From contig JAFZAH010000032.1 of assembly GCA_017548275.1 (NCBI GenBank), positions 1 to 57,936 of the forward strand: a stretch of DNA of 57,936 nt, written 5' to 3'. Shown here piece by piece: positions 1-57,936 of this stretch; the stretch's first letter is position 1, and every line of letters begins with the position of its first letter. The DNA is from Prevotella sp. (GTDB lineage: Bacteria; Bacteroidota; Bacteroidia; Bacteroidales; Bacteroidaceae). Both the position numbers and the translations under genes were made by a program. The notes under the pieces are model-generated. The model had not been told where the DNA came from. It ran no database searches and was given only the letters and a program-made list of their open reading frames with translations.

Positions 1-78
1 AGATGAAGATAGAAGGAGATAAAAGACATTAGTTTTGCTGCAGAAACGCCATAGACAGAGTATTGTCTTCTATCTTCT

Positions 79-94
79 GCCGCTGAAAAGCGGC
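79..94. other. Perfect 6-bp hairpin with GAAA loop
   Basis: GCCGCT, GAAA, AGCGGC. The hairpin lies inside a larger imperfect inverted repeat whose arms are about 5-25 and 101-122. No gene is visible in bases 1-157, so this is either the 3' region of a gene outside the window or a structured intergenic repeat. Confidence 0.5.
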
Positions 95-157
95 TACCTC
101 CCTTTATCTTCCTATATCTTCTTAACATGCGAAACATGAGTACTATAAGTAATAGAA

Positions 158-196
158 GCAGGCAGCCTCGGGATTATCCCGGGACTGCCTGCTTTT
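158..196. terminator. Strong GC-rich hairpin followed by T-run
   Basis: The arms begin GCAGGCAG and end CTGCCTGC, with CGGGAT/ATCCCG inside, followed by TTTT on the plus strand. It sits 30 bp beyond the stop of the minus-strand outer-membrane gene and probably ends that operon. The T-run is on the plus side, so it could also terminate transcription entering from the left. Confidence 0.6.
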
Positions 197-226
197 GTTG
201 ATGAGAGACCGATTTGGGTAGAGTGA

Positions 227-898
227 TTACAACGCGAATTTATAACCGAGGCTGACAAAAACAGCACCGTTTTTCGAGTCTTTCTCGCCCGAGACACTCT
301 CTTTGTTCACTTTGCTCAGACCGAGATTGTAACGGGCATCGATGACCCAATGATTTTTGAATTCGTACGAGATGCCAATGGGGATGGCCACGTCGAATTT
401 GTTGCATTCCTTCTTCAGGTCGACGGTAGTGTCGATGGTGGCGTCATATCCTTCCACTTTCGACTTGTAAGTAAACATGAAATCAGCGTCGGTCATGAAA
501 CCTAACTGCACACCCGTTTTAAGGGCAAGGCCTTTGGCAACATAGATGTTGGCTACAATCGGCACTTGGATGTATTGCAGTTGGAAGCGCGAATCTTCTA
601 TCTTCACACCATCATTTTTGTAATTCTCCCAACCGCCGCCTTGCATGGTATAGGTCACACCGGCCTCAATGCCGAGGAAGTTGGTTGCCTGATATTCCAC
701 TTCAATGTCCGATCTCGCCGCGAAAGTGACTTGAGAGTCAAGGTCGGAATGTCCCATGGATATGCTCTCCATGTTGGTCATGTAACTGATACCAAGGCCG
801 GCTGTGGGTTTGAGACTCCATGTACCCGGCTCATACTGTGCTTTTGCGTTGGTTACGACCATCATTGCCATGACAGCCATCATGATAATTTTTTTCAT
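227..898 (-). CDS. Outer-membrane beta-barrel protein (PorT-like)
   Basis: This 223-aa protein has a clear signal peptide ending at A-K-A|Q near residue 20. Alternating hydrophobic and polar strands follow, typical of the small 8-strand barrels (OMP_b-brl_2 / PorT-like) common in Bacteroidetes. The last residues, GYKFAL, form a C-terminal beta strand of the kind used by the BAM machinery. It is the second gene of a two-gene minus-strand unit, 24 bp after the 132-aa secreted protein. Nothing indicates a specific substrate. The family assignment is by sequence character, without a search. Confidence 0.75.
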   Translation of the reverse strand: MKKIIMMAVMAMMVVTNAKAQYEPGTWSLKPTAGLGISYMTNMESISMGHSDLDSQVTFAARSDIEVEYQATNFLGIEAGVTYTMQGGGWENYKNDGVKIEDSRFQLQYIQVPIVANIYVAKGLALKTGVQLGFMTDADFMFTYKSKVEGYDATIDTTVDLKKECNKFDVAIPIGISYEFKNHWVIDARYNLGLSKVNKESVSGEKDSKNGAVFVSLGYKFAL

Positions 899-922
899 AA
901 TAAATGTAATTGTAATAAAACT

Positions 923-1321
923 CTATTTTCTCACTTTGTACACTTTGTCGCCTTTTTTGATGATGTAGAGACCATGGGGCAGGCCGTTCAGGTTGGCGTC
1001 GCCTTGCTTCATCAGCACGCCCGAGGCGGTATAGACCTCTATCCGTCCGGTGCTGTCGTCAAGTATCTGTGCGATGCCCGTCGCTCCCTCGCTGAAATAC
1101 ATCTTATTCAGCGACACCAGCGAATAACTCACCATCGCCGTGCCGCCGTTGTAGATGACCATCTTGCCGTTTTCAAACTTGATTTGGTCGAAACTGGCCA
1201 AATCCGTCTGGGCTGTGCTGCCGTTGTTCTCTTCCACCACCAGATATTTGAAATCGCCAGCAAATGCGGCCGACGACACTGTCGCCAGCAGCGCGATCAT
1301 CAATGTGCGTATCGTTTTCAT
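923..1321 (-). CDS. Small secreted protein with T9SS-type C-terminal motif
   Basis: This is 132 aa with a signal peptide ending A-F-A|G near residue 22. The body resembles short Prevotella secreted proteins. It contains the FDQIKFENGKMVIY pattern and ends with a domain like a Por secretion (type IX) sorting tail: IEVYTASGVLMKQG, LPHGLYIIKKGDKVYKVRK. It is probably exported and surface-delivered or released. Its function is unknown. It is first in a unit with the downstream barrel protein and has a minus-strand -7 box 25 bp upstream of its start. Confidence 0.7.
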   Translation of the reverse strand: MKTIRTLMIALLATVSSAAFAGDFKYLVVEENNGSTAQTDLASFDQIKFENGKMVIYNGGTAMVSYSLVSLNKMYFSEGATGIAQILDDSTGRIEVYTASGVLMKQGDANLNGLPHGLYIIKKGDKVYKVRK

Positions 1322-1345
1322 CAGCAGAAAAGTTTAGATTCGCGA

Positions 1346-1353
1346 CAAAGTTA
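1346..1353 (-). promoter_or_regulatory. Bacteroidetes -7 box for the 1321/898 operon
   Basis: On the minus strand the sequence reads TAACTTTG, matching TAnnTTTG. No good TTTG -33 element is present at the usual spacing, so this is only half a promoter. Confidence 0.45.
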
Positions 1354-1416
1354 TATCTTTTTTCCCAACCCGCCAATCTTTTAGATGAAAAATACCAATA
1401 AACAGATGTTTTTGTG

Positions 1417-1424
1417 TAATTTTG
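1417..1424 (+). promoter_or_regulatory. -7 box upstream of the free-Met-sulfoxide reductase gene
   Basis: TAATTTTG matches TAnnTTTG and lies about 80 bp before the start codon. The -33 region is weak. The element on the opposite strand at 1346-1353 makes this a divergent promoter region. Confidence 0.4.
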
Positions 1425-1503
1425 CAACATCAATAATAGTTCTGCTATGCATAAAACTTAGAAGAACTTAGGTCTCCATCGAATAATATCCCCCTCAAAA
1501 ACA

Positions 1504-1965
1504 ATGGACAAACAATTTGAATATGAAATATTAGTCGGACAGATAGATGCCCTGACCGAGGGTGAGAAAAATCCTGTGAGCGTCATGGCCAATGTGGCGG
1601 CGGCGATTCACCACGAACGCGGATTCTGGTGGACCGGCTTCTATCTGGCTGATGGCGACGAACTGGTGCTGGGACCTTTTCAGGGTCCGGTGGCTTGTAT
1701 GCACATCCCATTCGGGCGAGGCGTGTGCGGCACTGCGTGGCAGCGGGCTGAGACCATCGTCGTGCCCGATGTGGAGCAGTTCCCCGGCCACATCGCATGC
1801 AGCAGCGAGTCGCGCTCAGAGATTGTCATCCCCCTTAAAGACGCCCAAGGAAAAGTGCGCGCCGTGCTCGACATCGACAGCCTCGACCTCAATGCCTTTG
1901 ATGACCTCGACCGCCGTTATCTCGAAGAAATCGCAGCGCTCGTGGCACAACGTATTTACGATTAA
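1504..1965 (+). CDS. msrC: Free methionine-(R)-sulfoxide reductase (GAF domain)
   Basis: This is a 153-aa single GAF-domain protein of the fRMsr family, which reduces free methionine-(R)-sulfoxide with electrons from thioredoxin in the cytoplasm. Family motifs are all present: WTGFYL, LVLGPFQG, IPFGRGVCGTAW, FPGHIAC and SRSEIV(I)PL followed by LDIDS. The three cysteines expected for catalysis and resolution are at residues 65, 75 and 99. Length is normal. It is monocistronic, with a -7 box upstream and a minus-strand gene converging downstream. It is the usual oxidative-damage repair enzyme of this group. Confidence 0.93.
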   Translation: MDKQFEYEILVGQIDALTEGEKNPVSVMANVAAAIHHERGFWWTGFYLADGDELVLGPFQGPVACMHIPFGRGVCGTAWQRAETIVVPDVEQFPGHIACSSESRSEIVIPLKDAQGKVRAVLDIDSLDLNAFDDLDRRYLEEIAALVAQRIYD

Positions 1966-2352
1966 CGTGAGTTCGACGTATTCATTCGTTTCTTTTTTGT
2001 GCCACTCGGTGGCAGAAATCTTTCTTATCGTCCCAAATAATTGCTGTTATTTGCATTATTTGTGCAGATTTGTGTTATTTCTGCCCGCAGGGCACTCCCT
2101 ATCCTGTCGCTTCGGCCATTCTATTTCTGATGTGCTGAACATATTTAACATAGGGTGCTGAGTAGTTACTTTCGCTTCGCACGTCAACTTAGGGTAGAGG
2201 GTTTAGGGGGCTGGCCCTCATATCCGTTTCATCAGTGACATCCGTTGTTTATGAACTCGTTATCGCTTGTAAGGGCGATAGTTCGGTGGGTAGAAGGTCT
2301 CGATTTCTTTTAATGTTACAACCGTATGCCATGTTAGGTTTTTCCTGTCATA
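1966..2352. other. Intergenic region between convergent genes
   Basis: No convincing gene is visible. It contains a short hairpin (GCCACTCGGTGGC near 2001) and a short TTTAGGG-type heptamer stretch at about 2190-2208, one of several such arrays in the window. Confidence 0.5.
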
Positions 2353-3147
2353 TCAATTATTAACCACAACTTTGCCATCCTTGATATATGCCCCTTTTTG
2401 AGGAACTGACGGCAAACGTCTTCCCTGGAGGTCGTAGATGCCATCTTTATCTTTCCCCTCACTTCGTGTGTCGGCTTTCACCCCGCTGATGTCGTCTAGA
2501 TACCAGTCCTTAGTATAGATGCAGGTCTCACCCTCATAACAAGACTCAAGAAAGTGGCCCTGTGGGTAAAAACCAAAATACTTGCCAATGCAGAATGGAT
2601 CATCCATATTTGTCCCTATGCCTTCATAGACTTGAACTGGAGCCCTCCACACAAAATACCAATCAGGATGATTCCCTAAATAGGGATATAAAGTAGAACA
2701 TTTCCTTGTGATACCTTTTATTTCTAATTTTCCTGGATTTTCGGTGAATGACCGCAAGCAATATACATCATTATCATGAGGCAAAGTCAGGATTCCGCCC
2801 TTACGAATACCATAGTCATAGAGCATATATTCCAATTTAGAATCTTTCTCTAACAGATAGACGTAATCGCCCTCCTGCCTCACGGCTCCGAAATAGTGCC
2901 GTTCGGCGTCGCCAAACTGATACTCGTCAATAATCCATACCTTTTTATAATTTTCTCCCCAGACGCACGCGGTGTCGCCTTCTATGATGTAGGAATAATA
3001 AAGATCAGGCTTGTCAGAATAAAAATAAACGCAATTCCATATTTTACCTTCCTTCACAAAAGCGAGTTCAGGGTCGGGTTCCTGCGCATATATGGCCGAA
3101 GAGCCAAACAAAGCCATGAAAGCAAATAATAACAATCTCATAATCAT
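2353..3147 (-). CDS. Secreted hypothetical protein with T9SS-like C-terminus
   Basis: This is 264 aa with a signal peptide ending I-Y-A|Q near residue 21. The mature part is rich in Tyr and Trp with several Cys, and no known enzyme motif was recognised. The C-terminus (GIYDLQGRRLPSVPQKG, then YIKDGKVVVNN) has the form found at the ends of many Prevotella exported proteins and resembles a sorting or anchoring domain. It stands alone on the minus strand, divergent from frr, with a -7 box about 40 bp upstream. Function unknown. Confidence 0.65.
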   Translation of the reverse strand: MIMRLLLFAFMALFGSSAIYAQEPDPELAFVKEGKIWNCVYFYSDKPDLYYSYIIEGDTACVWGENYKKVWIIDEYQFGDAERHYFGAVRQEGDYVYLLEKDSKLEYMLYDYGIRKGGILTLPHDNDVYCLRSFTENPGKLEIKGITRKCSTLYPYLGNHPDWYFVWRAPVQVYEGIGTNMDDPFCIGKYFGFYPQGHFLESCYEGETCIYTKDWYLDDISGVKADTRSEGKDKDGIYDLQGRRLPSVPQKGAYIKDGKVVVNN

Positions 3148-3186
3148 AATCTTTTAAAGGTTAATGAAATGGTTCCTAATTGTTTG

Positions 3187-3194
3187 CAAAAATA
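3187..3194 (-). promoter_or_regulatory. -7 box for the secreted protein gene
   Basis: The minus strand reads TATTTTTG (TAnnTTTG). The -33 partner is not clear in the surrounding A-rich sequence. Confidence 0.4.
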
Positions 3195-3340
3195 AAAAAA
3201 AAATGACAATATGTGTAAAGAAAGTAGAAAAAAGCAATCGTTTACATAAAATATAAACGATTTGAAGACCGCCGCCCCTACAAATGAACACCCCCTATCC
3301 CTATATTTTTATGGCTCAACAGCAAAAAAAACACACATTT

Positions 3341-3372
3341 TTTGCTCAATAAAAATATTATTTCTATTTTTG
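3341..3372 (+). promoter_or_regulatory. Promoter of frr-rsgA
   Basis: TTTG at 3341-3344, a 20-bp spacer and TATTTTTG at 3365-3372 fit the Bacteroidetes housekeeping promoter well. A transcript would begin near 3380, giving a 5' leader of about 65 nt before frr. Confidence 0.65.
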
Positions 3373-3444
3373 TGGCTTAAATAACATGTCCTTAATGACC
3401 TTAAAGTCCTTATAGACCTGAACGACCTAAATAATTATAAAAAT

Positions 3445-4005
3445 ATGATAGACGTAAAAGCAACACTCGCCGAGAGCGAGGAGAGAATGGAAATGGCTGC
3501 CATGTTCCTCGAGGAGCAGTTGGCACGCATACGCGCCGGACGCGCCAATGTGGCTATATTGTCTGGTGTGAGAGTCGATTCTTACGGACAGATGGTGCCG
3601 CTCAACCAAGTGGCGAACGTTTCCACGCCCGACCCGCGTACCATCGCCATACGCCCGTGGGATAAGAAAATGATTAAGGCCATCGAAAAGGCCATCATGG
3701 ATTCCGATGTAGGCATCACTCCTGAAAACAACGGAGAAATCATCCGCCTTGGCATACCGCAGCCCACTGAGGAGCGCCGCCGCGAACTGGTCAAACAGTG
3801 CAACAAAATCGGCGAGAAAGCCAAAATCGAGGTGCGCAACGTGCGTTCCGACATCAAGGACAAACTCAAGAAAGCCATCAAAGACGGACTGTCTGAGGAC
3901 AACGAAAAAGACGCTGAACTCGAACTCCAGAAACTGCACGACAAGTACATCAAGAAACTGGATGAACTGCTCGCAGCCAAGAACAAGGAGGTGATGACCG
4001 TCTAA
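3445..4005 (+). CDS. frr: Ribosome recycling factor
   Basis: This 186-aa protein has the full-length RRF sequence. With EF-G it splits post-termination ribosomes so the subunits can be reused. Recognisable landmarks are the RAGRAN motif near residues 31-36, VPLNQVA(N), TPDPRT and PWDK, followed by the long helical C-terminal region (EERRRELVKQ...). The stop codon TAA is immediately followed by the ATG of rsgA with no gap, so the two ribosome-related genes are almost certainly co-translated. A consensus promoter lies 70 bp upstream. Confidence 0.97.
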   Translation: MIDVKATLAESEERMEMAAMFLEEQLARIRAGRANVAILSGVRVDSYGQMVPLNQVANVSTPDPRTIAIRPWDKKMIKAIEKAIMDSDVGITPENNGEIIRLGIPQPTEERRRELVKQCNKIGEKAKIEVRNVRSDIKDKLKKAIKDGLSEDNEKDAELELQKLHDKYIKKLDELLAAKNKEVMTV

Positions 4006-4938
4006 ATGAAGGGTCTCGTTATCAAGAACACAGGCAGTTGGTACACCGTCCTCACCGAAGACGGACTGACTGTCGACAGCAAAATAAAAGGCAATTTCCG
4101 GCTCAAAGGCATACGCAGCACCAATCCGGTGGCTGTGGGTGACCATGTGGAGATTGTGCGCAACCAGGAAGGTACGGCGTTCATCACTCAGATTGATGAC
4201 CGCCGTAACTATATTATCCGCAAATCATCCAATCTGTCGAAGCAGAGTCATATCATCGCCGCCAACGTCGATCAGGCGTGCCTTGTGGTCACCATCAACT
4301 ACCCGGAGACATCGACTACCTTCATCGACCGCTTCCTCGCATCGGCCGAGGCTTATAGCGTGCCCGTCATATTGGTGTTCAACAAAACTGACCGCCTCGA
4401 TGCTGACGAACTGCATCTGCAAGAGATGATGATTACCCTCTACGAGACCATCGGCTACACCTGCGTGGCTCTCTCCGCTGTCACGGGCGAGGGTGTCGAC
4501 CGGCTCGAAGAACTGCTCAAAGACAAAATCACCCTGTTCAGCGGAAACAGCGGCGTGGGGAAATCGACCCTGCTCAACCGCCTCATACCCGGGGTGCAAC
4601 TGCGCACGGCGGAGATTTCCGACGCCCACAACACGGGCATGCACACCACCACTTTCAGCGAGATGCTGCGACTGCCTTTCGGCGGATGGGCCATCGACAC
4701 GCCGGGCATCAAGGGCTTCGGCACCTTCGACATGGAGCCCGAGGAGATATGCCATTATTTCCGCGAGATATTCAAAACGTCCGCCAAATGCCGTTTCGGC
4801 AACTGCACGCACACCCACGAGCCCGGCTGCGCTGTCATACAGGCCGTGGAAGACCATTACATCGCACAGTCGCGCTACAACTCCTACCTCAACATGCTCG
4901 ACGACAAGGAGGAGGGGAAATACCGCGCAGCGTATTAG
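4006..4938 (+). CDS. rsgA: Ribosome small-subunit biogenesis GTPase RsgA
   Basis: This is a 310-aa circularly permuted GTPase that matures the 30S subunit. An N-terminal OB-fold (about 1-80) is followed by the permuted G domain: NKTD near residue 125 (G4), the P-loop GNSGVGKST near 180-188 (G1) and DTPG near 231 (G3). The C-terminal zinc knuckle shows the Cys/His pattern C-x4-C-x-H-x5-C in [16 protein letters not shown]. Length is typical. It abuts frr and is followed by an intrinsic terminator at 5138. Confidence 0.96.
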
Positions 4939-4941
4939 CGC

Positions 4942-4980
4942 GGTTTAGGGTTTAGGGTTGAGTGTTTAGGGTTGAGTGTC
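4942..4980 (+). repeat. Heptamer array, TTTAGGG / TTGAGTG
   Basis: Immediately after the rsgA stop, seven-base units follow in phase: TTTAGGG, TTTAGGG, TTGAGTG, TTTAGGG, TTGAGTG. The same family recurs at 2190, 17192 and 24830. Confidence 0.75.
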
Positions 4981-5137
4981 CTTTGTATTTTTTCGTGGAT
5001 TGTTTCGTGCCTTTTATGTATTGTGTAGGCTGTTTTTACTACATTACTAAACCGCCATTAACTTAATGCGCATTAAATTAACGGGTATTATAATTATTGG
5101 TGTTTGCAAAAGCGGCCCGAAGACCCCGTCAGCACTC

Positions 5138-5166
5138 AACCCAAGGCACTGCCCTGGGTTTTCTTG
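5138..5166 (+). terminator. Intrinsic terminator after rsgA
   Basis: AACCCAAGG and CCCTGGGTT pair around a short loop and are followed by TTTTCTT. It is the likely end of the frr-rsgA transcript. Confidence 0.65.
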
Positions 5167-5186
5167 TGTATGTGATTTATGATTTC

Positions 5187-5199
5187 CACAAGGCTTGTG
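5187..5199. promoter_or_regulatory. 13-bp palindrome, candidate operator, copy 1
   Basis: CACAAGGCTTGTG is a 6+1+6 perfect inverted repeat placed 47 bp upstream of the -7 box of the 5294 gene. An identical copy lies at 6409-6421, similarly placed before the next gene. Confidence 0.45.
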
Positions 5200-5246
5200 A
5201 CTCCATATTTCCTTTCAAAATAAATTATTTATCAGGAATTGTTATG

Positions 5247-5254
5247 TATCTTTG
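5247..5254 (+). promoter_or_regulatory. -7 box of the 367-aa gene
   Basis: TATCTTTG. Because transcription would begin near 5261, an in-frame ATG at 5252 cannot be the start. This places the start at 5294. Confidence 0.5.
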
Positions 5255-5293
5255 TACCAAAGGATTATTGTAAACATAAACAACAGACAGAAT

Positions 5294-6397
5294 ATGAATA
5301 ATAATTTAGAAAAACGTGTAGAACAGTCTCATCGTGACAAGCAAAGTGATCAGAAAGAGATGTACCATTTGCGTTTTTTCGATATCAGATTTCAGAATCT
5401 GCCCTTCGAACCATCAAGTGGTGAGATTATCTATGTCGAAAATGAATATGATGAAAAAATTAACTTACTCATTAAGCGAAATCAATCTTTTATCCAAAAG
5501 TGTCTTGATGGATACCATAACCTTACTCCTAAGTTTATATATTTACCCGATTTGTTTGATGATTTGTCGCATGAAGAAGAGGTTATTGGCTATTTCGCCC
5601 CCCATCTCCGTGAAAAGACAATAACGTCAAATGCCAGTTTAAAAAGCAGTCTGTTGCTTGATTATATGCTTGTGCCTGAAAACAGGAAGAAAATAACTCC
5701 ATGTCTTGCGAGATACCAGGGTGAAGATTCTAAAGGGTCACTATTTGAATGTGTTGGCTTTAATCCTGATGTCGGTATTGATGAAAAAAAGTTTTTCGAG
5801 TTATTATGTTCGCTTTTTGATCACTCTCCCTGGATACGGGAATCACGTCGTTACTACTGTCCAGAAAGTTTAATAGGGGCTGATGGTTCATTTGATAGGG
5901 AATCAAGGAAGTTAATAAATGAAGTGAAAGAGCGCATCTCTCAGTTACGCAAATTAGGCGTTAGTCAGTGGGCATTGGAGCAATTAGTAAAACCGGGATT
6001 GAAGTTAAGCAAACTCGTTGTTACAGGGGATTACAGAATACTTCTTCCAGACTACAATAACATGGAAATAAGAATGGAACCTTTAGTCAAGGCTGTTTTT
6101 ATACTTTTCCTGAAGCATCCCGACGGGATTCTTTTCAAGTGCTTGCCTGATTATAGAGAAGAGTTGACCGATATTTATGTCAGGCTGAAGATTTCCGGTT
6201 TGAACGACAAGGTATTGAAAAGCATCGAAGATGTGACCAACCCCTTGCTTAACTCTATCAACGAGAAGTGTGCCCGTATTCGCTTGGCTTTTATCAATGA
6301 GTTTGATGAAGGGCTCGCTAAATATTATTTTGTAACAGGGAAGCGTGGCGAGGCAAAAAAGATTTTGTTACCCCGCAATATGGTCGTCTGGGAATAA
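5294..6397 (+). CDS. Hypothetical protein, 367 aa
   Basis: I do not recognise this protein. The start at 5294 is chosen because an earlier in-frame ATG overlaps the -7 box. It has no signal peptide and no membrane segment, so it is probably cytosolic. The middle is acidic with many Asp-Glu pairs. The second half (SQLRKLGVSQWALEQLVKP, then KAVFILFLKHPDGILFKCLP) looks helical. It is AT-rich compared with rsgA, which suggests it arrived with the island to its right. It is flanked by two identical CACAAGGCTTGTG palindromes and has its own promoter. The island context, near a DUF4062 gene, makes a conflict-related role conceivable but unproven. Confidence 0.6.
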   Translation: MNNNLEKRVEQSHRDKQSDQKEMYHLRFFDIRFQNLPFEPSSGEIIYVENEYDEKINLLIKRNQSFIQKCLDGYHNLTPKFIYLPDLFDDLSHEEEVIGYFAPHLREKTITSNASLKSSLLLDYMLVPENRKKITPCLARYQGEDSKGSLFECVGFNPDVGIDEKKFFELLCSLFDHSPWIRESRRYYCPESLIGADGSFDRESRKLINEVKERISQLRKLGVSQWALEQLVKPGLKLSKLVVTGDYRILLPDYNNMEIRMEPLVKAVFILFLKHPDGILFKCLPDYREELTDIYVRLKISGLNDKVLKSIEDVTNPLLNSINEKCARIRLAFINEFDEGLAKYYFVTGKRGEAKKILLPRNMVVWE

Positions 6398-6408
6398 AAT
6401 CACCGTTT

Positions 6409-6421
6409 CACAAGGCTTGTG
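6409..6421. promoter_or_regulatory. 13-bp palindrome, candidate operator, copy 2
   Basis: Identical to 5187-5199 and 35 bp upstream of a TATCTTTG box. The two boxes also share flanking sequence: both are followed by similar ACAAAG or ACCAAAG tracts. Confidence 0.45.
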
Positions 6422-6456
6422 GAGGATAATTGCTTGGTTGTAGAGATAGGAATCCC

Positions 6457-6464
6457 TATCTTTG
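6457..6464 (+). promoter_or_regulatory. -7 box, distal promoter of the 400-aa gene
   Basis: TATCTTTG with a poor -33 match (TTGG near 6434). A second box, TATATTTG, lies at 6567-6574, closer to the gene, so two tandem promoters are possible. The 100 bp between them contains no credible gene. Confidence 0.4.
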
Positions 6465-6566
6465 CAACAAAGTAGTTATTGATAGATATGTGTGGTTTCG
6501 AGAACATTTGTTTATCAATCGCTCATTTTTTCTGAGAGAAATGAGATGTGTTCGGAAAAAAATGTT

Positions 6567-6574
6567 TATATTTG
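6567..6574 (+). promoter_or_regulatory. -7 box, proximal promoter of the 400-aa gene
   Basis: TATATTTG, 60 bp before the ATG at 6635. No clear -33 element is present. Confidence 0.4.
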
Positions 6575-6634
6575 CAGTGTGTGTTTGCGATGTAAATATG
6601 TATTGTAAATACATGTTTTGTATATTAGGATAGT

Positions 6635-7837
6635 ATGAAAGATGGAAAACGGCTAATTCCTTTTGCAAGAGAATCAAAATGTAAAACTTACATAATAAAG
6701 GATATTATTGAAAAGGTTCGATCAGAAGATGAGGAGGCTTTTGCACGATTCTCTTCCGAACATGCTATTTGCTTCACCGAAGCAAATGGTGATTGGCTTT
6801 TTCCTGCTTTATATGAGTTCTATACAGAAAAGGTCAAGAATCCCAGTATTACCGTTTTTTTGCAAGAGTTGGGAATGCTTTTTCATAATGAAAGCATGAA
6901 AGAACCCCTTGCAGAGATTACATCACTTGACAGAAGCCTATGTCTTGACGAATCTAACGTGTTCGAATACATTGTTAAACAACAAAAACTTGCTTCGAAT
7001 GACATAAAGAATGTTGAGTATTTGAAAACACCATATAAGACCAAATCAGAAGTTCTTGCTTTCCGTCACATATCACCAATCGACCATGATTGGCTGATAA
7101 TAGAATATGGCGGGATAGCACACCCTTACATTTTGGCTGACATCGCTGGCGTTTTGATATATAGCCATAAGATTAGGGAGTCTTTCGATTATCTTCGCAG
7201 AAGTGTAAACTTGCTTATAGATTTCCCAAACAAGTTTTGGAATAGTGAATTAGCAATAACAGGAGCAGCAAATACTTTTCGTTGGTTAAGGCTCATGTGC
7301 CAAGATGATATGGAATTGTCTCGCAAGATTTTTAAATACAACTATTTATATCTTACAAGAATGGCTTGTATTACTAGAGATGATTTGCTTGAACAATCTG
7401 CATATGTTAATCGAGCCGCTCTTGTGAAAATGCCATTTGCATATGCTTTTCTTCCGTTCCTAGGACAAAACCCTGACACTCTCTACATATCTGACTTATA
7501 CTACGCTCATTTCTGCAATCAAACTGCAACAGAAGTGTCTGTTCTTACAAATAGTAAATATTATCAGCAATCACTCACATATTACCAGAATGTTTCTTTA
7601 TGGCCTAATGATACAGGCGGATATGCAGATATAGAGGAAGACACCTATCTTCAATTAGTAGAAAGGAAACATAAAGTAGCCTTGTTGAATGCTTATGAGT
7701 ATTGGAAGGTATTTAATAGAGGCGAAGATGTCCTTACAGAATCTGATATAGATAGAATCTTTATGCTTATTGAGCAGGAGTATAACAATAATTTCAAGCG
7801 ATTTCGCAATAACATTTTATACTATAACAAATATTGA
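6635..7837 (+). CDS. Hypothetical helical protein, 400 aa
   Basis: Not recognised. It has no signal peptide and no clear membrane helix. The central and C-terminal parts are made of amphipathic helices with repeated Tyr/Leu patterns (YLRRSVNLLIDFP, FKYNYLYLTRMA, YYQQSLTYYQNV), which suggests a helical-repeat scaffold such as a TPR-like fold. This is an inference from pattern only. Its TGA is two bases before the ATG of the FISUMP-domain gene, so the two are translationally coupled. Composition is AT-rich, like the rest of the island. Confidence 0.6.
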   Translation: MKDGKRLIPFARESKCKTYIIKDIIEKVRSEDEEAFARFSSEHAICFTEANGDWLFPALYEFYTEKVKNPSITVFLQELGMLFHNESMKEPLAEITSLDRSLCLDESNVFEYIVKQQKLASNDIKNVEYLKTPYKTKSEVLAFRHISPIDHDWLIIEYGGIAHPYILADIAGVLIYSHKIRESFDYLRRSVNLLIDFPNKFWNSELAITGAANTFRWLRLMCQDDMELSRKIFKYNYLYLTRMACITRDDLLEQSAYVNRAALVKMPFAYAFLPFLGQNPDTLYISDLYYAHFCNQTATEVSVLTNSKYYQQSLTYYQNVSLWPNDTGGYADIEEDTYLQLVERKHKVALLNAYEYWKVFNRGEDVLTESDIDRIFMLIEQEYNNNFKRFRNNILYYNKY

Positions 7838-7839
7838 CT

Positions 7840-9282
7840 ATGGGATTTTTTGATTTCTTATTCGGTAAGTCTAAGGATGATAGTTCTACACTTCAAGCAC
7901 TCTCACCTATAGAACAAGTTGTAAAGGAGAGTGTTGAGCATTTGAAAAAATGCGTCGGCACTCTGACATCTGAAAAACTGGAGGCTGAGGCCATAAACCT
8001 TGCTTCTTATGTTTTCTTGCGCAAAGGCGGAAGGATTAACTTTGAACTTGATTTCCTGACAAAAGGGCTAATAGGCAAAGTTCCATCAGGAGATTACGCT
8101 ACGTCAGACAAAGTTTTCCCGCTTATGGTTAAATATGGCGATGGGCTATACACAAATAGGCATGCTGACTTTGGTAAGAATCGGGGATACAAACTAAACG
8201 TAACAAAAGACCATGACCTCGCAAACTTTCTAAAAGGTTATTACAAAAGTGTGCATAAAGTAAATGTGAGCGAAACGAAAACACAGTCAACCCCGACGAA
8301 ACAAAATAACGTTCAAAACGACAGAGTAGATTTAGGACTGTCGTCTGGCATCTTGTGGGCAACTTGCAATATAGGTGCTTCATCACCCATCGACGCTGGC
8401 GATTATTTTGCGTGGGGAGAAAAGGAATCCAAAGACGTATATGGATGGGAGACCTACAAATTGTGCCGTGGCTCATACAGCTCTATTTTCAAATACACTG
8501 ATGCTGATGGTAAAAGTATCCTTGATAGTCAAGATGACGTTGCAACATCAAAACTCGGCGGCGAATGGAGGATGCCAACCAAAGAGGACATGGAAGAACT
8601 GGTTGAAGAATGCAAATGGGATTGGAAGAACCAAAACGGAATGTTGGGTTGGAAAATAACAGGAAAGAATGGAAATTCCATCTTCTTGCCTGCTGCTGGA
8701 GCCGCAAGTGCGTATAGAATTGCAGGCGTTAACGAATTGGGCAGGTATTGGACATCAACGAGGGATGAAAGCAATTACTCTGCTTACAATTTAAGATTTA
8801 AGGATGGGAGGGAAACGATAGCCGTAGTTGATGACACCAGATTTTATGGACGTCCTGTCCGTCCTGTGTTTGGAACAAGAAAGAAAACATCAACTAAAGC
8901 CAATCCTGTTTCAACGTCGAACACATCAGAGCGCAACAACAAAGAACATGAACTTAATGGTATTTGTGAATTAGCAATACGCCAACTAATGGGAACAATG
9001 CGCCAAAGTCACATTTATGCAAGTCTGGATATGTCAATAATAAAACTCCCGAATGGCGGTTTACGGATTCGTCAAGAGCAGAATGGCAGTGTATATAATG
9101 ACTTTGATTTCTTGGGTGCTGATGGTTGGATAAGATATATTCGAATTTACGGTAAGGAACTGAATGGACACTATCGAACTATCGGTGGGTCAATGGAAGT
9201 ATTCGGAATGCAGGTAGACAACATTTCCCACCAAGGTGATTATGTTGAGTGCGTCATTAATCAGGCACAATTTGGGAGATAA
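7840..9282 (+). CDS. Cytosolic protein with FISUMP-type domain, 480 aa
   Basis: I place the start at the ATG at 7840, two bases after the previous stop, rather than a TTG six bases earlier. The N-terminus (MGFFDFLFGKSK) is not a signal peptide. Residues ~1-150 form an unknown domain. Residues ~162-345 match the FISUMP / Fibrobacter paralogous-domain pattern: VDLGLSSGILWATCNIGA, GDYFAWGE, GEWRMPTKEDMEEL, FLPAAGAA, GRYWTSTR and RPVRPVF. Residues ~365-480 are another unknown beta-rich region. FISUMP domains usually occur in exported lipoproteins, so a copy without an export signal is unusual. It is co-transcribed with the 400-aa gene. Confidence 0.7.
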   Translation: MGFFDFLFGKSKDDSSTLQALSPIEQVVKESVEHLKKCVGTLTSEKLEAEAINLASYVFLRKGGRINFELDFLTKGLIGKVPSGDYATSDKVFPLMVKYGDGLYTNRHADFGKNRGYKLNVTKDHDLANFLKGYYKSVHKVNVSETKTQSTPTKQNNVQNDRVDLGLSSGILWATCNIGASSPIDAGDYFAWGEKESKDVYGWETYKLCRGSYSSIFKYTDADGKSILDSQDDVATSKLGGEWRMPTKEDMEELVEECKWDWKNQNGMLGWKITGKNGNSIFLPAAGAASAYRIAGVNELGRYWTSTRDESNYSAYNLRFKDGRETIAVVDDTRFYGRPVRPVFGTRKKTSTKANPVSTSNTSERNNKEHELNGICELAIRQLMGTMRQSHIYASLDMSIIKLPNGGLRIRQEQNGSVYNDFDFLGADGWIRYIRIYGKELNGHYRTIGGSMEVFGMQVDNISHQGDYVECVINQAQFGR

Positions 9283-9306
9283 TTAAAACGAACAAGTTAA
9301 TTCTTT

Positions 9307-9480
9307 ATGCAGTACGAGATTAAATTCAAATATGAAGGTGTTATAGGTACTTTTTATATGCCATTGATTACTGAGCAAAAACTCTTGACAGAAGATATTA
9401 TTTACTCAGCAAAAATGGCAGTTGCTAAGTTTTTGGGAACAAGTCAATTTGAAATCATTTCAATTCATAAATGCATTTGA
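9307..9480 (+). CDS. Small protein, 57 aa
   Basis: An open frame begins at the ATG at 9307, 24 bp after the FISUMP gene, and ends in TGA at 9478-9480, 18 bp before the DUF4062 gene. It encodes 57 residues beginning MQYEIKFKYEGVIGTF, with balanced composition and no signal peptide. Its tight fit between two genes of the same strand argues that it is real. Function unknown; a small partner or regulator of its neighbours is possible. Confidence 0.5.
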   Translation: MQYEIKFKYEGVIGTFYMPLITEQKLLTEDIIYSAKMAVAKFLGTSQFEIISIHKCI

Positions 9481-9498
9481 TAAATTCGGAAATGAAAT

Positions 9499-10695
9499 AT
9501 GGGAACAGCAAATCTAAATATCTTCGTCAGTTCGACATGCTATGATTTATCTCAAATCAGAAAAGATCTGAGAGATTTCATAACCAGTTTAGGACATAAT
9601 CCAATATTGTCTGAACAAAACGATTTCCCAATAGACCCAGAACTGGACAATTGGGAAAATTGTATCAACGCCGTAAAAGATTTTGCAGACATATTTGTTC
9701 TCATAATTGGCAACAAGTATGGTTATGTAGGAGAAAACGGGAAATCCATAACTAATACAGAATACTTGACTGCTGTACAAAAAGGCATCCCAATCTACAC
9801 GTTCTCGTTAAAGCAAATGACAAATATACTACCTTTGTGGGAACGTAATCCTGATGCGGATTTTTCGAATGTTGTTGATAATAAACAGATATTTGAATTC
9901 CTTGTTGATGTACGCAAGAAAAGTGGGCGATGGAATTTTGAGTTTGAAAGTGCTCAAGATATTATGGATACATTGCGGAAGCAATTCTCTATTCTGTTTC
10001 GCTATTTGTTAGGATTGCGGAAGAAGATTGTTTCATCTCCATACGAAGATTTGTACTCAAAGATTTCGAGTAAAGCCTTAAACATAATAATGCAAAAGGA
10101 AGAGGGTTATGATATAAAGTTCTTTATGCAAGTAATGCAAGATGGAATTGCGGAATGCCGTGACTACAAAAATGATTATCTATATTCTGTCATTTTGAAG
10201 CCTATACATGAGCGTCGTAATCTAGCAGAACTTTTTGATTGGATTGAGAATAAATTCGATGAATTTAAAAGTTTTATTAGTTCCATCCATAATCTATCTG
10301 ATGCCTTCAAGCAGTTCTACAAAGATAATGATGACGAATCTGATCTGCGAGGATTGTATTATGTTGCAAGTACTTATGTAGAGTTCTATGCAAATCTTCT
10401 TAAATGGGGCATATCTGTTAAGAGTTTATTTGTTCCAGAAGAATGTAAGAAATTAATGGCCCTATTGTCAGAAATGCCTTCTTCGATAATAAGTGAGATG
10501 GAGAAGTATCCAAAAGAATCAATGGGGAAGATACCTCACTGCATAGAAAAGATGAAAAATGGTACAGTTGAGAAGGGTGATATGATTATGTTCCCATTTG
10601 AGATAGAAATTCCAGAAAATACCGTAATAGAATACAAACAAGAATTGGACAGATTGTCAGAGCAAGTGAAAAGTAAAAAAATCGAAGAGATATAA
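9499..10695 (+). CDS. DUF4062 domain protein, 398 aa
   Basis: The first ~110 residues fit DUF4062: NIFVSSTCYDLSQIRKDL, then LGHNPILSE, then a core strand DIFVLIIGNKYGYVG, then SITNTEYLTAVQKGIPIYTF. This domain has a TIR/flavodoxin-like topology and is often found in signalling or bacterial conflict proteins. The remaining ~290 residues are mostly helical (AQDIMDTLRKQFSILFRYLLG and following) with no recognised motif, and the C-terminus is Lys/Glu-rich. It is probably in one operon with the genes from 6635, with gaps of 2, 24 and 18 bp. A defence role is a reasonable guess but not shown. Confidence 0.72.
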   Translation: MGTANLNIFVSSTCYDLSQIRKDLRDFITSLGHNPILSEQNDFPIDPELDNWENCINAVKDFADIFVLIIGNKYGYVGENGKSITNTEYLTAVQKGIPIYTFSLKQMTNILPLWERNPDADFSNVVDNKQIFEFLVDVRKKSGRWNFEFESAQDIMDTLRKQFSILFRYLLGLRKKIVSSPYEDLYSKISSKALNIIMQKEEGYDIKFFMQVMQDGIAECRDYKNDYLYSVILKPIHERRNLAELFDWIENKFDEFKSFISSIHNLSDAFKQFYKDNDDESDLRGLYYVASTYVEFYANLLKWGISVKSLFVPEECKKLMALLSEMPSSIISEMEKYPKESMGKIPHCIEKMKNGTVEKGDMIMFPFEIEIPENTVIEYKQELDRLSEQVKSKKIEEI

Positions 10696-10756
10696 CGCCA
10701 CAAATGAAAAGGATAGTAAATAATGAGGCATACTCTTCCCAAGGTGTAGGCATACT

Positions 10757-10850
10757 CTAGCCTGCTTCTAAGCTGCTCCTCGGCTTACTCATGATATGCT
10801 ATGAGTATGGAAAGGAGCAGGGTAGAAGGAGTCTAAAGGCGGGCTGGGGC
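10757..10850. ncRNA. Large stem-loop between DUF4062 and AlbA_2 genes
   Basis: Nested complementary segments form one long hairpin: CTTCTA/TAGAAG, CTGCTCCT (10773-10780)/AGGAGCAG (10813-10820) and TACTCAT (10786-10792)/ATGAGTA (10801-10807). Just upstream, AGGCATACTCT occurs twice. No poly-T tract follows directly, so it may be a structured RNA, an attenuator or a mobile hairpin element rather than a simple terminator. The 217-bp gap holds nothing else recognisable. Confidence 0.4.
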
Positions 10851-10912
10851 GATTGAAACGATAATAAAGCAACGAAGAAAAACGTTATAAAGATATAAGA
10901 AAAGATTAAGAT

Positions 10913-12574
10913 ATGACAGAATAAGAATTACAGCAATACCTCATCAAGCATTATCCCAAGGAGGACGAGGCTTGTGAGTGGAAGGAATTCAAGAACCTGA
11001 AGAATGACTTCAACGGGCATGAGAAAGATGATGTCATCTCATACGTGTCGGCACTGGCCAACATGGAGGGTGGATATCTGGTGGTAGGAGTCATGGACAA
11101 AACGTTGGAGATTGTGGGTACGGACACCTACAACTATGACGTTCAGAAGGCACGGCTCAGGTTGATTAGCCAATGCACCAATTTACCATCGGAAGGACTG
11201 ATGGTGGAGGAATTTGTTACGTCGGACACCTGCAAGACGGTGTGGGTAATTCATGTGCCTAAGCACTTGAAAAGACAGCCGGTGTATGCACACAACAAGG
11301 CTTGGCAGCGGATAGACGATTCGCTGATAGAGATGACGGATTCGCGCAAAAATACCATACTGGAAGAACGTGATGACACAGCTTTTGACTGGACGGCAGA
11401 GGTGATTGATGATGCTACGTTAGATGACTTGGAGCCAGATGCCATTCTGAAGGCTCGTGAAGGGTATAAGCAGCGATTCCCCAAGTTGGCTAAGGTGTGT
11501 GACGGCTGGAGCGACAAGGTGTTTCTCGATAAGGCTGGTCTGACGGTTGGAGGAAAGGTGACTCGCACAACGCTGTTGTTGGTGGGTAAAGAGACTTCTG
11601 CTTATAAGTTGAACCATATTGCCCAGATAGTTTGGAAGTGTTTCCAAGACGGGCAAGTATTTGGCGACATCTATACCATACCGTTTGTCCTCACGACCAC
11701 AGAGTTGCTTCATCGGATTCGCAACTACCGCTTCAAGATTTATCCGAAGAACTCGCTGATTCCCGCAGAGGTGTGGAAATACGATACGGAGAGTATTCTC
11801 GAAGGTATGCACAACTCGATAGCCCACCAAAACTATGAGAAGGGTGCCCGGATCATTGTAACGGAAGATAAGAACTCGCTGAAGTTCCAAAACGACGGCA
11901 CCTTCTTTGAGGGAGACTATAGGCAATACATCACGGGTGAGAAAACTCCAAAAAGTTATCGCAATCCAGCATTAGTGAAGGCGATGGTGAACATCAAGAT
12001 GATTGACACGCAGGGCTACGGCATCCACAAGATGTTCGTGAGCCAGAAGGAGCGTTTCCTTCCTATGCCAGACTATGACCTTTCGACTGTTGACGAGGTG
12101 GTGCTCAACATGCCAGGTAACATTATCGACGAAAACTACAGCCTGATGTTGCTGGCTAATCAAGACTTGTCGCTGACGGATGCGGTGCTTTTGGATCAGG
12201 TGCAAAAGGGTAAGGGTATCAGTCAGGAAGCAGTGGCTATGCTTCGCAAACGCAAACTGATAGAGGGGCGCCTGCCACATATCTATGTAGCAAAAGATAT
12301 TGCCCAAGCAACTGACCAGAAAGTGGAGTATTCAAAGCATAAGGGATTGGCAGACAGGAAGTGCGAAGCCTTACTGCTGGAATCTCTGAAGGATCATGGT
12401 AGCCTGACCAAGCAGGAGGTCGTTAGGCTGCTTTGGGATTTGCTACCAGACCAATTAGAGGATAAACAGAAGAATACGAAGGTTTATAACATCCTTCGCA
12501 AGTTAAGAGAATCAGGTAAAATTGTTAATATAACAGTCGGGAATAAGTCGGTATGGTCGCTCGCAAAAATATAA
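10913..12574 (+). pseudogene. AlbA_2/Schlafen-like ATP-binding protein, stop at codon 4
   Basis: From the ATG at 10913 the frame reads M-T-E-stop-E-L-Q-Q-Y and then stays open to 12574. The TAA at 10922-10924 is one base from a Gln codon. Without the stop the product would be about 552 aa. It starts with an AlbA_2 putative nucleic-acid-binding domain (CEWKEF, then LANMEGGYLVVGV), followed by a RecG-C-terminal-like HATPase domain (GMHNSIAHQNYEKG, FQNDGTFF) and a C-terminal winged-helix region. The next in-frame starts are GTG at 11045 and ATG at 11063; using them would cut into the AlbA_2 domain. It may be recently inactivated, or expressed by reinitiation. No other lesion is visible. Confidence 0.7.
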
Positions 12575-12625
12575 AAATTGTGAGCGATTACGAGCGAATT
12601 TGCGAGCGAATTTGCGAGCGATTTT
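12569..12625. repeat. GAGCGAATTTGC tandem repeat
   Basis: Right at the stop of the AlbA_2 gene, GTGAGCGATT, ACGAGCGAATTTGC, GAGCGAATTTGC and GAGCGATTTTTT follow one another as a 12-bp imperfect tandem repeat ending in a T-run. It might act as, or derive from, a terminator. Confidence 0.5.
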
Positions 12626-12754
12626 TTGTAACTTGTTGAAAATCAAACAAAGTCTTCGCTCGTAAAGTTGAAAAATTCCGAGCAAATTAAGAGCGTTTCC
12701 GCCAAATAATTGATTTAGGCAAGGAAAAATACATAATAAACAAATCAACATACT

Positions 12755-13387
12755 ATGACACCAAAAACCTTTACAAAAGAAGAGTTGTCGAATCCCGATG
12801 AAGTACGTATCGACGCAGTGCTGAGAATCAAGGATTTTAGCGGTTTTTTCGACCGTCATAACCGGCGGTTGGGCGCAATGCTCAGTGTGGTGGATAATTG
12901 TGCGGTCTGCACCATGTATGTCGGTACGGAGCCGGAAGTAATCATCGCACTGAGAAGGGGCGGTTTTTATGGGGCTGGCTTCAAGAGTGATAAGAAATGG
13001 CAGGATGGCTATAACAGGGAATTGGTGCGTGTGGCTTTGCTGCTTGAGAAACTGGCGTTGATGATAGACCCGAAAGCCATCATCGAAATGGACTTTCCGC
13101 CGATTGATTACCTTGTAGGGAAAAACCTTTACCCGTTTGACATGATTAGAGAGGAGTTCAGGGCATGGGTGGGTGAAAACGAGTCCCCTATGGTTCTGTC
13201 GGAGTTCATTCCCCGAGAACTAAACAGGAAGATAGATGCCTATCTTGACATGGTGATTCCCCCGAAGAACCAGATGTTGGGGACATGTCACTGGATTTGG
13301 AGCATGAAAAAGATGATACTCCGTTATGGTTTCAATCTCGATTGGAAATCCCCGAGAGAAATGAACCCCGGTGTCTTATTTGATTGA
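12755..13387 (+). CDS. Hypothetical protein, 210 aa
   Basis: Not recognised. It has no signal peptide. Aromatic and charged residues are distributed as in a soluble globular protein. Notable segments are EVIIALRRGGFYGAGFKSDKKW, partly (residues ~60-80), and the C-terminal LGTCHWIWSMKKMILR stretch. It follows the damaged AlbA_2 gene by 180 bp and precedes a new promoter for the next gene, so it may be the right edge of the accessory island. Confidence 0.55.
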   Translation: MTPKTFTKEELSNPDEVRIDAVLRIKDFSGFFDRHNRRLGAMLSVVDNCAVCTMYVGTEPEVIIALRRGGFYGAGFKSDKKWQDGYNRELVRVALLLEKLALMIDPKAIIEMDFPPIDYLVGKNLYPFDMIREEFRAWVGENESPMVLSEFIPRELNRKIDAYLDMVIPPKNQMLGTCHWIWSMKKMILRYGFNLDWKSPREMNPGVLFD

Positions 13388-13595
13388 AAATAAAGAGTTC
13401 GGGTTAAGACTGAACATTTCGTCTAAGATGGTAATCCTTAACCAGCACCACTTCCAACCGGAAGTTGTATCCCTTCTAGAAGAAAGTAGGTGTATGCAGC
13501 CAAGATGTAGTGTGGTTGTCATACACTACTTTTCATGTTTTTTGTGGCATAAAATGGCTTTTTTTGCGCAAAATACACGTTTTTCACACCTAAAT

Positions 13596-13626
13596 TTTGG
13601 TTTTTCATTCTTGCGTCATATCTTTG
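13596..13626 (+). promoter_or_regulatory. Consensus promoter of the 160-aa lipoprotein gene
   Basis: TTTG at 13596-13599, exactly 19 bp, then TATCTTTG at 13619-13626. This is a textbook Bacteroidetes promoter, with an expected leader of about 30 nt. Confidence 0.75.
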
Positions 13627-13666
13627 CACCGAATTTAATAACACAATTAACTAAATTTTATCGAAC

Positions 13667-14149
13667 ATGAAACAGATGAAAGCGACATGGCTGATGCTCA
13701 TGTTTGTCAGCCTCCTCATCGGGGGAATGACAAGTTGCGCTGACCGTGAAGAAGGTGAAGACAACGAGACGTATAAAATGCGTAATACCATCAACGGACC
13801 GGCATGGCGCATTAGTTCCATCAAAATCGACGGCAAATGGTATTATGCTTTCGATGAAGACGACAGCAAGACTTCGCCCATGTGGTTTGAGGTGAAGTTC
13901 AGTGCCAGTAAAAAGACGTACAACTCGGAGAAATTCTATTATGAAAACGGCTATGCCGTCGAGAGCACACGTCAGATTATGAACAATGCGCCTTATACCA
14001 TTGACAAGAAACAGGTCATCGCATATACTGACGACAGCATGAAAACCAAGTATTTCACGTTGAATATCGTGACGTGCGATTCACAATTGAATGGCACCAT
14101 CACCTTCCATGATGAAAACAAGACTTACGAGGTGGTTATGATGAGATAA
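13667..14149 (+). CDS. Lipoprotein, 160 aa
   Basis: The N-terminus has Lys residues, a hydrophobic stretch and a lipobox ending in T-S-C near residue 25, so the mature protein is a lipid-anchored envelope protein. The mature part has an N-terminal acidic tether and then a lipocalin-like pattern (GPAWRISSIKIDGKWYYAF, WFEVKFSASKKTY, TITFHDENKTYEVVMM). It is short and monocistronic, with a perfect promoter and a strong terminator. Function unknown. Confidence 0.7.
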   Translation: MKQMKATWLMLMFVSLLIGGMTSCADREEGEDNETYKMRNTINGPAWRISSIKIDGKWYYAFDEDDSKTSPMWFEVKFSASKKTYNSEKFYYENGYAVESTRQIMNNAPYTIDKKQVIAYTDDSMKTKYFTLNIVTCDSQLNGTITFHDENKTYEVVMMR

Positions 14150-14170
14150 TCTTTCGGTCTGGCCTTAACA

Positions 14171-14212
14171 AAACAGTGCGACGCATCTTTCATGCGCCGC
14201 ACTGTTTCTTTC
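14171..14212. terminator. Bidirectional terminator
   Basis: A 16-bp stem (AAACAGTGCG... pairs with ...CGCACTGTTT, one mismatch) closes a 5-base loop. T residues follow on the plus strand and A residues precede on the other side, so it can end both the 13667 gene and the convergent 14257-15702 unit. Confidence 0.8.
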
Positions 14213-14256
14213 TATTGGTGTCATTTATAGCGGTAGACGCCATTATTTATGAGTCC

Positions 14257-15000
14257 TTATCCCGCTGCCATTTCGAAATCATATCCGTTCCAATGGAGCA
14301 TATAGTATGAGTTCTCTGACGAGTCGTGGTCGTAGACATAACCAATGAGTTCGATGTCTTTTCCCTGTGCGGGCAGTTTGACGTCGTAAGAGTCGAAGTC
14401 TTCCATGGCTCTCTCCACTTTTCTGGTCAGTTTCGGCTCCGGGGTCATTGTGTCTGTGTAGGGGTCATAGTCGTAGAACAAGAGCAGCCGGGCTTCATCG
14501 GAGGAATCCTCATGCTCCTCGACCATCCAAACGGCAAACAGTTTGTGCCCGTCGTTGCGATTCCAATAACAGCAAGTGGTCAACCAGTCAAGTTCTGTTT
14601 CCTGACGAACGGAGATGTATCCGTATTTTCTTTGATTGTCGATGAAGAAACCATTGTCTTCCGGGTCGTATCCTCTGGGGTTGACGAGATAGGAATAGAG
14701 GGCCTGGTTGGGTTCGTAATCGGGATAAGCGTCGCAGAAGGCGCAGGCGAAAGTCTCGATGTCCGGGGTAATATCACCAGAATCGACATCGATGTCATTT
14801 GAAATCCATACGCTCTCGATATCATGTATCGCGCTCGACTCAACTTGGACCTCTTGCTTCGGAGCCTTTTTCTTTTTCTTAGGCTTGACGGTTTCTTTGG
14901 CTGTTTTAGACTTCTCGGAGGTTTGTTCGGCTGGTTTATTCCCGCATGACGCCATCACGAGGGAAAGGGCTGCCGCCATCATTAATACAGTCTTTTTCAT
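14257..15000 (-). CDS. Lipoprotein, 247 aa
   Basis: The signal sequence ends in a lipobox (M-A-S-C at about residue 19), followed by a highly charged tether with a KKKKKAPK run. The mature domain has several Trp, Cys and acidic clusters (FACAFCDAYPDYEP, LDWLTTCCYW) and ends with NGYDFEMAAG. No family was recognised. It is the downstream gene of a two-gene minus-strand unit, 27 bp after the 224-aa secreted protein, and ends at the shared terminator at 14171. Confidence 0.65.
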   Translation of the reverse strand: MKKTVLMMAAALSLVMASCGNKPAEQTSEKSKTAKETVKPKKKKKAPKQEVQVESSAIHDIESVWISNDIDVDSGDITPDIETFACAFCDAYPDYEPNQALYSYLVNPRGYDPEDNGFFIDNQRKYGYISVRQETELDWLTTCCYWNRNDGHKLFAVWMVEEHEDSSDEARLLLFYDYDPYTDTMTPEPKLTRKVERAMEDFDSYDVKLPAQGKDIELIGYVYDHDSSENSYYMLHWNGYDFEMAAG

Positions 15001-15027
15001 ACAATATTTGAATATAAAATTGTTCGA

Positions 15028-15702
15028 TTACTCTTCAAAATCAATCATTTTGATACATTCGCCATCCACGTTGAATACAGACATGACAGTGTGGCGCCCG
15101 CCGATGATTTCGCCTTCTTCGTCCACAGCGTTGTTGTAGGCGTAAGAGCCCATCACGATGTATCCTTCTTCCGGCGTGAAACCAATCAGTCCGCAGTTGG
15201 TGGGTAAATGTTTCACTTCATTCGTGTCAACGTCGATGAGATAGGAGAAGATGTTACGCATGTCGAAGCATCCGTCTATGACAATCTTCTTTTCGTAGGG
15301 TACGACATGAGCGGTATACACGGCGTGGATGTCTTTCAGTTGGCAAGGCATGCTTTCTGAGCCGTGGGGGAAATACCATGCCACCTCATCGGATTTCGTC
15401 GTCGTGAACAGTTTTCTGAACGCCTTCGTCTCCACGTCAAAGATATATACGGAGACTAAATCCGGCTCGAATTCCTCAGATGATTTCTTGTCAATATTGG
15501 TAAACACGGCCAATCTGTAGTTGGAGTCAGCCAGTTCTGCTGTCTTGGGCAGTCCCGCCTTATGCAGCGAGTCTATCGGTAATACAGTATCCTGCCCTTG
15601 TGACGGCATCACGGAGACGGTAAGTAAAAACAACACGAGCATAGTGGCACGTCGCATGGAGTGCCATGTCGTCAATTGCTTAATAGAAATCATAACGGCC
15701 AA
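15028..15702 (-). CDS. Secreted hypothetical protein, about 224 aa
   Basis: The N-terminus contains a signal peptide ending S-Q-G|Q near residue 37. The start may be one of several Met codons (positions 1, 4 or 16), and the signal peptide fits best from the MRRATM start. The mature part looks beta-rich with repeated short strands (SVYIFDVETKAFRKLF, SYLIDVDTNEVKHL, YIVMGSYAYNN), resembling propeller-type or 6-bladed beta-sheet proteins. It is first of the unit with the 14257 lipoprotein gene and has an upstream promoter at 15741-15771. Function unknown. Confidence 0.6.
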   Translation of the reverse strand: MAVMISIKQLTTWHSMRRATMLVLFLLTVSVMPSQGQDTVLPIDSLHKAGLPKTAELADSNYRLAVFTNIDKKSSEEFEPDLVSVYIFDVETKAFRKLFTTTKSDEVAWYFPHGSESMPCQLKDIHAVYTAHVVPYEKKIVIDGCFDMRNIFSYLIDVDTNEVKHLPTNCGLIGFTPEEGYIVMGSYAYNNAVDEEGEIIGGRHTVMSVFNVDGECIKMIDFEE

Positions 15703-15740
15703 TGATTGTTATTAAATGATTACAATGTCCTTAGATGGTG

Positions 15741-15771
15741 CAAATTTACTGTTTTTTGATGAAATCACAAC
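15741..15771 (-). promoter_or_regulatory. Promoter of the 15702/15000 operon
   Basis: On the minus strand, GTTG (one mismatch to TTTG), 19 bp and TAAATTTG. Spacing is exact. Confidence 0.55.
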
Positions 15772-15935
15772 ATTTTCACCAAAAAAACTTAACAGCGGGA
15801 AGTGAACCAATAAGGAACACTCCCCGCTGAATAGGGACGGAGGCGGTGAGTCGTCGAAGATGTTTTCGCCTTATTAACCTCAATCAAAGTAATTACGCCC
15901 TGCACTCGGGGAGGAATGGGGTAGGGGCTAAAACA

Positions 15936-16115
15936 TCAATCCTCAAACTTTTTATGTTTCTCCTTCCGGGTATAGGTCTTTTTTGAGCGGTGTACCTTGT
16001 GTGAAGAATGGAAACCCGGGCCGAGCAGTTCCTGCTCGGCTTCCCGGCTGCCCCGCCGCATGGCCTTGAACACATCCAATGTGGTGCTCTGTGTCCGTTT
16101 CTTCCGTTTTTTCAT
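15936..16115 (-). CDS. Small basic protein, 59 aa
   Basis: The minus-strand frame from the ATG at 16113-16115 to TGA at 15936 gives 59 residues. It begins MKKRKKRTQSTTLDVFKAMR, continues RGSREAEQELLGPG, and ends in a Lys-rich tail with HKVHRSKKTYTRKEKHKK. Very basic proteins with this TTLDVFKAMR-SREAE core and a HKSKK tail recur in Bacteroidales, to my recollection. They look like ribosome- or nucleic-acid-associated proteins, but no function is assigned. An overlapping 60-residue frame on the same strand (15893-16075) is judged to be its shadow. Confidence 0.65.
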   Translation of the reverse strand: MKKRKKRTQSTTLDVFKAMRRGSREAEQELLGPGFHSSHKVHRSKKTYTRKEKHKKFED

Positions 16116-16129
16116 ATATCTATTAGGGG

Positions 16130-16268
16130 GAGTTAAGATGAGGAGTTAAAAAGGGGGAGTTAAGAAGGGGAGTTATAAGGAGCCAAATGATTGCAAGCAG
16201 AGGAGTAATGGCTTCTTATACCCCCCCCTTCTTAACTTCCTCTCATAACTTCTCTTCATGACTCCCCT
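16130..16268. repeat. Long imperfect inverted repeat
   Basis: Two arms of about 57 bp (16130-16185 and 16212-16268) are roughly 80% complementary. Each is built of GGGGAGTTAAG-like subrepeats. The loop is about 27 bp. It would form a very stable hairpin in RNA. A smaller relative lies at 32103-32232. Confidence 0.7.
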
Positions 16269-16280
16269 CCCGTTTCTTTT

Positions 16281-16308
16281 CCCTCCCTTTGGGAGGGTCA
16301 GGGTGGGT
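16281..16308. repeat. REP-like element, family 2
   Basis: CCCTCCCTTTGGGAGGG followed by TCAGGGTGGGT. Near-identical copies occur at 19021-19048 (inverted) and, inside a gene, at 46871-46900. It lies immediately at the 3' end of the epimerase gene. Confidence 0.7.
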
Positions 16309-16310
16309 AA

Positions 16311-17186
16311 TTACCCTATCTCAATGGTGTATTCGCTCATGAACGAGGCGCCGGGCTGCAGGTGGTTCATGTACTGCTTCTCCTTGAAGTCGCCCTGATA
16401 ATATGCCTTGTCGTGAATACCGTACCACGGCTCGATGCAGACGAAGGGCGCATGTTTGCCGTAAGGACTCCACAGACCCACGGCGGGAGCCTTGAAGCGC
16501 ACTGTCACCACGGGTTCGTCGTCCTCGTCGAGCAGAGCCACCTCGGCCAACTGGCAGCGGTCGATGATGACAGCGTCATTGCGGAAACTCTCCTCGTCAA
16601 ACTCCCAGATGCCGTCGCGTGAGTCGAGCGGGAAACGCCCCGGACGGATGCAACCGCCCACGTCGCCATACACACGCTCTATCATGCCCGGGTCGTCGAA
16701 GCGCATACGGCCCTTCAACGGCTGACCCGGCTCCACGCCAGGCACGTAAAACGCCGGATGACCGCCTATCTGGAAGTGTATCTCATTGTTGTCGATGTTC
16801 TCCACATGCCAGATGACATGTATCTTCCGCCCGTTGAGACGGTAGGTCACCGCCAGGTTGAAGTGGCAGGGGTAGAGGCGGTGTGTCTCGGGGGTGTCGT
16901 GTATCGCCATCGTCACTTTCGTCTCGCTTTGGCGGATGACGGTAAACTCAGTGTCGCGGGCGAATCCGTGGCGCTCCATCTTGTATTCATACCCGTCGAA
17001 ACGGTATTTGCCCTCCCACAGTCCGCAGACGATGGGGAAGAGGATGGGCGAGTGACGGCCCCATATCTCAGGGTCGGCTTGCCACAGGTATTCGTGTCCG
17101 TCGTTGTCTTTGATACTCTGGAGTTCGGCTCCCAGTGTTGACACCTTCAATGTGAGGTGCTCGTTTTTCAGTTCTATGATTGCCAT
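16311..17186 (-). CDS. Aldose 1-epimerase family protein (LacX-like)
   Basis: This 291-aa cytosolic protein has the galactose mutarotase fold pattern of the LacX/YihR-type branch: HEYLWQADPEIWGRHSPILFP near residues 32-52, then MERHGFARDTEF, NIDNNEIHFQIGGHPAF (with the likely catalytic His) and CIEPWYGIHDK near the end, with a C-terminal Glu region. It probably interconverts sugar anomers or a related sugar phosphate. It is monocistronic with an upstream -7 box at 17288-17295. Substrate cannot be told from sequence. Confidence 0.88.
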   Translation of the reverse strand: MAIIELKNEHLTLKVSTLGAELQSIKDNDGHEYLWQADPEIWGRHSPILFPIVCGLWEGKYRFDGYEYKMERHGFARDTEFTVIRQSETKVTMAIHDTPETHRLYPCHFNLAVTYRLNGRKIHVIWHVENIDNNEIHFQIGGHPAFYVPGVEPGQPLKGRMRFDDPGMIERVYGDVGGCIRPGRFPLDSRDGIWEFDEESFRNDAVIIDRCQLAEVALLDEDDEPVVTVRFKAPAVGLWSPYGKHAPFVCIEPWYGIHDKAYYQGDFKEKQYMNHLQPGASFMSEYTIEIG

Positions 17187-17191
17187 GTCGG

Positions 17192-17222
17192 TTTAGGGTA
17201 GAGGGTTTAGGGTTTAGTGTTC
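17192..17222. repeat. Heptamer array TTTAGGG
   Basis: Units TTTAGGG, TAGAGGG, TTTAGGG, TTTAGTG lie directly upstream of the epimerase start, inside its probable 5' leader. Confidence 0.7.
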
Positions 17223-17287
17223 TGATTCTGAAAGATGCGAGGGATCGGAGTAATCCGATTGCCCTGATGACATTGTCAATGATTTTG

Positions 17288-17295
17288 CAAATATA
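17288..17295 (-). promoter_or_regulatory. -7 box of the epimerase gene
   Basis: The minus strand reads TATATTTG. A leader of about 95 nt would include the heptamer array at 17192 and a short hairpin (ATCGGAGTAATCCGAT near 17250). Confidence 0.45.
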
Positions 17296-17330
17296 ATGTT
17301 TTTTTGCGTTATTTCATCCGATTATTTGAA

Positions 17331-17420
17331 AAAATATGTACTTCTGTACTTATGTCCTAAAAAATAAGTTCTTCTGTGCTAATGTCTAAGAAAATTTTGT
17401 ATTTTTGCACCTATGAAAAT
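17331..17420 (+). repeat. Three 30-bp degenerate repeats spanning the mnmA start
   Basis: Segments 17331-17360 and 17361-17390 agree at about 23 of 30 positions. The third, 17391-17420, is more diverged and contains both the -7 box TATTTTTG (17400-17407) and the mnmA ATG (17413). Confidence 0.6.
17400..17407 (+). promoter_or_regulatory. -7 box of mnmA, implying a leaderless mRNA
   Basis: TATTTTTG ends five bases before the ATG at 17413. If this box is used, transcription starts at or next to the initiation codon. Confidence 0.5.
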
Positions 17421-18495
17421 CAAAGAATTAGAAAACAAACGCATTGCGGTGCTGCTGTCTGGCGGTGTCGACAGTTCGGTCGTGGTGTATGAGTTCGCGC
17501 GGATTGGGCTCCATCCCGACTGCTTTTACATCAAGATAGGACCGGAGGAAGAGGAGGAGTGGGACTGCTCGTCGGAGGAGGATCTGGAGATGGCTACGGC
17601 GGTGGCGGCGAAATACGGTTGCCGGCTGCAGGTCATCGACTGTCATCAGGAGTACTGGGACCAAGTGACACGCTACACCATGGAGAAGGTGCGGGCCGGA
17701 TTCACGCCTAACCCCGACGTGATGTGCAACCGCCTGATTAAGTTCGGCGCGTTCGACGAGAAGCGCGGTCACGACTACGACCTCATCGCCACGGGCCATT
17801 ATGCGCAGACCGAGGTCATCGACGGTCATAAATGGCTGGTCACCTCGCCCGACCCGGTGAAGGACCAGACCGACTTCCTGGCACAGATATACGACTGGCA
17901 GTTGAAGAAAGCACTCTTCCCCATCGGGCATTACATGAAGGACGAGGTGCGTCAGATAGCCGAGCGTGAGCATCTGGTCAACGCCAAACGTAAGGACTCG
18001 CAGGGCATCTGCTTTCTCGGGAAAATCAATTACAACGACTACCTGCGCCGCTATCTGGGCGAGAACCCCGGCGAGGTGATAGAGTGGGAGACAGGTAAAC
18101 GCATCGGCCAGCACCGCGGACTGTGGTTCCATACCATCGGTCAGCGCCACGGACTGGGCTTCGGCGGCGGACCGTGGTTTGTCGTGAAGAAAGACATGGA
18201 GCGCAACATCCTCTATGTGAGTAAGGGCTATGACCCGCAGACGGCCTACAAGCAGGATTTCGCCATCCGCGACTTCCATTTCCTCACACCTGAGGCAGGC
18301 ACACAGTTACCCGCAAAGGTGACGTTCAAAATCCGCCATACGCCCGAGTATCATCCCGCCACGCTTGAACCTTCCCCGGAGGGTTATCTCGTACATTCCG
18401 CACAGCCCATTCACGGTGTGGCGCCCGGACAGTTCTGCGTCATCTACGACGATGCACATCACCGCTGTTTCGGCTCCGCGGAAATCTCTATTTAA
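17413..18495 (+). CDS. mnmA: tRNA-specific 2-thiouridylase MnmA
   Basis: This 360-aa enzyme puts sulfur on the wobble uridine of Lys, Glu and Gln tRNAs. The PP-loop SGGVDSS (residues ~17-23) binds ATP. The first catalytic Cys is in NPDVMCNRLIKFG (~residue 110). The second Cys, which accepts the persulfide, is in DSQGICFLGK (~residue 202). The tRNA-binding C-terminal beta-barrel domain is complete (GQRHGLGFGGGPWFVV, ending FGSAEISI). Its N-terminus has an acidic EEEEEWD insertion typical of the Bacteroidetes branch, in which a genome may carry two mnmA paralogues. It stands alone between two repeat arrays. Confidence 0.93.
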   Translation: MKIKELENKRIAVLLSGGVDSSVVVYEFARIGLHPDCFYIKIGPEEEEEWDCSSEEDLEMATAVAAKYGCRLQVIDCHQEYWDQVTRYTMEKVRAGFTPNPDVMCNRLIKFGAFDEKRGHDYDLIATGHYAQTEVIDGHKWLVTSPDPVKDQTDFLAQIYDWQLKKALFPIGHYMKDEVRQIAEREHLVNAKRKDSQGICFLGKINYNDYLRRYLGENPGEVIEWETGKRIGQHRGLWFHTIGQRHGLGFGGGPWFVVKKDMERNILYVSKGYDPQTAYKQDFAIRDFHFLTPEAGTQLPAKVTFKIRHTPEYHPATLEPSPEGYLVHSAQPIHGVAPGQFCVIYDDAHHRCFGSAEISI

Positions 18496-18626
18496 TTCAC
18501 AATTGACAATTCACAATTGACAATTCACAATTGACAATTCACAATTAACAATTCACAATTGACAATTCACAATTAACAATTCACAATTGATAATTCACAA
18601 TTAACAATTCACAGTTTAACAATTGT
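18493..18626. repeat. Heptamer array, nACAATT, about 17 units
   Basis: Directly after the mnmA stop, the units CACAATT, GACAATT and later AACAATT or GATAATT run in strict 7-bp phase for about 120 bp. Mutations cluster at the first position of the unit. Confidence 0.85.
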
Positions 18627-18689
18627 CTCCGATAAGTGTCCCCCTCTTTCAGAGAGGGTACGGGGGAGGCTCTTTTCATTATTATTATT

Positions 18690-19007
18690 ATGCTATTCAC
18701 AACCACATCAATCATCGAAGGCTGCCCCATCAAGCAGTATCTTGGGGTAGTCACTGGCGAGACCATTATCGGGGCTAACGCCATTAAAGATTTCAAAGCC
18801 GGTCTGACCGATTTCTTCGGAGGCAGGAGCGGCACGTACGAACGAGTGCTGATACAGGCCAAAGACACATCGATGAACGAGATGGCCAACCGCGCCGCAC
18901 AAATGGGCGCCAATGCGGTCATCGGCATCGACATCGATTATGAGACCATCGGCAGCGGAGGCTCCATGCTCATGGTGGCCTGCAGTGGCACAGCGGTGAT
19001 TATTTAA
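18690..19007 (+). CDS. YbjQ/UPF0145 family protein, 105 aa
   Basis: The best start is the ATG at 18690. Upstream in-frame residues come from a REP-like repeat at 18639-18672. The protein has the family signature: TTTSIIEGCPIKQYLGVVTGETIIGANA, abbreviated here as residues 3-30, then YERVLIQAKDTSMNEMANRA and MGANAVIGIDIDYE. The family forms pentameric small cytosolic proteins annotated as putative heavy-metal-binding, with unproven function. Length is normal. Confidence 0.9.
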   Translation: MLFTTTSIIEGCPIKQYLGVVTGETIIGANAIKDFKAGLTDFFGGRSGTYERVLIQAKDTSMNEMANRAAQMGANAVIGIDIDYETIGSGGSMLMVACSGTAVII

Positions 19008-19020
19008 AACCCACATCGAA

Positions 19021-19048
19021 GCCCACCCTGACCCTCCCGAAGGAGGGA
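19021..19048. repeat. REP-like element, family 2 (inverted copy)
   Basis: GCCCACCCTGACCCTCCCGA followed by AGGAGGGA is the reverse complement of the element at 16281. It follows the YbjQ stop by 14 bp. Confidence 0.7.
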
Positions 19049-19073
19049 ATGGTTGGATTCCACAAAAGCCCCG

Positions 19074-19205
19074 ATGTACGGAAACCTGACCAAGAATCTG
19101 TACAAAGGCATCGTGGTGATCAAGTATAACGTGCAGAACCTGCTCTTGAGGATTGACTTTGGGAGGTTTTCTTCAATTACGCCATTTCAAATAGAACTTG
19201 ACTAA
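19074..19205 (+). pseudogene. Remnant of an RHS/YD-repeat gene
   Basis: A 43-codon frame reads MYGNLTKNLYKGIVVIKYNV then QNLLLRIDFG. This fits the Bacteroidetes RHS core repeat (D-x-NGNLTKDLNKGI...I-YN-LNLP). Nothing of the rest of such a gene (thousands of bp) remains on either side. The three small genes that follow could be immunity genes left over from the lost toxin locus. Confidence 0.6.
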
Positions 19206-19236
19206 ATAATATGGTATGATTATTTTAAGGAACAAT

Positions 19237-19743
19237 ATGAAACACTACTATTTAACAGTCACTTTCTTAGTGTCCTTTATTATTTTATTTGGGTGTAAAA
19301 GAGGGAATGAAACAAGGCATGATAGTTCTTTTGAAACTCTAAATGAGGGAACTCCCATTGATATATCGAAATGGACTTGTCAAGAACCAGATGACACGCT
19401 ACATGTCACAACGTTTTCCGTATTCATTTATAGACCTGAAGGTATGATGAATAAGAATGATGTCATTTGTGACGAAGAGAATTGTTACCAAGCATACATC
19501 GGATGTTCATACACCGAAGGGCATCTAAATAAAGCCTGTATTTATGGGACTGAAGGATATTACGAGATAGATAAGGAGGAAGTAAAGCGTGATTGGAAAG
19601 AGATACCGTTAGACCGTGAAATATCAATCATAAAATCAGAGGTTTATGATTTAGAGAAGAGAAACACAATCTATAAAAACAGAGGGGATTCGATATTCTG
19701 TTTTGATAACGACAATCTTGTTTTGTATGTGATTAGTAAATAA
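19237..19743 (+). CDS. Lipoprotein, 168 aa
   Basis: The start at 19237 (MKHYYLTVTFLVSF) is preferred to one 21 bp upstream because it begins the signal sequence. The lipobox ends F-G-C near residue 21. The mature part is Cys-containing and acidic (CDEENCYQAYIGCSYTEG), with no recognised family. It is AT-rich. Its location just after an RHS fragment, together with two more secreted small proteins, fits an orphan immunity gene, but that is inference. Confidence 0.6.
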   Translation: MKHYYLTVTFLVSFIILFGCKRGNETRHDSSFETLNEGTPIDISKWTCQEPDDTLHVTTFSVFIYRPEGMMNKNDVICDEENCYQAYIGCSYTEGHLNKACIYGTEGYYEIDKEEVKRDWKEIPLDREISIIKSEVYDLEKRNTIYKNRGDSIFCFDNDNLVLYVISK

Positions 19744-19770
19744 AGACCCTACCGCATTACCAGATTACAG

Positions 19771-20361
19771 ATGAGAATGAAAAGAATATTATTTGTACTG
19801 ATAGCATTATTCCAAATCAGCCTTTTAAGTCTGAGGGCTGAAGACGTTGACTCGCTTTTGTTAAAAGAATACCAAAGAGGTCATGAATATGTTTATGAGA
19901 TTATTGAAAGCAATTGTTTAAAGGATAGTTTGAGCAACAGACCGTTCTGCTCGTTGTTCTTTGAGAATTTGTGGTCGATAATAGTAAAAAATAATAATTC
20001 CTATGTGTTATATTACGGTTATCAGATTGGTAAAGAAGAAGTGACTCGTAAAGAAATATCAAATCGTGATGTAGTTCTTAATCGTTTGTTTTCGCTTGAC
20101 CAAAAAAAGATAGCCCTCCCCATATATAAACGAACAGACTTCTATGCACCTTCTTACTGGTATTTTGTGTCATCGAACTTTTTACATAATACAAAATTTG
20201 AATGGAATGTTTATTCTAATTCAGATGACGAATATTCAAAGGTTTGTAAAGATGTTATTTCGGATTATCTTGTTTATCTAATGATTGTTACTTTAGACGA
20301 TGATAAACTCATGGAAAAATTCTCCAAATCAATCTACAAGTCAAGAAAGACCAAAGACTGA
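19771..20361 (+). CDS. Secreted hypothetical protein, 196 aa
   Basis: A signal peptide ends L-R-A|E near residue 23 (start at residue 1 or 3). The mature part is rich in Asp, Tyr and Ser, with helical segments and SYWYFVSSNFLHN near residue 130. It is 27 bp after the previous lipoprotein gene and is AT-rich. No family recognised. It may be an envelope-located immunity-like protein, by context only. Confidence 0.55.
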   Translation: MRMKRILFVLIALFQISLLSLRAEDVDSLLLKEYQRGHEYVYEIIESNCLKDSLSNRPFCSLFFENLWSIIVKNNNSYVLYYGYQIGKEEVTRKEISNRDVVLNRLFSLDQKKIALPIYKRTDFYAPSYWYFVSSNFLHNTKFEWNVYSNSDDEYSKVCKDVISDYLVYLMIVTLDDDKLMEKFSKSIYKSRKTKD

Positions 20362-20454
20362 ATCACAGAAGGGAACGGGAGATTATGACTCGTTTCTCTG
20401 ATTGGAGAATCATGGGGAGAGATTTTGATTTGATTTCTTAATAGTTTTTGGAAC

Positions 20455-20892
20455 ATGAAACAACTATTTATAACTTGTGTCTGTACGATGCTTTTTCTTC
20501 TCATGGCATGCACAGAAGACCATTCGTTCACACTTGACGAGAAACAACAAATTATTGTAGTACATAATTTGCTGTCTTTAGAGATTGAGTCAGATAGTTC
20601 ACAAATTGATGGGGAGCACTTATTTTTTATTACGAAGGTTAATCCATATGAGACGAAAGAATTGGATACTATAAAATTATATGGTCAATCCACTGGACTA
20701 GATATTAAAAAGTTTGGTGGTGGTTACAAAAAAATTGAGAGAGTTAATCTACTTCCTAATAGAAAATACACAATAACCCATAGTGGAATGGGAGGACGAG
20801 TGCGTATTCAAGAATTCTTTTATACAGATTCAAAAGGTATGTTAAGAGTGGATCCTTCAAGAAAAAGAAAAGTCGGTTATAGGGACAAATAG
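20455..20892 (+). CDS. Lipoprotein, 145 aa
   Basis: The signal sequence MKQLFITCVCTMLFLLMAC includes a lipobox ending M-A-C at residue 19. The mature part is short, with Lys-rich beta segments and a basic tail (PSRKRKVGYRDK). It is the third gene of the AT-rich trio after the RHS fragment. No family recognised. Confidence 0.55.
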   Translation: MKQLFITCVCTMLFLLMACTEDHSFTLDEKQQIIVVHNLLSLEIESDSSQIDGEHLFFITKVNPYETKELDTIKLYGQSTGLDIKKFGGGYKKIERVNLLPNRKYTITHSGMGGRVRIQEFFYTDSKGMLRVDPSRKRKVGYRDK

Positions 20893-20997
20893 ACAAAACT
20901 TATTAAGATCCTTTTCAACAACAGGTCATTAAATCGTTATATTCAATATGCAAGCGAAAGCCTGCGACAATCCGCAGCCGCGTACCCGGGTATGACC

Positions 20998-21483
20998 TTA
21001 AGGCTTGGAGAAATTGATGAGCGTGATGACGGGATTTTCAACCATGTAAGCCTCCACGTCTTCACGTTTCACGGCGCGGCCTTGGGCATCAGGCTGTGTG
21101 GACTTGGCACCGCTGCTTTGTTTATACCAATGGATGGAATACTCCCAAGTGAAGGAGTAAAGCGCCCTGTCGAGTGTGCCATATTGCTCAGGAGTCTTGG
21201 CGGTGGCTATGACCTGACAACTGATAGGATGGTCGCCCGCTTCCTTCTCTTTATAGGTCCATTCCGTGGTGTTTTCTATCAGAACGTCATGTTTGATGCC
21301 TTTGAAGTCGGTGTAGATGGCTTTGACGGTGTAGAGTTGTTGCAGGTCGAAGGCAGGCTTCACCGAGTATGACACCTGCGTGAAGTCACGGTCATAATCC
21401 ACCGTGCCGTCATCGCTGCCGCAACCTATGGCCACCATCATGGCAGCCATCATCAATAAGGGTATGATTCTTTTGTAAAACAT
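20998..21483 (-). CDS. Lipoprotein, 161 aa
   Basis: The lipobox ends I-G-C near residue 21, followed by GSDDGTVDYDRDF. The mature domain has a beta-sandwich-like pattern (FTQVSYSVKPAFDLQQLYTV, WTYKEKEAG, FTWEYSIHWYKQ). It is probably an inner-leaflet-facing or surface lipoprotein of the envelope. It sits between the immunity-like trio and the HAD phosphatase gene, on the strand of the latter, 55 bp beyond its 3' end. It is AT-poor compared with the trio. Confidence 0.65.
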   Translation of the reverse strand: MFYKRIIPLLMMAAMMVAIGCGSDDGTVDYDRDFTQVSYSVKPAFDLQQLYTVKAIYTDFKGIKHDVLIENTTEWTYKEKEAGDHPISCQVIATAKTPEQYGTLDRALYSFTWEYSIHWYKQSSGAKSTQPDAQGRAVKREDVEAYMVENPVITLINFSKP

Positions 21484-21537
21484 GTCGTTTTTTCTTTTTC
21501 CTTTAAGGTCGTTAGGGTCCTTAAGGATTTAAAATCC

Positions 21538-22203
21538 TTATTTGTTATTATCAAACAAAACTTTCTCCGCTTCGGCCATTGTTTTCACCACGATGTCGGC
21601 GCCCTCGTCGTAAAGGGCTTGGTCGGGCAGGGGACCGGTATTCACCGCCAGACAGAAGATGCCGGCGGCCTTCGCGGCGCGCACACCCAGAGGGGCGTTC
21701 TCCACCACCACTGCCTCGTCGGCGCTGACGCCCGTCTTCCGCAATCCCATCAGGTAAGGGTCGGGGGCGGGTTTGCCCTGAGTCACGTCGAAGGCAGTCA
21801 CCATCAACTCCTTATGCAGCAGTCCCGGAAACTCCTCTTCGAGATGGTCGAGCAGGGTATGCTGTCCGCTGCCCGTCACCACGCCGATAGTGATGCCCGC
21901 GGCTTTCAGGTGCTGCATCAGGTGTTCCACGCCCTCCATCTTTTGCGCGGGACCTTGTGCGGCGAATCGTGCCGATTTATCGTCGTACATCTCCTGTGCC
22001 TCCTCATCGGTCAACTCACGTTGCCATTGCTCGCGCGCAAGGTGTTTGATGGTTTCCACGCCTCGCATACCTTCATAGCGGTATGCGTCGGCTTGACTCA
22101 TGCGCAGTCCGTAACTGCTCATGGACGTCTCCCACGCTATGGCATGGTGCGGCATGGAGTCGTATATCACGCCATCCATGTCGAAAAGAACGGCTTTGAA
22201 CAT
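21538..22203 (-). CDS. HAD-superfamily phosphatase, beta-phosphoglucomutase-like
   Basis: This is 221 aa from the MFKAVLFDMDGV start; the seven upstream residues come from a repeat. Motif I is DMDGVIYDS, motif II is VVTGSG (~residue 105) and motifs III/IV are GKPAPDPYL and VVENAPLGVRAAKAAG, with a helical cap domain between I and II (HHAIAWETSMSSYGL). This is the beta-PGM/phosphatase branch of HAD enzymes that act on small sugar phosphates. It follows pgi in the same orientation, in keeping with a role in carbohydrate phosphate housekeeping. The exact substrate is unknown. Confidence 0.85.
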   Translation of the reverse strand: MFKAVLFDMDGVIYDSMPHHAIAWETSMSSYGLRMSQADAYRYEGMRGVETIKHLAREQWQRELTDEEAQEMYDDKSARFAAQGPAQKMEGVEHLMQHLKAAGITIGVVTGSGQHTLLDHLEEEFPGLLHKELMVTAFDVTQGKPAPDPYLMGLRKTGVSADEAVVVENAPLGVRAAKAAGIFCLAVNTGPLPDQALYDEGADIVVKTMAEAEKVLFDNNK

Positions 22204-22210
22204 ATCGTTA

Positions 22211-22347
22211 AGCCTCACCCCCATCCCCTCTCCAACAGGCGAGGGGAGTTGTTGATGAGGGAAATGGTGTCTTACTGTTAGATAGATACTCTGTTTTAGA
22301 ACTATTTACTCCCCTCTCCCCTTGGAGAGGGGCGGGGGTGAGGCTTA
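22211..22347. repeat. Pair of REP-like elements, family 1, facing each other
   Basis: One copy (22211-22248: CCTCACCCCCATCCCCTCTCC, then GAGGGGAG) and an inverted copy (22308-22347) flank about 60 bp. The second copy begins exactly at the pgi stop codon. Confidence 0.75.
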
Positions 22348-23697
22348 TTCCTTTGCCAATCTCTCTTTGATGGCTTTGCTGTCGGCCTCGTAGCCGGGTT
22401 TGTCGAGCAGTGCGAACATATTCTTCTTGTAAGCCTCCACGCCCGGCTGGTTGAACGGGTTCACGCCCAGCACATTGCCGCTAATGCCGCAGGCTATCTC
22501 GAAGAAATAAATCAACTGGCCGATGTAATACTCATTGAGTTTCGGCACAGACAGACGGATATTGGGCACACCGCCGTCGACATGGGCCAGACGGGTTCCC
22601 AGTTCTGCCATCTTGTTCACCTCGTCCACGCGTTTGCCGGCGAGGAAGTTCAGTCCGTCGAGATTCTCCTCGTCCTCGGGGAAGAGGAGGGTGCGGTTGG
22701 GCTCTTCGATGCTTATGACCGTCTCGAAGATGGTGCGCTCGCCGTCCTGAATCCACTGTCCCATAGAGTGCAGGTCAGTGGTGAAATCGACGCTTGCGGG
22801 GAAGATGCCCTTCTTGTCCTTGCCTTCGCTCTCGCCGTAGAGTTGTTTCCACCACTCTGACATGAAGTGAAGTTTGGGCTGATAGTTGACCATGATTTCA
22901 ATCTTCTTGCCCGTCTGATACAGTGCGTTGCGCACGGCGGCATATTGTGCGGCGATGTTCTCCTCGAACGGCACATCCAGGGCGCAGGCTTTTTCCATGT
23001 CCTGGGCACCGGCCACCAATTGGCGGATGTCGAATCCGGCACAGGCGATGGGCAACAGACCCACGGGTGTGAGCACGGAGAAACGACCGCCCACGTTGTC
23101 GGGGATGATGAAACTCTTGTATCCCTCTTTGTCGGCACAGGTGCGGGCGGCTCCGCGCTTGGCGTCGGTCACAGCCACAATCACTTTCTTCGCCTCTTCC
23201 TTGCCGCGCTGAGCCTCGCACTGCTTTTTCAGCAGACGGAATGTGAGGGCGGTCTCGGTGGTCGTGCCTGACTTGGAGATGTTGATGACGCCGAATTTCT
23301 TGTCGGCCAGGTATTCCGTCAACTCGGAGAGGTAGTCCTCGCCGATGTTGTTGCCTGCGAAAAGGATGGTCGGGTTCTTGTCGTCGCGTCGGAGCCAGGC
23401 AAAGGAGTTGCCCAGAGCCTCAATCACGGCGCGGGCGCCTAAGTAACTGCCACCGATGCCAGCCACGACCACAGCCTCGCAGTTGGCGCGGAGCACGTCG
23501 ACGCAAGCCATCACCTCGTCGAGAAACTCGGGAGTGATTTCTGTGGGCAGGTGCAGCCATCCGAGGAAGTCATTGCCCGGGCTGGTGCCGTCTTCCAGTG
23601 AGGCGTGTGCGGCTTTCACTTGGGGTTCAAAACTTTTCACTGCGCCTTCGCTGAGGAACGGGGCGGCTTTCGAGATGTCTAATGTGATGTTCTTCAT
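22345..23697 (-). CDS. pgi: Glucose-6-phosphate isomerase
   Basis: This 450-aa enzyme interconverts glucose-6-phosphate and fructose-6-phosphate. The start at [14 protein letters not shown] is the usual N-terminus. Further upstream codons are in frame but look like leader sequence. Motifs are [11 protein letters not shown] (~residue 80), [13 protein letters not shown] (~140), [17 protein letters not shown] (~205) and a C-terminal [12 protein letters not shown] with the catalytic Lys. It is the shorter bacterial form. It lies 132 bp downstream of gpsA, and a REP pair follows its stop. Confidence 0.95.
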
Positions 23698-23829
23698 TGT
23701 TATTTCTTGTATGTTCGTTTTAGATTTTTCCTTGCGTCGCATTTCTTGGCGTAACAGTCTGTCGCGCTCCAATTTGTCTGTGTCGCGGATGTCCATGGTC
23801 GTAGGTAATAATGTGGCTGTCGGCTGTCC

Positions 23830-24825
23830 TTAACGGAACGAGTCGGTCAACAGTTTGATTTCTATCTGGGGCGAGATACGTTCGTAGAGGATGTTATACA
23901 CCGCGTCGAGAATAGGCATGTTCACATGCATGTGGCGGTTGATTTCCTTCATGCACTTCGTGCCGAAAAATCCCTCGGCTATCATCTCCATCTCTATCTG
24001 CGCACTCTTCACGCTGTAGCCCTTGCCAATCATCGTGCCGAACACGCGGTTGCGCGAGAAATTGGAATAGCCAGTCACGAGCAGGTCGCCCAGATAGACC
24101 GAGTCATACACATTACGGTCGATGGGGTGGATGATGTTGAGGAAGCGCTGCATCTCCTGCACGGCGTTGGCCATGAGCACGGCTTGGAAGTTGTCGCCGT
24201 ATTTCAGTCCGCTGCAGATGCCGGCGGCGATGGCATAGACGTTTTTCAGCACCGACGAGTATTCGATGCCGAGCACGTCGGTCGAGGTCTTCGTCTTGAT
24301 GAAGTTCGATGTCAGCACCTGCGTGAATGCGCGTGCCTTCTCCTCATCGGCGCAACCCACCGTCAGGTAGGACAACCGCTCGAGAGCCACCTCCTCGGCA
24401 TGCGACGGACCGCCGATGCACGCCAGGTTCTCGTAGGGCACATCATACACATGGTGGAAATATTCCGAGCACACCAGGTTTTCGTCGGGCACAATGCCTT
24501 TGATGGCTGTCACGATGAATTTGTCTTTGATGCGTGTACGGAGTTTGCGCAGATGATTTTTCAGGTAGGGCGACGGGGTGACAAACACCAAGGTGTCGTA
24601 AGCCTGGATGATTTTATTGATGTCGCTCGAAAACTCTATCTCGTTGATGTCGAAATGCACGCTTGTCAGATAAGCCGGGTTGTGGCTCATGCGCCGGAAG
24701 TCCTCGATGCGGTCGTCGCGTCGCATATACCACCCTATGTGATGAGTGTGGCTCACCACTATCTTGGCTATCGCTGTAGCCCAACTTCCGCCGCCAATAA
24801 TCGCTATCTTTCCGCAGTCAAACAA
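23830..24825 (-). CDS. gpsA: Glycerol-3-phosphate dehydrogenase [NAD(P)+]
   Basis: This 331-aa cytosolic enzyme makes sn-glycerol-3-phosphate for phospholipid synthesis. The N-terminal Rossmann motif is IIGGGSWATAIAKI (residues ~8-21). Substrate-binding and catalytic signatures are CIGGPSHAEEVA (~137) and GIEYSSVLKNVYAIAAGI with the catalytic Lys (~190). The C-terminal helical domain is complete, with LGDLLVTGYSNFSRNRVFG. It is in the same orientation as lysS and pgi, 103 bp after lysS. Confidence 0.95.
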   Translation of the reverse strand: MFDCGKIAIIGGGSWATAIAKIVVSHTHHIGWYMRRDDRIEDFRRMSHNPAYLTSVHFDINEIEFSSDINKIIQAYDTLVFVTPSPYLKNHLRKLRTRIKDKFIVTAIKGIVPDENLVCSEYFHHVYDVPYENLACIGGPSHAEEVALERLSYLTVGCADEEKARAFTQVLTSNFIKTKTSTDVLGIEYSSVLKNVYAIAAGICSGLKYGDNFQAVLMANAVQEMQRFLNIIHPIDRNVYDSVYLGDLLVTGYSNFSRNRVFGTMIGKGYSVKSAQIEMEMIAEGFFGTKCMKEINRHMHVNMPILDAVYNILYERISPQIEIKLLTDSFR

Positions 24826-24829
24826 GGTT

Positions 24830-24863
24830 TGAGGGTTTAGGGTTGAAGGGTTGAGTGTTCTTT
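24830..24863. repeat. Heptamer-type array between gpsA and lysS
   Basis: TTTGAGG, GTTTAGG, GTTGAAG, GGTTGAG follow each other. It is part of the TTTAGGG family and lies upstream of the gpsA start. Confidence 0.55.
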
Positions 24864-24928
24864 ATGAGAATTCTGAATACTCCGAGTAATCAGAATATAC
24901 GGAGTACCCAGAATATTCAGAAAACTTG

Positions 24929-26692
24929 CTATTCACTCCCCTCGCCCTTTGGAGAGGGGTCGGGGGTGAGGCTCTTGTCTATCCAACTCTGTACATCTGT
25001 CACAGAGGGTTTTTGGAGGTCGAGTTTGTATTTCTTCACGATGTCGCCTATCTTTTGTTGCAGACCCTGTGCCTTCTCGTCCTTGATGTTGCTGATGAGG
25101 TTGAAGCCTGCCTTGCGCAACACGGGCACCCACTCTTCGCTCACGCCTATCTCGGCCCATTCGGCCACGCTGCTCTGAGGTATCTTCTTCTCAGGTTTCA
25201 TCTGGGGGAAGAACAGCACCTCTTGGATGTAGGTCTTGCCGGTCATGAGCATTACCAGACGGTCGATACCGATGCCGATGCCGCTGGTCGGGGGCATGCC
25301 GTATTGCAGGGCACGCAGGAAGTCCTGGTCGATAATCATCGCCTCGTCGTCGCCCTTGTCGGCCAACCGCATCTGCTCCACAAAGCGCTCCTCCTGGTCG
25401 ATGGGGTCGTTCAACTCAGAGTAGGCGTTGGCCAGTTCCTTACCGTTGACCATCAGTTCGAAACGCTCGGTCAGTCCGGGTTTCGACCGGTGCATCTTCG
25501 TAAGGGGCGACATTTCCACTGGGTAGTCGATGATGAACGTGGGCTGGATGAATGTGCCCTCGCAGAACTCGCCGAACAGTTCGTCGATGAGTTTGCCCTT
25601 GCCCATGGTCTCGTCCACCTCCATCTCCTTTGACAGGCAGAACTGGCGGATTTCCTCCTCGCTCTTGCCCTCGCAGTCGAAGCCTGTCTTCTCCTTGATG
25701 GCCTCAAGGATGGGCAGCCGGCGGTAGGGCGCCTTGAACGAAACGATATTGCCGTCAATCTCACGCTCGGGTTTGCCGTTCACTGCGATACAGATGGTCT
25801 CCAACAGTTTCTCCGTGAACGACATCATCCAGTTGTAGTCCTTGTACTGCACATACAACTCCATGCAGGTGAACTCGGGGTTATGGTTGCGGTCCATGCC
25901 TTCGTTGCGGAAGTTCTTGCCTATCTCATACACGCCCTCGAAACCGCCCACGATGAGGCGTTTCAGATACAGTTCCGTGGCAATGCGCATGTACATGTCC
26001 TGGTCGAGCGCGTTGAAATGGGTGATGAAAGGACGTGCCGAGGCACCGCCGGCTATCATCTGTAGGGTGGGAGTCTCCACCTCGGTGTAACCTGCCTCGT
26101 CGAGCACGTGGCGAAGGGTGCGCAAAACTGTGGCACGCTGCAGGAACGTGTCTTTCACGCCCTCGTTGACCACTAGGTCGACGTAGCGCTGACGATAGCG
26201 CAGTTCGGGGTCGTCAAATTTGTCGTATGCCACACCGTCTTTGTATTTCACGATGGGCAGTGGTTTCAGGCTTTTCGACAGTAGTGCCAGTTCCTGTGCG
26301 TGGATACTGATCTCACCGGTCTGGGTGCGGAACACGAATCCCTTCACACCGATGAAGTCGCCGATGTCCAACAGCCGTTTGAATACGGTGTTGTACATCT
26401 CTTTGTTCTCGTCGGGGCAGATGTCGTCGCGGGTGATATACACCTGTATTCTGCCTTTCGAGTCTTGTATCTCTGCGAAGGAGGCCTTGCCCATCACGCG
26501 GCGGCTCATCATACGGCCCGCGATGACCACTTGGCGAGGCTCGCCCTCGTCGTTGAATGATTCTCTGATGTCGGTGGAGTATGCGTTCACCGGATACTCG
26601 GCGGCGGGGTAGGGGTTGATACCCATGTTGCGCAGTTCCTGCAGACTCTGACGCCTGCCGATTTCCTGCTCGCTCAATTCTAAAATGTTCAT
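24929..26692 (-). CDS. lysS: Lysyl-tRNA synthetase, class II
   Basis: This 587-aa enzyme attaches lysine to its tRNA. It has an N-terminal OB-fold anticodon-binding domain (~50-160; MSRRVMGKASFAEIQD), motif 2 (EIGKNFRNEGMDRNHNPEFT, ~270) and motif 3 (GIGIGIDRLVMLMTG, ~480). A C-terminal extension of about 85 residues (WAEIGVSEEWVPVLRKAGF and on) is longer than the canonical enzyme and is typical of the Prevotella/Bacteroides branch, as I recall. The final residues SLTPDPSPKGEGSE are encoded by a REP-like repeat (24935-24977), so the true C-terminus has been extended by an inserted element. Confidence 0.95.
   Translation of the reverse strand: MNILELSEQEIGRRQSLQELRNMGINPYPAAEYPVNAYSTDIRESFNDEGEPRQVVIAGRMMSRRVMGKASFAEIQDSKGRIQVYITRDDICPDENKEMYNTVFKRLLDIGDFIGVKGFVFRTQTGEISIHAQELALLSKSLKPLPIVKYKDGVAYDKFDDPELRYRQRYVDLVVNEGVKDTFLQRATVLRTLRHVLDEAGYTEVETPTLQMIAGGASARPFITHFNALDQDMYMRIATELYLKRLIVGGFEGVYEIGKNFRNEGMDRNHNPEFTCMELYVQYKDYNWMMSFTEKLLETICIAVNGKPEREIDGNIVSFKAPYRRLPILEAIKEKTGFDCEGKSEEEIRQFCLSKEMEVDETMGKGKLIDELFGEFCEGTFIQPTFIIDYPVEMSPLTKMHRSKPGLTERFELMVNGKELANAYSELNDPIDQEERFVEQMRLADKGDDEAMIIDQDFLRALQYGMPPTSGIGIGIDRLVMLMTGKTYIQEVLFFPQMKPEKKIPQSSVAEWAEIGVSEEWVPVLRKAGFNLISNIKDEKAQGLQQKIGDIVKKYKLDLQKPSVTDVQSWIDKSLTPDPSPKGEGSE
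24935..24977. repeat. REP-like element, family 1, inside the lysS 3' end
   Basis: CTCCCCTCGCCCTTTGGAGA then GGGGTCGGGGGTGAGGC is the same family as 22308-22347. Here it supplies the last 14 codons of lysS and its stop. Confidence 0.75.
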
Positions 26693-26714
26693 ATCTATAT
26701 GTTGTAAAGTGCTT

Positions 26715-26722
26715 GCAAAGTT
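26715..26722 (-). promoter_or_regulatory. -7 box of lysS
   Basis: The minus strand reads TAACTTTG, 22 bp upstream of the lysS ATG. No proper -33 element is present. Confidence 0.45.
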
Positions 26723-26793
26723 ACAAATATTTTTCTAACTATCCTATCACAAACACATATTTTATTTTTGGCGGTCAAAAAATGAAAAAATCT

Positions 26794-26824
26794 TTTGACA
26801 AATCACTTTTTTTGCTTATATTTG
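26794..26824 (+). promoter_or_regulatory. Consensus promoter at the head of the large array
   Basis: TTTG at 26794-26797, exactly 19 bp, then TATATTTG at 26817-26824. It faces the paralogue array. Expected transcription start is about 26831, giving a leader that includes the remnant paralogue at 26878-27050. Confidence 0.7.
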
Positions 26825-26877
26825 CAAATCTATTACCCATACCCCTAAATCACATCTCTATTTCCGGAATAAAGCCT

Positions 26878-27050
26878 ATGGACCGCAATTTAATCGCTTT
26901 TTTATTTTGTATAATATCTTTTCTGCTTACAAAGACAAGAGGCAGACTGTTGCTGTTTTGTCTGGTATTGCTGATGCCTGAAATGGCTACGACTCGTTCG
27001 AGGCCCTCTGCCGTGACCATGCCGCCACCATGATGGCGATAGGAAGTTAA
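26878..27050 (+). pseudogene. Collapsed fifth large paralogue
   Basis: From ATG 26878 a frame starts MDRNLIAFLFCIISFLLTK and continues RGRLLLFCLVLLMP, which resembles a signal sequence. At about 26983 the frame changes. Bases 26985-27050 then read GYDSFEALCRDHAATMMAIGS and stop, matching the last 21 residues of paralogues A and D (GYDSFED/AVCRDHAATITAIGS). The sequence after the stop (AGTGCCTCACAAAGCCTCACC) also matches that after paralogues A and D. So almost the entire body of a paralogue has been deleted, leaving its tail out of frame. Confidence 0.75.
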
Positions 27051-27063
27051 AGTGCCTCACAAA

Positions 27064-27172
27064 GCCTCACCAGCCTCACCCCCAGTCCCTCTCCAAGGGG
27101 AGAGGGGAGTGGTTACAAAATAGACTGTTAAACCTCAAATCTCAAACCTCAAACCTAACTCAAACCTCATAA
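27064..27172. repeat. REP family 1 followed by CTCAAA heptamer array
   Basis: REP element 27064-27112, then a shared GTGGTTACAAAATAGA segment and the heptamers CCTCAAA, TCTCAAA, CCTCAAA. The same compound unit follows A (31247-31343) and D (46150-46275). Confidence 0.75.
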
Positions 27173-27183
27173 TCTCACGACAT

Positions 27184-30100
27184 ATGAATAATCACGTAAC
27201 CTATCGAAGGAAAACCATCCGACTGTTCCTTTTCAGCGTCGCTGTGCTGATGCCTCTTTTGCTGTCGGCACAAGACCATGACGAGTATGGCTGGAGAACG
27301 AGCAACACGACGGTAATGGGGTATTATGCCGGTGGCAAAAAGTCTGAAACACTGACCAGCAAGGCGCGCGACCCGAAGTCGAACCTGACCTATACCATCA
27401 GTTATGACTATGTGGTCGAGGGGGGCAGGATGGAGCAGATTAAGAGAGAACTCCCCGGTTCGCATTACTGGAAACATAATGTTCATACGGTCGGATTCAG
27501 GGGAAAAGTGAAAAAAGGCGCGCGGGTGCGTTTCTATATGTCGATGTTTGGCGGGTCAGGCACGCTCTGTCCAAAATATTACTCCAAACGCATCACCTTC
27601 ACGCCACGCAAATTGAGGTGTTATGAATTAGGAGGCGAATACCGGGAGGAAGTAACGACACTCACCCGCGAACAGGTTATCAAGGATGTGCCTCTTTCCC
27701 AATCGCCCGTCCTTGACACCACGTACACGGTAAAAGAGGAAGGCATGTATATGTTCTCCATTGCCGGAGGCGGTATGTGGGACGGAAACAAAAAGACCGA
27801 AAAACCGTTTGATTATTACCCGGGCATTCCCACCTTCAACGTGGTGGTGTATCTGTTGGTCGAAGGCGAAGAACTTGGAGCGACATCAACAGGTGCCGAA
27901 GTGGTGCCCGAACCCAAGGCTACCCCTGTGGATGACAATGTCGGTGCTCATTATGAGGAGGACAACGATGCATGGAATTTCGACGGCATGTGGCCCTTCG
28001 CCATCCCGGCGAGCGTCATTGCCGCCATCGTCGGTTATGGACTTACGCGTCGCAAGGGCGATAGTGACGAATCCCGGCAAGAACAGTCCGGCCGATGCGA
28101 GATGCATATTTACAAGGATTTCGGCAACACGCTGATGGTGGGCGACATGCCCCGGCAGGTATATGCCAAGATTGTCCGCAAAGATGCCCGCGGTGGTGTG
28201 TCAAACGACCCTGCGCTAACCTCTCTGATACAGATTACATCGGGCGACGACTATCTGCAGGTGGCCGACGGCGGCATGCAGGGCGAGTGGCGCACGGCTT
28301 GGGTCGGCGCACCTGAGACAGCCAATGCGCCCGAGGAGGGCATCGTCACGTTCCGCATGGGCAACGAGGGCGGCAGTTACACCAACCGCCTGCATTTCCT
28401 TATCGAGGCGGGTGAGGTCATCTTCGGCCAGCCCAACCTGACGCTGCCGGCGCACTACGAGAAGGAAGCCCGTCTGCCGTTCGTGGTGACGGGCATCGAG
28501 CAGGGAGCGCCCGTCATGGCCACCATCACTGACTCTTCGGGCAACACCACGTCCAACTACAGCGTCGTGACAGAGTGGAACGAGAAGGAGCAGTTGTACT
28601 ATGCCGTCATCCGCGACCGCGTGCTGGACAAGGAGAAGGACAAGGGCGTGCCGGGCAAATACCTCACTTTCAAACTTAAAGTCGAGGCGATGAGCCGCAG
28701 CGGGAAACCCATCTTGGGCGAATTGTACCTCTACCGCTACTATATGGGTCTGGTGCTTGAGATCTTCGGCGGCAACGATGTGAAGTGCTTCATCGAGGAG
28801 TACGACGTAATGAAACACCGTACGAAGAAGTTCGCCGCTGAGTCCGGCGGTAAGTGGTACGTTCCCGCCGAGACGAAGTGCAAACTGACGCTTTTCGACT
28901 ACGACGAGGCGGAGAACCGCATCCTTCAACTGGCTCCCATCCCGAAGGAGTTCAAGGTCAAGGCACAGGATGAGAACAAGCAGTACCTGGCCGACAAGGT
29001 GTTCGTCCAAATCGATGTGACCTCATGCAAGCCTGGCGACGGCACCTACGGCGTGTTGCGCTGCACGAAGGCGGTGCTTGACGCACCTAACCGCGTGGAG
29101 GGCGTTGCCGTGTGCAGCGTGATGCAAGGCGAGAAGAAAATCACTTTGGAGCAGAACGTGCGGCTGTGCTCACAGCCCCGGCGCGACTTCGCCGACAACT
29201 TCGTGATGGACGCCGCGCTGAAGGACGACAACCGCATCACCGACCAGTTGTTCCACATCCGCTCCGAGATTTACCGCAACAAACTGGTCGACAACCTGTT
29301 CCCGTTGGTGAAATACATCGACATGGTGATAGACGGCTATGACCCCGACTTCGGCTATGACAAGAAGACGCTGAAGACCATCACGCGGACGTACAACGAC
29401 GTTTTTACCGGTGTGAAAGCAGGTGCTAATGCCGAGGGGGCAAAGCCTCTGACGCTGGCCGACGACATGCTGCTGTTCATCCAGAGTTGGTACGAGACGG
29501 CGAAGACCACGTCGCAGGACCTCGGCCTCTGCGGCCGCCTGTTCTTAGGCTTCGCCACGCTTGGCTGCTCAGAGATAGTGTTCGGCACCGTCGACACCAT
29601 CGCCATCGGCGAGGAGATATACACGGGCATGAAGAACTACGTTGACCAGGGCGGCGACAGCATCTGGGGCGGTTTCGTCGTGGGTGCGAAGGTGGTTGCC
29701 CGCGAGTACATCATGTCGAAGGTGATGGAGGGCGGCATGAAGGCCATCGGCGCCACGGCGAGGGCAGCGGGTCTGACACCTGAGAAGATGAAGGAAGCAA
29801 TGGGTAAATTGAGCGCGAATCTGAAAAAGCCGTTCTCCACGTCCACGAAGGGTGCTCCCGTCAAGGCCGCCGGCCAGCGCAACAGCATCAGCCGCGCCAA
29901 TTCGAAGGCCAGGGTGAAGGCAAAAGTCGAAGCCAACAAGAGGGGTGTCATTCCCGACAACACCAAGAAGCCCGCAATTCCCGATAACACCAAGAAGCCC
30001 GCAATTGCTGACAACACCAAGAAGCCTGCAATTGCTGATAACACCAAGAAGCCCGCAATTGCTGACAACACCAAGAAGCCCGCAATCGCTGATAACACCA

Positions 30101-31230
30101 AGAAACCTACAATTGCCGATACCACCAGCACCACTGGTAAGCAGGGCAAGGCCGATCTTAGTAAGACCGACCTGGGAGACGCTACGAATCTGGGCAATGC
30201 ACGTGCCAAGCAGAATGTGAACGACCTTCGTGCGGCGTGCGAGCAGTACCGTGCCAACCCCACGCCCGAGAACAAGGCTTTGCGCGACAAACTCATCCTG
30301 AAGTGCCAGGGCGACAAGCAGTCGATGTACTTGTTGAAGGAGAAGGGCGACGCCTTCACCTCCACGCGCAAGGATTTTAACGGACATCTGGAAGACATCT
30401 ACAAGAACACCGACACGAAGGTGAAGGCCGAACTGTCGGCCAAACTCGGCGGCAAGCAAGTCCGCACGAAGAACGTGTCGTCGAAGACGCGCACGGATCT
30501 GAAAGAGGGCAAGACGGTCACCATGGACCGCGACACCACTTACCAGTACCTCGACGACGACGGCGTATGGAAGACCATCGATGATAAGACGTTAGGCGAG
30601 GGTACGGAGAAGATGGTGGAGCAGACGTACAACCGCCATTTCCACGAGCAGTCCACGGGCATCAAGCCCAAGACCGAGCCGGGGGTGGATCTGAAGCCTC
30701 TGGAGCAGAAACTGGCCGACAAGCATGCGAAGAAGATGGACCAGACCATCATCCAGAATGAGTTGACCAACCGTGAGAGTTACGGCAAGGATGTCGATAT
30801 GATGCTCGACAAGAGCCGTCACGGCGAGCGTATGCAGGATGCCCGTCAGGTGGGCAAGGCTGTGGAGAACAAGGGAACGGAGCGATTCGAAGACGCGCGC
30901 AAGATGCTCAATGAGGCAGATGCGATGACCGACCCGACGGAAAAGTTGAACAAGCAGGCCGATGCCATCGGCGAAGTGCGTGAAGGCTGTCGTCAGGAGG
31001 TGAAAATCATGGATCAGTTCACCGACTCGATGGACATCGCGCGTGCCGGCGAGAACGGCGGCAGCAGAATCTCAGACAAGTTGCGCGACGGCATTGAAAT
31101 CATGCGCATGTGCGAGGAGGGCACGCTGCCCGTCGACCAGGCCGAGGCCAACCTCCGCAACATCGGCTATGACTCGTTCGAGGACGTCTGCCGCGACCAT
31201 GCCGCCACCATTACGGCGATAGGAAGTTAA
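27184..31230 (+). CDS. Large paralogue A: signal peptide, ectodomain, TM, beta-rich region, conserved C-terminal domain (1348 aa)
   Basis: Not a family I recognise. Order: signal peptide (1-29, ending L-S-A|Q); ectodomain (~30-262), unlike those of B and D; acidic juxtamembrane GAHYEEDNDAWNFDG; TM helix (~270-287; WPFAIPASVIAAIVGYGL) followed by TRRK, which predicts that the rest is cytoplasmic; a beta-rich, Ig-like-looking region (~300-660); a helical region (~668-870) with a hydrophobic segment (LCGRLFLGFATLGCSEIVFG, ~782); a Lys/Ala linker with a 9-aa tandem repeat (~922-979); and a C-terminal domain (~1013-1348) conserved in B, C and D. It is first in the array. Cytoplasmic Ig-like domains would be unusual, so the topology deserves checking. 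Confidence 0.85.
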   Translation: MNNHVTYRRKTIRLFLFSVAVLMPLLLSAQDHDEYGWRTSNTTVMGYYAGGKKSETLTSKARDPKSNLTYTISYDYVVEGGRMEQIKRELPGSHYWKHNVHTVGFRGKVKKGARVRFYMSMFGGSGTLCPKYYSKRITFTPRKLRCYELGGEYREEVTTLTREQVIKDVPLSQSPVLDTTYTVKEEGMYMFSIAGGGMWDGNKKTEKPFDYYPGIPTFNVVVYLLVEGEELGATSTGAEVVPEPKATPVDDNVGAHYEEDNDAWNFDGMWPFAIPASVIAAIVGYGLTRRKGDSDESRQEQSGRCEMHIYKDFGNTLMVGDMPRQVYAKIVRKDARGGVSNDPALTSLIQITSGDDYLQVADGGMQGEWRTAWVGAPETANAPEEGIVTFRMGNEGGSYTNRLHFLIEAGEVIFGQPNLTLPAHYEKEARLPFVVTGIEQGAPVMATITDSSGNTTSNYSVVTEWNEKEQLYYAVIRDRVLDKEKDKGVPGKYLTFKLKVEAMSRSGKPILGELYLYRYYMGLVLEIFGGNDVKCFIEEYDVMKHRTKKFAAESGGKWYVPAETKCKLTLFDYDEAENRILQLAPIPKEFKVKAQDENKQYLADKVFVQIDVTSCKPGDGTYGVLRCTKAVLDAPNRVEGVAVCSVMQGEKKITLEQNVRLCSQPRRDFADNFVMDAALKDDNRITDQLFHIRSEIYRNKLVDNLFPLVKYIDMVIDGYDPDFGYDKKTLKTITRTYNDVFTGVKAGANAEGAKPLTLADDMLLFIQSWYETAKTTSQDLGLCGRLFLGFATLGCSEIVFGTVDTIAIGEEIYTGMKNYVDQGGDSIWGGFVVGAKVVAREYIMSKVMEGGMKAIGATARAAGLTPEKMKEAMGKLSANLKKPFSTSTKGAPVKAAGQRNSISRANSKARVKAKVEANKRGVIPDNTKKPAIPDNTKKPAIADNTKKPAIADNTKKPAIADNTKKPAIADNTKKPTIADTTSTTGKQGKADLSKTDLGDATNLGNARAKQNVNDLRAACEQYRANPTPENKALRDKLILKCQGDKQSMYLLKEKGDAFTSTRKDFNGHLEDIYKNTDTKVKAELSAKLGGKQVRTKNVSSKTRTDLKEGKTVTMDRDTTYQYLDDDGVWKTIDDKTLGEGTEKMVEQTYNRHFHEQSTGIKPKTEPGVDLKPLEQKLADKHAKKMDQTIIQNELTNRESYGKDVDMMLDKSRHGERMQDARQVGKAVENKGTERFEDARKMLNEADAMTDPTEKLNKQADAIGEVREGCRQEVKIMDQFTDSMDIARAGENGGSRISDKLRDGIEIMRMCEEGTLPVDQAEANLRNIGYDSFEDVCRDHAATITAIGS
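29944..30121 (+). repeat. 27-bp in-frame tandem repeat in paralogue A
   Basis: About six copies encode I(A/P)DNTKKPA in the linker just before the C-terminal domain. Paralogues B, C and D lack it. Being a multiple of three, copy number can change without breaking the frame. Confidence 0.9.
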
Positions 31231-31246
31231 AAGCCCACTTACAAAG

Positions 31247-31343
31247 CCTCACCAGCCTCACCCCCAGCCCCTCTCCGAGGGGAGAGGGGAGTGGTTACAA
31301 AATAGATTGTTAAATCTCAAACCTCAAATCTCAAATCTCAAAC
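31247..31343. repeat. REP family 1 plus CTCAAA heptamers after paralogue A
   Basis: Nearly identical to 27064-27172: REP palindrome, GTGGTTACAAAATAGATTGT, then TCTCAAA and CCTCAAA heptamers ending at the next start codon. Confidence 0.8.
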
Positions 31344-31345
31344 CA

Positions 31346-32098
31346 ATGAATAACCATCCAACAACACCGCCCCCCTATCATCCACAACAAAATGGCGGTC
31401 ATCCACAACAGTTCCCCGGCTATGGACCCAATGGCCCTAATGGCGGTTACGGCCCCAATACGGCTTATTCGGCTCAGCCCAATCAGCCTTACCAGAGTCA
31501 GAACATCCAGTATTGCCCCGATGGTAAGTACCGGTGGGTTTATGAAATGCACATGATGAAAAACCCCGTGCTGATGATAACCGTCTATAAGGCTTTCGGG
31601 CTGACCTTCATCATCGTATGGGCGATTATGGCGTTGATCGGTCTTTTCAGCGGCGACGGACTGGATTTTATTTGGCCCACGACCAAGGTGCTGCTCATCG
31701 TCATCGCCATCTTTGTGCCGCTCATCTTCATCGCCTTCCTCATTGTGGCGGCCATCAACGGGTGGAAATATGTCGTGCTCTTCGAGATGGACGATTACGG
31801 AGTGCTCCACCGGCAGATGCAAAAGCAGTTGAAGAAAGCGAAAGCCATCGGCTGGCTCGCTGTCATCGCAGGAATCGTCGGAGGCAACCGCGGTGCGGTC
31901 AGCGCAGGCTTTGTGGCTGCCACCAAGGAGGAGTCTTATTCCGATTTCAGCGCAGTGAGGTCGGTGAAAGCCAAGCGCGGTTTCAGCACCATCAAGGTTA
32001 ATGAAATGCTCAACCATAATCAGGTCTATGCCGCCAAAGAAGACTTCGACTTCGTCTATCAGTTTATCCTCTCACACTGCCCGAAAGTGAAGAAATGA
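31346..32098 (+). CDS. Two-helix membrane protein with YRWVYEM signature, 250 aa
   Basis: The start at 31346 avoids codons that lie in the heptamer array. Residues 1-~55 are disordered and rich in Pro, Gln, Gly and Tyr. The signature YCPDGKYRWVYEMHMMKNP follows, then TM1 (~85-108; FGLTFIIVWAIMALIGLF) and TM2 (~120-142), and a cytoplasmic C-terminal region of ~110 residues (KYVVLFEMDDYGVLHRQM, then ...YSDFSAVRSVKAKRG, QVYAAKEDFDFVYQFI) that looks like a small beta domain such as a PH-like fold. A close paralogue is fused into 41046-42047. The protein is probably a membrane partner of the large paralogues. Confidence 0.8.
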   Translation: MNNHPTTPPPYHPQQNGGHPQQFPGYGPNGPNGGYGPNTAYSAQPNQPYQSQNIQYCPDGKYRWVYEMHMMKNPVLMITVYKAFGLTFIIVWAIMALIGLFSGDGLDFIWPTTKVLLIVIAIFVPLIFIAFLIVAAINGWKYVVLFEMDDYGVLHRQMQKQLKKAKAIGWLAVIAGIVGGNRGAVSAGFVAATKEESYSDFSAVRSVKAKRGFSTIKVNEMLNHNQVYAAKEDFDFVYQFILSHCPKVKK

Positions 32099-32102
32099 AT
32101 TC

Positions 32103-32232
32103 GGAAGTTAAAGAATTAAAGGAGTTAAAGGACAATAGTCCAAACTCTCCATATCCTTTCATGTATCGTTCAGATAGAGAAAATGTAATGTCCTTTAACT
32201 TCCCGAGCGAAGCGATAACTCTTTTAACTCCA
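32103..32232. repeat. Inverted repeat with GGAGTTAAAG subunits
   Basis: GGAAGTTAAAG...GGAGTTAAAGGACA (32103-32134) is complementary to TGTCCTTTAACTTCC...TTTTAACTCC (32189-32232). It is related to the element at 16130-16268 and fills most of the gap before paralogue B. AGATAGAGAAA also occurs twice (near 32173 and 32300). Confidence 0.65.
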
Positions 32233-32318
32233 GGGAATTAAGTAAAAGCGAACCAACGGTCACTGTGCGAAGCGTAAAGTAACCTTCAGTACAATAATTA
32301 GATAGAGAAATACTCGGT

Positions 32319-35300
32319 ATGATGCAATACAATCCACACCACCACTGTAGCCTGTGGGGTCGTGCAACCGGCCTCTTGCTCCTGCTTCTCCTTGTAGCCC
32401 AATGGGCGCAAGCGCAAATCAGCGGTACGGCCACGACCTACGCATGGTATGTCAGGAAACAGTATGATGGCAACATCGAGTTGAAGACCTATGGCGGATG
32501 GAGTTACTCCGTCAAAGGGGTGTCGAGCGTCAAAATGACGAAAGATGATAAGACTGGAGGTGATGCCGGCGGCTGGGGGGCATGGAATGTGAAGCGTGAG
32601 TACCATGCCAAAGTGAAGGCAGGAGAGACCATTACCATCACCGTGAAATGCACGGGTATCAGGGGCGACGAATGTGAAGAACCGAAAGTGCAAGTCGGTG
32701 TCATGTCTGACTGGAGGGGTAACTACTCCAATGATAACGCACCCTGCAAAGGCGTTGAAGAGAATCGTGGACCGGCCACCGCAACCATCTCTTATACCGT
32801 AGAACGCGACAGGGAATACGGAGAGAATGACATCCTACATCTGAATTTGTATGGACACATGGGTGGAAGCGGTTCTGGCTCACACTCATTTAATAAGCCA
32901 CTAGGAGCAGGGGCGCTGACGGTGGATGTCTATCTGAGTGTCATCAATGTGGATAAAGCGACACTCACACACAAAGAGGAAGAGGTGGAGGCTGACGTGC
33001 CCACCACACGCCCCGACAGCGATGATGTGGGTGCCCACTATGAGGAGGATACCGAGGCGTGGAACTTCGGTGGTCCATGGGCGTTTGTGCTCCCGGCGAG
33101 TGTCGTGGCAGCCATCTTAGGTTACACCTATACCCGGCGCAAGGAGGGTGAAAAGAATCAAGAACAGCAGGAGCAGCCTCCCGTTTGTTCGATGCAGATA
33201 TACAAGGATTTCGGCAACACACTGCTAGTGGGTGACATGCCCCGTCAGGTGTATGCGAGGATGATGCGCAAGGACTCGAAGGGCGGCGAGCGCCCCGACC
33301 CGATGCTGACGCAGATGATACAAATCACCAGCGGCGACAATTATCTGCAAGTGGCCGACGGTGGCATGCAGGGCGAGTGGCGTATGGCTTGGGTCGGCGC
33401 GCCCGAGACCGACAACGCGCCCGAGGAGGGCATCGTTAACTTCTTCATGGGCAACAAGGGCGGCAGTTACACCAACCGCCTGCATTTCCACGTTGAAGGA
33501 GGCGAGGTGCTCTTCGCCCAGGAGAATCTCACGCTGCCCGCACACCACGAGAAAGAGGTGCGTCTGCCGTTCGTGGTGACAGGCATCGAGGGCGACGCCC
33601 CCGTCACTGCCACCATCACCGACTCCTCGGGCCGCGCCACGTCCAACTACAGTGTCGAGACAGAGTGGAACGAGAAGGAGCGGTTGTATTACGCCGTCAT
33701 CCGCGACCGCGTGTTGGACAAGGAGAAAGACAAGGGCGTTCCGGGCAAATACCTCACTTACAGACTCAATATCGAGACGAAGAGCCGCAGCGGACGCCCC
33801 GTCACGGGCGGCCTGTACGTCTACCGCTACTACATGGGGCTTCTGTTCGAGATATTCAACGGCAACGACGTGAAGTGCTTCATCGAGGAGTATGACATTA
33901 CGAAGCACCACTCGAAGAAGTTCGCGGCCGAGTCGGGCGGCAAGTGGTATGTCCCCGCCGAGACGAAGTGCAAGCTGACGCTGTTCGACTACGACGAGAC
34001 GAACTACCGCCTCCTTCAGCTGGCTCCTATACCGAAGGAGTTCAGCGTCAAGGCACAGGACGAGAGCAAGCAGTACCTTGCCGACAAGGTGTTCGTGCAG
34101 ATCGAGGTGACGGGCTGCAACCCCGGCGACGGCACCTACGGCATCCTGCGCTGCACGAAAGCGGTGCTCGACGCGCCCAACCGTGTGGCTGGCGTGGCGA
34201 GGTTCAGCGTGATGAATGGCGAGAAGAAGATTACCCTGGAGCAGAATGTGCGCCTGTGCTCGCAGCCGCGCCGCGACTTCGCCGACAACTTCGTGATGGA
34301 TGCCGCGCTGAAGGATGACAACCGCATCACCGACCAGTTGTTCCACATCCGTTCCGAGATATACCGCAACCAACTGGTTGACAATCTCTTCCCGCTGCTG
34401 AAATACATCGACATGGTCATCGACGGCTACGACCCTGACTTCGGCTACGACAAGAAGACGTTGAAGACCATCACGCATACCTACAACGACGTGTTCACAG
34501 GCGTGAAAGCCGGTGCCAACGCCGAGGCGGCGAAACCGCTGACCCTGGCCGACGATATGCTGCTGTTCATCCAGAGTTGGTACGAGACGGCGAAGACGAC
34601 GTCGCAGAACCTCGGTCTTTGCGGCCGCCTGTTCCTGGGCTTCGCCACGCTGGGCTGCTCCGAGATCGTGTTCGGTGCGGTGGATACCATCTCGATTGGC
34701 GAGGAGATCTACACCAACATGAAGACCTACGTGGACCAGGGCGGCGACAGCATCTGGGGCGGTTTTGTCGTAGGAGCGAAGGTGGCCGCGCGCGAGTACA
34801 TCATGTCGAAGGTGATGGAGGGCGGCATGAAGGCCATCGGAGCCACGGCGAAGGCGGCGGGTCTGACCCCCGACAAGATGAAAGAAGCGTTGGGCAAGTT
34901 GAATGCGAAATTGAAGAAGCCGTTTGCCACGCCCTCGAAGGGCGCTCCCATCAAGGCCGCCGGCAACCGCAGCAGCATCAGCCGCGCCAATGCGAAGTCC
35001 AGGGCCAAGGCCGCCGCCGGAAAATCCGGAGCCACCGGCACTACTGGCAAGCAAGGAAAGACCAACCTGAACGATGCCACGAACCTGGGCAAGCAGCGTG
35101 CCAAGCAGAACGTGAACGACCTGCGCGCGGCATGTGAGCAGTACCGCGCCAATCCTACGCCCGAGAACAAGGCGTTGCGTGACAAGCTCATCCTGAAGTG
35201 CCAGGCCGACAAGCAGACGATGTTCCTGCTGAAGGAGAAGGGCGATGCCTTCACCGCCACGCGCAAGGACTTCAACCGCCATCTGGACGACATCTACAAG

Positions 35301-36125
35301 AACACCGACGCGAAGGTGAAGGAAGAGCTGTCGCGCAAGCTCGGCGGCAAGGAGATCCGTAAGAAGAACATCTCCTCGAAAGAGCCCACCGACCTGAAAA
35401 ACGGCAAGACGGTGACGATGGACCGCGACACCACCTACCAATATAAGGACTCCGACGGCGTATGGAGGACCATCGACGACAAGACCTTCGGTCCGGGCAC
35501 GGAGAAGATGGTGGAGCAGACGTACAACCGCAATTTCCACGAGCAATCGACGGGCATCAAGCCCAAGACGGAGCCCGGTGTGGATCTGAAGCCGTTGGAG
35601 CAGAAGCTGGCCGACAAGCATGCGAAGAAGATGGACCAGAGCATCATCCAGAACGAGCTGACTAATCCTGAGAGCTATGGCAAGGACGTGAATATGATGA
35701 TGGACAAGAGTCGTCATGGCGAGCGTATGCAGGATGCCCGTCAAGTGGGCAAGGCCGTGGAGAACAAAGGCACGGAGCGTTTTGAGAACGCGCGCAAGAT
35801 GATGCAGGAGGCCGAGTCGATGACCGACCCGACGGCGAAGTTGAACAAACAGGCCGATGCAATCGGCGAGATGATGGAGGGTTGCCGTCAGGAGACGAAG
35901 ATTATGGACCAGTTCACCGATTCGATGGACATTGCCCGTGCCGCTGAGAACGGTGGCAACCAGATATCGGACAAATTGCGCGAGGGCATCGAGATTATGC
36001 GGATGTGTTCGGAAGGCACCCTGCCTGTTGACCAGGCTGAGACCAACCTCCGCAATATCGGCTACGACTCGTTCGAGGCCGTCTGTCGTGACCACGGCGC
36101 CACTGTCATCGCGATAGGGAGTTGA
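32319..36125 (+). CDS. Large paralogue B (1268 aa)
   Basis: Same architecture as A: signal peptide (1-~32, ending A-Q-A|Q); ectodomain (33-~238) beginning ISGTATTYAW and related to the start of the ectodomain of D; juxtamembrane DDVGAHYEEDTEAWNFGG; TM (~254-272) followed by TRRK; beta-rich region; helical/hydrophobic region (LCGRLFLGFATLGCSEIVFG); a short linker without the 9-aa repeat; and the conserved C-terminal domain (ending ...VIAIGS). From the TM to the end it is very close to A at protein and DNA level, while its ectodomain differs. It is followed by a zinc-ribbon gene. Confidence 0.85.
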   Translation: MMQYNPHHHCSLWGRATGLLLLLLLVAQWAQAQISGTATTYAWYVRKQYDGNIELKTYGGWSYSVKGVSSVKMTKDDKTGGDAGGWGAWNVKREYHAKVKAGETITITVKCTGIRGDECEEPKVQVGVMSDWRGNYSNDNAPCKGVEENRGPATATISYTVERDREYGENDILHLNLYGHMGGSGSGSHSFNKPLGAGALTVDVYLSVINVDKATLTHKEEEVEADVPTTRPDSDDVGAHYEEDTEAWNFGGPWAFVLPASVVAAILGYTYTRRKEGEKNQEQQEQPPVCSMQIYKDFGNTLLVGDMPRQVYARMMRKDSKGGERPDPMLTQMIQITSGDNYLQVADGGMQGEWRMAWVGAPETDNAPEEGIVNFFMGNKGGSYTNRLHFHVEGGEVLFAQENLTLPAHHEKEVRLPFVVTGIEGDAPVTATITDSSGRATSNYSVETEWNEKERLYYAVIRDRVLDKEKDKGVPGKYLTYRLNIETKSRSGRPVTGGLYVYRYYMGLLFEIFNGNDVKCFIEEYDITKHHSKKFAAESGGKWYVPAETKCKLTLFDYDETNYRLLQLAPIPKEFSVKAQDESKQYLADKVFVQIEVTGCNPGDGTYGILRCTKAVLDAPNRVAGVARFSVMNGEKKITLEQNVRLCSQPRRDFADNFVMDAALKDDNRITDQLFHIRSEIYRNQLVDNLFPLLKYIDMVIDGYDPDFGYDKKTLKTITHTYNDVFTGVKAGANAEAAKPLTLADDMLLFIQSWYETAKTTSQNLGLCGRLFLGFATLGCSEIVFGAVDTISIGEEIYTNMKTYVDQGGDSIWGGFVVGAKVAAREYIMSKVMEGGMKAIGATAKAAGLTPDKMKEALGKLNAKLKKPFATPSKGAPIKAAGNRSSISRANAKSRAKAAAGKSGATGTTGKQGKTNLNDATNLGKQRAKQNVNDLRAACEQYRANPTPENKALRDKLILKCQADKQTMFLLKEKGDAFTATRKDFNRHLDDIYKNTDAKVKEELSRKLGGKEIRKKNISSKEPTDLKNGKTVTMDRDTTYQYKDSDGVWRTIDDKTFGPGTEKMVEQTYNRNFHEQSTGIKPKTEPGVDLKPLEQKLADKHAKKMDQSIIQNELTNPESYGKDVNMMMDKSRHGERMQDARQVGKAVENKGTERFENARKMMQEAESMTDPTAKLNKQADAIGEMMEGCRQETKIMDQFTDSMDIARAAENGGNQISDKLREGIEIMRMCSEGTLPVDQAETNLRNIGYDSFEAVCRDHGATVIAIGS

Positions 36126-36323
36126 AGCCTCACCCCGTCCTCTCCATCCTGAGCGATGCCCGACCCCTGTAGCCTTCCCAAAGGGCGAGGGGCGTAGATA
36201 CTCCTCCAAATGCTCTGATTACACAGGATGTTCTAAATACTCCGAATTACTCATCAGCCCTTAGAAAATCATGCTCTCCCCCGGAGAGGAATGGGAAGGG
36301 GCTTCTAAACTACAAACCAAAAT
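36126..36323. other. Gap between paralogue B and zinc-ribbon protein 1
   Basis: It contains a degraded REP family 1 sequence (36127-36200: CCTCACCCCGTCC... AAAGGGCGAGGGGCG) and GAATACTCCGA-like segments also seen at 24888. No gene and no clear promoter. Confidence 0.55.
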
Positions 36324-37232
36324 ATGTATTGTTACTATTGTGGAAAACAGTTGCCTCCCAATGCGGTGTACTGCAATTATTGTGGAGGAAAAGTGATGAC
36401 ACCTGGATCGGCTCAACCCGCTAATCCCATGCAGGCACAACCTGTTAATCCCATGCAGGCACCTCCTGACATACCCACCCAGATAGCGCCTCCAGTCAAT
36501 CCAGCGCAGCCGGCCTCGCCCTACAATCCTATGCAACAGGCACCACCTGTCATCCCTACCCAGCCGGCGCAGCCATATAATCCAGCGCCGTCCTTCAATC
36601 CAGTGCCGCCGATGCCGGGGATAGATATACAAGCCTCTGCCGCCCAAGGCGTGACCGTCCTGTCGAGTTGGCAGGTTCCGGCCGACAACCCTCCCATGAA
36701 CAACGAACCCTCTTCGCCAGACTCTGGCCGGAGGAGATACGCCTGGTTGTGGTTTCTCATCCCGATTATCACCATCCTCGCTTTCGTTGTATATACTCTG
36801 ACCAAAGGGTCTGGCGATACGGAACAGGGACAGACAACCCCTCAAGACTCCGTGAAGACGGAACAGACGGAACAGCCTGAAACCAATCCCATTCCGAAAG
36901 AGAATACCGAGACGCGGGAGGACGGGCTTTCCTCGAAGCAAGAAACAGAGGATGAGACAAAAAATAACGAGAATGACGTGACAGAACCTCTCGGCAACGT
37001 TGCGGAGTCCGACACTCAACCGCAGGAACCCGCTCGACAATCGCGCGACCAGTGGCAGATGCTCCACCAAAACGGCGACGTGGTGCGTGGCGAGGAACTG
37101 CTCGTCGGCTTCCCCAACCAAACGGAAGAACAAATCATCAACGGTTTGCAGGACATGGTGCGCCGCCACATGATCTCGCTCAGACAGTACGACGAGGCCA
37201 TCGAAGCCTTGGAACGCTCAAAAATGCAGTAA
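36324..37232 (+). CDS. Zinc-ribbon, proline-rich, single-TM protein 1 (302 aa)
   Basis: An N-terminal zinc ribbon (C3-x2-C6 and C17-x2-C20 in MYCYYCGKQLPPNAVYCNYC) is followed by a Pro/Gln/Asn-rich disordered stretch (~25-100). A short conserved motif follows (GIDIQASAAQGVTVLSSWQV), then one TM helix (~138-160; YAWLWFLIPIITILAFVVYT). The C-terminal tail (~160-302) is strongly acidic and Gln-rich, ending with a helical segment (EEQIINGLQDMVRRHMISLR). The zinc ribbon should be cytoplasmic. A paralogue (46277) shares the ribbon, the motif and the TM. It is 18 bp upstream of paralogue C, so they are coupled. Function unknown. Confidence 0.82.
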   Translation: MYCYYCGKQLPPNAVYCNYCGGKVMTPGSAQPANPMQAQPVNPMQAPPDIPTQIAPPVNPAQPASPYNPMQQAPPVIPTQPAQPYNPAPSFNPVPPMPGIDIQASAAQGVTVLSSWQVPADNPPMNNEPSSPDSGRRRYAWLWFLIPIITILAFVVYTLTKGSGDTEQGQTTPQDSVKTEQTEQPETNPIPKENTETREDGLSSKQETEDETKNNENDVTEPLGNVAESDTQPQEPARQSRDQWQMLHQNGDVVRGEELLVGFPNQTEEQIINGLQDMVRRHMISLRQYDEAIEALERSKMQ

Positions 37233-37249
37233 ACGACAAACACTACTAT

Positions 37250-40200
37250 ATGACGTATCATCAATACAATCATCACCCCCGGAGAAGAAGCATAGCCCTC
37301 ATGTTTCTTATATGTATCGTCATTCAGTCGTCTCTTCTTGCTCAGACCATTAATGAGACAGTGACCCTTATGTCATCTAAAGAAGGGTGTGGGTCGCTGA
37401 CCGTAGTGTATCAATACTCTCTCAGTGGCGCATTCAATGTCAAATATGAAGGTGAGGCAAAGCAGGTCACCGATCGTGGAGCAGATGATCTTTTGCGAAC
37501 CTATCGAGGCGAAATCAGAATGAACGAGGGTATTTCGGCATCTATAAAAGTGCTGAGCATCAATGGGGATAAAATCCACAACGAAAACATCTTAACCAAA
37601 ATCGATACAAGGCTTAACGGCAAGGAAGGTCCTCCTGTTGACTATGAAAAGGTGCCATTGGGCGAGTTGCCTTCCGCCACAATCAATTATACCATAACCC
37701 CCGATGTCAAATGCGCTTACAACAAAAATGACACCACGCTGAGAATAGAAATGCTTTCTTACTCGTCTGACGGGCCTACCGGGGCGGTTATGGGGTTGGA
37801 GAAGGCTCCCTATTTGCAGGTGTTGATTCATTTGAAACTCGTGAAAGGTGAGGGGGCTGCCAATAAAGAAGAACTAAAGGACACGGTGGCTCATGTCGTG
37901 GAGGACATCAAGGCGTCGGACCAGCCCGGCGAGGCTGGCAACCCCGTGCCGATAGGTCCGATACTGGCCATCGTAGGCAGCCTTGCCGTCGGAGCCGCCG
38001 GCTATATGCTCACGAGAGAGAAGAAGAAAACTGACGGCGGCGACACTTCAAAGGTGCCCGACCATGCCGAGTTGCGAGTGTTCAAGGGTTTCGGCGACAC
38101 GCTGACGCCCGGTGAGGAGCGTCAGCAGTTGTTCGCCCGCATCGTGCGTGTCCGTAAGGACGGCACGGAGTACACCGACCCGACGCTCACGCAGATGCTG
38201 CGCATAGCCCCCGGCGACGATTATCTTCGCGTGGACGGCGCCCCGATGCACGGCGAATGGCAGACAGCGTGGGTCAGCGCCCCTTATCCCGCCCCCTCCC
38301 CCTGCCCGAAAGATGGTGTGGTCAGCCTCTCTTTCGGCAATGACAAAGGCAGTTACACTTGCCGCCTGCATTTCGACATCAAGGAAGCCGAGATGCATTT
38401 CGCACAGGAGAACCTCACGCTGCCCGCACGATACGACAAGCTCGTGCGGCTGCCCTTCGTCATCGACGGCATGGAGAGCGACGCGAAAGTGAGTGTCACG
38501 CTCACCGACAAGGCTGGGCGCCCGTCCGGTTATTATGACATCCATGTGGAGTGGAACAAGGAGAAGGAGGAGCAGGAGGCCGTCATCGTTGACAAGGTGC
38601 TCGACGAGAAGGAAGACAGCCACACAGCGGGCCATTTCATCGAACTGAACATACACTTGGAGGCCAATAACGGGAAAGGTTTGATTGTAAAATGCGACTA
38701 CCTGCTGGTACGTTTCTACATGGGCATGGTCTATGACATCGGTGCTGGCTATGACGGCTACGAGGTGGGTTGCTATTTAGAGGAATACAATATTGAGAAG
38801 CACGGCAAGAAAGTGATTTGGGGCGAGTCAGGTGGCAAGACCTACGTCCCGGCCGTGACCAAGGGTCACCTGCGTATCTACGACTACGACGAGAAGAACC
38901 ACAGCATCCTGATTGTCTCACCGGCACCCGACCCGAAACTCTTCAAGGTACGTGCCCTAGACGAGTCGGAGCAGGGGCGCGTGGACAAGCTCGGAGTCAA
39001 TTTCCTGCCCTGTGACACGGGCCACCCTCGCGGCACCCAATGCACGCTCCTCTGCATGAAAGGGCTGCTCGACGCCCCCTCGCGTATCGACGCGATGCTG
39101 GAGTGGGGCGCGAGGTACAAGGGCAAGGAGTACCGTTGCGAACGTCAGGTGTTGCTGTGTTCGCAGCCCCGCCGTCCCTTCCGCGACGCCGCCACGTGGG
39201 ACGCCCAGATCAAGGCAGACCGCGAGACCCTCGATTACATGGACCGTGTGGAGGCGTTCATCACGCGGCACGGCCTGATGGAGCGCCTGAAGCCCCTGGT
39301 GACGTTCATGAACCTGATGAGGGACGGCTACCTCGAGGACTATGGCATCGACCGTGAGCAGGCCCAGTTGGTGCACCGCGTGTTCCTGTATATGACGACG
39401 ACGTTGTCGGACTACACTTTCGACGAGGGTTACAAGCCCCTCACGCTTGCCGGCGAGGTGGCCCAGTGGTTCGCCGATGCCGGACGTGCCGTTCTCGACT
39501 CGGCTAACGAGCTGAACAAGTATGTGGCCCCCTTGATGCTGATAGCCCGTCTGGTTTCCGGCGTGCATACCATCGGTCTCTCTGAGGGTTTCTTCATCGC
39601 CTACGACACTATCAGTGCGGCGTTGCTGGCGGTCAATGCCGCGGAGCTGTATGTCAACGAGGGCGGTGACGCGGTGACGCAGCAGATGCGTGTGATGGCC
39701 AAGGAGGCCGCCAAGTTCCAAATATTTATGATGGGTCTTCAGCTGTGTGCCCGTATCGCTGTCATACCCCCGGGCGGTGCCGCCCCCCTGTCCGTGCGCG
39801 CCTCCTCCTCGAATCCGAAGAAGCGCCCCCTTCCCGAGCCGAGCAAGAAGCGGTTCTCCACGGGCAAGAAGAGCGCGGCATCGAAAAAGGCGACGGATGA
39901 GAGCAACCACCGCCAGCAGATAGCAAGAGACGAGGTACGCTCGCCGGGTAACAGGAACAAGACGAAAGGCAAGTCGTCGGACAAGGGTCTGAGAAGAGGT
40001 GTGGAACACGGCAAGACCAAGGCCGTGAGCGACGTCAATGAACTGGAGGCTATCGTGCGTCGTTGCGAGTCGGACCCCTCCCCGGAGAACTTGCAGAAGT
40101 TACGCGAGGCTGTTCTCAACGTGCAGGGCAACAAACAGGCGATGTATCGTCTCAATGCCTTGGGCGAGGAATACAACGAGGTGCGGTCGGTGTTCAACAA

Positions 40201-41014
40201 CGAGATGCTGAAGATCTACGAGGAGACGGACCAGGCGGTGATTTACGAGCTGGCGGCGAAGCACCATCTCTCGTTGGACAGGATAGGGAAAGGCAATGTG
40301 TCAAGTAATAAACTTGATGACTTGCGTAAAGGGAAACTCGTCACCTACGACCGCGACACACATTATTATTACATCGACGACAACGGCAACAAGATTTTTT
40401 TCCCCCAGAGAGCAACGCAGGAGATGTATAACAGGCACTTCCACGAGGCAGCCACGGGCTTTAAGGCCGGCAACCAGAAAGTGGCCGATTTCTTCACCAA
40501 GGCCATGGACGGCACGGTGATCGAGGACGCGGCCCACCACCCGGAGAGTTTCGGAAAGAAGAACCTTGAGATTCTCATGGATGAGAACCAGCACTACAAG
40601 CCCTTGGACAATGCGAAACAGGTGAGCGACACCATTATCTACAAGACGGAGGAGTGGCTGGCCGAAGGCGACCGGCTGTTGGCCAAGGCGCAGGAGACAG
40701 CCGACCCGAAGTTGCGCGCTGACTTGGAGGCGAAGGCTGTGAGCGCTTACATGGAAGGCAACCGTCAGACGCTGAAGGACTTCAAGCGTTTCGTGAAGCC
40801 GTATGACGAGGCGCGTACCGACATCAACGGCCGCAGTTTCGTGACCGACAACATGCGCAAGGCAGTGGAGGAGATAGAGATGATGTTCGACGCGAAGGAC
40901 GCCATCAGCGTTGACGAGTTGAACGTGAAACTGTCCTTGCGCGGATATACTCCCAAATCGCTGGTACATGACATCGCCGACGCCATGTATAAAGCCGGTG
41001 GCGGACTTCCTTAA
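37250..41014 (+). CDS. Large paralogue C, most divergent (1254 aa)
   Basis: The start is at 37250 (MTYHQYNHHPRRR), 18 bp after the previous stop; an open frame runs further upstream but overlaps that gene. Signal peptide ends L-L-A|Q (~33). The ectodomain (~34-225) is unlike the others. TM is ~235-255 (GPILAIVGSLAVGAAGYML) with REKKK after it. The beta-rich and helical regions can be aligned with A, but many residues differ. In the C-terminal domain the same positions stay fixed: DRDTHYYYID, YNRHFHEAATGF, MDGTVIEDAAHHPESFGK, NAKQVSD. These invariant residues in a divergent copy mark the likely functional core. Confidence 0.83.
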   Translation: MTYHQYNHHPRRRSIALMFLICIVIQSSLLAQTINETVTLMSSKEGCGSLTVVYQYSLSGAFNVKYEGEAKQVTDRGADDLLRTYRGEIRMNEGISASIKVLSINGDKIHNENILTKIDTRLNGKEGPPVDYEKVPLGELPSATINYTITPDVKCAYNKNDTTLRIEMLSYSSDGPTGAVMGLEKAPYLQVLIHLKLVKGEGAANKEELKDTVAHVVEDIKASDQPGEAGNPVPIGPILAIVGSLAVGAAGYMLTREKKKTDGGDTSKVPDHAELRVFKGFGDTLTPGEERQQLFARIVRVRKDGTEYTDPTLTQMLRIAPGDDYLRVDGAPMHGEWQTAWVSAPYPAPSPCPKDGVVSLSFGNDKGSYTCRLHFDIKEAEMHFAQENLTLPARYDKLVRLPFVIDGMESDAKVSVTLTDKAGRPSGYYDIHVEWNKEKEEQEAVIVDKVLDEKEDSHTAGHFIELNIHLEANNGKGLIVKCDYLLVRFYMGMVYDIGAGYDGYEVGCYLEEYNIEKHGKKVIWGESGGKTYVPAVTKGHLRIYDYDEKNHSILIVSPAPDPKLFKVRALDESEQGRVDKLGVNFLPCDTGHPRGTQCTLLCMKGLLDAPSRIDAMLEWGARYKGKEYRCERQVLLCSQPRRPFRDAATWDAQIKADRETLDYMDRVEAFITRHGLMERLKPLVTFMNLMRDGYLEDYGIDREQAQLVHRVFLYMTTTLSDYTFDEGYKPLTLAGEVAQWFADAGRAVLDSANELNKYVAPLMLIARLVSGVHTIGLSEGFFIAYDTISAALLAVNAAELYVNEGGDAVTQQMRVMAKEAAKFQIFMMGLQLCARIAVIPPGGAAPLSVRASSSNPKKRPLPEPSKKRFSTGKKSAASKKATDESNHRQQIARDEVRSPGNRNKTKGKSSDKGLRRGVEHGKTKAVSDVNELEAIVRRCESDPSPENLQKLREAVLNVQGNKQAMYRLNALGEEYNEVRSVFNNEMLKIYEETDQAVIYELAAKHHLSLDRIGKGNVSSNKLDDLRKGKLVTYDRDTHYYYIDDNGNKIFFPQRATQEMYNRHFHEAATGFKAGNQKVADFFTKAMDGTVIEDAAHHPESFGKKNLEILMDENQHYKPLDNAKQVSDTIIYKTEEWLAEGDRLLAKAQETADPKLRADLEAKAVSAYMEGNRQTLKDFKRFVKPYDEARTDINGRSFVTDNMRKAVEEIEMMFDAKDAISVDELNVKLSLRGYTPKSLVHDIADAMYKAGGGLP

Positions 41015-41045
41015 CTTCGACCGTTACCATTGACCATTGACTATT

Positions 41046-42047
41046 ATGAGATACCATCAATACCATCATTACATCCGGAGAAAAAGCATCGCTGTTATGC
41101 TATTCCTCTGTTTCGTTGCGCAGTGTGCACAGGCGCAAATCAGCGGCACGGCATCAACTTCTTGTCGGCTTAATGATAATGGCACGTTGATGAAGACATC
41201 AGCGGAGTGGAGTTACACCGTGGAGGGTGTGACGGATGTCGAAATGGTAGGAGACCAAACGACCAATCCCCCAAACGACCAAACGACCAATCCCCCAAAC
41301 GACCAACCCCCCAAACGACCAATTATGAACAATCAACCTTATCCGAATCAAGGGAACTACACCCCGCAGACTCCGCCTCCCTATCAACCTGGCGGGACTT
41401 ACAACGCAGTCGGAGCAAATGCGCCTTATCAGCCTTACCAGAGTAGGAATATCCTTTATTGTGACGACGGTAAGTATCGATGGATTTATGAGATGAACAT
41501 GATGAAGAATCCGACCCTTCTGATCACCATATTCAAGGTGCTTGGATTGTCCTTCTTCATCGCGTGGGCCATCATCGTCCTTATCGGGCTACTCAATGGC
41601 ACGGATGGGAAAACCATTTGGGGTATTACCAAAGTAATGCTTATCATATGTGTCGTTTTCATCCCGCTGACCTTCCTCGCCTACTTGATAGTGGCGGCAA
41701 AGAACGGGAAGAAATATGTCGTGCTCTTCGGGATGGACGAGCAAGGCGTACTCCACCGGCAGTTGCGAAAAAACGTGAAGCGCGATAAAGCCTTTGCCTG
41801 GCTTACGGTGTTGGCAGGTCTCGCGGCAGGAAATGTGGGAGCCGCCTCAGCCGGTTTCGTTGCCGCTACGCACGACTCGCTCTATTCCGACTTCGGCGGG
41901 GTGAGGAGCGTGAAGGTCAACCGGAAATGGAACACCATCAAGGTCAATGAACTGCTCAACAAAAACCAAGTCTATGCCGCCGATGAAGACTTCGACTTCG
42001 TTAGTCAGTTTATTATTTCACATTGTCCGAGGGTCTCTAACATATAA
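41046..42047 (+). CDS. Chimera: head of a large paralogue fused to a two-helix YRW(I)YEM protein (333 aa)
   Basis: Residues 1-~70 (MRYHQYHHYIRRKS..., signal peptide ending A-Q-A|Q, then ISGTASTSCRL ... MKTSAEWSYTVEGVTDVEM) match the start of paralogue D. A 24-bp repeat encoding DQTTNPPN follows, twice. From an internal ATG at 41325 (MNNQPYPNQGNY) the rest is a paralogue of the 31346 protein: Pro/Gly/Tyr-rich part, YRWIYEMNMMKNP, two TM helices, and the C-terminal domain DEDFDFVSQFIISH. It is either a real fusion with an added signal peptide or a truncated paralogue whose frame happens to run into an intact gene. The internal ATG gives a normal 237-aa protein. Confidence 0.8.
   Translation: MRYHQYHHYIRRKSIAVMLFLCFVAQCAQAQISGTASTSCRLNDNGTLMKTSAEWSYTVEGVTDVEMVGDQTTNPPNDQTTNPPNDQPPKRPIMNNQPYPNQGNYTPQTPPPYQPGGTYNAVGANAPYQPYQSRNILYCDDGKYRWIYEMNMMKNPTLLITIFKVLGLSFFIAWAIIVLIGLLNGTDGKTIWGITKVMLIICVVFIPLTFLAYLIVAAKNGKKYVVLFGMDEQGVLHRQLRKNVKRDKAFAWLTVLAGLAAGNVGAASAGFVAATHDSLYSDFGGVRSVKVNRKWNTIKVNELLNKNQVYAADEDFDFVSQFIISHCPRVSNI
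41265..41323 (+). repeat. 24-bp tandem repeat at the fusion junction
   Basis: GACCAAACGACCAATCCCCC plus AAAC, two complete copies plus partial ones, encoding DQTTNPPN. It ends two bases before the internal ATG at 41325, exactly at the junction. Confidence 0.8.
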
Positions 42048-42126
42048 CAGATTTTTCGCTCACCCCTCGAATTACATCAACCCTTCCGAGAGAGGGGGCA
42101 GATAAAAAGAGAAAAGCCCTCTATTA

Positions 42127-42167
42127 TTTGTAGAATTCAAAAAAATACACGATATTTGCATCGTGAA
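42127..42167 (+). promoter_or_regulatory. Internal promoter with small hairpin before paralogue D
   Basis: TTTG at 42127-42130, 20 bp, GATATTTG at 42151-42158 (one mismatch to TAnnTTTG). The box sits in a hairpin CACGAT...ATCGTG (42148-42167). It would allow D and the signalling genes behind it to be expressed apart from A-C. Confidence 0.5.
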
Positions 42168-42296
42168 AATCCTAATGAGTATCAAACATATCATTCCCCG
42201 TTTCCCAGGAAAATCAGTCTGCAAGCTCTTGCTCCTCTGTCTCGTTATGCTGACGGTCAAGGCGTCGGCTCCTATTTGTACAAACTATCTTACGCT

Positions 42297-45200
42297 ATGA
42301 GATACTATCAATACCATCATTACATCTGGAGAAGAAACGTCGTCGTCATGTTCCTTCTTTGTGTCGTCGCACAGTGGTCTCAAGCGCAAATCAGTGGGTC
42401 GGCGTCAACTTATGAATGGCTTAAGGGAGACAATATGATGAAAACATCCGCAGAATGGAGCTACTCAGTGACAAAGTTGACTGACATTGAGATGAATAAA
42501 GATACATGCATTCGTGCTGGTTCTGACTACAATGGATATATTGTAATCATACGGAACTATCATGCCAAAGTGAAATCTGGGGAAAATGTCACAGTAACGT
42601 TGCGTTGTGATGGCATTTCCGGCGACGAGGCTGTATGTGATGAGGTGAGTCTGTGGGTGGGTACGCTTGGTTCTTATCGGGTTTATCTTAGAAGGGACTC
42701 TGACCAAGAGTTTAAAGGTGAGAGAAAAAAGGAGAAGCGCGGGCCGGCCACGCTCACCTGTTCTTTTAATGTTAAGTGTTCTGAAAGTGCTAATGATGCC
42801 CACTTTCGTATTGAAATGAAAGGAGAAATGGACTCCTCTCATGGCACAGGCCCATTTGGCCAAGTTGTAAAACCTGATGGGGTCGGATGGCTTGAAGTTC
42901 GTATTGACGTGGATGTCATCAATAGTGAACAACCGCATGAGTCTGAGACCGCCGTCATCCCTACTGATACTACCGTCATTATCGCCGACACCGACAACCA
43001 CGTCATAGAGGACACCGATGCTTGGACATTCGACGGTGTGTGGCCCATCGCCATCCCTGCGAGCGTGATAGCGGCTTTGGCGGGCTTCTTGATTTCACGC
43101 CGCAAAAAGCCTACGTCATCACAAGGCGATAAGCAGCAACAGCAGCCTGAAGACAACTCCCCCTGCGAGTTGCACATCTACAAGGGTTTCGGCGATACGC
43201 TGCTCGTGGGCAATGCACCCCAGCAGGTGTTCGCCAAGATCGTGCGCAAGACATCGCAGGGAGAGCGCACCGACCCCGCACTCACGCAGATGATACAGAT
43301 CACCTCGGGCGACGGCTATGTGGAGGTACACGACGGCGGCATGCACGGCGAGTGGCGCACGGCATGGGTGTCGGCTCCCGAGACCGGTTCGCCCCCGCCC
43401 GCAGAGGGTATCGTCACGTTCCGCATGGGCAACGAGGACGGCAGTTACACCAACCGTGTCCACTTCCGCATCGAGGCGGGCGAGGTAATCTTCGGACAGG
43501 ACAACCTCACATTGCCTGCTCATTATCAGAAAGAGGTGCGACTGCCGTTCTTGGTGACAGGCTTGGAGGGCAATGCCGAGGTGACGGCGAAAATCACCGA
43601 CGGCAGCGGGCAGAAAACCGCCAACTACAGCGTGCGCGTGGAGTGGAACGCGAAGGAGCAGCTGCACTATGCCGTCATCCACGACTGTGTGCTCGACCCC
43701 GCACAAGACAAGGGCGTTCCCGGTCATTTCCTCTGCTATGCGCTCGAGGTGGAGGCGAAGAGCCCCGCGGGGCAGATCATCAACGGCCGTCTCGAACTCT
43801 ACCGCTACTATATGGGCCTGATTCTCGACGTGGGCGACATCCAGTGCTACATCGAGGAGTTCTCGCCCCTGAACCACCGCACGGACAAGTTCGCCTCCGT
43901 CAGGAATGGCAAGAAGTACGTGCCGTCGGAGACACGCGCCAAACTGACGCTCTTCGACTACGACGAGGCGCAGAACCGCATTCTTCAAATAGCACCCATC
44001 CCCACAGAATTCATCATACGGACCAATGACGCCGACAGCCAGTACCTGGCCGACAACATCGCCGTGAAGATGGAGGTGACCGACTGCCGTCCCGGCGATG
44101 CCACCTGCTGCCGTCTGCGCTGCACGAAGGCAGTGCTTGACGCGCCCAACCGCGTGGCTGCCACGGTGACCATCAGCGTGATGAACGGCGAGAAGAAAGT
44201 GACCGCCACGCAGAACATCCGCCTCAGTTCGCAGCCCATACGGCAGTTCGCCAGCAACGATGCCATGGCTGCCGCGCTGAAGAACGACGAGCGGCTCACA
44301 GGTCAACTGGAGCGGATACGCTCGGAGATATATCGTCATCGGTTGGTTGACAACCTCTTCCCGTTGGTGAAATACATCGACACAATGCTCGACAGTTACG
44401 ACCCTGACTACGGTTATGACCCGAAAGCGTTGCATACCATCGTGCAAACCTACAATGATGTCTATTCGGGCGAGAAGGCGGGTGCGATGGAGGACCTGCC
44501 CGAGCCGCTGACTTTGGCCGACGACGTGAAGGAATTTGTCAAGTCGTGGTACGAGACGACGAAGACCACATCGAGGGATTTGGGCTTTTGCGGACGCCTG
44601 TTCGTTGGCTTCGCCACGTTGGGCTGCTCTGAGGTAGTGTTCGGCACGGTCGATACCATCTCTGTGGGCGAGGAGATTTACACAGGCATGAAGAACTATG
44701 TCGATCAAGGCGGCAACAGTGTATGGGAGGGCTTTGTCGTCGGTGCGAAGGTGGCCACACGCGAATATCTCATGTCTAAGGCAATGAGAGCAGGCTTGAA
44801 AGTGGCGGGTGCCGGATTGAAAGTGGCTGGCGCCGGACTGAAAAAGGCCGGACTGTCGCGCGAGGGCATGGCAAAACTGTTCAATAAGGTAAACAGGAAA
44901 ACCGATAAACCCTATTCCACCCGTGCTAAGGGTGCGCCGGTGAAAGCCGCCGCTAAAAACAGCCAGTTCCGTCAGGCGAACGCAAAGGTGCAGGCAAAGG
45001 CACAGGCTGCTAATGTCAAACCCGCACAACCCGTCACCCCAGGAGCAACTGGTAAATCCGGAGCCTCTTCCTTCTCAGGAAAGGCCAACATGAACGAGGC
45101 CGCCCGGTTGGCCAAGGCTCGCGCCAATCAGAACGTGAACGACCTGCGCGCCGCTTGTGAGATGTACCGCGCCAACCCCACGCCTACGAACAAGATTATG

Positions 45201-46148
45201 CGCGACAAACTCATCATGAAGTGTCAGTCTGATAAACATTCGATGTATCTGCTTAAGGAAAAAGGTGACGCCTTCACCTCCACGCGCAAGGATTTCAACG
45301 GACATCTGAATGAAATATATAAGAGCACCGACATACAGGTGGGGAAAGAATTGTCGCAACAACTCGGTGGTAAGAAAGTGCGTACGAAGAGCATCTCTTC
45401 GAAGCAACCCACGGACCTGAAAGAGGGCAGGACCGTGACCATGGACCGCGACACCACCTACGAATACCTTGACACCGACGGCGTATGGAAGACCATCGAC
45501 GACAAGACCTTTGGCGATGGAACAGAGAAAATGGTGGAGCAGACCTACAACCGTCATTTCCACGAACTGGCGACGGGTATCAAACCTAAGACCGAGGCTG
45601 GCGTCGATTTGAAGCCATTAGAGCAGAAACTGGCTGACAAGTATGGCAAGAAGATGGATCAGACCATCGTCCAAAACGAGTTGACACACCGCGAGAGTTA
45701 CGGGCGCGACGTGAACATGATGATGAACAAGAATCGCCATGGCGAGCGTATGCAGGATGCCCGTCAGGTGGGCAAAGCGGTGGAAAATAAGGGCACGGAG
45801 CGTTTCGATGACGCGCGTAAGATGCTCAACGAAGCGGATTCGATGACCGACCCGAATGCGAAACTCAACAAGCAGGCTGATGCCATCGGCGAGATTCGCG
45901 AGGGTTGCCGTCAGGAGGTGAAGATCATGGACCAGTTCACCGACTCTATGGACATCGCGCGTGCCGGTGAGAACGGCGGCAGCAGAATCTCCGACAAGTT
46001 GCGCGACGCCATAGAAATTATGCGTATGTGCTCGGAAGGCACACTGCCCGTGGACCAGGCTGAGGCCAATCTCCGCCTGATCGGCTATGACTCGTTCGAG
46101 GCCGTCTGCCGCGACCACGCCGCGACTATCACAGCGATAGGAAGTTAA
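42297..46148 (+). CDS. Large paralogue D (1283 aa)
   Basis: The start at 42297 (MRYYQYHHYIWRRN) corresponds to those of C and of the chimera; longer frames to 42156 overlap the promoter. Signal peptide ends A-Q-A|Q (~31). Ectodomain ~32-235 begins ISGSASTYEWLKG, followed by IEDTDAWTFDG. TM is ~249-268 (WPIAIPASVIAALAGFLI) then SRRKK. The beta-rich and helical regions follow A and B with more differences, and there is an extra KVAGAGLK duplication near residue 840. The C-terminal domain is nearly identical to that of A. It lies 250 bp after the chimera and precedes zinc-ribbon protein 2 and the signalling genes. Confidence 0.85.
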   Translation: MRYYQYHHYIWRRNVVVMFLLCVVAQWSQAQISGSASTYEWLKGDNMMKTSAEWSYSVTKLTDIEMNKDTCIRAGSDYNGYIVIIRNYHAKVKSGENVTVTLRCDGISGDEAVCDEVSLWVGTLGSYRVYLRRDSDQEFKGERKKEKRGPATLTCSFNVKCSESANDAHFRIEMKGEMDSSHGTGPFGQVVKPDGVGWLEVRIDVDVINSEQPHESETAVIPTDTTVIIADTDNHVIEDTDAWTFDGVWPIAIPASVIAALAGFLISRRKKPTSSQGDKQQQQPEDNSPCELHIYKGFGDTLLVGNAPQQVFAKIVRKTSQGERTDPALTQMIQITSGDGYVEVHDGGMHGEWRTAWVSAPETGSPPPAEGIVTFRMGNEDGSYTNRVHFRIEAGEVIFGQDNLTLPAHYQKEVRLPFLVTGLEGNAEVTAKITDGSGQKTANYSVRVEWNAKEQLHYAVIHDCVLDPAQDKGVPGHFLCYALEVEAKSPAGQIINGRLELYRYYMGLILDVGDIQCYIEEFSPLNHRTDKFASVRNGKKYVPSETRAKLTLFDYDEAQNRILQIAPIPTEFIIRTNDADSQYLADNIAVKMEVTDCRPGDATCCRLRCTKAVLDAPNRVAATVTISVMNGEKKVTATQNIRLSSQPIRQFASNDAMAAALKNDERLTGQLERIRSEIYRHRLVDNLFPLVKYIDTMLDSYDPDYGYDPKALHTIVQTYNDVYSGEKAGAMEDLPEPLTLADDVKEFVKSWYETTKTTSRDLGFCGRLFVGFATLGCSEVVFGTVDTISVGEEIYTGMKNYVDQGGNSVWEGFVVGAKVATREYLMSKAMRAGLKVAGAGLKVAGAGLKKAGLSREGMAKLFNKVNRKTDKPYSTRAKGAPVKAAAKNSQFRQANAKVQAKAQAANVKPAQPVTPGATGKSGASSFSGKANMNEAARLAKARANQNVNDLRAACEMYRANPTPTNKIMRDKLIMKCQSDKHSMYLLKEKGDAFTSTRKDFNGHLNEIYKSTDIQVGKELSQQLGGKKVRTKSISSKQPTDLKEGRTVTMDRDTTYEYLDTDGVWKTIDDKTFGDGTEKMVEQTYNRHFHELATGIKPKTEAGVDLKPLEQKLADKYGKKMDQTIVQNELTHRESYGRDVNMMMNKNRHGERMQDARQVGKAVENKGTERFDDARKMLNEADSMTDPNAKLNKQADAIGEIREGCRQEVKIMDQFTDSMDIARAGENGGSRISDKLRDAIEIMRMCSEGTLPVDQAEANLRLIGYDSFEAVCRDHAATITAIGS

Positions 46149-46149
46149 A

Positions 46150-46275
46150 AGTGCCTCACAAGGCCTCACCCCCAACCCCTCATCTCCAGCCTCACCCCCC
46201 AGCCCCTCTCCGAGGGGAGAGGGGAGTGGTTACAAAATAGATTGGTAAATCTCAAACCTCAAACCTCAAAAATAT
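46150..46275. repeat. REP family 1 plus CTCAAA heptamers after paralogue D
   Basis: Same compound unit as at 27064 and 31247, with an extra partial REP copy in front. It ends directly before zinc-ribbon protein 2. Confidence 0.8.
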
Positions 46276-46276
46276 T

Positions 46277-47116
46277 ATGGCTTATTGTTTTCAATGTGGA
46301 AAGATGCTGCCCCCGGGAGCCATCGTGTGTAACTTCTGCGGAGCACAACAGGTACCCGGCAACATGATACCACCACATGCACCTCAACAACCCGCACCAC
46401 AGCGTCCCGTACATCCCCCGCAGCCTCAGATGCCGCCTCAACAGCCTGCTCCCCAACCGGCACCTCCCCCACAGCCCCAGATGCCCCCTCAGCAACCCGT
46501 TGCCCCTCAACCGGCACCTCCCCCTCAGCCTCAGATGCCTCCTCAGCAGTCTGCTCCCCAACCGGTATCGCCCTCACAGCCGATGCCCCCTCAGCAGCCT
46601 GCTCCACATCAGGCACCACCTCCACAGCCGATGCCCCCTCAGCAGCCTGCTCCCCAACCGGCACCGCCCTCACAGCCTCAGATGCCGCCTCAACAGCCTG
46701 CTCCACATCAGGCACCACCTCCACAGCCGATGCCCCCTCAGCAGTCTGCTCCCCAACCGGTATCGCCCTCACAGCCGATGCCCCCTCAGCAGCCAGTTGC
46801 TCCACAAATGGCACCGCCTCAGCAACCCGTTGCTCCTCAACCGGCATCCCCCCCACAGTCTGCTAATGATTCCCTCCCTTCGGGAGGTTCAGGGTGGGTT
46901 CCCCCTCTGGGCAGTTTAGGCGGCATAGATGTGATGGCGACGGATGCCAAGGGCTTGTTTGTCTTGTCCGAATTCCAGTTGCCCGCGAACATGTCATCGG
47001 CAGCGCAGATGGGCATGTCGGCATTGCAAACCGCCACGAAAGGGAAGTATGCCTGGGCGTGGTTCCTCATTCCTGCGGTCACTATTCTCGCTTTTTTGAT
47101 AGACAAGATTACATAA
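46277..47116 (+). CDS. Zinc-ribbon, proline-rich, tail-anchored protein 2 (279 aa)
   Basis: N-terminal zinc ribbon (C4-x2-C7 and C18-x2-C21 in MAYCFQCGKMLPPGAIVCNF), then about 165 residues of Pro/Gln/Ala repeats (PQMPPQQPAPQ-like units). Next come residues encoded by a REP-like element (SLPSGGSGWVPP), the motif GGIDVMATDAKGLFVLSEFQ, and one TM helix at the very C-terminus (YAWAWFLIPAVTILAFLI, then DKIT). Without the acidic tail of protein 1 it is a tail-anchored protein with the ribbon in the cytoplasm. The shared ribbon, motif and TM show a common origin with protein 1. It is 84 bp upstream of the SpoIIE-type gene. Confidence 0.82.
   Translation: MAYCFQCGKMLPPGAIVCNFCGAQQVPGNMIPPHAPQQPAPQRPVHPPQPQMPPQQPAPQPAPPPQPQMPPQQPVAPQPAPPPQPQMPPQQSAPQPVSPSQPMPPQQPAPHQAPPPQPMPPQQPAPQPAPPSQPQMPPQQPAPHQAPPPQPMPPQQSAPQPVSPSQPMPPQQPVAPQMAPPQQPVAPQPASPPQSANDSLPSGGSGWVPPLGSLGGIDVMATDAKGLFVLSEFQLPANMSSAAQMGMSALQTATKGKYAWAWFLIPAVTILAFLIDKIT
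46378..46850 (+). repeat. Proline-rich coding tandem repeats in zinc-ribbon protein 2
   Basis: Imperfect, in-frame units such as CAGCCTGCTCCCCAACCGGC and ATGCCCCCTCAGCAG recur many times, some in identical larger blocks (about 46560-46630 and 46690-46780). Slippage or recombination should change the number of Pro/Gln units. Confidence 0.8.
46871..46900. repeat. REP-like element, family 2, inside a coding region
   Basis: TCCCTCCCTTCGGGAGG then TTCAGGGTGGGTT, read in frame as SLPSGGSGWV. Copies outside genes are at 16281 and 19021. Confidence 0.75.
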
Positions 47117-47118
47117 CC

Positions 47119-47160
47119 GCCACCTGCATAAGATTCAGAATCAATAGAACACACCTATAA
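47119..47160. repeat. Fragment of a possible miniature element
   Basis: CACCTGCATAAGATTCAGAA then TCAATAGAACACACCTATAA. Its reverse complement closely matches 53804-53848, the left end of an inverted-repeat element. It lies between zinc-ribbon protein 2 and the SpoIIE gene. Confidence 0.55.
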
Positions 47161-47199
47161 TTGAATGACAGAATCCGCCAGTCATCACACTGGCAATAG

Positions 47200-49182
47200 A
47201 TGCCGATGATAGAAGAACCGAATTTTGACTATCAGTATAACCTGGCCTTCCGGAAATCTTTCGCCGCCAGGCTTACCTTCTCTATCTTGCTTATAGCGAC
47301 AGGGGTCTTCCTTGTTGCCGCCTTGATTTATCTCTACGTCACCGAGGATTCAGTGAAACAAGAAACGGCACAAAAAGCGAAAATGGCTCTCCACGACGCC
47401 GTGGCCACGATGCGGGTGAAGGCCATGGAGGCTCAATTGCAGCAGCGCCAGATGACCACAGCCGAATATGTGGCTATTTTGGAAACGGTGAAGCCCTATG
47501 AGCATTCATTCACCGTGATGATGGACCAGGAAGGAAAGTGGGTACATATCGGCAACGCCTCCATCCTCAAAGATTCCGCAGCGGAGCAAAAGAAAATGAA
47601 GGCGGCGATGATGAGCGGAAAATCATCTATGGAGGTGGTGGAGAACGATTCAAAGAAATCGCTGCTTATCTATGAACCTGTCGAGGGGAGTCCCTATGTG
47701 GCAGGAGTCATCTGTTCCCGTATCGATATTCTCATGGGGTACCGCTCCCTGCTGTTTTATGCCGTCTTCTTCTTCATTCTCGGACTTGTCGTCCTCTCTT
47801 CGTTCTGCGCCTTTGCCATCATACGCATGGTAAAACCGCTCAACCATTTTGCCGAGTCGGCAAGAAGCATAGCAGGCGGAAACCTTGACACGGCATTGCC
47901 GGAGATACGCTCGAAAGATGAGTTGGGACTGCTGCGCGACTCATTCGAATATATGCAGTCGTCGCTGAAAGAGCATATCAAGGAACTGCAGCAGACCACG
48001 GCCAAGAAAGAGCACATGGAAAGCGAACTGACCATTGCCCACAATATCCAGATGAGCATGATTTCTGCCGATTTCCCAGTGCGTAAAGACGTGGACCTTT
48101 TCGCTTCGCTCACTCCCGCACGAGAGGTCGGTGGCGATTTGTACGACTTTATCATCGATGGCGACGAGTTGTTCTTTGTGATAGGCGACGTGGCAGGCAA
48201 AGGTGTGCCCGCATCATTGTTTATGGCCACCACAAGGTCGCTCTTCAGACATCTGGCGGGCAACTACCAGAGTGCTGCGAATATCGTGCGCGAAATCAAC
48301 CATACTATTGCCAGTTCCAACGGAGCCTTCGTCTTCGTCACCATGTTCGTGGGGGTGCTCGACCTGAGAAATCATCTCCTCACATACTGTAACGCCGGAC
48401 ACAACCCACCCGTGTTGTTGCCTGATGAAGGACCATGCCGGCTGCTCGAAGTCATGCCGCAGGTGCCCGTGGGCATCATCGACCATTACCAATATGAGGA
48501 GCAGCAGATGGATTTCCCACCGGGTACGGCGTTATTGCTCTATACAGATGGTCTGACCGAAGCGGAGAACACTTCTCAGGCGATGTTTGGCGAGCAGCGC
48601 CTCATGGCGGCAGTGGAGGAAAACCGGCAGATGGGCGCCACTGACATCATTCGTTTCCTGACGGATTGTGTAGGTGAATATGCCGGTGGTATGGAACAAA
48701 GCGACGACCTCACCATGCTGTTTTTCAGACATCTCGCTGAGGACAGACCCCGGCCTGCCACACGGCATATTGTCATGAAAAACGAATTACGGGAGATAGA
48801 GCGTTTACACGGTTTCGTCTCGTCGGTATGTCAGGAGTTTGACGCCGACCCCTCCTTCCGCAACGATGTGGATTTGGCATTGGAAGAAGTGGTGGTCAAT
48901 GTCATCAATTACGCCTATCCGAGGCAGCGACGCGGACATATAGAGGTGACGACATGGGGCGACGACGGCTGCTTGTGCCTCAGTGTGAAAGATAGCGGTG
49001 TGCCTTTCGACCCCACTTCGGCCGGCGAGGTCAATGTGGATGTGCCGTTAGAGGAACGTGCCATTGGCGGGCTGGGCATACATCTGGTGCGCCAGTTGAT
49101 GGATGAACTTTCTTATGAGCGAACCGCCGACGGGTATAATGTCTTGACGATGAAGAAACGAATAGCGGATACTGACAATTAA
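47200..49182 (+). CDS. HAMP - SpoIIE-type PP2C phosphatase - HATPase (RsbW-like) sensor protein, 660 aa
   Basis: TM1 (~24-47), an extracytoplasmic sensor segment (~48-182; FTVMMDQEGKWVHIG suggests a Cache-like fold), TM2 (~183-207), HAMP (~208-262), a coiled linker (~262-290), a SpoIIE/PP2C domain (~295-500) with metal-binding motifs GGDLYDF (~311) and GDVAGKG (~329), CNAGHNPP and DGLTEAEN, then an anti-sigma-type HATPase (~535-650) with N-box DLALEEVVVNVINYAY (~558) and GGLGIHLVRQLMD. In partner switching such proteins dephosphorylate a STAS protein, and HATPase kinases phosphorylate it. Here both activities appear in one protein, with the STAS gene two genes downstream. It is 32 bp before the permease gene. 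Confidence 0.9.
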   Translation: MPMIEEPNFDYQYNLAFRKSFAARLTFSILLIATGVFLVAALIYLYVTEDSVKQETAQKAKMALHDAVATMRVKAMEAQLQQRQMTTAEYVAILETVKPYEHSFTVMMDQEGKWVHIGNASILKDSAAEQKKMKAAMMSGKSSMEVVENDSKKSLLIYEPVEGSPYVAGVICSRIDILMGYRSLLFYAVFFFILGLVVLSSFCAFAIIRMVKPLNHFAESARSIAGGNLDTALPEIRSKDELGLLRDSFEYMQSSLKEHIKELQQTTAKKEHMESELTIAHNIQMSMISADFPVRKDVDLFASLTPAREVGGDLYDFIIDGDELFFVIGDVAGKGVPASLFMATTRSLFRHLAGNYQSAANIVREINHTIASSNGAFVFVTMFVGVLDLRNHLLTYCNAGHNPPVLLPDEGPCRLLEVMPQVPVGIIDHYQYEEQQMDFPPGTALLLYTDGLTEAENTSQAMFGEQRLMAAVEENRQMGATDIIRFLTDCVGEYAGGMEQSDDLTMLFFRHLAEDRPRPATRHIVMKNELREIERLHGFVSSVCQEFDADPSFRNDVDLALEEVVVNVINYAYPRQRRGHIEVTTWGDDGCLCLSVKDSGVPFDPTSAGEVNVDVPLEERAIGGLGIHLVRQLMDELSYERTADGYNVLTMKKRIADTDN

Positions 49183-49213
49183 TTCAACTCCAACATCATA
49201 AAAACTGAATTAT

Positions 49214-51013
49214 ATGGAAGACGTCATTTTTTTAGGATTTAATCTCCATGCATGGATTACTATTATCACGGTACTCGCCATGTTTACCGTGTTGTTATTT
49301 ACCAAACTGCGCTCTGACGTAGTCTTTCTCGCTGCCATCGCCATCCTTTTTGTGACAGGCGTGCTTGATGCGAAGGAGGCGTTCTCCGGCTTCAGTTCCA
49401 CCTCGGTGGTCATCATCGGTGTGCTTTTCGTCGTCGTGGCGGGATTGACCTATACGGGTGTGCTGCAGTGGATTGTCAAACATCTCTTGGGACAACCGAA
49501 GACATACTCCAGCACGGTGGTGCGCTTGATGCTGCCGGTGGCAGGTCTCAGTTCGGTGCTCAGCAACACCACGGTGGTGGCCCTCTTCGTAGGCATTGTC
49601 AAGATGTGGTCGAAGAAATTGGGTATCTCGCCTTCCAAACTGCTGATACCCCTGAGTTATGCTTCGGGCATGGGCGGTGTGTGTACGCTCATCGGTACCC
49701 CTCCCAACCTGATTATTTCGGGTTTGTATGCCGATAAGACGGGCACAACGATGAATGTGCTGGCTACGATGTTGCCCGGACTGTTCTGTCTCTTTATCGG
49801 AGTGCTCTCCATCATCGCTATGCGCAAGTTGCTCCCTGACCGCAAGGCTCCTGAGGCAGCCTTTGAGGCCGCTTCAGACTATACCGTCGAACTGTTGGTG
49901 CCCACGGACAATGAGCATGTGGGACAGACGGTGGCGGAAGCGGGATTAGACCATGTCAAAGGCGGCAGCCTGATTGAACTGGTGCGTTTCGACCAGGAGG
50001 TCATCTCGCCCGTCCCTGCCGATGAGTTTATCATGGGTGGCGACAGATTGGTGTTTGCGGGACAGATCGACGAGATGTTGGATGTGAAAAAGACCCACGG
50101 CTTTGTCAATGCCGACCATCATGTGTTTACCACTGACGAGGTGGAAGGCAACAGGCAGTTACGCACAGCCTACGTCACTTTCGGCAGCAGTCTCATCGGT
50201 ACGACGATTGGAGGGAGCGACTTCGAGCAAAAGAACAACATGACGCTCGTCGCTGTGGCGCGCAGAGGGAAGCGCATCGAGCAGTCGCCGCGCGAAGTGG
50301 TGCTGCAGGCGGGTGATACTCTTTTGTGGGAGTGTCCGCCGAAACTCAAGGTCAATACCGACGAGCTGAAAGCCCGGTTGCAGTTCTTTGATTCCGAGGA
50401 ATTGCCCAATATCAGCAAGAAGACCATGGTCTCGACCCTTATCATGGTGGCTATGGTCGTGCTATCCGCGCTCAACGTTATCCCCTTGTTGCAATGCGCG
50501 TTCTTGGCTGCCATCGCCATGATTATTACCAATTGCTGTAATGTTGACCAGGCGATGAAGAGCATCAACGGCAGCATACTGATGGTCTTTGCGGGGTCGG
50601 TGGTGCTCGGACTGGCTATCCAGAAGACGGGCATTGCCGAGCGTTTGGCTTTCGGCATCTTGGAGGTGTGCGGCGACAATCCGCTGCTGGTCATGGCGGC
50701 CGTATGCTTTGTGGGCACCTTTATCACCGAGTTTATCAGCAACACGGCGGCTGGCGCCATGTTCTTCCCCATCATGTACGAGGCAGCCATTAAAATGGGC
50801 TATGAGCCATATACGTTCCTTATCGCGCTGATGATTTCCGTCAGCAGCAGTTTCGCCACGCCCATCGGCTCACCCACACACATGTTGGTCTATGGTCCGG
50901 GCGGATACCGTTTCAGCGACTTTATCCGCATCGGTTTCTGGATGAACCTCATCATCCTTGCAGCCAACCTGCTTATCACGAATATCATTTACCCATTAAC
51001 TCCTTTACAGTAA
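49214..51013 (+). CDS. SLC13/DASS-type permease with two RCK_C (TrkA_C) domains, 599 aa
   Basis: Membrane halves (~10-210 and ~400-599) flank two cytoplasmic RCK_C domains (~223-290 and ~319-378). Transport motifs are SNTTVVALFVGIVK and IGTPPNLIISG in the first half and SNTAAGAMFFPI and ATPIGSPTHMLVYGPGGY in the second, typical of sodium/anion or dicarboxylate/sulfate symporters. RCK_C domains usually bind a ligand and gate transport. Its place between the SpoIIE-type sensor and the STAS protein, with gaps of 31 and 1 bp, shows co-translation and suggests that it is controlled by, or feeds, that signalling pair. Substrate unknown. Confidence 0.9.
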   Translation: MEDVIFLGFNLHAWITIITVLAMFTVLLFTKLRSDVVFLAAIAILFVTGVLDAKEAFSGFSSTSVVIIGVLFVVVAGLTYTGVLQWIVKHLLGQPKTYSSTVVRLMLPVAGLSSVLSNTTVVALFVGIVKMWSKKLGISPSKLLIPLSYASGMGGVCTLIGTPPNLIISGLYADKTGTTMNVLATMLPGLFCLFIGVLSIIAMRKLLPDRKAPEAAFEAASDYTVELLVPTDNEHVGQTVAEAGLDHVKGGSLIELVRFDQEVISPVPADEFIMGGDRLVFAGQIDEMLDVKKTHGFVNADHHVFTTDEVEGNRQLRTAYVTFGSSLIGTTIGGSDFEQKNNMTLVAVARRGKRIEQSPREVVLQAGDTLLWECPPKLKVNTDELKARLQFFDSEELPNISKKTMVSTLIMVAMVVLSALNVIPLLQCAFLAAIAMIITNCCNVDQAMKSINGSILMVFAGSVVLGLAIQKTGIAERLAFGILEVCGDNPLLVMAAVCFVGTFITEFISNTAAGAMFFPIMYEAAIKMGYEPYTFLIALMISVSSSFATPIGSPTHMLVYGPGGYRFSDFIRIGFWMNLIILAANLLITNIIYPLTPLQ

Positions 51014-51014
51014 G

Positions 51015-51317
51015 ATGAATATACAGATTTTGAACGAAAACGGTGTGTATACAGGCGTTTTGGATGGACGTCTGGACACGAATGCCGTGGCGGATTTCGC
51101 AAAAGACATCCAACCCCTGTTAGAACATGCCGACCAGCATATTATCCTCGACTGCTCGAAGTTGGAGTATATCGCAAGTTCCGGGCTGCGCATATTCCTG
51201 TTGTTGCGAAAGGAAAGTGCCGAAAAAGGCGGAAAAGTGACGCTCGTCAACGTTTCCGGGGATGTGCAGAAAGTATTTAAGATGGTCGGATTCTATTCGC
51301 TATTTGAAATCCTGTAG
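51015..51317 (+). CDS. STAS-domain anti-sigma factor antagonist, 100 aa
   Basis: A single STAS domain: LDGRLDTNAVADFAKDI, HIILDCSKLEYIASSGLRIF and then LLLRKESAEKGGKVTLVNV. The Ser of IASSGLRI (~residue 56-57) is the position phosphorylated in SpoIIAA/RsbV proteins. It starts one base after the permease stop. Together with the 660-aa protein it makes a complete switch (phosphatase, kinase-type HATPase and substrate). No sigma factor gene is in the window. Confidence 0.9.
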   Translation: MNIQILNENGVYTGVLDGRLDTNAVADFAKDIQPLLEHADQHIILDCSKLEYIASSGLRIFLLLRKESAEKGGKVTLVNVSGDVQKVFKMVGFYSLFEIL

Positions 51318-51589
51318 TGACGGAAGAGAAGAAAAACCTCGGTGTCGCGGCCGGTTTGGTTTGCGACTGTCCGCAACCGAGAAGTCTGCGTCACCCGAAC
51401 AACGCTCTTGTGCCGAATCAGGAAAAATTGTAAAAAACACTGAAAAAGAGGCGGTTTTATCCGATTTATGTTTATATTTGCCCTGTCATTGATGAATGAT
51501 GCTTCTCTTGTTTTGCAGCGCTAAGGTAAGTGAATCATCTGATATGACGTATAATGTTTAACTGAAGTGCTGCGGTATTTAGGCTTATT
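51318..51589. other. Intergenic region with a -7 box
   Basis: No credible gene. TATATTTG at 51473-51480 may serve the 51590 gene, leaving a leader of about 100 nt. GGTTTGGTTTGCGACTGTCC (51352-) has short complementary segments but no clear terminator. Confidence 0.45.
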
Positions 51590-52492
51590 ATGAAAACAAT
51601 CAAGATTAGATTAATTGTTGTGCTTTGGGGCGTGTTGGTTCCCTTGCTGGCTGCAAACTGCAGTGACAAAAAGGCTGTTGAAAAAGCAGAGGTTGAGACA
51701 ACGACGAAGACAGAAAGTGTAATCAATGTGTCAGCTCCGCCATTCAAGAAGTTCGTGGTGGTAACCACCGAAGAAGCGGGACTCTACAAGAGGGCCGACG
51801 CTAAAAGCCCGACCTTGGTCAGATGGGATGAGGCTGACTGCGAGAGCGACTTTTGCGAAATCAAATACCAGTGGTCGAACCAGCCTAATATATCAGGATT
51901 TGAATTAAGCACAGATATTATCGCTTACGAAGGCAGGGTCTTTCCTGTGCTCGGCGAGGAAGGAAAATTCTATAAAGTATGTACTCTCAATGAATGGTGC
52001 GATATTGAAAGCGCTTACATACCCAAAGCCAGTGTCGGCGACATAGAATGCGCACCTGTCAAACCCGACATGCTGGAAGCGGAAGACAATTACTTCAAAT
52101 GCCGTGTAGTGAAAGACGGCAAGTACAAGGACATTGTGATTATCGATGAGTATGACGAACTCAATGGAGAGAAACTTCAAGTGGGTGTGCTGAAAGACGG
52201 TTTCGTGGCTACTCCGATGGCTTACTACATGGATAGTTATCTGGATATTAACCAGAAAGAGGACATCATCGTCAATAAGGCAGAGGGCGATTTCTTCATC
52301 AGATACAACAAGAGCCTGGCTGCGGCAGCCGAAGATGGCGACGAACCCCGTCAACTCGACCCGAAAAAACTCAATGCCAAGCAGATAGCCAAGATCGTTG
52401 ACACGGTGACAACGAAAAAGCCCGAATACGTGAATTACATGTATCACTTCCCCGCCAAGGGACTGGAGTTCTTCGAATACAAAATAAAGTAA
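51590..52492 (+). CDS. Lipoprotein, 300 aa
   Basis: The signal sequence ends in a lipobox-like A-A-N-C near residue 24, followed by a charged tether. The next part (FVVVTTEEAGLYKRADAKSP, ~54-75) resembles an SH3-type start. The mature protein has six Cys, several paired (CESDFCEI, CTLNEWCDIE). Function unknown. It is monocistronic with a -7 box about 110 bp upstream and a hairpin after the stop. Confidence 0.65.
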   Translation: MKTIKIRLIVVLWGVLVPLLAANCSDKKAVEKAEVETTTKTESVINVSAPPFKKFVVVTTEEAGLYKRADAKSPTLVRWDEADCESDFCEIKYQWSNQPNISGFELSTDIIAYEGRVFPVLGEEGKFYKVCTLNEWCDIESAYIPKASVGDIECAPVKPDMLEAEDNYFKCRVVKDGKYKDIVIIDEYDELNGEKLQVGVLKDGFVATPMAYYMDSYLDINQKEDIIVNKAEGDFFIRYNKSLAAAAEDGDEPRQLDPKKLNAKQIAKIVDTVTTKKPEYVNYMYHFPAKGLEFFEYKIK

Positions 52493-52499
52493 AAAGCCC

Positions 52500-52537
52500 C
52501 CTCCCTAACCCTCCCCTCGGGAGGGAAGGGTTAGCGC
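52500..52537. terminator. Hairpin after the 300-aa lipoprotein
   Basis: CTAACCCTCCCCTC pairs with GAGGGAAGGGTTAG around a short loop. No strong T-run follows. The sequence also resembles REP family 2, so it may be a repeat acting as a terminator. Confidence 0.5.
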
Positions 52538-52693
52538 AAATATTTATAAATCTCAAGCGGCAAATCCCCCGCTAAGTTAGAGGCAGGGTTGGGGGGAGGT
52601 GTTTGCTATTCACCCTCCCATAAAACAAGGGAACAGGCTGTCGCCCTTTATATGACTCGGGGCAAGAGGGTAAACTTTTCGCTAAATCGGCAA

Positions 52694-53776
52694 TCAATAT
52701 TCCTCTTGCTCTTTCATGCCACAACCGCCATGGAACTCATCCACCAGATTGATGGAATAAGCCTCTTCGCGCGACACATCCGTTTTTGTCCAGTCTATTT
52801 CCCCCTCATGTCCGGCATAGTCGCTGATGCGTACGGAGCAGAGATAGCCCTCGTCGTTGCGGGTGTAGGCACTGCAACCTGACATGGCGATGCGGTTGCG
52901 TTCCTGTTGGCCTTGCTTTGAAACGATATGACACCACTCGATGACACAGGTCTTGCCGTCGTCGATGATGGTCTCGTAACGCATGCCCACACAGGCGGGA
53001 ATGTACGTGGCCAGACCATAGCCGAAGCGGTGTGCGTTTTGCGACATCTCCTCCTTGGAGAGGATGGGAGTTCCCCAGGGGTCATATCCGCCTACGATGC
53101 ACTCGTCGGCAAAGGCAGCGTGAATCTTGTCAGGGTCGCAGTAGGGCGCATGGTGCAGGGCCTCATAATAAGCCCGCATGGCGCCTGTAAGCAGATTCGG
53201 GTCGCCCATCTCGTAATGTGCCGGTTTGAAAATGGGTTTTCGGTACGGCGTAAGACCCGGAATAAAGGAATAGTGCGTGTACATCCTCACTTCTTCCAGC
53301 AGAGAAGGGGTGCGGAGGTCGGTAATGACAAAGAAGGGCACTTCCTCGATGGCTGCATCCACCACGAACTTGAATACGCCTTCCAGGGCAATGCGTCCGC
53401 CGCCGATGGTTTGGAAAACCGGGGTGAAGGTGGCCGATGTGGCATTGAACTTGGCCAGAAAGCCCTCGGCAAAGGAACGTATATCATTGAGTCCTTCAAA
53501 TCGTCCATAAGGGGTATCGACAGCAGGCGGTTCGTCCCAGAACAGTTTTTTCTCACGGAACAGACCTGCCACTTCATCGGCTTTTCCCGCACAAAGGGCA
53601 TTGACAAACGCCAAGTCCGGCGTATCTTTACGGATATCCCGGGGCATATCTTTATAGAGCCGTTCCAGATTGCAGGGCTTGCGAACCGGCAGGTTCGCTT
53701 CTTTCTCAGACGATCCGCATGCCTGCATCATGATCAGGGCAATGCCGGCAAGCAAAAGAGTTGTAATCTTTTTCAT
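52694..53776 (-). CDS. Lipoprotein with two SnoaL/NTF2-like domains, 360 aa
   Basis: Lipobox M-Q-A-C (~residue 20). The mature protein has two related alpha+beta halves: ~55-170 (ALCAGKADEVAGLFREKKLFW, with YGRFEGLNDIRSFAEGF) and ~205-335 (AYYEALHHAPYCDPDKIHAAF, with YDPWGTPILSKEEMSQ), which fits two NTF2/SnoaL-like domains. These often bind small hydrophobic molecules. The C-terminus has a Cys-Gly-rich end (FHGGCGMKEQEEY). It stands alone on the minus strand. Assignment is by pattern, without a search. Confidence 0.65.
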   Translation of the reverse strand: MKKITTLLLAGIALIMMQACGSSEKEANLPVRKPCNLERLYKDMPRDIRKDTPDLAFVNALCAGKADEVAGLFREKKLFWDEPPAVDTPYGRFEGLNDIRSFAEGFLAKFNATSATFTPVFQTIGGGRIALEGVFKFVVDAAIEEVPFFVITDLRTPSLLEEVRMYTHYSFIPGLTPYRKPIFKPAHYEMGDPNLLTGAMRAYYEALHHAPYCDPDKIHAAFADECIVGGYDPWGTPILSKEEMSQNAHRFGYGLATYIPACVGMRYETIIDDGKTCVIEWCHIVSKQGQQERNRIAMSGCSAYTRNDEGYLCSVRISDYAGHEGEIDWTKTDVSREEAYSINLVDEFHGGCGMKEQEEY

Positions 53777-53803
53777 ACCTGTAGGTTTAGTATTGATAAC
53801 TTG

Positions 53804-54005
53804 TTAAGGTGTGTTCTATCAATTCTGATTTTATGCAGGTGGTCAATCTATGATTATGTTTCGGTCGCTTTTTGCTTTTATTCGGTGCAAAGCATCAAGT
53901 TTCATCGGTCGTGTAGCCTGCTACACTCCCTCTTCAACTTACACTTTGCTCTCGCCTAAAAGCCAAAAATCGCCTCGACATAATTAATAGAACCCACCTT
54001 AATAG
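53804..54005. repeat. Possible miniature inverted-repeat element, about 200 bp
   Basis: TTAAGGTGTGTTCTATCAAT (53804-) is complementary, with few mismatches, to AATTAATAGAACCCACCTTA (53982-54001). A partial copy of the left end lies at 47119-47160. No gene inside. It could be a MITE, but target duplications are not clear. Confidence 0.45.
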
Positions 54006-54095
54006 ATTCATTCGGGTACAAAGATAATGCATAATTGTGATAAAGCAAAGAGAAAGATGTCCGCTATTAGGAAAAACATGCCAAAGAGGTTTTTG

Positions 54096-54292
54096 AAAGT
54101 ACTCTCGCTCGGAACCAACGGTCATCGGCCACGAAGTGGGAAAGATAAAACTGCAAATAAATTTGGTTTTTAACCGAATTTTGTCACGACTCAGCAAAAT
54201 TATGCAAGCATATTCTGCTTTCGCTGCTCCAAAATTTGCGTTTTCACTCGCTTATTCGTACTTTTGGCTGTCGCCCAAAGTACTCTCGCTCG
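54096..54292. repeat. AAAGTACTCTCGCTCG direct repeat
   Basis: The 16-bp sequence occurs at 54096-54111 and 54277-54292. Its near-complement, CG(C)TTAT(T/C)CGTACTTTT, occurs at about 54249-54265 and 54323-54338 and forms the -7 boxes of two promoters. Confidence 0.65.
54235..54266 (+). promoter_or_regulatory. Promoter P1 of the men operon
   Basis: TTTG at 54235-54238, 20 bp, TACTTTTG at 54259-54266. The -7 part can pair with CCCAAAGTAC at 54274-54283. Confidence 0.55.
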
Positions 54293-54308
54293 AAAAAGCA
54301 AAAAAAAT

Positions 54309-54339
54309 TTTGCTTTTTCCTCGCTTATCCGTACTTTTG
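54309..54339 (+). promoter_or_regulatory. Promoter P2 of the men operon, inside a hairpin
   Basis: TTTG at 54309-54312, exactly 19 bp, TACTTTTG at 54332-54339, ending 26 bp before the first gene. The whole promoter is the right arm of an inverted repeat (54276-54339) with CAAAGTAC and AAAAAGCAAAA on the left. Confidence 0.65.
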
Positions 54340-54365
54340 CAAGAGAAATCGTTAACCGACTAACT

Positions 54366-54788
54366 ATGGACGTAGAAAGAATCAAGGAAATCATTGATAG
54401 TCAGCCGAATTTATCGACGGCGCTGGGTATGAATTTCATCTCCACACCTGAAGATGATATGTGCATGGCCACCATGAAAGTGGATGAGCGCAACCGTCAG
54501 CCGTTTGGCTTTTTGAGCGGTGGCGCGTCGCTCGCATTGGCTGAGAATCTGGCGGGTGTGGGCTCGTCGGCGCTTTGTCCGGGCAAGATTTGCGTGGGCA
54601 TCAGCGTGAGCGGGCAGCATGTCAAGGCAGTGGTCGAGGGCGAAACCGTCACGGCTTTGGCCCATCTGGTGCAAAAAGGGCGTACGCTCCACGTATGGAA
54701 TGTGGATATCACCGACTCCTCGGGCGACATCATCTCGACTGTGCATGTGACCAATTATATCATTGCGTCTAAAAAAGACAAGGAATGA
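54366..54788 (+). CDS. Hotdog-fold thioesterase (PaaI/MenI type), probable DHNA-CoA hydrolase
   Basis: The start at 54366 is downstream of promoter P2; upstream in-frame codons are promoter sequence. This 140-aa protein has the PaaI/YdiI hotdog pattern: LGMNFISTPEDD, RNRQPFGFLSGGASLALAEN with the catalytic Glu (~residue 60), GSSALCPGKICVGISVSGQH, and a final DGxIxS-like SSGDIISTVHVTN. It overlaps menF by four bases (ATGA). In Bacteroidetes this protein is often encoded with menF and menD, so cleavage of 1,4-dihydroxy-2-naphthoyl-CoA in menaquinone synthesis is its likely job. Confidence 0.82.
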   Translation: MDVERIKEIIDSQPNLSTALGMNFISTPEDDMCMATMKVDERNRQPFGFLSGGASLALAENLAGVGSSALCPGKICVGISVSGQHVKAVVEGETVTALAHLVQKGRTLHVWNVDITDSSGDIISTVHVTNYIIASKKDKE

Positions 54789-55855
54789 CGACACGCGCCT
54801 TCGCGTATTACCGGTTGCCCCATCAGCAGGAGATTCACCTGGTGAGACAATGTGGCGAGGCGGCACCCGTGAGCGGCGGTTTTTCCGTCCTTGACGAGGT
54901 GCGTGGCTTTGTCATTGCTCCCTTCAGCCTGTCTGACGATTGCCCGATGTGTTGGATTCTGCCTGACGAGGAGCGTTTGTCCGACATGCGCGATGAATCT
55001 TTGATGCGTGCTTGGTGCGATGAGGCTTGCGCCGGCATGAGCGGTATGGGAGAAGGTGAGCCGACGGAGGACGTGAGGGCGGAATACGGCCGTTCGTTCA
55101 ATCGCTTTCATCAGGCGGTGTGTCAGGGCCGTTTCGAGAAACTGGTGTTGGCGCGTCAGGATACGCAACGCGACCGAGGCGCACATCCCGTCACATTGTT
55201 CCTGCGTGCTTGCCAATGCTATCCCCGTATGTTCATCTCGCTGTTTTACGCCCCTCAATGCGGACTGTGGTTGACCGCCACACCCGAACTCCTTTTAGAA
55301 CGTGAGGCCGAGGCGTGGCACACGGTGGCATTGGCCGGCACCATGCGCAACCAAGACACGGACACACTTGTGTGGAGCATGAAAAACCGGGGCGAACAAC
55401 TCATCGTGGCTGATTATGTGGCACGGTTGTTAGGCAGTTTTGCCGACAGCATCTGCCAGACGGAACCACAAACGGTGCACGCGGCCCATCTTTTGCATCT
55501 GCGCACCGATTTCCGCTTCACGTTGCGTGATGACGTGTCGGTCGGCTCGTTGGTCGAGGCTTTGCACCCCACACCGGCCGTCTGCGGGTTGCCCAAAGAG
55601 ACGGCACGCGACTTCATCCTCGAACAGGAGCCTTGCCGGCGCCGTTATTATAGCGGTTTCGCCGGACCATGGCAGTTGCAGGGCGGCAGTCATCTCTTCG
55701 TCTCGTTACGTTGCATGACACGTCAACAAAACGGGTGGTTGCTCTTTGCGGGTGGCGGCATAGTCCCCGACAGCGAAGAATTCGCCGAATGGAACGAGAC
55801 CGAGGAAAAACTCCTCACCATGCGGAAACTATTTACGTTGAACATTGAACGTTGA
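54785..55855 (+). CDS. menF: Isochorismate synthase
   Basis: This 356-aa member of the chorismate-binding family makes isochorismate from chorismate, the first step toward menaquinone. Motifs: KLVLARQD (~residue 118), GLWLTATPELLLER (~158), ALAGTMRN (~182), NRGEQLIVADYV (~200), HLRTDFRF (~238) and a C-terminal LHPTPAVCGLPKETARDFIL and YYSGFAGP. Length is on the short side, with a reduced N-terminal domain. Its last four codons and stop lie in a heptamer repeat array, so repeat changes could alter the C-terminus. Start overlaps the thioesterase stop. Confidence 0.92.
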   Translation: MTTRAFAYYRLPHQQEIHLVRQCGEAAPVSGGFSVLDEVRGFVIAPFSLSDDCPMCWILPDEERLSDMRDESLMRAWCDEACAGMSGMGEGEPTEDVRAEYGRSFNRFHQAVCQGRFEKLVLARQDTQRDRGAHPVTLFLRACQCYPRMFISLFYAPQCGLWLTATPELLLEREAEAWHTVALAGTMRNQDTDTLVWSMKNRGEQLIVADYVARLLGSFADSICQTEPQTVHAAHLLHLRTDFRFTLRDDVSVGSLVEALHPTPAVCGLPKETARDFILEQEPCRRRYYSGFAGPWQLQGGSHLFVSLRCMTRQQNGWLLFAGGGIVPDSEEFAEWNETEEKLLTMRKLFTLNIER

Positions 55856-55952
55856 ACGTTGAACATTGAATGTTGAGCATTGAACATTGAACGTTGAACA
55901 TTGAACATTGAACGTTGAACGTTGAACGTTGAACATTGAACACTGAATCTCT
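55842..55952 (+). repeat. Heptamer array (A/G)TTGAAC, about 16 units
   Basis: Units GTTGAAC and ATTGAAC alternate irregularly in 7-bp phase for 110 bp, beginning inside the 3' end of menF. Confidence 0.9.
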
Positions 55953-55974
55953 TCTCTCCCGAACTACTGTCTTT

Positions 55975-56097
55975 CACTCATTCACTCCTAAATAGCGAAC
56001 TAATGTCTTTCACTCCTCCACTCCTTCACTCTTGAACTCCCCAATTAGTGAACTAAAGTCTGAACTCCTGAACTCCTCCACTCCTGAACTCCTAAAA
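55975..56097 (+). repeat. CTCC-rich imperfect repeats between menF and menD
   Basis: TGAACTCC, TCCACTCC and CACTCATTCACTCC-like words, mostly with 8-bp spacing, fill the gap up to the menD ATG. No promoter is apparent, so menD is probably read from the upstream promoters. Confidence 0.6.
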
Positions 56098-56099
56098 AA

Positions 56100-57869
56100 A
56101 TGTACTCCAACAAAGATAACATCAATATTCTGACCTCGCTGCTCGTGGCGCATCATGTGCGTCATGCGGTGGTTTGTCCCGGTGCGAGAAACGCCCCCAT
56201 CGTACACAATCTGAACGAGTGTGAGGCTATCAAGTGCTATCCCGTGACCGATGAGCGCAGCGCCAGCTTTTTCGCGTTGGGATTGTCGCAGTCGCTGACG
56301 GAGCCCGTGGCCGTATGTGTCACGTCGGGTTCGGCATTGCTCAATCTGGCACCGGCCGTAGCCGAGGCGTGGTATCAGCATGTGCCGTTGGTGATTATCT
56401 CTGCCGACCGCCCGGAAGCATGGATAGACCAACTCGACGGACAGACACTGCCGCAGCAAGGCGTCCTCGGACCGTTTGTGAGGAAAAGCGTCACACTGCC
56501 TGAACCCCACAATGATGATACCCGCTGGCATTGCAACCGCTTGGTCAATGAGGCTTTGCTCGACTATCGTTATCCTTATCATGCGCCTGTGCATATCAAT
56601 GTGCCGATATCCGAACCCCTCTTCGAGTTTACCACACCCGCCCTGCCTGAAGAGCGTGTTATCAGTCGCCACATCATTCGTTCCGAAAATGATATCTTCA
56701 CGCCGAAAGTCTTCTACGAGGCTGCCCGGCCGATGATGGTCGTCGGACAATATTTTTCCGATTGGGTGGATGAGGATGACATGGGGCTTGTCGATATGCG
56801 GCGGTTCTTCTACGATTACTGCCCGGTGATGGCGGAGTCGCTCAACAACGTCTTCGGAGGTATTTCCGTCGATGCCGCTTTGTCGGTGATTGGTGACGAT
56901 ACGGCCTATCGGCCCGATGTGGTCGTTTATCTCGGCGGCCATATCGTGAGCAAACGGCTGAAACGGTTCCTCCGCCAGTCCGGCGCACGTGTCATCATGA
57001 TAAGCGAAGACCCCGCTGTCCGCGATGTGACCATGCATGCCACCGATGTGGTGGTCATGGACCCGTACGATGCGTTGTGGTCACTCTTTCACTTCTATCA
57101 TCATCGCACGAATGCCGATGCCTTCGGTGCATGCGACGTCGAGGAGGACAATATGCCGTTTTATCAACTCAATCCCGCCCACGAAAAATATCACCTTCTT
57201 TGGAAAGAGGTCATGCGGCTCGTGGAGCGGCTGACACTCGAGTATGAGCCACAATACTCGCAGATGGCGACGGTGCGCTATCTCGAGGAGCAACTGAGCG
57301 ATGCGTTCTTCGACTACCAGATACATTACGCCAACAGCAGTGCGGTGCGTCTGGCCAATCTTTATGCCGGCATCTTCAATCGCCATCATGTGTGGTGCAA
57401 CCGTGGTGTCAACGGCATTGAGGGCACACTCTCCACCGCCGTGGGTTTTGCCGCGGGAAAAATGGCCGAACCCGCGGAAAATGGTCCCGAGACGGTTATC
57501 TGCGTCATTGGCGACCTCAGTTTCTTCTATGACCAGAATGCGCTGTGGAACCAAAATCTGGGTGGCAATCTGCGTGTCATCCTGCTCAATAACGGCGAAG
57601 GAGGCATTTTCCGCACTCTGCCCGGACTCTCCAAGAGCGATGCCCAAGCCATGGTCATGGCCCGTCACGCCACCACTGCCCAAGGCATTTGTACACAGTG
57701 TGATGTGGGTTATATCCGTGCCACGAATATGCAGGAGATGAAGGAAGGCATCGTCACTTTGCTCACCGAAGAGACCACCCGCCCCATGGTGCTCGAGGTC
57801 ATCACCGACCCTGTGGATGATAACGAGCAGTTTCAGAAGTATAATTCGCAGTTCACCGGGAAAAGTTAA
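56100..57869 (+). CDS. menD: 2-succinyl-5-enolpyruvyl-6-hydroxy-3-cyclohexene-1-carboxylate synthase
   Basis: This 589-aa thiamine-diphosphate enzyme joins isochorismate and 2-oxoglutarate in menaquinone synthesis. The N-terminal Pyr domain has VVCPGARNAPIV (~residue 22), the DERSASFFALGL segment with the catalytic Glu (~55), and TSGSALLNLAPAVAEA. The central domain is complete. The C-terminal PP domain has NRGVNGIEGTLSTAVGFA (~435) and the ThDP/Mg motif GDLSFFYDQNALWN (~475). Length is normal. It follows menF by about 245 bp of repeats. The remaining men genes probably lie beyond the window. Confidence 0.95.
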   Translation: MYSNKDNINILTSLLVAHHVRHAVVCPGARNAPIVHNLNECEAIKCYPVTDERSASFFALGLSQSLTEPVAVCVTSGSALLNLAPAVAEAWYQHVPLVIISADRPEAWIDQLDGQTLPQQGVLGPFVRKSVTLPEPHNDDTRWHCNRLVNEALLDYRYPYHAPVHINVPISEPLFEFTTPALPEERVISRHIIRSENDIFTPKVFYEAARPMMVVGQYFSDWVDEDDMGLVDMRRFFYDYCPVMAESLNNVFGGISVDAALSVIGDDTAYRPDVVVYLGGHIVSKRLKRFLRQSGARVIMISEDPAVRDVTMHATDVVVMDPYDALWSLFHFYHHRTNADAFGACDVEEDNMPFYQLNPAHEKYHLLWKEVMRLVERLTLEYEPQYSQMATVRYLEEQLSDAFFDYQIHYANSSAVRLANLYAGIFNRHHVWCNRGVNGIEGTLSTAVGFAAGKMAEPAENGPETVICVIGDLSFFYDQNALWNQNLGGNLRVILLNNGEGGIFRTLPGLSKSDAQAMVMARHATTAQGICTQCDVGYIRATNMQEMKEGIVTLLTEETTRPMVLEVITDPVDDNEQFQKYNSQFTGKS

Positions 57870-57936
57870 AGGAAAAAATGACCCATCATAAGTCCTTGCA
57901 AGGGCGTCAGCCAGTTCCCCTCCCCTACAAGGGAGG
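57870..57936. other. Sequence after menD
   Basis: The window ends in a GC-rich palindromic stretch (CCCCTCCCCTACAAGGGAGG), another REP-like element. No gene start is visible. Confidence 0.5.

Follow-up and report, generated by a model that had tools for sequence, protein, structure and literature searches.

The window analysed here, a stretch of 57,936 nucleotides from a Prevotella species, carries between lysS on one side and pabB/menD on the other an array of very large genes interspersed with small ones, which raises the question whether these genes form a membrane system that has escaped description and, if so, what such a system would do. All on the forward strand, they are giant A (27184-31230, 1348 aa), the two-helix membrane protein TH1 (31346-32098, 250 aa), giant B (32319-36125, 1268 aa, the reference for residue numbers), ZR1 (36324-37232, 302 aa), which consists of a zinc ribbon, a Pro-rich linker and a transmembrane helix (TM), giant C (37250-41014, 1254 aa), a diverged paralogue that starts 17 bp past the end of ZR1, TH2 (41325-42047, 240 aa counted from a conserved internal ATG), giant D (42297-46148, 1283 aa) and ZR2 (46277-47116, 279 aa), in which the zinc ribbon is followed by Pro/Gln-rich 48-nt repeats and a C-terminal TM. 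On the same strand follow the genes of a HAMP-SpoIIE-HATPase protein (47200-49182), a CitMHS/TrkA_C permease (49214-51013) and a STAS protein (51015-51317), a triad that we judge to lie outside the system (see below). The core set thus comprises four giants (1,254-1,348 aa), two TH and two ZR proteins; the order, strand and families given in the initial annotation all held when the genes of the window were re-examined.

At curated cut-offs giants A-D fell into no family, and by sequence they matched no solved structure. From the N-terminus they run through a leader, about 200 variable residues, a single TM, three domains of Ig type and a helical stretch to the C-terminal domain (CT). In giant A the TM lies near residue 272 and the Ig-like region, placed by alignment to B, is followed by the helical region, a 9-aa repeat linker and the CT. 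Structures were predicted for residues 915-1268 and 284-872 of giant B. The model of the middle region has tandem beta-sandwiches of Ig type, with Foldseek matches down to E 3e-10 (titin Ig), and the helical part was modelled at low confidence (pLDDT <50 from model residue 445 on). For the CT a model with pLDDT 84.8 and pTM 0.79 was obtained.

Seven charged residues of the CT (D1035, D1037, D1106, K1150, E1187, K1194 and R1207 in B), scored in 32, 31 or 30 alignment rows, are unchanged among the aligned Bacteroidota members. Since Foldseek returned no significant match to the CT model (nothing under E 0.9), it is these conserved charges by themselves that suggest catalysis. Nucleotidyltransferases of the pol-beta type follow the rule GS...DxD plus a third carboxylate; in the CT a serine-rich stretch about 13 residues ahead of DRD, together with D1106, is suggestive of this motif, but the same Foldseek search gave it no backing.

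The giants repeat each other in register (e.g. 300-nt stretches at 70-89% identity). The CTs of A, B and D are 81-87% identical at the protein level, with C standing apart as a more distant copy (32-34%); the ectodomains of A-D share only 21-38%. Giant D resembles A and B in its CT and less so in the remainder. Ectodomain types are nevertheless kept across genomes: that of B is 75% identical to the third giant of locus L029, that of A 54% to the first giant of the same locus, and those of C and D are 100% and 99% identical to L030. Over 3854 nt, C and the end of ZR1 are 99.1% identical to L030, a locus in another genome.

Two remnants, recognized from repeats within the window, are interspersed. 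Upstream of A, on the forward strand, positions 26985-27052 preserve what was once another giant's 3' end (90% identical to that of A), and 27056-27156 the spacer that followed it; this corrects the earlier gene listing. The other (41046-41324, forward strand) is a giant 5' end in frame before TH2, of which 129 nt at 41045-41173 are 78% identical to the start of D; the initial annotation had read this remnant as part of a two-helix chimera. The TH proteins of L029 and L031 begin with MNNQPY, as TH2 does at the ATG 41325, and that of L030 has no leader. Most probably TH2 is an ordinary TH gene from this ATG on, behind an in-frame remnant of a giant leader. These comparisons show the array to be a mosaic produced by recombination, in which pieces of additional giants survive; through this recombination the ectodomains remain different from one another and the cytoplasmic parts are homogenized.

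Polymorphic toxin systems, which according to the abstract of PMC3482391 have diverse C-terminal toxin domains, are likewise made of very large modular proteins whose copies recombine. Their N-terminal and trafficking part is conserved; relative to this the giants are reversed, the C-terminal part being conserved and the N-terminal part variable, and on this layout they do not fit polymorphic toxins. Where such toxins have an immunity gene downstream, the giants have small neighbours that vary between loci, and none of the proteins scanned matched a Pfam family named as immunity.

ZR1 (21.7 bits) and ZR2 (20.5 bits) fall below the curated Pfam cut-off of 25 for Zn_Ribbon_1 (PF13240), although their N-terminal CxxC...CxxC pattern is intact; the ZR-TH protein of a Clostridia genome (22.5) likewise falls short, and four relatives (from L035, L038, L043 and L162) clear the cut-off; this short and common domain names no system. 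The TH proteins have two TMs and a conserved tail.

Do the three kinds of proteins belong together? A ZR gene lies directly upstream of, or is fused to, 16 of the 32 giants whose 5' side is visible; 15 have no ZR-type gene directly upstream. In gene layout this resembles the two-gene Lipocone systems, in which, according to the part of PMC12419801 that treats them, a ZnR single-TM gene precedes the partner gene. In a draw of 201 genomes TH was present in 9 of the 10 with giants versus 8 of the 191 others (counts not adjusted for kinship), and, with one weak TH hit set aside, giants and TH occurred in the same 5 of 30 genera; in 6 of the 9 genomes holding both, they were on separate contigs. 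In one Clostridia record all three kinds share a single cluster, with a ZR-TH protein, a 142-aa protein, a zinc-ribbon protein of 366 aa and a giant of 1576 aa whose C-terminal half is homologous. These findings support the association proposed in the initial annotation, which had named two observations that would speak against it. The first, that the families regularly occur apart, applies to the small proteins, TH being found in eight genomes where no giant was detected (G063 and G127 among these are 97-98% complete) and zinc ribbons in 133 of the 201 genomes; the second, a known family for the giants, was not found. Because a similar gene set occurs in one bacterium of another phylum, the array seems to represent a system that has escaped description, not an isolated case.

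What might such a system do? We tentatively favour, at somewhat less than an even chance, that the giants, as a new family, act as very large receptors in the inner membrane whose input can be exchanged and whose output is shared, with the ZR and TH proteins holding them as scaffolds. In this role in sensing or signalling, which we infer, the ectodomain would bind a ligand in the envelope or outside the cell, ZR and TH would keep the cytoplasmic parts of the giants in a complex beneath the membrane, and ligand binding would alter the CT, the putative effector, which may be catalytic given its invariant charged set. Several paralogues could in this way channel differing inputs into one output, with the triad as an unrelated neighbour. 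If this is true, the family libraries searched have missed a multi-gene membrane system common to gut Bacteroidaceae and at least one Clostridia genome; its CT has no relative or significant fold match in the searches made, and its outer parts, which change fast, are clearly set off from inner parts that stay constant. This contrast, together with the remnants and the mosaics between genomes, would then offer a testable case of how envelope recognition diversifies in bacteria. In a more far-reaching form, to which we give a rather small chance, this would be an undescribed receptor system shared across phyla: ectodomains that are hypervariable and exchangeable would sit on a cytoplasmic machine that stays constant, closes with a new enzyme domain (invariant DxD, D, K, E, K, R) and is assembled by ZR and two-helix adaptors in the membrane, and the system would spread as recombining arrays through which recognition, be it of phages, of competitors or of host factors, is renewed.

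Could the giants be structural tethers rather than ligand receptors? In this case ZR, TH and giants would form an envelope-stress or organizing scaffold, a hub beneath the membrane as YdjG, YdjH and YdjI are for PspA, which we regard as doubtful. Ig-like arrays are common tethers, and Ig-like matches were found in the giants; in L043 the ZR protein has a TonB_C domain at its C-terminus. Zinc-ribbon and TM proteins next to a larger partner indeed resemble YdjFGHI of Bacillus subtilis and related Psp neighbourhoods, where such proteins gather a membrane complex, as far as the relevant passages of PMC11237479 and PMC8581546 go; ZR1 and ZR2 have the CxxC pairs and the TM, albeit below the Pfam cut-off. 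The large partner differs, however: here it spans the membrane and combines a variable ectodomain with a CT for which no relative is known. Neither the window proteins scanned against Pfam nor four scanned proteins of the Clostridia stretch contain a PspA (IM30 family) or SPFH domain, and a housekeeping scaffold is poorly suited to the patchy occurrence of the giants (14 strong positives among 399 genomes of the family) and to the strong variety of their ectodomains.

Patchiness, arrays, remnants and exchange of mosaics between genomes would fit a conflict system, in which membrane-tethered effectors directed against competitors or phages combine variable recognition outside with a common killing or growth-arrest CT inside. 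The array is present or absent at the lysS-pabB site, and the companion proteins of the giants differ in kind. We nevertheless consider this unlikely. Of seven proteins compared with PADLOC-DB 2023 (B, TH1, ZR1, the Clostridia giant, its 366-aa and 142-aa neighbours and the 300-aa protein encoded after STAS) only ZR1 matched, and this weakly (PD-T4-6, E 2e-5, over the TM and the polar linker). The searches made turned up no relatives in the viral_contigs and phages collections, and plasmids yielded a single record, of 2.6 Mb.

Ig-like arrays are found outside the cell more often than inside, as they would be if the giants were surface adhesins or an S-layer-like coat of opposite topology, with the Ig-like region and the CT outside the inner membrane. 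We find this improbable. In 21 of the 22 giants aligned, K and R are commoner on the C side of the TM, in line with the RRK-type stop-transfer after a single TM noted initially, and charges and hydropathy together would put the C side inside the cell. The Ig region has no stable Cys pair: two Cys are conserved (each in 21 of 22), are absent from different proteins and are accompanied by 3-7 further Cys that vary, a pattern that fits a reducing compartment. In four giants, moreover, a zinc ribbon is fused ahead of the first hydrophobic segment, which suits a start with the N-terminus inside.

That the giants, TH and ZR work in one pathway with the SpoIIE-permease-STAS partner switch, as their common strand and the 83-bp gap between ZR2 and SpoIIE without a terminator-like call could suggest, is hardly credible, since this gap holds a promoter-like site (47134-47161, 10/12) and the triad is found apart from giants elsewhere. 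Its proteins belong to ordinary partner-switching families (PF07228, PF01740) with a transporter in the middle. In three same-genus genomes (L151, L152 and L154) the 7-13 kb fetched around the triad have no giant, and the stretch fetched for L153 has SpoIIE and STAS without the permease and no giant either. The array at the lysS-pabB site of G824, seen in full, lacks the triad; the G825 contig breaks off within a giant, and SpoIIE-permease pairs are located on two other contigs. The giants are therefore not constantly associated with SpoIIE/STAS across the loci compared, and the triad, earlier counted as part of the system, looks like a bystander, a separate conserved neighbour.

On the forward strand upstream of giant A a promoter-like match to the consensus TTTG-N19-TATATTTG, which we take to be of Bacteroidota type, is located at 26794-26824, and it is probably why the initial annotation let the array begin at 26794; the window contains six such matches where 0.94 are expected, and no other lies between 13.6 kb and 54.0 kb. 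The same upstream site has a second promoter-like match, TTGACA-16-TATATT.

The genes on this contig (C32, from a 3.22-Mb assembly of 56 contigs that is 87% complete), their order and their strand agree with the initial annotation. Its view that the four giants (A-D, large membrane proteins of 1,254-1,348 aa) belong to no well-characterised family also held: they matched no Pfam family at the Pfam cut-off and no NCBIfam model at E 0.1 (A, C) or E 0.01 (B, D), and neither A as query nor profiles found a relative by sequence among solved structures. Across an alignment of 22 giants no Pfam family matched more than three at E 0.5; zinc-ribbon families matched two, equal to the number of aligned giants that carry a fused ribbon at the front. 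No such system is named in the family libraries, structure databases or literature searched; this newness is one of gene content and family, and not of function. Taken alone, the statements on family and association carry high confidence.

The 22 aligned giants share one architecture, seen in sequence and model: a leader, a variable stretch (ectodomain) and a transmembrane segment (TM) followed by K/R-rich sequence, with conservation beginning at the TM and continuing to the C-terminus. In all but one of the 22 (exception L035:9750), K and R on the C side of the TM outnumber those on its N side. In a structure model of the post-TM part of giant B (residues 284-872; mean pLDDT 70.8), beta-sandwiches at model residues 7-364, of good confidence, match Ig-like domains of many kinds and may be read as three domains; the helices that follow are of low confidence. 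The conserved C-terminal domain (CT, last 354 residues) was modelled well (pLDDT 84.8, pTM 0.79) as a largely helical fold that includes a small sheet; the model had no significant match in the PDB or BFVD. Invariant in 32 rows of relatives, a set that includes sister genomes and lies apart from the Clostridia giant described below, are G1029, D1035, D1037, D1106, G1121 and K1150 (numbering of B), as are E1187 and K1194 (31/31 rows) and R1207 (30/30 rows). The linker before the CT carries 9-aa repeats, PAIADNTKK in A (window 29934-30154); in two relatives (L039, L046) another repeat of similar length takes this position.

Two kinds of small membrane protein accompany the giants. At the N-terminus the ZR proteins carry a CxxC pair set, which is followed by a Pro-rich linker, a TM and a variable tail; in L043, with which L042 aligns, the tail is TonB_C. 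The TH proteins share a conserved tail in addition to their two TMs. In L033, L036 and further relatives a single protein combines zinc ribbon and TH. The 5' side is visible for 32 of the 36 listed giants or pieces: a ZR gene lies directly upstream of 12 (including C of the window, counted separately because the automated ORF choice had hidden ZR1), a ribbon is fused in front of four (L039, L044, L047, L048), one (L034) is accompanied by a ZR relative that lacks the ribbon, and the other 15 show neither ZR gene nor fused ribbon. Since sister genomes are included (e.g. L042/L043, L038/L040, L039/L046, L035/L164), independent events are fewer than these counts. The Pro/Gln-rich linker of ZR2 is encoded by repeats of about 48-nt spacing (window 46396-46842).

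By protein query giants were found in 10 of 201 family genomes and by profile in 15 of 399 (one weak). A phylum-wide draw of 395 genomes gave two, that of the window and the weak one again; a pattern scan yielded six named loci, spread over five uncultured genomes of Prevotellaceae, Bacteroidaceae or Prevotella. TH proteins occur in 18 of the 201 (one weak, dropped) and phylum-wide in 1 of 395, again the window's own genome. That giants, TH and ZR go together is supported. TH is present in 9 of 10 giant-bearing genomes versus 8 of 191 others (Fisher p 2e-10, kinship ignored), both occupy the same 5 of 30 genera, and a ZR gene or fused ribbon precedes 16 of 32 giants. Against it, eight genomes have TH without a detected giant, and zinc ribbons in general, found in 133 of 201 genomes (all ten with giants, median 8 matches), are therefore unspecific to giants. 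TH and giant lie on separate contigs in six of the nine genomes with both.

A search with TH1 also led to Acetoanaerobium noterae (Clostridia; 41% identity, E 4e-35), the one Clostridia record on which the following rests. Genes around the match encode a zinc-ribbon-TH protein, a small protein of 142 aa that has two hydrophobic segments, one of 366 aa whose zinc ribbon is C-terminal and, 16 bp further, a protein of 1576 aa in which hydropathy shows six hydrophobic segments. The giant profile matches the C-terminal half of the latter in three stretches beginning at profile position 678 onward (E 7e-31, 2e-13, 4e-8), so that helical part and CT are the constant core and the front is more variable between phyla. 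The aligned stretches retain DKD for DRD, the D of KKMDHT, the K of EYK and the E and K of EGVRQMVK; the serine-rich stretch preceding DRD does not align. The record (L183, NZ_CP154629.1) is listed as a plasmid in PLSDB but, judged by its 2.6 Mb, is probably a chromosome.

The ectodomain would bind a ligand, the signal would be relayed across the single TM to the CT as putative effector, and ZR and TH may serve as scaffold. By analogy, the favoured model is a complex beneath the membrane, brought together by zinc-ribbon and TM proteins as described for YdjG/YdjH/YdjI with PspA (PMC11237479, PMC8581546), except that here a receptor-like giant would take the place of PspA; the receptor model as a whole stands slightly short of even.

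Genes for other proteins adjoin giants elsewhere. One of 761 aa (L162:4876-7161, minus strand, genome G759) has a leader, an ectodomain, a TM and a helical part but lacks the giant profile; it lies near one giant, a TH and three zinc-ribbon proteins and is possibly a second class of giant. A lipoprotein-like protein (L035:14264-15088, minus strand) has an FGE-sulfatase domain (PF03781, E 1e-36), its closest NCBIfam model being GldK, under the GldK cut-off; a similar lipoprotein-like sequence adjoins a giant at L163:4063-4923 (minus strand).

The SpoIIE (E 4e-50), CitMHS/TrkA_C permease and STAS genes downstream of ZR2 (47200-51317), ordinary families that had been counted as part of the system, probably do not belong to it. 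The three occur without adjoining giants in same-genus stretches L151, L152 and L154, SpoIIE and STAS do so without the permease in L153, and in G825, a relative with giants, SpoIIE-permease pairs sit on two other contigs; the triad is therefore best viewed as a neighbour. Some genomes of the genus, G810, G817 and G816 among them, have a greatly enlarged set of SpoIIE-type phosphatase genes, the window's SpoIIE having up to 30 matches in one. After STAS, window 51590-52492 encodes a 300-aa lipoprotein-like protein with no family match.

Giants and triad of the window lie between lysS and pabB. Among seven same-genus stretches upstream of lysS (L155-L161; lysS position for L160 and L161 from a separate search), six (L156-L161) reach pabB and menD within a few genes, without an intervening giant; in the 7.2 kb of L155 pabB does not appear. 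In G824, too, lysS and pabB/menD flank the array, and in G825 the sequence beyond lysS holds a giant up to the contig end. The spot seems to accept varied genes: a GH115 glycosidase gene adjoins lysS in G824 and G825 and separates it from the giants (L199:942-3557 and L201:306-2768, both minus strand), and the interval of L157, the one case scanned, contains a ROK gene.

Recombination has made the array a mosaic, although some joins, seen in draft assemblies of repeats, may be assembly errors. L030, a locus of G825, matches the window at 99.1% identity over 3854 nt (C and the end of ZR1), at 97% in TH2, at 90% at the start of D and at only 82% in B; its B-like giant and the third giant of L029 share 96.8% identity. 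The CT of D is 86% identical to A, and L031, likely a piece of the D orthologue if, as assumed, it continues the D of L030, is 71% identical to D in the CT and 85% in the helical part. A giant 3' end before A and a giant 5' end before TH2 indicate that further giants were once present; these remnants are 78-90% identical to intact copies and therefore not simple copies.
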